Virus record (IMG/VR): IMGVR_UViG_3300002519_000056
Coordinates: 1 to 22,285 of that record
Reading direction: 5' to 3' (one strand)
DNA from: a virus
DNA length: 22,285 nucleotides
A model generated the notes under the pieces. That model saw nothing but the letters and a program-made list of their open reading frames with translations, searched no databases and was not told the origin of the DNA. Below are positions 1 to 22,285 of this stretch, in pieces (the stretch's first letter is position 1; each line of letters starts with the position of its first letter). A program made the position numbers and the translations under genes.

Positions 1-2
1 GC

Positions 3-434
3 GGAGATAGGCTTCGCGAAGCGGGACAAGACTTTGAAGTCTCTCTAGAGCAAGCAGAAGCCGTTCTAGAGGCCTATGGCATCCTCAAGCACCCCAAGGT
101 CGTCTATCAACGTGCGAAGCCTAGAAAGGGCGCTAGAGGCGCTTATACGAACCCTTTCGCAGATGTGTATGATTGGGCTGAGGAAAACTATGAAGAAAGC
201 GAAAACAAGATTTGTTTAGGCGTTTCATCCAAAGATGAAGGATACCAGGCAGGCTTTGTAAGTCACTTTCGAGAAGTAACTTCGAAGATCATTCAAGTAC
301 CTTCGCTCTACGAACAAGAAGAGTTTATTTCTGCAACAGAGTTCCGAGAGGCTTTGTCCCAGCACAAATCTATAGAAAGATTCATTCCAAGCCACGTAAA
401 AGAAGAACAAATAAGGAAAATCTTCACTAATTAG
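3..434 (+). CDS. C-terminal part of a probable nucleotidyltransferase (5' end outside window)
   Basis: The frame is open from base 3 with no stop, so the gene starts upstream; the GTG at 165 is only an internal codon. About 143 residues are visible. The C-terminal segment S-A-T-E-F-R-E-A-L followed by F-I-P-S-H-V-K-E-E-Q-I resembles the end of HxGH-type nucleotidyl/cytidylyltransferases, where an ISxTxxR motif contacts the nucleotide triphosphate, and the stretch ICLGVSSKDEGYQAG fits a core strand of that fold. The catalytic HxGH motif would lie before the window, so the assignment rests on the tail alone. The first 160 bases look more GC-rich than the rest of the window. It ends 17 bases before the next gene and is probably co-transcribed with it. 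Confidence 0.5.
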   Translation, partial: GDRLREAGQDFEVSLEQAEAVLEAYGILKHPKVVYQRAKPRKGARGAYTNPFADVYDWAEENYEESENKICLGVSSKDEGYQAGFVSHFREVTSKIIQVPSLYEQEEFISATEFREALSQHKSIERFIPSHVKEEQIRKIFTN

Positions 435-451
435 TAGGGTGAGGATCTCCT

Positions 452-1339
452 ATGAAGTTAACAGAAATAGCATTAAAAGCACTAATCCTTGAAGCATTGG
501 AAGATGAAGAAGAATCTTTTTCCATAGATCAAGAAGAGATCGACAACCTCATAAATGTTGCTGAAAGCGCTCCTGAAATGGCTCTCGATCTCTACCAATC
601 TCTGATTGACGATTTGTCAGAGGAACAACAAAATCAGATAAAATATGTTTTGGCGAACGCCCTTTATAAAGGAGGATCCCCGCGGGGAGCATTAGAAGTT
701 TTATTTCCCGAGGAACAATTATACGAACCACTTGATATTATTAATTGGGACATGGACAGCGTTCAGGTTTATCCTTCCCGTCCTCTTTTCACTGATGACA
801 TGATGAAAGAACTCCAAAAAGCAGAAATTCCTGTCGGCAATGAAGATATCGGATATACTGGGCGATTGACTGTCGGAGAGGTTGTAAACTTTAGACAAGA
901 GATTCTAAGCATGGCAACGCAAACATTTGGTATGGATTTTGGTGTCCCAAATCGATGGGAGCTATACATACATGAGGATACCTTAGGGGTACGAAATGGT
1001 AGCATTTCCCGAAGGAGATTTGTGGGAGATAAAGACTATCCCGCAGTGGACATCTGGTTTAGTTTTTATAAGGGAAAAGAATCTTCCTGGGTTCTGCAAG
1101 AGTTTAAATTGCAAATAAAGAACTTAGCGCCTGAATACAGCAGAGAGAAACTAAGTCTAACGATAGTGTCTGGGCTCCAAGAAGATTTATGGGGAACCCG
1201 ATCAGAGAAGCACCCTGCGTGGACAGAAGGCAAGTCCCGATACATCCTCTTGCAACCCGAACATGCAGGAAGAGATGGTTATGTAACCTCACAAGAAATC
1301 CCTCCTCTTGTCGAAAGTGTCTTCGGAGTTGAAGTTTAA
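452..1339 (+). CDS. Unknown 295-residue protein with a variant of the shared N-terminal peptide
   Basis: It starts with MKLTEIALKALILEALEDEEE, a divergent member of the N-terminal peptide family (M-K-L-T, Leu at 8, L-I-x-E-A at 11-15). Residues about 25-90 are acidic and helical and look TPR-like (alternating short helices around APEMALDLYQSL and IKYVLANALYKGG). The rest is a mixed alpha/beta domain with many aromatic residues that I do not recognise. The start is supported by a GAGG about ten bases upstream. It is the last gene before the promoter at 1353. If the peptide is a capsid-targeting propeptide, I-L-E-A at residues 12-15 is the expected cleavage site; that is inference. Confidence 0.8.
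   Translation: MKLTEIALKALILEALEDEEESFSIDQEEIDNLINVAESAPEMALDLYQSLIDDLSEEQQNQIKYVLANALYKGGSPRGALEVLFPEEQLYEPLDIINWDMDSVQVYPSRPLFTDDMMKELQKAEIPVGNEDIGYTGRLTVGEVVNFRQEILSMATQTFGMDFGVPNRWELYIHEDTLGVRNGSISRRRFVGDKDYPAVDIWFSFYKGKESSWVLQEFKLQIKNLAPEYSREKLSLTIVSGLQEDLWGTRSEKHPAWTEGKSRYILLQPEHAGRDGYVTSQEIPPLVESVFGVEV
678..687. repeat. CCCCGCGGGG palindrome, copy 1
   Basis: A perfect 10-base all-GC palindrome (12 bases with the flanking T and A) inside the 452-1339 gene, in an AT-rich sequence. The same 10-mer recurs at 6386-6395 in another gene, read in a different frame. No function is known. Confidence 0.5.
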
Positions 1340-1352
1340 TTTTAGAAAACAC

Positions 1353-1382
1353 TTGACAAATCGTCTCAACATGTTATATTAT
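1353..1382 (+). promoter_or_regulatory. Sigma70-like promoter for the primase gene
   Basis: A perfect -35 box TTGACA (1353-1358) is followed by TATTAT (1377-1382, 18-base spacer) or the overlapping TATATT (1375-1380, 16-base spacer). It lies between the stop at 1339 and the ATG at 1398. The -35 context ACTTGACAA is the same as at 2452, upstream of the recombination nuclease, which supports a real host-polymerase promoter for early or middle genes. Confidence 0.65.
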
Positions 1383-1397
1383 ACATGAGAGGACAAC

Positions 1398-2333
1398 ATG
1401 AATGATAAACGAAAGATAATAACCGACATCCTCGGTTCATATCGTCGTTCTGGCGATGAATACCTATATTCGTGCCCGTATTGCAAACACCACAAGAAGA
1501 AGATGTCGGTCAACTTTTCGATTAACTCTTTTAAATGTTGGGTGTGTGATGCACGAGGAAAGAATATTTACCGACTTGTAAGAAAGTTTGGGGATTACCA
1601 ACAAAGACAAAAGTATCTTGAATTGCAAGGTCGTTTAGACCTCACAGAGTTCGAAGATATCTTTAAAGAACTAGGTGATATTGAAATAAAACAAAAAATT
1701 GAATTACCACAAGAGTTTATTTCTTTGTGCAACAAACATCTGCCATTGCGTTCTCAGGCTCCGCTGGACTATCTTAGGAAAAGAGGAATAAGTAAATCTG
1801 AGATTTTAAAATGGAAAATAGGATATTGTAAGGAAGGACACTATGCAGGAAGAATTATCATCCCATCTATTGACAACGACGGAGATTGTAATTATTTTAT
1901 TGCTCGTTCATATGTGGGGCATAATCGTAGGTATCTTAATCCACCCTGTGGTCGCGACATTGTTTTTAATGAACTGATGATTGATTGGGATGAGCCCGTG
2001 ATTATTGTTGAGGGTATTTTTGATGCCATCGTTGTTGGCGACAATGTTATTCCCATTCTTGGCTCGACCCTTAGAGAAGACTCAAAACTATTTCAGGCTT
2101 TGGCGATTCATGATACACCGGTATATGTTGCCCTAGATTCAGATGCAGAAAAGAAAGCACATTGGATTATCAGATCCATGATGAAATACGACCTTGAGGT
2201 TAAAAAAATAAACCTTGAGTATTATGAAGATGTTGGTTCTATGACACGATCAGTGTTTTTAGAAAAATTAAATATGGCGGAAGAGATTGATAACGATATG
2301 TATTTCCTCGAAAAACAATTAAAAAATATTTAA
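1398..2333 (+). CDS. DnaG-type DNA primase (T4 gp61-like)
   Basis: A 311-residue primase that would make RNA primers for lagging-strand synthesis. A zinc-binding module is visible: C26-x2-C29 (CPYC) and C47-x2-C50 (CWVC). The TOPRIM catalytic fold follows: VIIVEGIFDAI with its glutamate near residue 205, then LDSDAEKKA with the D-x-D pair near residue 247. The protein is about half the length of bacterial DnaG and has no helicase-binding C-terminal domain, as is usual for T4-like phages. The start at 1398 has GAGAGGA just upstream, and a sigma70-like promoter lies 16-45 bases before it. The tRNA begins two bases after the stop, so both are probably on one transcript. Confidence 0.88.
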   Translation: MNDKRKIITDILGSYRRSGDEYLYSCPYCKHHKKKMSVNFSINSFKCWVCDARGKNIYRLVRKFGDYQQRQKYLELQGRLDLTEFEDIFKELGDIEIKQKIELPQEFISLCNKHLPLRSQAPLDYLRKRGISKSEILKWKIGYCKEGHYAGRIIIPSIDNDGDCNYFIARSYVGHNRRYLNPPCGRDIVFNELMIDWDEPVIIVEGIFDAIVVGDNVIPILGSTLREDSKLFQALAIHDTPVYVALDSDAEKKAHWIIRSMMKYDLEVKKINLEYYEDVGSMTRSVFLEKLNMAEEIDNDMYFLEKQLKNI

Positions 2334-2334
2334 G

Positions 2335-2418
2335 GGGGTCGTGGTGGAATTGGTAGACACAACGGACTTAAAATCCGTTGCTCGCATGAGCGTGAGGGTT
2401 CAAGTCCCTCCGACCCTA
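2335..2418 (+). tRNA. tRNA-Leu (anticodon UAA)
   Basis: A complete cloverleaf can be drawn. The acceptor stem is GGGGTCG (2335-2341) with CGACCCT (2411-2417), closed by one G-U pair, with discriminator A2418. The D-arm lies around TGGAATTGGTAGACA. The anticodon stem is ACGGA/TCCGT around loop CTTAAAA (anticodon TAA). A long variable arm with stem GCTC/GAGC marks a type II tRNA such as Leu. The T-arm is GAGGG-TTCAAGT-CCCTC. CCA is not encoded. It reads UUA, a frequent Leu codon in these AT-rich genes. Confidence 0.95.
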
Positions 2419-2453
2419 CTTCGAAGAAAAAATGGAAACACTAAGTTTTATAC

Positions 2454-2487
2454 TTGACAACTTACGCGATATGGGTTATCCTATAAT
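2454..2487 (+). promoter_or_regulatory. Sigma70-like promoter for the recombination nuclease gene
   Basis: TTGACA at 2454-2459 is followed by TATCCT (2477-2482, 17-base spacer) and by a perfect TATAAT (2482-2487, but with an over-long 22-base spacer). Which -10 box is used cannot be decided by eye. The site is between the tRNA end (2418) and the ATG at 2510. Confidence 0.55.
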
Positions 2488-2509
2488 AAGAAAGTAATAC
2501 GGAGGACAA

Positions 2510-5500
2510 ATGACTACTTTTGCACACATTTCAGACACACATATTCGTAACGTGAAATATCATGATGAATACAAGAAAGTTTTTAAAGATATATATGAGA
2601 GCCTTGAGAATGATAAGCCAGATTATATTATCCATACCGGAGATATAGCTCATACAAAGACACAACTCTCTCCGGAATACTTTGAGTTGTGCGCTGATTT
2701 TCTTAAAAATCTTGCGGATATCGCCCCAACATTCATTATTTTAGGAAATCATGATGGTAATCTTAAGAATGGTAATAGGCAGGATGCAATATCACCGATT
2801 ATTGAAGCATTACAACATCCCAATTTAAATTTATTAAAAAATTCTGGAGAGACCCAGTTGGACAATTCTATCTGCCTTAATGTCCTCTCTGTGTTTGATA
2901 GAGACAACTGGGTCTCTCCTTCTGATAAATCTAGGGTAAATATTGCGCTTTATCATGGTGCTATTATGGGATGTGAAATTAATGAAGAGTGGAGTCTTGA
3001 TAATGGTGAGGACGATGTTGATATATTCCGTGATTTCGATTTTGCTATGCTTGGTGATATTCATAAGACGCAAAAGTTAGATGTAGATGGTCGAGTCTGG
3101 TATGCGGGTTCCACTGTTCAGCAGAATTTTGGAGAGTCTCTTAGAAAAGGTTACCTCTTGTGGGACATCCGAGATAAAGAAAATTTCAATGTTGAAAAAA
3201 GATTATTTATGTCTCCTCGACCATTTTATACGGTGGAAATCAATCAAAATGGTACTTTACCAAAAGTTAAAGTGCCAAAAAATTCCCGTCTTCGTCTGGT
3301 TTCAAATTATAACTTGCCTTTAATAAAACTACGAAGGGCATGTGATTATGCTAATGCTAAGTGGAGTCCTTATTCAATTAACCTTGTTAATCGAGCAGGA
3401 TACTCCAATTCGTCTATTGTACATCAAGATGGTAAAGCGATTAACATGCGTGATCAAAATACTCAAGAAAAATATATCAAAGCGTTCTTATCTGATAAAG
3501 AAATAACCGATGATATTTTGGAAAGAATTTTAGAACTCAACCGCGAATATTCTAGACAAATTAAAAATACCGATGATGTTTCTAGAAATATTGTTTGGAA
3601 ACTTAAGAAAATGAAATGGAGCAATCTATTTAACTACGGCGAAAGTAATGAAATTGATTTTGACAAGTTAAATGGTCTTGTTGGAATTTTCGGCAAAAAT
3701 TATTCAGGCAAGTCAAGTATCATCGATGCCGCTTTATTTGGGCTGTTTAACACTACGTCAAAAGGAGAGAGAAAAAATGTCCATATCGTCAATCAAAATC
3801 GCGAAAAGGCTAAGTGTCAACTCGAGATCGGAGTCGGTGATGATACCTACAAGATCACGAGGAACCTCGAAACATATCAGAAAAAATTAAAAGGCAAAGA
3901 AACCAAAGAGGTAAAGACAGAGTTGGACTTTACCAAATATGCTTTGGGTATTCATCCCGAAAGTAAAAACGGCATGACTCGCAATGCAACAGACGAAATT
4001 ATTCGCAAAACATTTGGGAACTATAATGACTTTATGATCACTTCTATGGCTTCCCAGATGGATGCGTTTGGTTTTATTAATGAAGGCTCAACAAAGCGCA
4101 AAGAAATTCTTGCGAAGTTTCTTGACCTTAAGATGTTTGAGGAAAAACATAAACTTGCGAAGAAAGATTCGGCCGAAAAGAAAGGCGTGATTAAACACTT
4201 AAACTCTGTTGATTGGCGCAAAAAGCTAAAATGGAATCAAGAAGCTCTTTCTGAAATTTTAGAAGACATAGCCAACCAATCTGACCTTTGTGAAAAACAC
4301 GCAGCGAGAACCAAGGATCTTCTAGAAGAACAAAAGATAATAGAAGAACAGCTAAGATCAATTGGGGCTGAACCAGTAGATATTCGCATTCTTCTTGATA
4401 TGCTTGAAGAGAAGCGTGAAGTCCAGCGGGATATCTCTAAAGCGATTGAGAGTGGCGACAGTTATGTAAAGGGCTTGGTGGCCTTAAAAGAGCGTTTAAA
4501 AGGCTTTATCGATAATTTTAATCTCGATGAGTACACCGGCCAACAAGAGCAGCATAAATCCTTGACCGATCTTGGTCGTAGATTAAAAATAAGACAGAGG
4601 GATTTAGCCTCAAAGATTGCCAATTACCAAGCGAAGATTGATTTGCTTCATGATCACGAATACGATCCTAATTGTGAATTCTGCTGTGATAACCAGTTCG
4701 TAAAAGAAGCGCACAAAGCAAAGAAAGAAATCATAAAGTCTCAAGAGAAACTTGAAGAGGTTAATGATGAGATTTTTCTAAATAACGAACTCCTTGGCAA
4801 GATTGACATAAAGTCCGTAAAGAATGCAATCGAGGACTATAAAAATAAATTAACAAAGAGCAAGACAAATGAAGCAAAGATACAAAAAATACGCGCTCAA
4901 AATGAGGCACACGAGAGCAAGAAGGCTCTCACGGGAAAGGAGATCGAAGAAACCCTTGCGAAGATTGAGCACTATTATAAAAACCAAGAAGCATATGATA
5001 ATCTGGAATCCTTACAAAGAGACCTTCGGGCAATCAAATTAACGGTGAGTAAGAAGCAAGAAGAGCTTGAAAAGTGTAACAAGAAGATTATGATTCTCAT
5101 GTCTGAGGAGGGTTCCACCCGGCGCTTAATTGAAGAAGCAAAAGAACATATTAAACAAATTGATGACGCTGAAAAAGAATTTATCGCTTATGATTTATAT
5201 ATTCAAGCTATGCATGCCAATGGCGTATCTTATCAGGTCATTAAATCAATGCTCCCTATTATTAACAAAGAGATATCTTCTGTGCTTAATACTATTGTGG
5301 ACTTTGAAGTTTTCTTTGATAATGTTGATAATAAATTAGAAATATATATTAAACATCCGAAGTATGATCCTAGACCATTGTCGATGGGATCTGGTGCGGA
5401 GAAGACAATTGCATCAATGGCTATCCGCCTTGCTTTGATTTCAGTAACCAATTTACCAAAATCGGAACTATTTATTCTTGACGAACCAGCAACAGCATTG

Positions 5501-5659
5501 GATCAAGATCATATGGAAGGCTTTATTCGTCTTCTTCAAATGATTAAAAGCCAATTTAAAACGGTTCTCTTAATTTCCCATCTCGAATCTTTAAAGGATA
5601 TTGTCGACAAGACAATCGACATTCAAAAAGCAGATGGCTTTGCAAAGGTAAAAATCTAA
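2510..5659 (+). CDS. Fused SbcD-SbcC (gp47-gp46) recombination nuclease/ATPase
   Basis: One uninterrupted 1049-residue frame carries both subunits of the Mre11-Rad50 type complex that resects DNA ends for recombination-dependent replication. Residues 1 to about 340 are the SbcD/gp47 phosphoesterase: D9-x-H11, GD near 45, GNHD at 79-82, LYHGA near 149 and GDIH near 186. From about 366 comes the SbcC/gp46 ATPase: Walker A G395-K-N-Y-S-G-K401-S, a charged coiled coil, a zinc hook C722-E-F-C725 with a second Cys at 726, the returning coil, signature LSMGSGAEKT near 957, Walker B LFILDEP with D991-E992, D-loop ALD, and H-loop ISH. In T4 and most bacteria these are two genes. The start at 2510 has GGAGGACAA just upstream. 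The stop overlaps the next ATG by one base. Confidence 0.93.
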   Translation: MTTFAHISDTHIRNVKYHDEYKKVFKDIYESLENDKPDYIIHTGDIAHTKTQLSPEYFELCADFLKNLADIAPTFIILGNHDGNLKNGNRQDAISPIIEALQHPNLNLLKNSGETQLDNSICLNVLSVFDRDNWVSPSDKSRVNIALYHGAIMGCEINEEWSLDNGEDDVDIFRDFDFAMLGDIHKTQKLDVDGRVWYAGSTVQQNFGESLRKGYLLWDIRDKENFNVEKRLFMSPRPFYTVEINQNGTLPKVKVPKNSRLRLVSNYNLPLIKLRRACDYANAKWSPYSINLVNRAGYSNSSIVHQDGKAINMRDQNTQEKYIKAFLSDKEITDDILERILELNREYSRQIKNTDDVSRNIVWKLKKMKWSNLFNYGESNEIDFDKLNGLVGIFGKNYSGKSSIIDAALFGLFNTTSKGERKNVHIVNQNREKAKCQLEIGVGDDTYKITRNLETYQKKLKGKETKEVKTELDFTKYALGIHPESKNGMTRNATDEIIRKTFGNYNDFMITSMASQMDAFGFINEGSTKRKEILAKFLDLKMFEEKHKLAKKDSAEKKGVIKHLNSVDWRKKLKWNQEALSEILEDIANQSDLCEKHAARTKDLLEEQKIIEEQLRSIGAEPVDIRILLDMLEEKREVQRDISKAIESGDSYVKGLVALKERLKGFIDNFNLDEYTGQQEQHKSLTDLGRRLKIRQRDLASKIANYQAKIDLLHDHEYDPNCEFCCDNQFVKEAHKAKKEIIKSQEKLEEVNDEIFLNNELLGKIDIKSVKNAIEDYKNKLTKSKTNEAKIQKIRAQNEAHESKKALTGKEIEETLAKIEHYYKNQEAYDNLESLQRDLRAIKLTVSKKQEELEKCNKKIMILMSEEGSTRRLIEEAKEHIKQIDDAEKEFIAYDLYIQAMHANGVSYQVIKSMLPIINKEISSVLNTIVDFEVFFDNVDNKLEIYIKHPKYDPRPLSMGSGAEKTIASMAIRLALISVTNLPKSELFILDEPATALDQDHMEGFIRLLQMIKSQFKTVLLISHLESLKDIVDKTIDIQKADGFAKVKI
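2846..2919. repeat. Perfect 15-bp inverted repeat inside the nuclease coding region
   Basis: The left arm GGAGAGACCCAGTTG (2846-2860) and right arm CAACTGGGTCTCTCC (2905-2919) are exact reverse complements separated by 44 bases. The pair lies wholly within codons of the SbcD domain (about residues 113-137) and could fold into a stable mRNA or DNA hairpin. Confidence 0.85.
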
Positions 5660-5910
5660 TGAAATTAACAAAAGAACAACTGAAGCAAATCATTAAGGAA
5701 GAACTTGAATCTCTTGAAGAGCTATCAATGGGGCCCGTTGCTGGATCTGTCGGTGGTCATACCGAGCCCACGCCGAGAAAAACTGCGCACGAGACAGCGC
5801 TCGAAGAAAAAGAAAAACTTCATCAAAAGGTAGTGTCGGGTAAGGATCTTACGCCGAGAGAAAGGAAAAAGTATTTTTGGCTAATCCGAAAACTAGAAGG
5901 AGAATTGTAA
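5659..5910 (+). CDS. Small protein with the canonical shared N-terminal peptide
   Basis: An 83-residue protein starting MKLTKEQLKQIIKEELE, the clearest copy of the shared peptide. The rest is a Gly/Pro/Thr linker (about 28-45) and a strongly charged helical tail rich in Lys and Glu that I do not recognise. The ATG at 5659 overlaps the stop of the fused nuclease by one base (TAATG), which suggests translational coupling. Candidate protease junctions in the T4 gp21 style (I/L-x-E) are I-K-E at 12-14 and L-E-E at 19-21. Small size, charge and tag suggest an internal head or core protein, by inference. Confidence 0.8.
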   Translation: MKLTKEQLKQIIKEELESLEELSMGPVAGSVGGHTEPTPRKTAHETALEEKEKLHQKVVSGKDLTPRERKKYFWLIRKLEGEL

Positions 5911-6152
5911 TGGATAAAGAAGAAAGTAAAGTAATGATACAAAATGAATTGTATCTCAAGAATAAAGACAAAGGGATGCTCGATTCCTTGCAAGAAAAAG
6001 TTGTAAGTCGTAAGTTACTTGTGTTTCTCACAGCGACAGGTCTTATGCTCTGGGCAAGTCTCGATCCGGACATCTGGGGAATGATTGCAGTGTGTTACAT
6101 CGGCGGTCAATCTGTTATTGATTTTGCGAAATCTTGGAAGCACGGAGGGTAA
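5910..6152 (+). CDS. Small two-helix membrane protein, holin-like
   Basis: The start is ATG 5910, overlapping the previous stop by one base and preceded by AGAAGGAGAA; an upstream in-frame TTG lies inside the previous gene and is not needed. The 80-residue protein has a charged N-terminus of about 34 residues, then two hydrophobic stretches: LLVFLTATGLMLWASL and, after the short D-P-D-I-W turn, MIAVCYIGGQSVIDFA. It ends K-S-W-K-H-G-G. Two short transmembrane helices with a tight turn and a basic tail fit class II holins. No endolysin is visible nearby, so another small inner-membrane role is possible. Confidence 0.7.
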   Translation: MDKEESKVMIQNELYLKNKDKGMLDSLQEKVVSRKLLVFLTATGLMLWASLDPDIWGMIAVCYIGGQSVIDFAKSWKHGG

Positions 6153-6155
6153 ATT

Positions 6156-6677
6156 GTGAAACTTACTAAGCAGCAGCTTAAACAAGTTATTCAAGAAGAG
6201 ATAGAGAAAGCAACTCTTTTAGAAGCCCTGACTCCTCTAGGAGGACTATCTGCTTTTCAAATTCAACAAGAATTGAGAGCAGTTAGTTCAGATATGTGGG
6301 CCTACTGGGGACATGAACAATTGTCCGCTGCTTTAGAGATTGTTAAGCAAGAGCGCGATGAACTCCAAAGAGAATATAAACAAGGCCCCGCGGGGGTGTA
6401 TACACCCGATTGGTTTGATCAATATGTGCATCCCCTGAATAGTTTAATCAGTCAAATTGAAGATGCGAGGATAGATGCGCCGGACAGTCCGGAGAATTTG
6501 TATGAATTGACTGATGATGATAAATTTTATTATGACGACGAGATCGAAATGATAAAGCATGAACGAGCTGCGGGAACAGAGCGATCAGATATAATTGATA
6601 TTCTGGAGGAATACTTTGACGTAGAAGAAAAGGTACTCGGCCCTCTTGTAGATTATGTAATTGAAGAGTGGGGATAA
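6156..6677 (+). CDS. Acidic 173-residue protein with the shared N-terminal peptide
   Basis: The start codon is GTG at 6156; this is the start that gives the full peptide MKLTKQQLKQVIQEEIEKA. The remainder is acidic and mostly helical (LSAALEIVKQERDELQREY near 60-78) with a long Asp/Glu-rich C-terminal half. I do not recognise a family. L-L-E-A at about residues 21-24 would suit a gp21-type protease (L-x-E then A). It begins three bases after the holin-like gene and overlaps the following gene by one base. Confidence 0.78.
   Translation: MKLTKQQLKQVIQEEIEKATLLEALTPLGGLSAFQIQQELRAVSSDMWAYWGHEQLSAALEIVKQERDELQREYKQGPAGVYTPDWFDQYVHPLNSLISQIEDARIDAPDSPENLYELTDDDKFYYDDEIEMIKHERAAGTERSDIIDILEEYFDVEEKVLGPLVDYVIEEWG
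6386..6407. repeat. Two overlapping GC-rich palindromes
   Basis: CCCCGCGGGG (6386-6395, second copy of the 10-mer at 678) overlaps by two bases with the perfect 14-base palindrome GGGTGTATACACCC (6394-6407). Both are within the coding sequence of the 6156 gene. Confidence 0.5.
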
Positions 6678-7078
6678 TGAAACTCGCGTGGAAAAAGATA
6701 AAGTTATGGTGCTTCCATCACTGGCGAATGCTGGTGGTGGCAGCACTTCTTATTATTTCCTATGTAGTTGGGCGAGGCAAAGTCAAAGCCTATAAGACCC
6801 AATTACAAATGGCAAACGAGCTATACCAGAAAGAAATTGAAGCCGTTGAAGCCGCAGCAAACAAGAAAGGCAAGCTGCAAAAAGCAGCCAATAGCAAGTA
6901 CATTCGCGCTTTGGAAATTGCTAATAAAACGGCTAACGAATCCATGAATCATGCGGAACTATTAAAAGCAGAACGCGTTCGTCTGTTAGTTGAGGCCAAT
7001 AAAGAAGACCCCGAAAAGATTGATCGCATCCTTGCCGAGGAGTTCGGTATTATAATAATGACCCCAGGAGACAAATAA
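6677..7078 (+). CDS. Single-span membrane protein with coiled-coil domain, possible i-spanin-like
   Basis: I take ATG 6677 as the start because it overlaps the previous stop (TAATG); a GTG nine bases upstream is possible but less likely. The 133-residue protein has a basic N-terminus, one strong transmembrane segment at about 15-33 (MLVVAALLIISYVVG), and a long charged helical region rich in Ala, Lys and Glu. One N-terminal anchor plus a periplasmic coiled coil is the architecture of Rz-type inner-membrane spanins, and a holin-like gene lies nearby. No embedded or adjacent lipoprotein (o-spanin) was found, so the lysis role is inference. Confidence 0.7.
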   Translation: MKLAWKKIKLWCFHHWRMLVVAALLIISYVVGRGKVKAYKTQLQMANELYQKEIEAVEAAANKKGKLQKAANSKYIRALEIANKTANESMNHAELLKAERVRLLVEANKEDPEKIDRILAEEFGIIIMTPGDK

Positions 7079-7741
7079 ATGAGGCTTACAAAACAAAAAC
7101 TATATAAATTAATCAAAGAAGCAATGTATGAAAATGAACAAGGTGCTTTAGGACAAGTTCAAGCCATGGTTGATGGAAATCAGTGGCTTAAAGGCACACA
7201 AGTTAATGAAGGAGACTTAATACCAATTAGCGACAAAGTCCTTCTGTATGCTAGTGAAGAAGGAATGAGCCATATTAAAGATCGTCATCAAGACGCTAAC
7301 GCTCCCGGATCTTTAATTTATCCAAATGTTAATGTTAAAGAATTGATTTTAGCCATAATGAATACACAACCAACTTCAACAGGCGGAGGCATGGTTAAGT
7401 GGGAAGGCATCAGTTCTCCTTCCGGTCCAGTTGGCAAAATGGGGCTGGCTGCTGGGACTCCACAAGAAGTTGCTGGTTTGCAAGATTATAAAATGCCCGG
7501 AGGCCGAGGAGAGGTTGTAAAAGTTGCCCCCGGTGAAAGGAAAGAAACAGATGAAGTCACATTAGTAACTTCCAATATTGGTTCTCTTGAAGACGGTAGA
7601 ACTGTTTTGAGTCTTGTTACTTTGTACCCGGGCGGCATGGACGTCGACGGTGTTCAAGTACCATTTGATAGAGGTGCATTTGCCGCTGCAGGTATCTATT
7701 TCGTTCTACCTCCAGGATCGCCTATTTTAAAGGGCGCGTAA
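7079..7741 (+). CDS. Tagged protein with a possible BECR-type nuclease domain
   Basis: A 220-residue protein starting MRLTKQKLYKLIKEAM, a clear copy of the shared peptide ending I-K-E-A (12-15). Its globular part contains G-M-S-H65-I-K-D-R69-H70, then a Gly/Pro-rich middle and two beta-rich segments (TDEVTLVTSNIG and TVLSLVTLYPGG). An H-I-x-x-R-H signature followed by strands with V-x-L-x-T is what I associate with the barnase-EndoU-colicin-RelE (BECR) nucleases found in phage polyvalent proteins. I offer that only as a possibility. The ATG directly follows the previous stop, and the gene overlaps the next by one base. Confidence 0.75.
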   Translation: MRLTKQKLYKLIKEAMYENEQGALGQVQAMVDGNQWLKGTQVNEGDLIPISDKVLLYASEEGMSHIKDRHQDANAPGSLIYPNVNVKELILAIMNTQPTSTGGGMVKWEGISSPSGPVGKMGLAAGTPQEVAGLQDYKMPGGRGEVVKVAPGERKETDEVTLVTSNIGSLEDGRTVLSLVTLYPGGMDVDGVQVPFDRGAFAAAGIYFVLPPGSPILKGA

Positions 7742-8202
7742 TGAAACTCACAAAACAAAAGCTCTCCAAACTTATTACCGAGGCTCTCGAGCAGGAAGAA
7801 AGGGATAATTTACTTGCGATGTTTCAATCAGGAGACGAAAACTATATTAATCAAGCGATTGAACTCTTGGACATGATGGAAGAAAAACCAACACCTGAAA
7901 TGGCCGAGGCTCTATTGAAAACCCCAGGCAACGAAAAACTCAATCGACTTGGTTTGGATTTGTTTATGCAAGCGACAAAGATGCCACAACCTTTAAGATT
8001 TTCTCAAATGGGTGAATGGATACAGCTTGACTATCCTCTGGATGTTGCAGATGAGATTGTAGGTTTTCTGAAAGAGAGACGGTGGAAAGAAGGCAGAGGC
8101 TTCCAGACTGATGATTTCTGGTATATGTCTTATGATCGTAAAATGATTATTTTGATTCCAATACGACAAGCGCCTTCTGATGATTCAGACGGTGGGCTTT
8201 AG
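7741..8202 (+). CDS. Unknown 153-residue protein with the shared N-terminal peptide
   Basis: It starts MKLTKQKLSKLITEALEQEE; I-T-E-A (12-15) is an exact fit to an I-x-E/A protease junction. The following region is helical and acidic with repeat-like segments (ENYINQAIELLDMMEEKPTP, then MAEALLKTPGN). The C-terminal half is a compact alpha/beta domain ending in a hydrophobic strand (MIILIPI) and an Asp-rich tail. I do not recognise a family. Its ATG overlaps the previous stop by one base (TAATG). Confidence 0.76.
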   Translation: MKLTKQKLSKLITEALEQEERDNLLAMFQSGDENYINQAIELLDMMEEKPTPEMAEALLKTPGNEKLNRLGLDLFMQATKMPQPLRFSQMGEWIQLDYPLDVADEIVGFLKERRWKEGRGFQTDDFWYMSYDRKMIILIPIRQAPSDDSDGGL

Positions 8203-8211
8203 GAGACTGTA

Positions 8212-8622
8212 ATGCTACTATTCTTGCTTTCTACAGCGTTAGCCGACCCGATGCTCATCCACCTTCGAGAAGGGGACGTAGCGCCCTTTGGCGGCCGTCT
8301 AATGAACGATGAGGCGGTGGCCAACATTATTGCTGGGAATGAATTGACCCTTGAGCAATGCGAGATCAAAACCGAGTTGAAAGTTTCTATTGTAAAAGCG
8401 GAAATGCAACTTGAAATAGACTATTTAAAAGCAGAGTTGGAAACAGAACAAGCAAAGAACGCAACTCTATTGGAACTTCGAGATACCGAAATTGAGGCTC
8501 TGAGAACACAACTTAAACCAAACAAAACCATGTGGGCTTTCTTCGGCGGCTTTTTGCTAGCGTCAGGAACTTCGCTGGGAACTTATTATTCTGTGAGAGA
8601 AATCAATGAAAATAAGAATTAA
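8212..8622 (+). CDS. Exported or membrane protein with coiled coil and C-terminal anchor
   Basis: The 136-residue protein opens with a very short hydrophobic segment, MLLFLLSTALADP, that looks like a signal peptide cleaved after A-L-A. Next comes LREGDVAPFGGRLMNDEA, a pattern (APF-x-G-x-L) I have seen in phage proteins of the lysis/envelope region. A Glu/Lys coiled coil (about 50-100) and one transmembrane segment (MWAFFGGFLLASGTSLGTYY, about 104-123) follow. Leader plus C-terminal anchor resembles a unimolecular spanin, but the lipobox cysteine is missing; the only Cys is near residue 50. An AGGAG lies eight bases before the ATG. It overlaps the next gene by 17 bases. Confidence 0.72.
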   Translation: MLLFLLSTALADPMLIHLREGDVAPFGGRLMNDEAVANIIAGNELTLEQCEIKTELKVSIVKAEMQLEIDYLKAELETEQAKNATLLELRDTEIEALRTQLKPNKTMWAFFGGFLLASGTSLGTYYSVREINENKN

Positions 8623-9040
8623 AAAAACAATAAAAAAAGTTTTGGATGTGATATGCCCCCCGGCAACGCAGAATCTTGAATTAAATACTAGGAATAGAAA
8701 TGCTGCTATTAAAGCTGACTATATACAATATGGTCCTCTAAATCTTGCTGATAAAAAATATTGGAATAGATTGGCAAAGTTTTGGAAAACCGAACCGGAG
8801 GTAGCCAAACAATCTCGATGTGGTAATTGCGCTGCTTTTGACCTGTCGCCACGAATGAAAGAGTGTATACCCGGAAAAACATCTGATAAAGAAGGTGAAT
8901 TGGGATATTGCTGGATGCATAATTTTAAATGCCACAGCGTCAGAGTTTGTTACACTTGGGCTGCTGGTGGGCCTATTCCTGAAGATACGATCTCTCATGA
9001 ATGGCAGACAAAAAATAAAGAGTCAATGGATGAAAAGTAA
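8606..9040 (+). CDS. Cysteine-rich protein, probable metal or Fe-S binder
   Basis: A 144-residue protein with a very basic N-terminus (MKIRIKKTIKKV) and a cysteine cluster in its second half: C72-x2-C75 (RCGNC), C87, C102 in GYCWMH, C109 in FKC, and C115, followed by Y-T-W-x3-GGPI. Six cysteines plus H105 and H110 suggest bound zinc or an iron-sulfur cluster. Similar C-x2-C ... GYC ... C ... W-x3-GGPI proteins occur, to my recollection, in marine T4-like phages without a known function. The start overlaps the preceding gene by 17 bases and its end overlaps the next by 11. Confidence 0.78.
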   Translation: MKIRIKKTIKKVLDVICPPATQNLELNTRNRNAAIKADYIQYGPLNLADKKYWNRLAKFWKTEPEVAKQSRCGNCAAFDLSPRMKECIPGKTSDKEGELGYCWMHNFKCHSVRVCYTWAAGGPIPEDTISHEWQTKNKESMDEK

Positions 9041-9407
9041 AGACCCCAACTACGCTGTTAAAGTAGAACAAGCGATTGCAAAAAAATATGGAGAAGAGAC
9101 CGTGGTAAATCCAAAGTCTAAATGGAATGACGAGAAAGAGAAAGAGTATCTTGAACAACTTAAAAACTCTTATTGCGCCGATGCCGATACAGAAGATTTA
9201 GACAAAGAAGAGATCTATGGCGTTTTTATCCCTTCAAAACTACTTAAAGAAGAATCCACGCGTTCTTGTCCTGTTTGTAATATGTATTCATTTAAATCTA
9301 AAGATGATGTCTATATGACAAAGTTCGATTGTTGCTTTAAGTGCTATATTCAATGGGTCGATGGTCGAGAGGATAGATGGAAAACAGGATGGAGACCAGA
9401 CAAATGA
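9030..9407 (+). CDS. Small protein with a two-CxxC zinc-ribbon-like C-terminus
   Basis: I choose ATG 9030 (125 residues, MKSKDPNYAVKVEQAIAKKY). An in-frame ATG at 8997 would overlap the previous gene more, and the frame above that has no credible protein character. The N-terminal half is charged and helical. The C-terminal half has C80-x2-C83 (CPVC) and C101-C102-x2-C105 (CCFKC), the spacing of a zinc ribbon or treble clef, followed by an aromatic, basic tail. This may be a nucleic-acid or protein-binding zinc module; the family is unknown to me. It overlaps the next ATG by four bases (ATGA). Confidence 0.78.
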   Translation: MKSKDPNYAVKVEQAIAKKYGEETVVNPKSKWNDEKEKEYLEQLKNSYCADADTEDLDKEEIYGVFIPSKLLKEESTRSCPVCNMYSFKSKDDVYMTKFDCCFKCYIQWVDGREDRWKTGWRPDK

Positions 9408-10024
9408 AATTAACAAAAGAACAGCTTAAATGTCTTATTAAAGAAGAACTCGAAAGCGTAGTGCAAGAGGCTACCACCACCGGGCAAGAAGATAAAATTA
9501 TGAAAGCAGCAGTGGAAATGAAAGATAATCCAAATTTGGATAAAATCTTTTTAGCTCTTTCAAGAGATCCCAAGGTGAAAAAAATAGTGGCACAAACCGA
9601 TATTCAAGTACAAAAAAATGAGGAAGATGTGGACGCACTCAATGTACCGTTAGCCGTCTCTTCTATTCTAGTCGCTGGATATCCATCGATGACGGCGTTT
9701 TTAGCCTCAGCCGCTGGTAAAGTATTGTTAGCAAAAACAGCAGTAGTTATGGGCACATCGCTTGCAACTTTAGGAACGGCCGCTATTGGATTTCTTGCTC
9801 CTGTTGCAGTCGCTTTTCTATTGGATGTAGCCGTGGGAGGCATAGTGGATGCCGGTGAGGCGAAAGAGAAAAAGAAAGCAGCGGCAAAACTGAAAAAACA
9901 GCAACAGGCACATACAAAGGCCTTGAGAGCATCAGGGTGGAAGCCAGAGCACGATGCCCCCGGGAAAGCCACCCCAGGACACAGCGCTAGGATACAGAAA
10001 AGCCTGGCCAGAGACAGAAGATAA
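9404..10024 (+). CDS. Tagged protein with Ala-rich hydrophobic segments and basic tail
   Basis: The start is ATG 9404 (ATGA overlap with the previous stop), which makes MKLTKEQLKCLIKEELE the exact N-terminus; an in-frame ATG at 9377 would bury the peptide. Of 206 residues, about 20-75 are charged and about 80-145 form long hydrophobic Ala/Gly/Val-rich stretches (for example PLAVSSILVAGYPSM and AAIGFLAPVAVAFLLDVAVG) able to span or insert into a membrane. The last 60 residues are Lys/Ala-rich then strongly basic. V-Q-E-A near residue 23 is a possible cleavage site. A soluble tag followed by a membrane-active segment would suit an ejection protein, which is inference. Confidence 0.8.
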   Translation: MKLTKEQLKCLIKEELESVVQEATTTGQEDKIMKAAVEMKDNPNLDKIFLALSRDPKVKKIVAQTDIQVQKNEEDVDALNVPLAVSSILVAGYPSMTAFLASAAGKVLLAKTAVVMGTSLATLGTAAIGFLAPVAVAFLLDVAVGGIVDAGEAKEKKKAAAKLKKQQQAHTKALRASGWKPEHDAPGKATPGHSARIQKSLARDRR

Positions 10025-10036
10025 GGAAATTATAAT

Positions 10037-10591
10037 ATGAGCTCAAATACACTAGAAATTATTCGAGGGCTAGCTCAAGCAGCCGCAAATGGCTATGATG
10101 GATCACATGACGAAAGATATTCATATGATGGAACTTCACGTAAAGTGGGGCTGAATAGAGAAGAGGGCAACCTGATTACAGACAAACGAGTTAATGATGG
10201 TTTTTCTGTAAAATTCTATGGGGATTCGCTTCGTATTACATACCAGAGCGATGTGCTTCTTAAAAATGTAAAAGATCCAAAATTCGAACAAGAACAAGAA
10301 CGCATGATTAATCAAGTTAAAAAGTTTCTTCAAAAAGAGTATAAGGCAATTACCGGAAATTCTATCACTCTTACAAAAAAAGGTGACGTAGAGTGCCTGG
10401 TTCAGTCTACTTCTCACGTTCGAACTTTTGTACAAGCCCACCAACATTATAAAATTTCTAAAGTTGATTCCGAACCACATCTAGAGCCATCCGTTGATGC
10501 GACCCGAGATGTTACAAGAAAATTCTTAGCACAACATTCCACAAAGCGTCCCAAAAACGTTACTTATAAAAAAGGAGCGAATGACAAATGA
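10037..10591 (+). CDS. Conserved-looking protein of unknown function upstream of terminase
   Basis: A 184-residue protein without the shared peptide: MSSNTLEIIRGLAQAAANGYDG, then a beta-rich segment (DGFSVKFYGDSLRITYQSD) and a charged helix (EQEQERMINQVKKFLQKEY). I recall similar proteins near the terminase in marine T4-like phages, but no function is known to me. An AAGGAA lies about twelve bases before the ATG. Position suggests a virion or head-assembly role. The last four bases overlap the start of the 31-residue ORF at 10588. Confidence 0.78.
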   Translation: MSSNTLEIIRGLAQAAANGYDGSHDERYSYDGTSRKVGLNREEGNLITDKRVNDGFSVKFYGDSLRITYQSDVLLKNVKDPKFEQEQERMINQVKKFLQKEYKAITGNSITLTKKGDVECLVQSTSHVRTFVQAHQHYKISKVDSEPHLEPSVDATRDVTRKFLAQHSTKRPKNVTYKKGANDK

Positions 10592-10683
10592 AACTTACAA
10601 AAGAACAGCTCAAAAGAATAGTAAAAGAAGAATTGGAAAATGTTATGAAGGGAACAAAGCCCACCCCTAAAAAGAAAAAATAA
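10588..10683 (+). CDS. 31-residue micro-protein consisting almost only of the shared peptide
   Basis: ATG 10588 overlaps the previous stop (ATGA) and reads MKLTKEQLKRIVKEELENV, then MKGTKPTPKKKK and a TAA at 10681. The first 19 residues are the shared peptide; the remaining 12 are a short Pro/Lys-rich basic tail. Coding is supported by near-identity of the peptide to the other copies, the coupled start, and a good GGAG upstream (AAAGGAGCGA). It may be a free form of the docking peptide, a DNA-binding mini-protein, or a degenerate tagged gene that lost its cargo. Confidence 0.7.
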   Translation: MKLTKEQLKRIVKEELENVMKGTKPTPKKKK

Positions 10684-10692
10684 AAGAATCCA

Positions 10693-12276
10693 ATGGCCTT
10701 TAAACTCTCCAAACAAGAAATTGTAAAAGAGATTGTGAAATGCGGTAAGGATCCACAATTCTTTATCGATAACTATTGTAGAATTTCACATCCTCTGCGG
10801 GGCTTGATTCCGTTTAAAACCTACAATTATCAAAAAGATCTTTTAAAAGACTTTAATGATTATCGTTTCAATATTATACTTAAAGCCAGACAATTGGGTA
10901 TCTCCACAATCTCAGCGGGATACATTGTCTGGTTTATGCTTTTTCATAGAGACAAGAACATTCTTGTAATTGCCACTAAGTTTGGAACAGCAGCTAACTT
11001 GGTGAGAAAAGTAAAATCAATTATGAAGCATTTACCCGAATGGATTAAAATTTCAAAGATCGTAACGGATAATAAAACTTCATTCGAATTATCAAACGGG
11101 TCACAGATCAAAGCAGGAACGACTTCTGGAGATGCCGGTAGATCGGAAGCCTTATCACTGCTCGTTATAGACGAGGCAGCACACGTAGAAGGCCTTGAAG
11201 AGTTGTGGACGGGTCTTTACCCTACTTTGTCAACAGGAGGCCGCTGCATAGCCTTATCGACCCCTAAAGGGGTAGGTAATTGGTTCCACAAGACTTACAT
11301 TGATGCAGAGTCAGAAGAGAACGATTTTCATCCAATTGTTTTACCTTGGGATATGCATCCTGAAAGAGATCAGGATTGGTTTGCAAAAGAAACCAAAAAT
11401 ATGTCTCGAAGACAGATCGCCCAGGAATTAGAATGTAATTTCAATACTTCAGGCGAAACTGTTATCCACCCGGACGATATGCAGTGGTTATTTGAAAATG
11501 TTAAAGACCCCCACTATAAAACTGGATATGACAGAAATTTATGGATATGGGAAAAATATCAAGAAGGTCTTCCATATCTTTTGGTAGCCGATGTTGCTCG
11601 TGGCGATGGTACAGATTATTCTGTTTTTCATGTAATAAGACTAGACACAATGGCAGTTGTTGCTGAATATCAAGGAAAACCAAACCTTGATCTTTATTCA
11701 AATATTCTTTATGATGCAGGCAGAGAATACGGCAACTGTTTGTTGGTTGTCGAAAATAATGGGATTGGCATTTCTATATTAGAAAAATTAATTACTTTGG
11801 AATATCCAAAATTATATTATTCAATTAAGTCAACCCACGAATATGTTGAGGCTTATTTGGCAGAGGATAATGATAGATCTGTACCAGGGTTTACAACTTC
11901 CACTAAAACAAGGCCTTTAATTGTAGCAAAACTAGAGGAGTACATTAGAAATAAACTAATTACTGTACATTCTAATCGTTTGTTTCATGAAATGAAAACT
12001 TTTATATGGTACAATGGGAAGCCTCAAGCAATGCGTTCTTATAATGATGATCTAGTTATATCTTTAGCAATTGCCTGCTGGGTAAGAGATACTGCATTAT
12101 CAGAGAACCAAAGAGATATGGAATACAAAAAAGCAATGCTTAATGGCTTAATGAAGACAACCACAACTATGAATACACAAATAAAAGGACAAGAAGGTTA
12201 TAAACAAACTTTTCATGAAAAACATGAAGAAGAAATAAACAAAACAAAAGAATTTTTTTGGATTTATAAAGGATAA
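10693..12276 (+). CDS. Terminase large subunit (T4 gp17-like)
   Basis: This 527-residue packaging motor and nuclease loads DNA into the prohead through the portal. The ATPase half shows a non-canonical Walker A, KARQLGIST (64-72): the lysine of the usual GKT/S is replaced by Ile and K64 at the start of the loop probably serves instead, as in several phage terminases. Walker B is LLVID160-E161, and a coupling segment (LSTPKG) is near 189. The RNase H-like nuclease half has VAD300 with ARGDGTDYS, VVE354 and the NDD near 452. Length is close to other T4-like large terminases. No small terminase was recognised nearby. The portal gene starts three bases after the stop. Confidence 0.94.
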   Translation: MAFKLSKQEIVKEIVKCGKDPQFFIDNYCRISHPLRGLIPFKTYNYQKDLLKDFNDYRFNIILKARQLGISTISAGYIVWFMLFHRDKNILVIATKFGTAANLVRKVKSIMKHLPEWIKISKIVTDNKTSFELSNGSQIKAGTTSGDAGRSEALSLLVIDEAAHVEGLEELWTGLYPTLSTGGRCIALSTPKGVGNWFHKTYIDAESEENDFHPIVLPWDMHPERDQDWFAKETKNMSRRQIAQELECNFNTSGETVIHPDDMQWLFENVKDPHYKTGYDRNLWIWEKYQEGLPYLLVADVARGDGTDYSVFHVIRLDTMAVVAEYQGKPNLDLYSNILYDAGREYGNCLLVVENNGIGISILEKLITLEYPKLYYSIKSTHEYVEAYLAEDNDRSVPGFTTSTKTRPLIVAKLEEYIRNKLITVHSNRLFHEMKTFIWYNGKPQAMRSYNDDLVISLAIACWVRDTALSENQRDMEYKKAMLNGLMKTTTTMNTQIKGQEGYKQTFHEKHEEEINKTKEFFWIYKG

Positions 12277-12279
12277 AAA

Positions 12280-14193
12280 ATGGCTCGTAATGATAGAAAC
12301 CCAAATAATAACCAATCTGACCTGTTTAAGTCTTTAACAAGGCTTTTTTCCGGACCACTTACCCAGAGAAGAACACAATCGGGTCGGCAATTAAGAAGAA
12401 GACATTTAGATATCTACGCTAAAAGGTTTAAATCAGCTAGCGGAAAGCAGTTCAAAAAGTCTGAATACAACCCCATGAATGTAACTTCGCTCAATATGAT
12501 TTCAAATAGAAATCGTGCAGAGCGATATATTGATTTTGATCAGATGGAGTATACGCCGGAAATTGCATCTTCATTAGATATCTATGCAGATGAAATGACA
12601 ACTCATTCAAGTTTAACTCCAATGTTGCATATTAAATGCCCCAATGACGAAATTAAATATATATTACATTCTCTTTATTATAATGTTATGAACATTGAGC
12701 ATAATCTTTTTGGTTGGGCTAGAACAATGTGTAAATATGGAGATTTGTTTGTATATCTAGACATTGACGAAGGATTGGGGATTAGAAACTGTATTGGTCT
12801 TCCTGCTCAAGAAATTGAACGCTTAGAAGGAGAAGACCCATCAAATCCCAATTATATTCAGTATCAATGGAACAATGGTGGTTTAACGCTCGAGAATTGG
12901 CAAATAGCACATTTTAGAGTTTTAGGTAATGATAAGCATGCTCCATATGGTACCAGCGCTCTAGAGCCAGCCAGACGCATTTGGAGGCAACTTAATCTTT
13001 TGGAAGATGCCATGATGGCTTATCGGATTACTCGTTCGCCCGAGCGCCGTGTCTTCAAGATCGATGTCGGTGGAATTGCGCCGCAAGATGTTGAGCAATA
13101 TATGCAAAAAATAATGACTCAAATGAAGCGGCATCAAGTGGTTGATCCGTCATCTGGTCGCGTTGATTTACGTTATAACCCTCTTTCTATTGAAGAAGAT
13201 TATTTTATCCCAATTCGAGGAGGGGCTTCGGCAACGGACATCACCAACCTTGCCGGAGGAACTTTCACAGGCCAAATTGATGATGTAAAGTATCTTCGAG
13301 ATAAATTGTTTTCTGCTCTTAAAGTACCCCAATCTTATCTTACAATGGGGGAAGGTGCAACAGAAGACAAAACCACATTAGCCCAAAAAGATATTCGTTT
13401 TGCAAGAACTATTCAGCGACTTCAAAGAGTTATTATATCTGAACTCGAAAAGATTGGTATTATCCATCTTTATACTATGGGTTATCGCGGAGATGATTTG
13501 CTTGGCTTCAAGCTTTCTCTCAATAACCCTAGTAAAATTGCGGAGATGCAAGAGCTTGAGCATTGGAAAACTAAATTTGACATTGCGGCAGCTGCTACGG
13601 ATGGTTATTTCTCGCGACGTTGGGTTGCAGAAAATCTTCTAGGACTTTCTGAGGATGAATTTATTCGAATGCAAAGAGAAATGTATTCGGACGCCAAATT
13701 TATGGCTGCAGTTGAACAAGCCGGAGAACTTCCCGAGGCAGGAGGCGGACCCGGCGGAGACCTAGGTCTTGGTGGCGAAGGAGAATTAGATTTAGGCGGA
13801 GAAGAATTAGATTTAGGCGGAGAAGAACCAGCCGAGGAAGAAGAAGAAGTTTTATTAGCTGAACCGCCGGCAAAGCGTGATGACACCGTGTTCAGGCGAC
13901 CAGAGGCGAAAGGAAAACCTCGAGGCCCCTATAAAAAAGATTCTACTAAAATACACAGAAAAGGCGGGAGAAGAAAGCAGATGATTAATGCTGCCTTCTC
14001 GGAACCACTTACTTTTCGTAAAACTTTTCCAGGGTATACTGGCGCTGACGGCCTCGCTTCTCTTTCTCGTGGAGTGACGGAAGCACAAAACCCTGATATT
14101 TTAGAAGAACATAGACTATTTAGTACTGATTTTGAAATTAAATCATTGATAGAATCACTGCGGAAGGATGAAGAAAATGAAATTAACGAATAA
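12280..14193 (+). CDS. Portal protein (T4 gp20-like) with a C-terminal extension
   Basis: A 637-residue protein that should form the twelve-fold portal ring of the head. The core contains typical gp20 segments: RAERYIDFDQMEYTPEIASS near 84-103, CKYGDLFVYLDI near 148, SPERRVFKIDVGG near 253, and the FSALKVPQSYLTMGEG stretch near 344. Residues from about 486 are an addition: a Gly/Glu/Asp low-complexity linker with two perfect copies of ELDLGGE, a basic patch (KGKPRGPYKKDSTKIHRKGG) and a final helical tail. T4 gp20 is 524 residues, so the extra length sits at the C-terminus. The gene end overlaps the next tagged gene by 17 bases. Confidence 0.93.
   Translation: MARNDRNPNNNQSDLFKSLTRLFSGPLTQRRTQSGRQLRRRHLDIYAKRFKSASGKQFKKSEYNPMNVTSLNMISNRNRAERYIDFDQMEYTPEIASSLDIYADEMTTHSSLTPMLHIKCPNDEIKYILHSLYYNVMNIEHNLFGWARTMCKYGDLFVYLDIDEGLGIRNCIGLPAQEIERLEGEDPSNPNYIQYQWNNGGLTLENWQIAHFRVLGNDKHAPYGTSALEPARRIWRQLNLLEDAMMAYRITRSPERRVFKIDVGGIAPQDVEQYMQKIMTQMKRHQVVDPSSGRVDLRYNPLSIEEDYFIPIRGGASATDITNLAGGTFTGQIDDVKYLRDKLFSALKVPQSYLTMGEGATEDKTTLAQKDIRFARTIQRLQRVIISELEKIGIIHLYTMGYRGDDLLGFKLSLNNPSKIAEMQELEHWKTKFDIAAAATDGYFSRRWVAENLLGLSEDEFIRMQREMYSDAKFMAAVEQAGELPEAGGGPGGDLGLGGEGELDLGGEELDLGGEEPAEEEEEVLLAEPPAKRDDTVFRRPEAKGKPRGPYKKDSTKIHRKGGRRKQMINAAFSEPLTFRKTFPGYTGADGLASLSRGVTEAQNPDILEEHRLFSTDFEIKSLIESLRKDEENEINE
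13783..13824 (+). repeat. Perfect 21-base tandem duplication in the portal gene
   Basis: GAATTAGATTTAGGCGGAGA plus a final A occurs twice back to back (13783-13803 and 13804-13824). It encodes E-L-D-L-G-G-E twice in the acidic linker of the portal C-terminal extension. Identity at every base points to recent replication slippage. Confidence 0.85.
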
Positions 14194-14608
14194 ACAGTTA
14201 AAACAAATTATCAAGGAAGAAATGCAAGGCGTCCTTAATGAAGACGGGGGACAGTTGCAAGCCGTATCAGCAACGGTAGAGTATCCAGATATGGTGGACG
14301 AATGTAGATGTTTGTCAATTGAGATTACATTAAACACCGGAAACACAATTGATATTGAGTGTACGGGAATGATTGATGATCTGGATATAATGGATCTTTT
14401 GCAAGGAGACTATTCCGGATATGATTTAAAACTTGAGGGCATCTTCGGGAAAGACGATGGCGGCAAAATGCGCCAAGTCAAGGTTCCTCCTGGAACCACG
14501 GTTGGAATAAGCGAAGAACTTTCAAAAGAAATTGCCGAAGAAGTTGAGGATATGGATGACGCTTTCGAAGCCCCAGATGAAGGCGGCCGTGGCTATTACG
14601 ATTATTAA
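14177..14608 (+). CDS. Very acidic tagged protein between portal and protease
   Basis: I choose ATG 14177 rather than the in-frame ATG at 14168, because it places MKLTNKQLKQIIKEEMQ exactly at the N-terminus. The 143-residue protein overlaps the portal gene by 17 bases. After the peptide and an L-N-E-D-G-G junction (20-25), it has beta-strand segments with two Cys (CRCLSIEITLNTGNTIDIEC) and a highly acidic C-terminal third ending D-Y-Y-D-Y-like. In T4 the gap between gp20 and gp21 holds gp67 and gp68, small acidic prohead-core proteins; position and composition make a core role plausible, but sequence homology is not visible. Confidence 0.78.
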   Translation: MKLTNKQLKQIIKEEMQGVLNEDGGQLQAVSATVEYPDMVDECRCLSIEITLNTGNTIDIECTGMIDDLDIMDLLQGDYSGYDLKLEGIFGKDDGGKMRQVKVPPGTTVGISEELSKEIAEEVEDMDDAFEAPDEGGRGYYDY

Positions 14609-14628
14609 AAAATGAAAAGGAAAGAAGC

Positions 14629-15450
14629 ATGAAACACAATAAGAAAAGAAATACCGCTTTTCTTTACGAATGCCTAATAAAAGAATTAACAAGAGCAATC
14701 GTCCGAGAAGACAAAAAAAGACAAACAATTACAAAGAAAATACTAAAAGAATTCTTTTACAAAGGGGGCGTCCTACGTGAAGAACTCACATTATATAACT
14801 CGCTCTTGGAAAGTAAAGAATTACAAGAAAGTTTCTCTCGCAAATTGCTCGAGGAAACCAAAAAAGACTTCTATGGACTTGATCGAAAGCAGATCTTTAA
14901 TTCTCAAACAAATCTTATTAACAAGATCAACAAGCAATTAGGGCATACTGTTTTTTCTAATTTTGTTCCAAATTATAAAGATATGGCTTCCCTAGGTTTA
15001 TTTTTTCAAAATAATAAACTCACGGCCAAAAAAAGAATTATACTCGAGAATAATTTAATTAAATTTCTGGGAGGGAAAGAGAATACTTTAACAGAAATGA
15101 AGCATCTCGATAATCTTGAATACAAAACTTTTGTAAACAAGTTCAATAACGCTTATGAAAGAACATTAAGAAAAGAACAAAAAGATTTGTTAACAAATTA
15201 TATCGTTTCATTTTCCGATAATGGATTGGGTCTTAAAAGTTTTTTAAACGAGGAGCTTGGCCGCCTCAAGAACGCCGTGCAGCAGCAGATTGTAGAAGGG
15301 TCAACTAACCCTAATAGTGAAAATTTTAAAAAAGTTAAGGTAAAGCTGGACAACTATGCAAAAACTCCAATAAATCAGCAAATGATTGAGGAAGTTTTTT
15401 ATATTCAAGATTTAATTGCGGAGGTATCAAAGAATGGCAGTCAAAATTAA
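14629..15450 (+). CDS. Helical head-region protein of unknown function
   Basis: A 273-residue, basic, almost entirely alpha-helical protein (MKHNKKRNTAFLYECLIKEL at the start; many Lys, Glu, Leu, Asn). No transmembrane segment or catalytic motif is apparent. It lies between portal and protease, the place of prohead-core and scaffold genes in T4, so it may be a scaffold-like or core component; I cannot show homology to gp22. AAAGGAAAG lies a few bases before the ATG. It overlaps the next gene by 17 bases. Confidence 0.8.
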   Translation: MKHNKKRNTAFLYECLIKELTRAIVREDKKRQTITKKILKEFFYKGGVLREELTLYNSLLESKELQESFSRKLLEETKKDFYGLDRKQIFNSQTNLINKINKQLGHTVFSNFVPNYKDMASLGLFFQNNKLTAKKRIILENNLIKFLGGKENTLTEMKHLDNLEYKTFVNKFNNAYERTLRKEQKDLLTNYIVSFSDNGLGLKSFLNEELGRLKNAVQQQIVEGSTNPNSENFKKVKVKLDNYAKTPINQQMIEEVFYIQDLIAEVSKNGSQN

Positions 15451-16012
15451 TATTGAACCAGAAGAAATAGTCGAACCAACACCAGAAGAACGAAGTATAA
15501 CAATTGAAATTGTTGAGAAAGATAGAATTGAATTCAATTTAAATCTCCGCAATGCTTTAAACGGTGATCTAATGATTTTAGATCATAAAGATATTGATAT
15601 TGTGGTACAACCAACATCCAAAAAAATTATTACATTTGCCAAAGAGGTAATGTCAGATGCTGTATACGGTGCAGAATCTAGACTCCTTGAGTATTTAAGG
15701 AGCCAAGGGGTTATTAATCATGATTCTATTAAAGGAGGAAATGTATATGGTTCTCTTGAAGGTCTAATAATGAACTCCGCTACACACGATCCTGTGAAGG
15801 TCACTCTATTAAAAATTTCTGAATGGATGGAGACAGAGCAGCCTTATATTACAGGCACAACCGCTTATGATGATCTTCAAGACGATGCTCTAATTGATCC
15901 GGATAATGAATATTCAACCGAATTAGGTGAAGTTCCTCACGAAGAAAAGAAAGGATCTATGTATCAACATAATCTTTTTGCTCCTTATCTTTATGGTAGA
16001 TATTCTTATTAG
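15434..16012 (+). CDS. Unknown head-region protein
   Basis: ATG 15434 is chosen because a strong GGAGG (15420-15424) sits nine bases before it; an upstream in-frame start at 15416 would contain that site. The 192-residue protein begins MAVKINIEPEEIVEPTPEER, has an acidic N-terminal strand region, a helical middle (LLEYLRSQGVINHDSIKGGN) and a Tyr/Asp-rich C-terminus ending APYLYGRYSY. I do not recognise a family. Conserved-looking placement between portal and protease suggests head assembly. Confidence 0.8.
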   Translation: MAVKINIEPEEIVEPTPEERSITIEIVEKDRIEFNLNLRNALNGDLMILDHKDIDIVVQPTSKKIITFAKEVMSDAVYGAESRLLEYLRSQGVINHDSIKGGNVYGSLEGLIMNSATHDPVKVTLLKISEWMETEQPYITGTTAYDDLQDDALIDPDNEYSTELGEVPHEEKKGSMYQHNLFAPYLYGRYSY

Positions 16013-16056
16013 TGAAGCCCCTGAAGAGTTCAAAAAATGGTTTAAGATGAGGTAAT

Positions 16057-16386
16057 ATGAATTTATTAAATTTTATTTTGACTGCTTATGGGCTTACTTT
16101 TATTCTGGTCTATGGGTCTATCTTCAGTAATATAAGACCAAAAAAAGATCCAAGCAAAAAATGGACTTGGCTTTTTCACTGTACATTGTGCATGGGCTTT
16201 TGGGCATCGATGTTTTTATTTTGTATAAATGACTATACAGAACTATTTACATTTGAATATTCTTTAGGGAATATGTTCTGCCTATCTTGTTTGGGAAGCG
16301 GGACAACTTATTTACTCTCGATGATCGTCGATGACTTTGGTTTGAGAGTATCGTCGAGATCAGGAGGTGATTATGTTGACGATTAA
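16057..16386 (+). CDS. DUF1360-like membrane protein with paired CxxC motifs
   Basis: A 109-residue membrane protein with three probable transmembrane segments (about 4-24, 44-57 and 72-92). The first loop carries LFHC42-T-L-C45-MGFW, which resembles the C-P-x-C-x-G-x-W signature of DUF1360 proteins, and a second pair C75-L-S-C78 begins the last helix. The paired Cys could bind metal or form disulfides. GATGAGGT lies just upstream. Why such a gene lies in a head cluster is unclear. Its 3' end overlaps a small ORF with a strong ribosome site at 16373. Confidence 0.75.
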   Translation: MNLLNFILTAYGLTFILVYGSIFSNIRPKKDPSKKWTWLFHCTLCMGFWASMFLFCINDYTELFTFEYSLGNMFCLSCLGSGTTYLLSMIVDDFGLRVSSRSGGDYVDD

Positions 16387-16432
16387 ACGATGGATGTTTC
16401 AGCCCGTTCGCCGTTGCTGCAGCGGAAAGTGA
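16373..16432 (+). CDS. Candidate 19-residue micro-protein behind a perfect ribosome binding site
   Basis: AGGAGGTGATT precedes ATG 16373, an almost full-length match to the 16S rRNA 3' end and one of the strongest Shine-Dalgarno sites in the window. The frame reads MLTIKRWMFQPVRRCCSGK and stops at 16432, overlapping the membrane gene by 14 bases. The peptide is basic and amphipathic with a Cys pair. The GGAGGTGAT also encodes residues of the upstream gene (S-G-G-D-Y), so chance is possible. Confidence 0.45.
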   Translation: MLTIKRWMFQPVRRCCSGK

Positions 16433-16437
16433 ATCGC

Positions 16438-16465
16438 GCCGGTAGCGCCGGCAAGTCTTTTATTT
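16438..16465 (+). terminator. Weak candidate intrinsic terminator
   Basis: GCCGG (16438-16442) can pair with CCGGC (16448-16452) around a five-base loop, followed by AAGTCTTTTATTT. The stem is short and the T-tract interrupted. It lies in the 90-base gap between the membrane gene and the tagged gene before the protease; this gap otherwise holds only the 19-codon ORF and a six-bp hairpin CCGTTG/CAGCGG. Confidence 0.3.
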
Positions 16466-16476
16466 GAGGAAAGAAA

Positions 16477-16704
16477 ATGAAAATTACAAAAAGAAAATTA
16501 ATTCAACTTATTAAAGAAGAACTTGGTAAAACTTTGAAAGAAAGTTATACCGTTGATGAAATTTATGATTATTCCTGCGATGAATTAATCGAAGATGGAG
16601 AATGGCTCAAAGCCGAAATCCAAAATGATCGTTCCACCGATCCGGGTATGAAGATGATGATTATAGACACGATTAACAATAGATTGGACGCATGTAAAGG
16701 ATAA
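16477..16704 (+). CDS. Small tagged protein immediately upstream of the prohead protease
   Basis: A 75-residue protein starting MKITKRKLIQLIKEELGKTLKES, a good copy of the shared peptide with L-K-E-S (20-23) as a possible protease junction. The remaining 50 residues are acidic and helical with two Cys. TTGAGGAAAG precedes the ATG. It ends one base before the protease ATG. Size and position match those of T4 gp67/gp68 (small prohead-core proteins encoded before gp21), though no direct sequence similarity is visible. Confidence 0.8.
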   Translation: MKITKRKLIQLIKEELGKTLKESYTVDEIYDYSCDELIEDGEWLKAEIQNDRSTDPGMKMMIIDTINNRLDACKG

Positions 16705-16705
16705 A

Positions 16706-17314
16706 ATGAAAAAGAAACTATTACGAGAATTTTATGCCTTATGTGAAGGCGGTGTTTGCCAAGATCTTCTGTCCGAGAAAGAAAGAAGAGAAGTGCAAAA
16801 TGGCGTTCTTTATTTGTCGGGAAAGCTTCAGACCGCCGATAAACAAAATGGGAATGGTCGTGTTTACCCCTATGAAGTTCTTAAAAGAGAAATGGATAAT
16901 TATATGAAGATTGTTAAAGACAGTCGTGCGTGTGGAGAATTAGATCACCCGGATGATTCTGTTGTTAATCTTAAAAATGTTTCTCACATTGCAACTGATA
17001 TTTGGTGGGAAGGTAAAAATGTGATGGGTAAACTCAAAGTTCTCGATACTCCTTCTGGCCGGATTCTTAAAGATCTTATTAATGCCGGAGTTAAACTTGG
17101 TATTTCGTCTAGAGGCTTGGGGTCTGTTAAAGAAAGCGCTGGACAAACTGTTGTTGAGAATGATTTTCAATTGATTTGCTTTGATATAGTATCGGAGCCT
17201 TCGACTCCAGACGCATATGTTTATCCAAGTGGCCAAAGTTCCATGACGACTCGCCTTCGTGAGGTTAAAGAGAATAGTATCAATGATTTATTTAAAAAGA
17301 TTTTGGGGGATTAA
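16706..17314 (+). CDS. Prohead maturation protease (T4 gp21-like)
   Basis: A 202-residue serine protease that would cleave scaffold, core and capsid proteins inside the prohead before packaging. The expected catalytic blocks are visible: CGELDH81-P with the histidine, GISS134-S135-RGLGS with the nucleophile serine, and the downstream DFQLICFDIVSEPSTPDAYV strand typical of the family. The N-terminal NGNGRVYP is also characteristic. Length is close to T4 gp21 (212 residues). It lies directly between two tagged genes (16477 and 17317). T4 gp21 cuts after (L/I)-x-E, and I-x-E is present in nearly every shared N-terminal peptide of this window. Confidence 0.94.
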   Translation: MKKKLLREFYALCEGGVCQDLLSEKERREVQNGVLYLSGKLQTADKQNGNGRVYPYEVLKREMDNYMKIVKDSRACGELDHPDDSVVNLKNVSHIATDIWWEGKNVMGKLKVLDTPSGRILKDLINAGVKLGISSRGLGSVKESAGQTVVENDFQLICFDIVSEPSTPDAYVYPSGQSSMTTRLREVKENSINDLFKKILGD

Positions 17315-17316
17315 TT

Positions 17317-17619
17317 GTGAAGATCAGTAAAAAAAGATTAACTCAAATTATAAAGGAAGAATTAAAAGAAAATTTTTATCCAGAGGAACAGGTTGCATCG
17401 GAACAAGCAAAGGCGCAAGAAGCAATTGATAAATTAAAAGAAGCAACCGAACAACTCAAACTAATCGCCGGCAGTGAAACGACTCATGAGTATTCAGCTG
17501 ATGATGAGTCTAATCTATCTGGGCTTGGTCAAAGTATTTCTATAATAGAAGTCGAGATTGCAAAAATCCAAGGTGCCTTCCAAGCAGAAAGACATTCCTA
17601 CAGTCAATATAAACAATAG
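17317..17619 (+). CDS. Tagged coiled-coil protein immediately downstream of the protease
   Basis: GTG start at 17317, two bases after the protease stop, gives MKISKKRLTQIIKEELKENF, a clear copy of the shared peptide. The 100-residue protein continues as a likely coiled coil rich in Ala, Glu, Gln and Lys (EQAKAQEAIDKLKEATEQL) and ends in a second helix. In T4 the gene after gp21 is gp22, the main scaffold, which is helical and acidic but much longer (269 residues). This may be a small core protein or a reduced scaffold; homology is not shown. Confidence 0.78.
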   Translation: MKISKKRLTQIIKEELKENFYPEEQVASEQAKAQEAIDKLKEATEQLKLIAGSETTHEYSADDESNLSGLGQSISIIEVEIAKIQGAFQAERHSYSQYKQ

Positions 17620-17627
17620 AGGTTCTA

Positions 17628-18053
17628 ATGAAAAAAGAAGAATTAAAAAAAATTTTGAAACCGTTAATTAAAGAGTGCATTAAAGAAGTTATTTTTGAAG
17701 AAGGCACTCTTTCAACTATTATTTCTGAAGTTATAAGAGGAACTTCTACGAAACAAATGGTTTATGAAACAAAACAAAAACCTACACTTGAATCTGATGA
17801 AGAGGCGAAAACACGAAGACAAAAAAAACAAAATCAACTCCAAGAAAATAGAAAAAAAATTCTTGATGCAATCGGAAAAGACACTTACAATGGTGTAAAT
17901 ATTTTTGAAGGAACCACACCTATGTCGGCTCCAAGATCCCCCTCTTCTCCGTATGGATCAAGCGCACTTGACGGCATGGCGCCTAGTGATCCTGGGATTG
18001 ATATTTCCAGTTTTGGGTCACGTAAACATTGGAAAAAATTAGCAGGAAATTAA
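17628..18053 (+). CDS. Head-region protein with a peptide related to the shared tag
   Basis: A 141-residue protein beginning MKKEELKKILKPLIKECIKE, which resembles the shared peptide in a shifted register (L-I-K-E at 13-16) without M-K-L-T. The middle (about 50-85) is a very charged Lys/Gln/Arg helix. The last 50 residues are Pro/Ser/Gly-rich, with a final K-H-W-K-K. No family was recognised. AGAGGTT precedes the ATG. It sits between protease and bS21, a region where a scaffold or capsid-associated protein might be expected. Confidence 0.75.
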   Translation: MKKEELKKILKPLIKECIKEVIFEEGTLSTIISEVIRGTSTKQMVYETKQKPTLESDEEAKTRRQKKQNQLQENRKKILDAIGKDTYNGVNIFEGTTPMSAPRSPSSPYGSSALDGMAPSDPGIDISSFGSRKHWKKLAGN

Positions 18054-18054
18054 A

Positions 18055-18270
18055 ATGTCTATAAATCATATAGAAAAGCCAAGAAAAAATGAAGACCCAA
18101 ATCGTTTTATAAAACGATTTATAAAGAAATGCAAGAAACTTGGTATTATTGACGAATTTAAAGAAAAACGTTATTATACGAAACCGACCACCAAAAAAAG
18201 ATTAGCAAAAAAACGAGCAATTGCAAGACACAAAAAAGAACAACGCAAAAGGGAGAAGCAACAAAATTAA
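18055..18270 (+). CDS. rpsU: Phage-encoded ribosomal protein bS21
   Basis: A 71-residue, extremely basic protein, the same length as bacterial bS21. The family core is clear: RFIKKCKKLGIIDEFKEKRY followed by Y-x-K-P-T-T-K-K-R-x-A-K and R-A-I-A-R-H-K-K, matching the R-F-K-R-x-C-x-K-x-G-x-x-x-E-x-R-x-R-x-x-Y/E-K-P-T-x-x-R-K-x-A-x-x-x-A-x-R pattern of bacterial bS21. bS21 sits on the small subunit near the mRNA exit/anti-Shine-Dalgarno region and affects initiation. Viral bS21 genes are known from aquatic phages, including pelagiphages. The ATG begins one base after the previous stop. A 22-base palindrome lies early in the gene and a hairpin covers its stop. Confidence 0.88.
   Translation: MSINHIEKPRKNEDPNRFIKRFIKKCKKLGIIDEFKEKRYYTKPTTKKRLAKKRAIARHKKEQRKREKQQN
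18099..18120. repeat. Perfect 22-base palindrome in the bS21 gene
   Basis: The left half AAATCGTTTTA is followed directly by its reverse complement TAAAACGATTT. It encodes R-F-I-K-R-F-I beginning at about codon 17. It could be a dimeric-repressor type site in DNA or a hairpin in the mRNA 45 bases after the start codon. Confidence 0.8.
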
Positions 18271-18289
18271 TTTGAAAACTAATTAATTT
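18264..18289 (+). promoter_or_regulatory. AT-rich hairpin spanning the bS21 stop codon
   Basis: Nine-bp arms AAATTAATT (18264-18272) and AATTAATTT (18281-18289) flank an eight-base loop. The TAA stop (18268-18270) is in the left arm, and the AGGAGA ribosome site of the next gene begins three bases after the right arm. It may modulate translation of the following structural gene or stabilise a processed end; it is not a typical terminator. Confidence 0.4.
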
Positions 18290-18303
18290 GCAGGAGAATT
18301 ATT

Positions 18304-18765
18304 ATGGCAACTTATACAAGTCAACACGGATATGTAGGATTAAGAAATGTAGGGTCTTATCAAGTTTCCGGAACCCCGTTTATGACGGGTTCAGCGAACT
18401 TAGATGATGGAAAAGTTCACAGAATTTCATTTCCATATGTAACAAAGTCCATAACGGTTATTAATACTTCAACAACGAATGGGTATGATTTAGATATTCA
18501 TTTTTCGGAGGGATCCCCGATTACTGCTTCACCAAAAGGCGGAGGTATTGGTACCATCACCGCTACTTCAGACGTAGCAAAGAACAATAATTATATAACG
18601 ATTCCAGCCGGGAATGCTTCTCTTACTATGGATGTGAAATCTAAATTTTTGTATATCTCAAATCGATCAGGCAATGATGATTTGAGTTACCAAGTATTTG
18701 CGGAATTAACACAAATACCAACCGGAAGTATGTATACGCTAACAGGATCCGGGATAACGAGTTAA
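18304..18765 (+). CDS. Probable virion structural protein (beta-rich)
   Basis: A 153-residue, Gly/Ser/Thr-rich protein beginning MATYTSQHGYVGLRNVGSYQ. It alternates short strands (KSITVINTST, DLDIHFSEGS, YITIPAGNASLTMDVKSKFL) with Gly-rich loops, and ends in a Ser/Thr/Gly tail. Composition and position before the fibre genes suggest a surface decoration, head-fibre or tail-fibre component; proteins of this look are common in marine T4-like phages, to my recollection. AGGAGA precedes the ATG. No catalytic motif is visible. Confidence 0.72.
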   Translation: MATYTSQHGYVGLRNVGSYQVSGTPFMTGSANLDDGKVHRISFPYVTKSITVINTSTTNGYDLDIHFSEGSPITASPKGGGIGTITATSDVAKNNNYITIPAGNASLTMDVKSKFLYISNRSGNDDLSYQVFAELTQIPTGSMYTLTGSGITS

Positions 18766-18780
18766 TAATGGGGATAAACT

Positions 18781-18993
18781 ATGGGAATATTTACACCATC
18801 AAGAACAAAATTGCCATCCTTAACGGTGGGAGGAAGATCATCATTTAGCGGAACATCTGAAACTTTTGTAACTTTTAGTGCATCTGATACCACTCCTTCG
18901 GTTGCAAATGGCAACTTATTTAAGACTCACGCTAGCGGACAAACATTAACGATGTTTGATGATGGTGTTGCTGGACAAACATTTCAATTATGA
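18781..18993 (+). CDS. Short fibre-family protein, possibly truncated
   Basis: A 70-residue protein, MGIFTPSRTKLPSLTVGGRS, whose first residues match those of the next gene (M-G-x-F-x-P-S-R-T-x-x-P-x-L-x-V). The remainder (FVTFSASDTTPSVANGNLFK, then LTMFDDGVAGQTFQL) looks like the first half of a beta domain that in related proteins would continue with further strands; here a TGA stops it directly after FQL, and the next gene begins 19 bases later. It may be a functional short attachment adaptor or a remnant left by deletion. GGGGAT lies upstream of the start. Confidence 0.6.
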   Translation: MGIFTPSRTKLPSLTVGGRSSFSGTSETFVTFSASDTTPSVANGNLFKTHASGQTLTMFDDGVAGQTFQL

Positions 18994-19012
18994 CAAAATT
19001 AGGAGATAAATA

Positions 19013-19837
19013 ATGGGAAGCTTTAAACCATCAAGAACAAATCCGCCATATTTGGCAGTTGACGATAACAGTGATAGCACGAGCGCTCGCAATGTTGTAT
19101 CTGTCATTACTAATCACGTAGATGCTGTCGCTGCGAGGCCCCTATATGTCAGAAACGATGCCATCGCTGCAGAGGGAACCGTGGTTGTTGAAAGCACTGC
19201 TGCTGAAACCAACCCATTGCTTGAATTAAGAAATTCAAATGCTGCAACAGATAAACCACCAATCTTAAGATTTAATAGAGCAGACACAACAGCCGAGGCA
19301 GATGACATGGCACTGGGTTCAATTGAATTTTATGGACATAATGCAGCAAATGCTGCAATAAAGTATGCTAGCATTTCAGCATACAGTTCTGATGTTACTG
19401 TAGATGATGAAGCCGGCGAAGTTGTTTTCTCTGCTATGATCGGAGGAAGGCACGGCAATTCTTCTCTTACGGAATGTATGGTTTTTGGAATGGAAGACAC
19501 GGCTGCCGGGCAACGCGCCTTCGCTTTGCAAATCAATCGCCAAAATGCAGCCGATGTTGATTTCATTGTTCGAGGACAAGATGTGAATAATCTGATTCGC
19601 ACACGTTGTGAAACTAATCAAGTTGGATTCGGCTCGCAGCCTGATCAAAATATCAATGCTCTAGTTCAAGTTGTAACTGTACTTTCTTCTTCAATACCGG
19701 CACCTAGAATGACAACAACACAAAGAGATGCCCTTACTAAACAAGCCGGCGGTTGCTTGATCTATAACATTACCACGAACAAGCTTAACTTATACAATGG
19801 TTCCGCCTGGAGATCTATAGATGACAGCGCGGTATAA
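19013..19837 (+). CDS. Tail-fibre-like structural protein
   Basis: A 274-residue protein starting MGSFKPSRTNPPYLAVDDNS, sharing its N-terminal anchor with the preceding short gene. The body is Ala/Asp/Thr-rich with many short beta strands. The C-terminal block PAPRMTTTQRDALTKQAGG, then C-L-I-Y-N-x-T-T-N-K-L-N-L-Y-N-G-S-A-W-R, is the recurring end module of many phage fibre and appendage proteins (R-M-T-T-x-Q-R-D-A-L ... Y-N-T-T-x-x-x-L-x-x-Y-x-G-x-x-W). It has no chaperone domain. AGGAGA precedes the ATG. Confidence 0.8.
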   Translation: MGSFKPSRTNPPYLAVDDNSDSTSARNVVSVITNHVDAVAARPLYVRNDAIAAEGTVVVESTAAETNPLLELRNSNAATDKPPILRFNRADTTAEADDMALGSIEFYGHNAANAAIKYASISAYSSDVTVDDEAGEVVFSAMIGGRHGNSSLTECMVFGMEDTAAGQRAFALQINRQNAADVDFIVRGQDVNNLIRTRCETNQVGFGSQPDQNINALVQVVTVLSSSIPAPRMTTTQRDALTKQAGGCLIYNITTNKLNLYNGSAWRSIDDSAV

Positions 19838-19859
19838 TGATTTAATGGGGAGTTTTTAA

Positions 19860-22285
19860 ATGGCAGAATTCGGCTGGGCATATGTACCATCAAATATTAT
19901 AAGCGGATCAGGTGGTCACGGAACCTCTTGCTCCGGCTCTCTACAGTGGTCAACGGGCGGCACTACGCTATCCGGCAGTAGAAATTTAATTTGGGATCAT
20001 TGTAATTCTGAATTGTTTCTCACGGGAGCCATGTTTGTTAGCGGCACTATTAATGCTGATATAATCAATGTTAATCACCATAACAAAACTATAACAAATA
20101 TCTCAGCGACGGGATCCACCGAATTTGGTGATACAACTGACGATACACACATTTTTGTTGGAAAAGTAGCAATTGCTTCATCTGTAAGCACCCAGCCAAC
20201 TACCAAATTGGACATAAGAGTTGCTGATACGGAGAACATCAAAGGAATAAATATTGATTTTGATGAAACTGGCGGCTACAATGCTCTTTATATTGATTCT
20301 GAATCAACCAGTCATCCGGCTGTTTATATTTTAGGATATAGACCACTTTATTGCTCTCAAGATATTACAAATGGTTATGCTGCCAAATTTACCAGAAATA
20401 TCGCTGAAGCTGGTGCAGCTCCCCTGACTTTCATCCACGATGACCACACCTCAAATACTCAACCTGCTTTAGCGGTTAGACAAGATGGTACCGGAAAAAT
20501 TTTAGATTTACTAGATGGAACCACTTCTGTATTTCAATTATTTGATGGCGGTAATATAAACCTGTCTGGTACAACGTTCGTTGCTTCTAGCCAAAAAATT
20601 CAATTTGGAAATACTGGAGAATATATTGGTGGTGATGGTACCGATTTAGATATTGTGTCTTCTCGTAAGCTGAAGCTTGATTTTGGAGCAGGACAGGGAG
20701 GAGACGTTTCCTTCAGTAGAGGCGGCACAAATGTTCTTGTTTTGACCGCATCAATCGGTGGCGATGCAATTCTTTCATCGTCAGTTACAAATAAAGATAT
20801 AATCTTCCATGCTAACACTTCTACTGAAATCGCTCGTTTTGACACTTCCGCGAATTCATTATTGATGGCTGGAACGAAGAAAATTGAATTTGGAGGGTCA
20901 GGTACTTACATTCACTCCGACGGAGCAGATCTGAAGCATTTCAATGGTGCAGATATTAATTTAGTTTCCGGCGTGGATATTTTACTTGATGCTGGTGGGG
21001 ACATCATTCTCGATGCTGATGGGGCGGATATCACATTTAAAGATGGCGGAACTCAATATGCAAAATTCAGCAGCGTCAGCGGTCATGAACTTACCGGTAG
21101 TTTGTATGTAAGTGGTTCAGGGATTACATTGACGGCTGGGCAGGACACGGGAGCGGTGCTCACTCTTGTAGCTGATAATGGCGAAGAAGCAGTTGATGTA
21201 ACCTCTTTTGTTGTAGCTGATGGCGGCAATCTTACTATTGACTGTGGTGCTGATATTACGTTGGATGCTGCTGGCGATATCATTCTTGATGCCGACGGCG
21301 CTGATGTTCTATTTAAAGATGGTGGCGTTTTAATTGGAGCATTAAAGAACAGCAGTAATGCTTTAGAAATATCTGGCTCCGGCGTTGCTGCCGGCAGCGG
21401 AGATATAATACTTACAAGTGGAATGACTGCTGACATTACATTGGACGCTGCTAATGATATCATTCTTTCTGCTGACGGTGGCAATGTTACAATGGATGAT
21501 GGTACATTAACTATTTTTGATTTTGATGTTGATAATACAAGATTTACCATTCATGATGACCAAGATACTGGTGATAAAGTTGTTATGACTATGGCTCAAC
21601 ACGGAGCATTTTCAATTATCACAACCGATGATGATGCTGCGGCAGCGAACATTCAAATCACAGCAGACGGCACTTTTGAGGTTGATGCAACCACAATTAC
21701 ACTAGACTCTGCCGGAGATATTATTTTAGACGCCCAGGGAAATGACCTTCTATTTAAAGATGGCGGTGTTTTAATCGGGGCAATCAAAAATAACAGTGCT
21801 GCTTTAGAATTATCTGGCTCTTCTCCCAACTCAGAGGGAACGAGAGCAGACATTATAATTACAAGCGGCATGGCTGCTGACATTACATTAGACTCTGCTA
21901 ATGATATCATTCTTTCTGCTGATGGTGGCAATATCACAATGGACGACGGTACATTAACTATTTTTGATTTTGATGTTGATAATACAACATTAACCATTCA
22001 TGATGATCAAGATACTGGTGATAAGGTTGTTATGACCATGGCACAACATGGCGCATTCACAATCGAGACAACTGACGATGATGCTGCGGCAGCGAACATT
22101 CAAATCACAGCAGACGGCACTTTTGAGGTTGATGCAACCACAATTACACTAGACTCTGCCGGCGATATCGTTTTAGACGCCGACGGTGCAGATATTCTAT
22201 TTAAAGATGGCGGTGTTTTAATCGGAGCATTCAAGAACAACAGTAGTGCTTTAGAAATATCTGGCTCCGGCGTTGCTGCCGGCAG
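19860..22285 (+). CDS. Large repeat-rich tail-fibre or surface protein (3' end outside window)
   Basis: ATG 19860, preceded by GGGGAG, opens a frame that I followed codon by codon to the window end without a stop (808 codons). It starts MAEFGWAYVPSNIISGSGGH. The first 350 residues are Gly/Ser/Thr-rich beta structure. From about residue 370 the protein is built of Asp/Gly repeats of the type D-I-x-L-D-A-x-G-D-I-x-L-D-A-D-G-A-D-I-x-F-K-D-G-G, expected to form a trimeric beta-helix-like shaft, possibly calcium-binding given its Asp density. Three long units begin at 21312, 21753 and 22200. Reverse-strand frames in this region are shadows of the repeats. Confidence 0.85.
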   Translation, partial: MAEFGWAYVPSNIISGSGGHGTSCSGSLQWSTGGTTLSGSRNLIWDHCNSELFLTGAMFVSGTINADIINVNHHNKTITNISATGSTEFGDTTDDTHIFVGKVAIASSVSTQPTTKLDIRVADTENIKGINIDFDETGGYNALYIDSESTSHPAVYILGYRPLYCSQDITNGYAAKFTRNIAEAGAAPLTFIHDDHTSNTQPALAVRQDGTGKILDLLDGTTSVFQLFDGGNINLSGTTFVASSQKIQFGNTGEYIGGDGTDLDIVSSRKLKLDFGAGQGGDVSFSRGGTNVLVLTASIGGDAILSSSVTNKDIIFHANTSTEIARFDTSANSLLMAGTKKIEFGGSGTYIHSDGADLKHFNGADINLVSGVDILLDAGGDIILDADGADITFKDGGTQYAKFSSVSGHELTGSLYVSGSGITLTAGQDTGAVLTLVADNGEEAVDVTSFVVADGGNLTIDCGADITLDAAGDIILDADGADVLFKDGGVLIGALKNSSNALEISGSGVAAGSGDIILTSGMTADITLDAANDIILSADGGNVTMDDGTLTIFDFDVDNTRFTIHDDQDTGDKVVMTMAQHGAFSIITTDDDAAAANIQITADGTFEVDATTITLDSAGDIILDAQGNDLLFKDGGVLIGAIKNNSAALELSGSSPNSEGTRADIIITSGMAADITLDSANDIILSADGGNITMDDGTLTIFDFDVDNTTLTIHDDQDTGDKVVMTMAQHGAFTIETTDDDAAAANIQITADGTFEVDATTITLDSAGDIVLDADGADILFKDGGVLIGAFKNNSSALEISGSGVAAG
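21312..22285 (+). repeat. Long tandem repeats in the fibre gene (441 and 447 bases)
   Basis: Unit starts were aligned at the TTTAAAGATGG of F-K-D-G-G. Copy 1 begins at 21312, copy 2 at 21753 (441 bases later) and copy 3 at 22200 (447 bases later, cut by the window end). The six-base difference comes from a longer loop in copy 2 (S-S-P-N-S-E-G-T-R against S-G-V-A-A-G-S). Some blocks are identical at DNA level, for example from about 21629 to 21715 and from 22076 to 22162. A diverged shorter unit precedes at 21036. Confidence 0.85.

Follow-up and report, generated by a model that had tools for sequence, protein, structure and literature searches.

A shared N-terminal peptide on unrelated proteins of uncultured T4-like phages, probably a new class of capsid targeting sequence

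Why should ten phage proteins with otherwise unrelated sequences open with the same peptide? The question is raised by the IMG/VR fragment IMGVR_UViG_3300002519_000056 (22,285 nucleotides; hereafter the window, meaning the whole stretch analysed), which comes from an uncultured T4-like virus of bacteria and carries a T4-type head module with TerL, the gp20 portal and the S77 protease gp21. A preliminary description had reported a common motif (tag 1) at ten gene starts, and we found it at the start of all ten genes given as tagged below.

452..1339, + strand: tagged protein, 295 aa; tag MKLTEIALKALILE (residues 1-14 = 452-493), then ALEDEEE
5659..5910, + strand: tagged protein, 83 aa, 1-base overlap with the preceding stop; tag MKLTKEQLKQIIKE, then ELESLEE
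6156..6677, + strand: tagged protein, 173 aa, GTG start; tag MKLTKQQLKQVIQE, then EIEKATLLE; weak match to PHROG 22197
7079..7741, + strand: tagged protein, 220 aa; tag MRLTKQKLYKLIKE, then AMYENEQ
7741..8202, + strand: tagged protein, 153 aa, 1-base overlap with the preceding stop; tag MKLTKQKLSKLITE, then ALEQEE
9404..10024, + strand: tagged protein, 206 aa; tag MKLTKEQLKCLIKE, then ELESVVQE, followed by A
10588..10683, + strand: stand-alone tag peptide, 31 aa (MKLTKEQLKRIVKEELENVMKGTKPTPKKKK), immediately upstream of terL
10693..12276, + strand: large terminase subunit, gp17-type, untagged, context (PHROG 2, E=8e-53)
12280..14193, + strand: gp20-type portal protein, untagged head gene, context (PHROG 213, E=4.6e-74)
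14177..14608, + strand: tagged protein, 143 aa, between the portal and the next head-module gene; tag MKLTNKQLKQIIKE, then EMQGVLNE, followed by D
16477..16704, + strand: tagged protein next to gp21 on its upstream side, 75 aa; tag MKITKRKLIQLIKE, then ELGKTLKE, followed by S
16706..17314, + strand: gp21-type prohead protease (Peptidase_S77; Pfam PF03420, E=1.8e-32; PHROG 207; alignment)
17317..17619, + strand: tagged protein next to gp21 on its downstream side, 100 aa, GTG start; tag MKISKKRLTQIIKE, then ELKENFYP

A six-frame scan of the window returned exactly these ten matches, with none on the minus strand, and none of 20,000 rounds of residue shuffling within the 23 genes of the window produced a match, compared with the 10 observed. 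The tags had a mean pairwise amino-acid identity of 57% over 16 residues, and identical tag residues used the same codon in 51% of cases, compared with 44% expected from codon usage. Synonymous codons thus differ almost as much as usage allows, indicating that selection acts on the peptide and not on the DNA, as had been proposed. No two bodies fell into one BLAST family (best body-body E-value 0.38), in agreement with the reported lack of similarity beyond the tag, with the amendment that the 10588 product has no cargo, being a tag on its own (31 aa) that ends in a KKKK tail. Five tagged starts (5659, 7741, 9404, 10588 and 14177) do overlap the preceding stop, and in-frame start codons are also present a few codons upstream at 9404 and 14177 (for 14177, an alternative start at 14168). 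In many relatives the tag extends beyond the 16 residues first described, to about residue 22. The proposed amphipathic helix was not borne out, the hydrophobic moment being not above that of shuffles (tag 1 consensus, P=0.37); an AlphaFold model of the 7079 protein (five sequences; pLDDT 38) was unusable, with a helix at residues 5-16 of very low confidence. Recent duplication of one gene was rejected because the bodies are unrelated and the codons diverged, a ribosome-binding artefact because the codons vary, and a random ORF artefact because control patterns and random contigs gave 0.

The consensus of tag 1 is MKITKxQLKQIIKE, continuing as ELExVLxE. When 2.9 million viral contigs were searched with a start-free DNA pattern, 122 of the 123 matches were immediately preceded by a start codon, the remaining one being one codon further in; the tag is thus strictly N-terminal, at the extreme protein start. 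Matches at random positions in all kinds of non-phage proteins had been named as the contrary outcome, and this did not occur: across 84,980 prokaryote genomes the start-free pattern matched only 4 places, of which one was internal and due to chance. With the strict pattern, 1-9 tags were found in each of 34 other contigs, while 0 of 34 random contigs were tagged and control patterns likewise gave 0. Among 34 long tagged contigs, S77 was present in 18, gp23 in 15 (all with S77) and the T4 portal in 21; in the three with a portal and without gp21, the portal lies at or near the contig end. The HK97 capsid was found in 0 of the 19 long tagged contigs without gp23, and every recognisable head in tagged contigs was T4-type. 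Tagged genes form clusters with overlapping starts and are not restricted to the head module, spreading beyond the head genes in large contigs. Tags were enriched near gp21 when all contigs were taken together (58 of 83 lying within 25 kb, compared with 34 expected, P=0.001), but in contigs of >100 kb the enrichment was not significant (P=0.11). The strict pattern had no match in the isolates Mel-JY01 and immuto, and a tblastn search of phage isolates with the 22-aa consensus also gave none, the query probably being too short or masked as low-complexity. In the Flavobacterium phage immuto, which infects Flavobacterium sp. LMO8, QQO92104.1 shares 55% identity in its body with a tag 1 protein and starts MGKVNKAYIENIIKEILSEKKADRC, and the nucleotidase QQO92101.1 starts MKKVMGNLADLLLEES. 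Literature searches for the peptide strings retrieved only unrelated papers, and no paper combining 'capsid targeting sequence' with 'metagenom' was found in the literature searched.

A second tag (tag 2), MKLLxENWRxYLxE, was also identified. We found 13 cargo families with both tags; in at least nine of them the homology covers most of the body, beginning just after the tag. For example, orthologues of the 7079 protein in other phages carry tag 2 (MKIIIENWRRYLKE, followed by E; MKLLMENWREFLNE, followed by T), with E14 aligned. Since at least nine cargo families have tag 1 in one phage and tag 2 in another, the tags are interchangeable. Some homologues of tag 2 cargo are untagged, e.g. the window's own 8606 ORF. 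Tag 1 is carried by about 340 unrelated body families (460 bodies in 338 BLAST families). Very few of the 134 tagged bodies scanned had a confident Pfam match, and each known domain was matched by one or two proteins, several below the Pfam cut-off: GNAT, pentapeptide and T6SS-effector-like domains behind tag 1, and zeta-toxin kinase, NUDIX, protein kinase, phosphatase, nucleotidase and NadR-like domains, with ART weakly, behind tag 2. For the cargo of the window itself, Pfam and PHROG gave nothing convincing, and the body of the 452 protein had 0 matches in either.

The capsid targeting sequence (CTS) of the T4 internal proteins IPI, IPII, IPIII and Alt was reportedly described by Mullaney and Black in 1996. 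This sequence, MKTYQEFIAE followed by A, has been reviewed (PMC9026906, PMC3012670); T-even internal proteins are diverse, with only the CTS conserved (PMC3012670), gp21 cuts after L/I-X-E, and in IPIII targeting depends on residues 4 and 7, processing on residues 8 and 10 (PMC9026906). Like the T4 CTS, tag 1 is a short N-terminal peptide on otherwise unrelated proteins, found in phages with S77 gp21 and with an L/I-x-E end. In addition, L8-x-x-I11-I12-x-E14 of tag 1 and W8-x-x-[FY]11-L12-x-E14 of tag 2 both have the spacing of Y4-x-x-F7-I8-x-E10 in T4 (hydrophobic-x-x-hydrophobic-[ILV]-x-E). Apart from the M-K start and this spacing, the residues of tag 1 and MKTYQEFIAE differ, and the strings are too short for statistical homology. 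Tag 1 is also longer, and a second LxE often follows some 8 residues later; it is carried by hundreds of cargo families in many phages, compared with a handful for the T4 CTS, coexists with and exchanges for a second tag, and occurs as stand-alone peptides. The preliminary description had drawn no connection to the T4 CTS.

Of 202 ORF starts picked on residues 1-8 only, 194 (96%) have Glu14 with a hydrophobic residue 12 ([LIVMF]-x-E14), and a second [LIVMF]xE is enriched at residues 20-22 (60/202) and 19-21 (33/202). In a set of 306 proteins, 95 have the second motif at 20-22, compared with about 1-3% further along, and D, Q or K replaces its Glu in 8, 2 and 2, respectively. Conservation of tag 1 stops at residue 22, and a clear second site is missing in about half of tag 1 proteins. 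The N-terminal region of gp23 in tagged contigs ends LLRE, followed by S, A, Q or G, the T4 gp23 counterpart being FLTE followed by A. At site 14, P1' is mostly Glu, unlike the Ala of T4 IPII, IPIII, gp22 and gp23, and therefore cleavage may actually take place at E22 or at another site.

The comparative evidence favours the suggestion that unrelated cargo shares an address in the form of the tag, the prohead interior being the first-named of the candidate destinations. This is supported by the tag's N-terminal confinement, its occurrence with T4-type heads and gp21, the L/I-x-E motif, the T4 CTS spacing and the exchange with a second tag. It is thus very probable that tag 1 represents a new sequence class of T4-kind CTS, cut by gp21 and loading proteins that are probably ejected into the host. 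We infer the docking, packaging, cleavage, ejection and cargo roles to be as follows: the tag would dock unrelated proteins into the assembling prohead core; at head maturation, gp21 (S77) would cut after Glu14 (I/L-x-E), and the second LxE at residues 19-22 could provide a further cut site in about half of the tagged proteins; and the freed bodies would remain with the DNA in the head and enter the host by ejection at infection. Ejection is suggested by the host-acting enzyme domains predicted in the cargo. We propose the gp21 of the window as the tag-removing enzyme; its catalytic His and Ser motifs (GELDHP, GISSRG) are kept, and the H81 and S134/S135 columns are invariant in an alignment with T4 gp21.

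We know of no report of a T4-style scaffold in phage P1. There, the N-terminal 30 residues of DarB, an injected anti-restriction protein, suffice to bring a reporter into the capsid, an N-terminal targeting signal comparable to that proposed for tag 1, whereas a common consensus is not reported among Dar proteins, the comparison being by description only (PMC9024508). In SPN3US and phiKZ, whose ejection proteins have propeptides, head proteins are processed after a short Glu-ending motif by a gp21-related protease and many proteins are ejected, as we propose for tagged proteins (PMC7411985, PMC5694885); the SPN3US motif, however, is A-x-E and comes from a different giant-phage lineage, and we know of no common short tag of this kind described there.

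An unlikely alternative is that the tag docks proteins into the core without ejection, tagged proteins being prohead core or scaffold parts (like T4 gp67, gp68 and gp22) that are cleaved into fragments and do not survive maturation. T4 core proteins are also gp21 substrates (PMC9026906), tagged proteins are often small (median length about 110 aa), and the 31-aa stand-alone tag is kept upstream of terL in L035, in L364 and, with another tagged gene intervening, in L072; however, hundreds of unrelated bodies with a mostly singleton distribution are more readily explained by an accessory cargo set than by an essential scaffold, as are the nucleotidase, NUDIX, kinase and GNAT domains. Less probable still is another destination (membrane, tail or baseplate, host complex), with a short N-terminal helix binding a non-head partner. 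The very low-confidence helix and the spread of tagged genes in large contigs would agree with this, but the near-invariant Glu14 in L/I-x-E and the Glu-specific second LxE point to gp21 recognition, the hydrophobic moment is unremarkable, and a recognised non-T4 capsid was found in no tagged contig. A nucleotide-level effect, with the shared start as a translation signal or gene-moving recombination block and the peptide itself functionless, would suit the clustered, overlapping starts, but is already disfavoured by the codon variation and is scarcely credible given that the same cargo occurs with a second tag of different sequence and matching spacing, and that residue 14 is almost always Glu.

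The T4 CTS is known from few proteins of few enteric phages. If tag 1 is a CTS, environmental T4-like phages would follow the same logic on a scale far beyond this, and the first 14-22 residues would be enough to list proteins that a phage probably injects, giving a first functional class to hundreds of unannotated protein families, many of them plausible anti-defence or host-takeover factors. The tags would also offer new natural signals, each with its presumed cut site, by which proteins could be loaded into phage heads. We lean slightly towards a broader reading, in which a large group of uncultured T4-like phages would use at least two interchangeable N-terminal address codes to bring an open-ended set of several hundred families into heads, code 1 comprising a tandem pair of gp21 sites, and ~30-residue tag-only peptides upstream of terL would serve core assembly in a role of their own; on this reading, the tag by itself would predict host-injected phage proteins.

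As to individual products of the window, the 9404 protein has an Ala/Gly-rich hydrophobic stretch and a basic tail, with a near-identical orthologue in L364, and gp21 contains LLRE and LLSE near its own N-terminus.

A six-frame scan from every start codon found, in the window, exactly the ten proteins that the preliminary description saw opening with M-[KR]-[LI]-[TS]-x3-L-x2-[LIV]-[IV]-x-E-[EA]-[LMI] (the tag, or tag1), and all lie on the plus strand; shuffling the residues of the window genes gave no match in 20,000 rounds. The tags share 57% protein identity over 16 residues, and synonymous codons do vary between copies, identical residues sharing a codon in only 51% of cases, near the 44% that codon usage predicts. 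Also borne out were the overlap of five tagged starts with the preceding stop and the lack of similarity between the bodies behind the tags. The earlier view that the tag sits on different cargo holds for the unrelated bodies but not for the gene at 10588, which has 31 codons and consists of the tag alone, followed by a tail of lysines. The window, a virus record of 22,285 bases in IMG/VR, encodes a large terminase, a T4-type portal and the S77 prohead protease gp21; gp23 lies outside it. Among isolates, those nearest by portal are Microcystis phage Mel-JY01 (42%) and Flavobacterium phage immuto (41%). Other window features were:

2335-2419, tRNA-Leu (TAA) gene between the primase and a gp46/47-like ORF
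2510-5659, one 1049-aa ORF, by eye an apparent fusion of an SbcD/gp47 nuclease-like N-terminal half and an SbcC/gp46-like remainder
18304-22285, fibre-like ORFs of repetitive sequence (repeats of DITLDAAGDIILDADGADVLFKDGG) as far as the window end, in the place that gp22/gp23 take behind gp21 in relatives

A degenerate DNA pattern of the tag matched at least 120 stretches in the viral collection, and the DNA of the matches listed encodes at least 492 distinct tagged proteins. With a strict pattern, 34 long contigs carried one to nine tags each, on a single strand within each contig; the reversed pattern had no match in these contigs, nor had the strict pattern in 34 random contigs. A pattern not requiring a start codon matched only four places in 84,980 prokaryotic genomes, three in metagenome-assembled contigs (two right behind a start codon, the third with an unclear start) and one a chance internal match, so that the tag is not spread at random positions across non-phage proteins; 122 of 123 viral matches to such a pattern lay directly behind the start codon. 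In a non-circular set of 202 ORFs, chosen on residues 1-8 only and leaving out search-pattern matches, Glu14 with a hydrophobic residue 12 was present in 194; 60 had a second [LIVMF]xE at residues 20-22, and 33 had one at 19-21. Among the matches listed from the degenerate search, residues 20-22 read LxE in 95 of 306 ORFs, versus LxD in 8, LxQ in 2 and LxK in 2. Because the E14 motif is near-constant, LxE recurs and conservation fades past residue 22, the tag can be read as hydrophobic-x-x-hydrophobic-hydrophobic-x-E occurring twice, with an offset of eight residues. A tagged protein in another contig (L098, 8605-9129, minus strand) contains another stretch resembling the tag in its interior, MSKAQLTEIIKEELSGYLSNIYKWCPAGT, and so looks like a fusion of two such proteins.

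Wherever the head of a tagged contig could be recognised, it was T4-type, since among the 34 long contigs S77 was found in 18, gp23 in 15 (all also with S77) and a T4-type portal in 21, and no HK97-type capsid gene was found in the 19 tagged contigs without gp23. In the three contigs with a portal but without S77, the portal lies at or near the contig end.

The tag probably works like the capsid targeting sequence (CTS) of T4 internal proteins, with putative uptake and removal. T4 gp21 cleaves after L/I-X-E; in IPIII, targeting is affected by residues 4 and 7, and processing by residues 8 and 10 (PMC9026906). IPIII and IPII begin MKTYQEFIAEA, and the T4 spacing 4-7-8-10 equals 8-11-12-14 in tag1, whereas the T4 cut sites compared have Ala at P1' and E14 of tag1 is mostly followed by Glu. 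The gp23 N-terminal region of tagged contigs ends in LLRE or LLKE (in a few, LISE or LLDE), then S/A/Q/G, where T4 has FLTE followed by A. The T4 internal proteins are a highly diverse set in which the CTS alone is conserved (PMC3012670), and IPIII without its CTS is still active in the host cytoplasm (PMC9391042). Tagged proteins would be translated alongside phage late genes; by analogy with T4, the tag would dock in the core of the prohead, with gp22 as the probable partner; going by the motif, gp21 may cleave after E14 and/or E22; and the bodies would stay with the DNA, then be ejected. The principle is already known. Novel here are two classes of tag that replace each other on shared cargo, the motif in tandem, peptides made of the tag alone, and the large scale. 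A literature search, with subscription papers and preprints outside its scope, did not find tag peptides in this context.

The second class emerged in orthologues of the window protein starting at 7079. That in contig L392, 45% identical, begins MKIIIENWRRYLKE and, behind the putative cut, E; that in L407 begins MKLLMENWREFLNE, then T. M1 and E14 are common to all the aligned proteins, and the body begins shortly behind the tag. Like tag1, this tag2, M-K-L-[LI]-x-E-N-W-R-x-[YF]-L-x-E, occurs in large numbers and at the N-terminus, and its W8, Y/F11, L12 and E14 keep the T4 spacing too. Tag1 also occurred in 20 of 25 long tag2 contigs and S77 in 13; two tag2 contigs, W01 and W02, are isolates. 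In thirteen families of cargo, members were found with each of the two tags; at least nine of these families are homologous over most of the body, as in MKITKSRLQQIIKEEIQAEMKK before NIAYSGVVLDD and MKLLLENWREFLTEQ before NIAYSGIVLDD. If one and the same cargo may carry tag1 or tag2, the two most likely share a destination. An ORF at 8606-9040 of the window (MKIRIKK..CPPATQNLELNTRNR) is untagged and its homologues in other phages bear tag2; cargo families can therefore also lose or lack the tag. The cultured phage immuto (L125) has tag-like N-termini at 5396-5866 and 11843-13143; the body of its QQO92104.1 is homologous to that of a tag1 protein, and a pair of neighbours upstream of terL has M..NF[DN]L[KR]xFL[TV]ENKLT in common.

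Among the matches listed, 460 tag1 bodies fell into 338 BLAST families, 294 of them singletons; 230 tag2 bodies formed 112 families. A Pfam scan gave no match for most bodies. Matches included pentapeptide repeats, GNAT and a T6SS effector-like domain behind tag1, and zeta-toxin or AAA kinases, NUDIX, protein kinase, phosphatase, HAD/NT5C nucleotidase and HNH behind tag2. Tag2 cargo also gave a cytidylyltransferase-like domain that begins at residue 23 and a weak ADP-ribosyltransferase match; T4 Alt, too, is an ADP-ribosyltransferase bearing a CTS (PMC9026906, PMC7411985). These domains fit host-directed factors that would be injected. One tagged family (L343/L315 and L456) carries PHHMTI, a motif that recalls 2H phosphoesterases, and is a possible counter-defence enzyme.

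Immediately upstream of terL, the window, L035 and L364 encode peptides that consist of the tag and a basic tail; in L072 a tagged gene lies between such a peptide and terL. L052, L112, L119 and L325 have comparably short tagged ORFs at other places. The conservation of stand-alone tag peptides suggests, speculatively, that the tag itself has a role, perhaps in the core. A further conserved family was:

L021 2571, L043 1745, L095 1599 and L107 1890, tagged peptides of 46 aa (..LSDYLSNIYKWCPAGTKCEPEKKKTKWWKGK) that have Cys, Trp and Lys-rich tails
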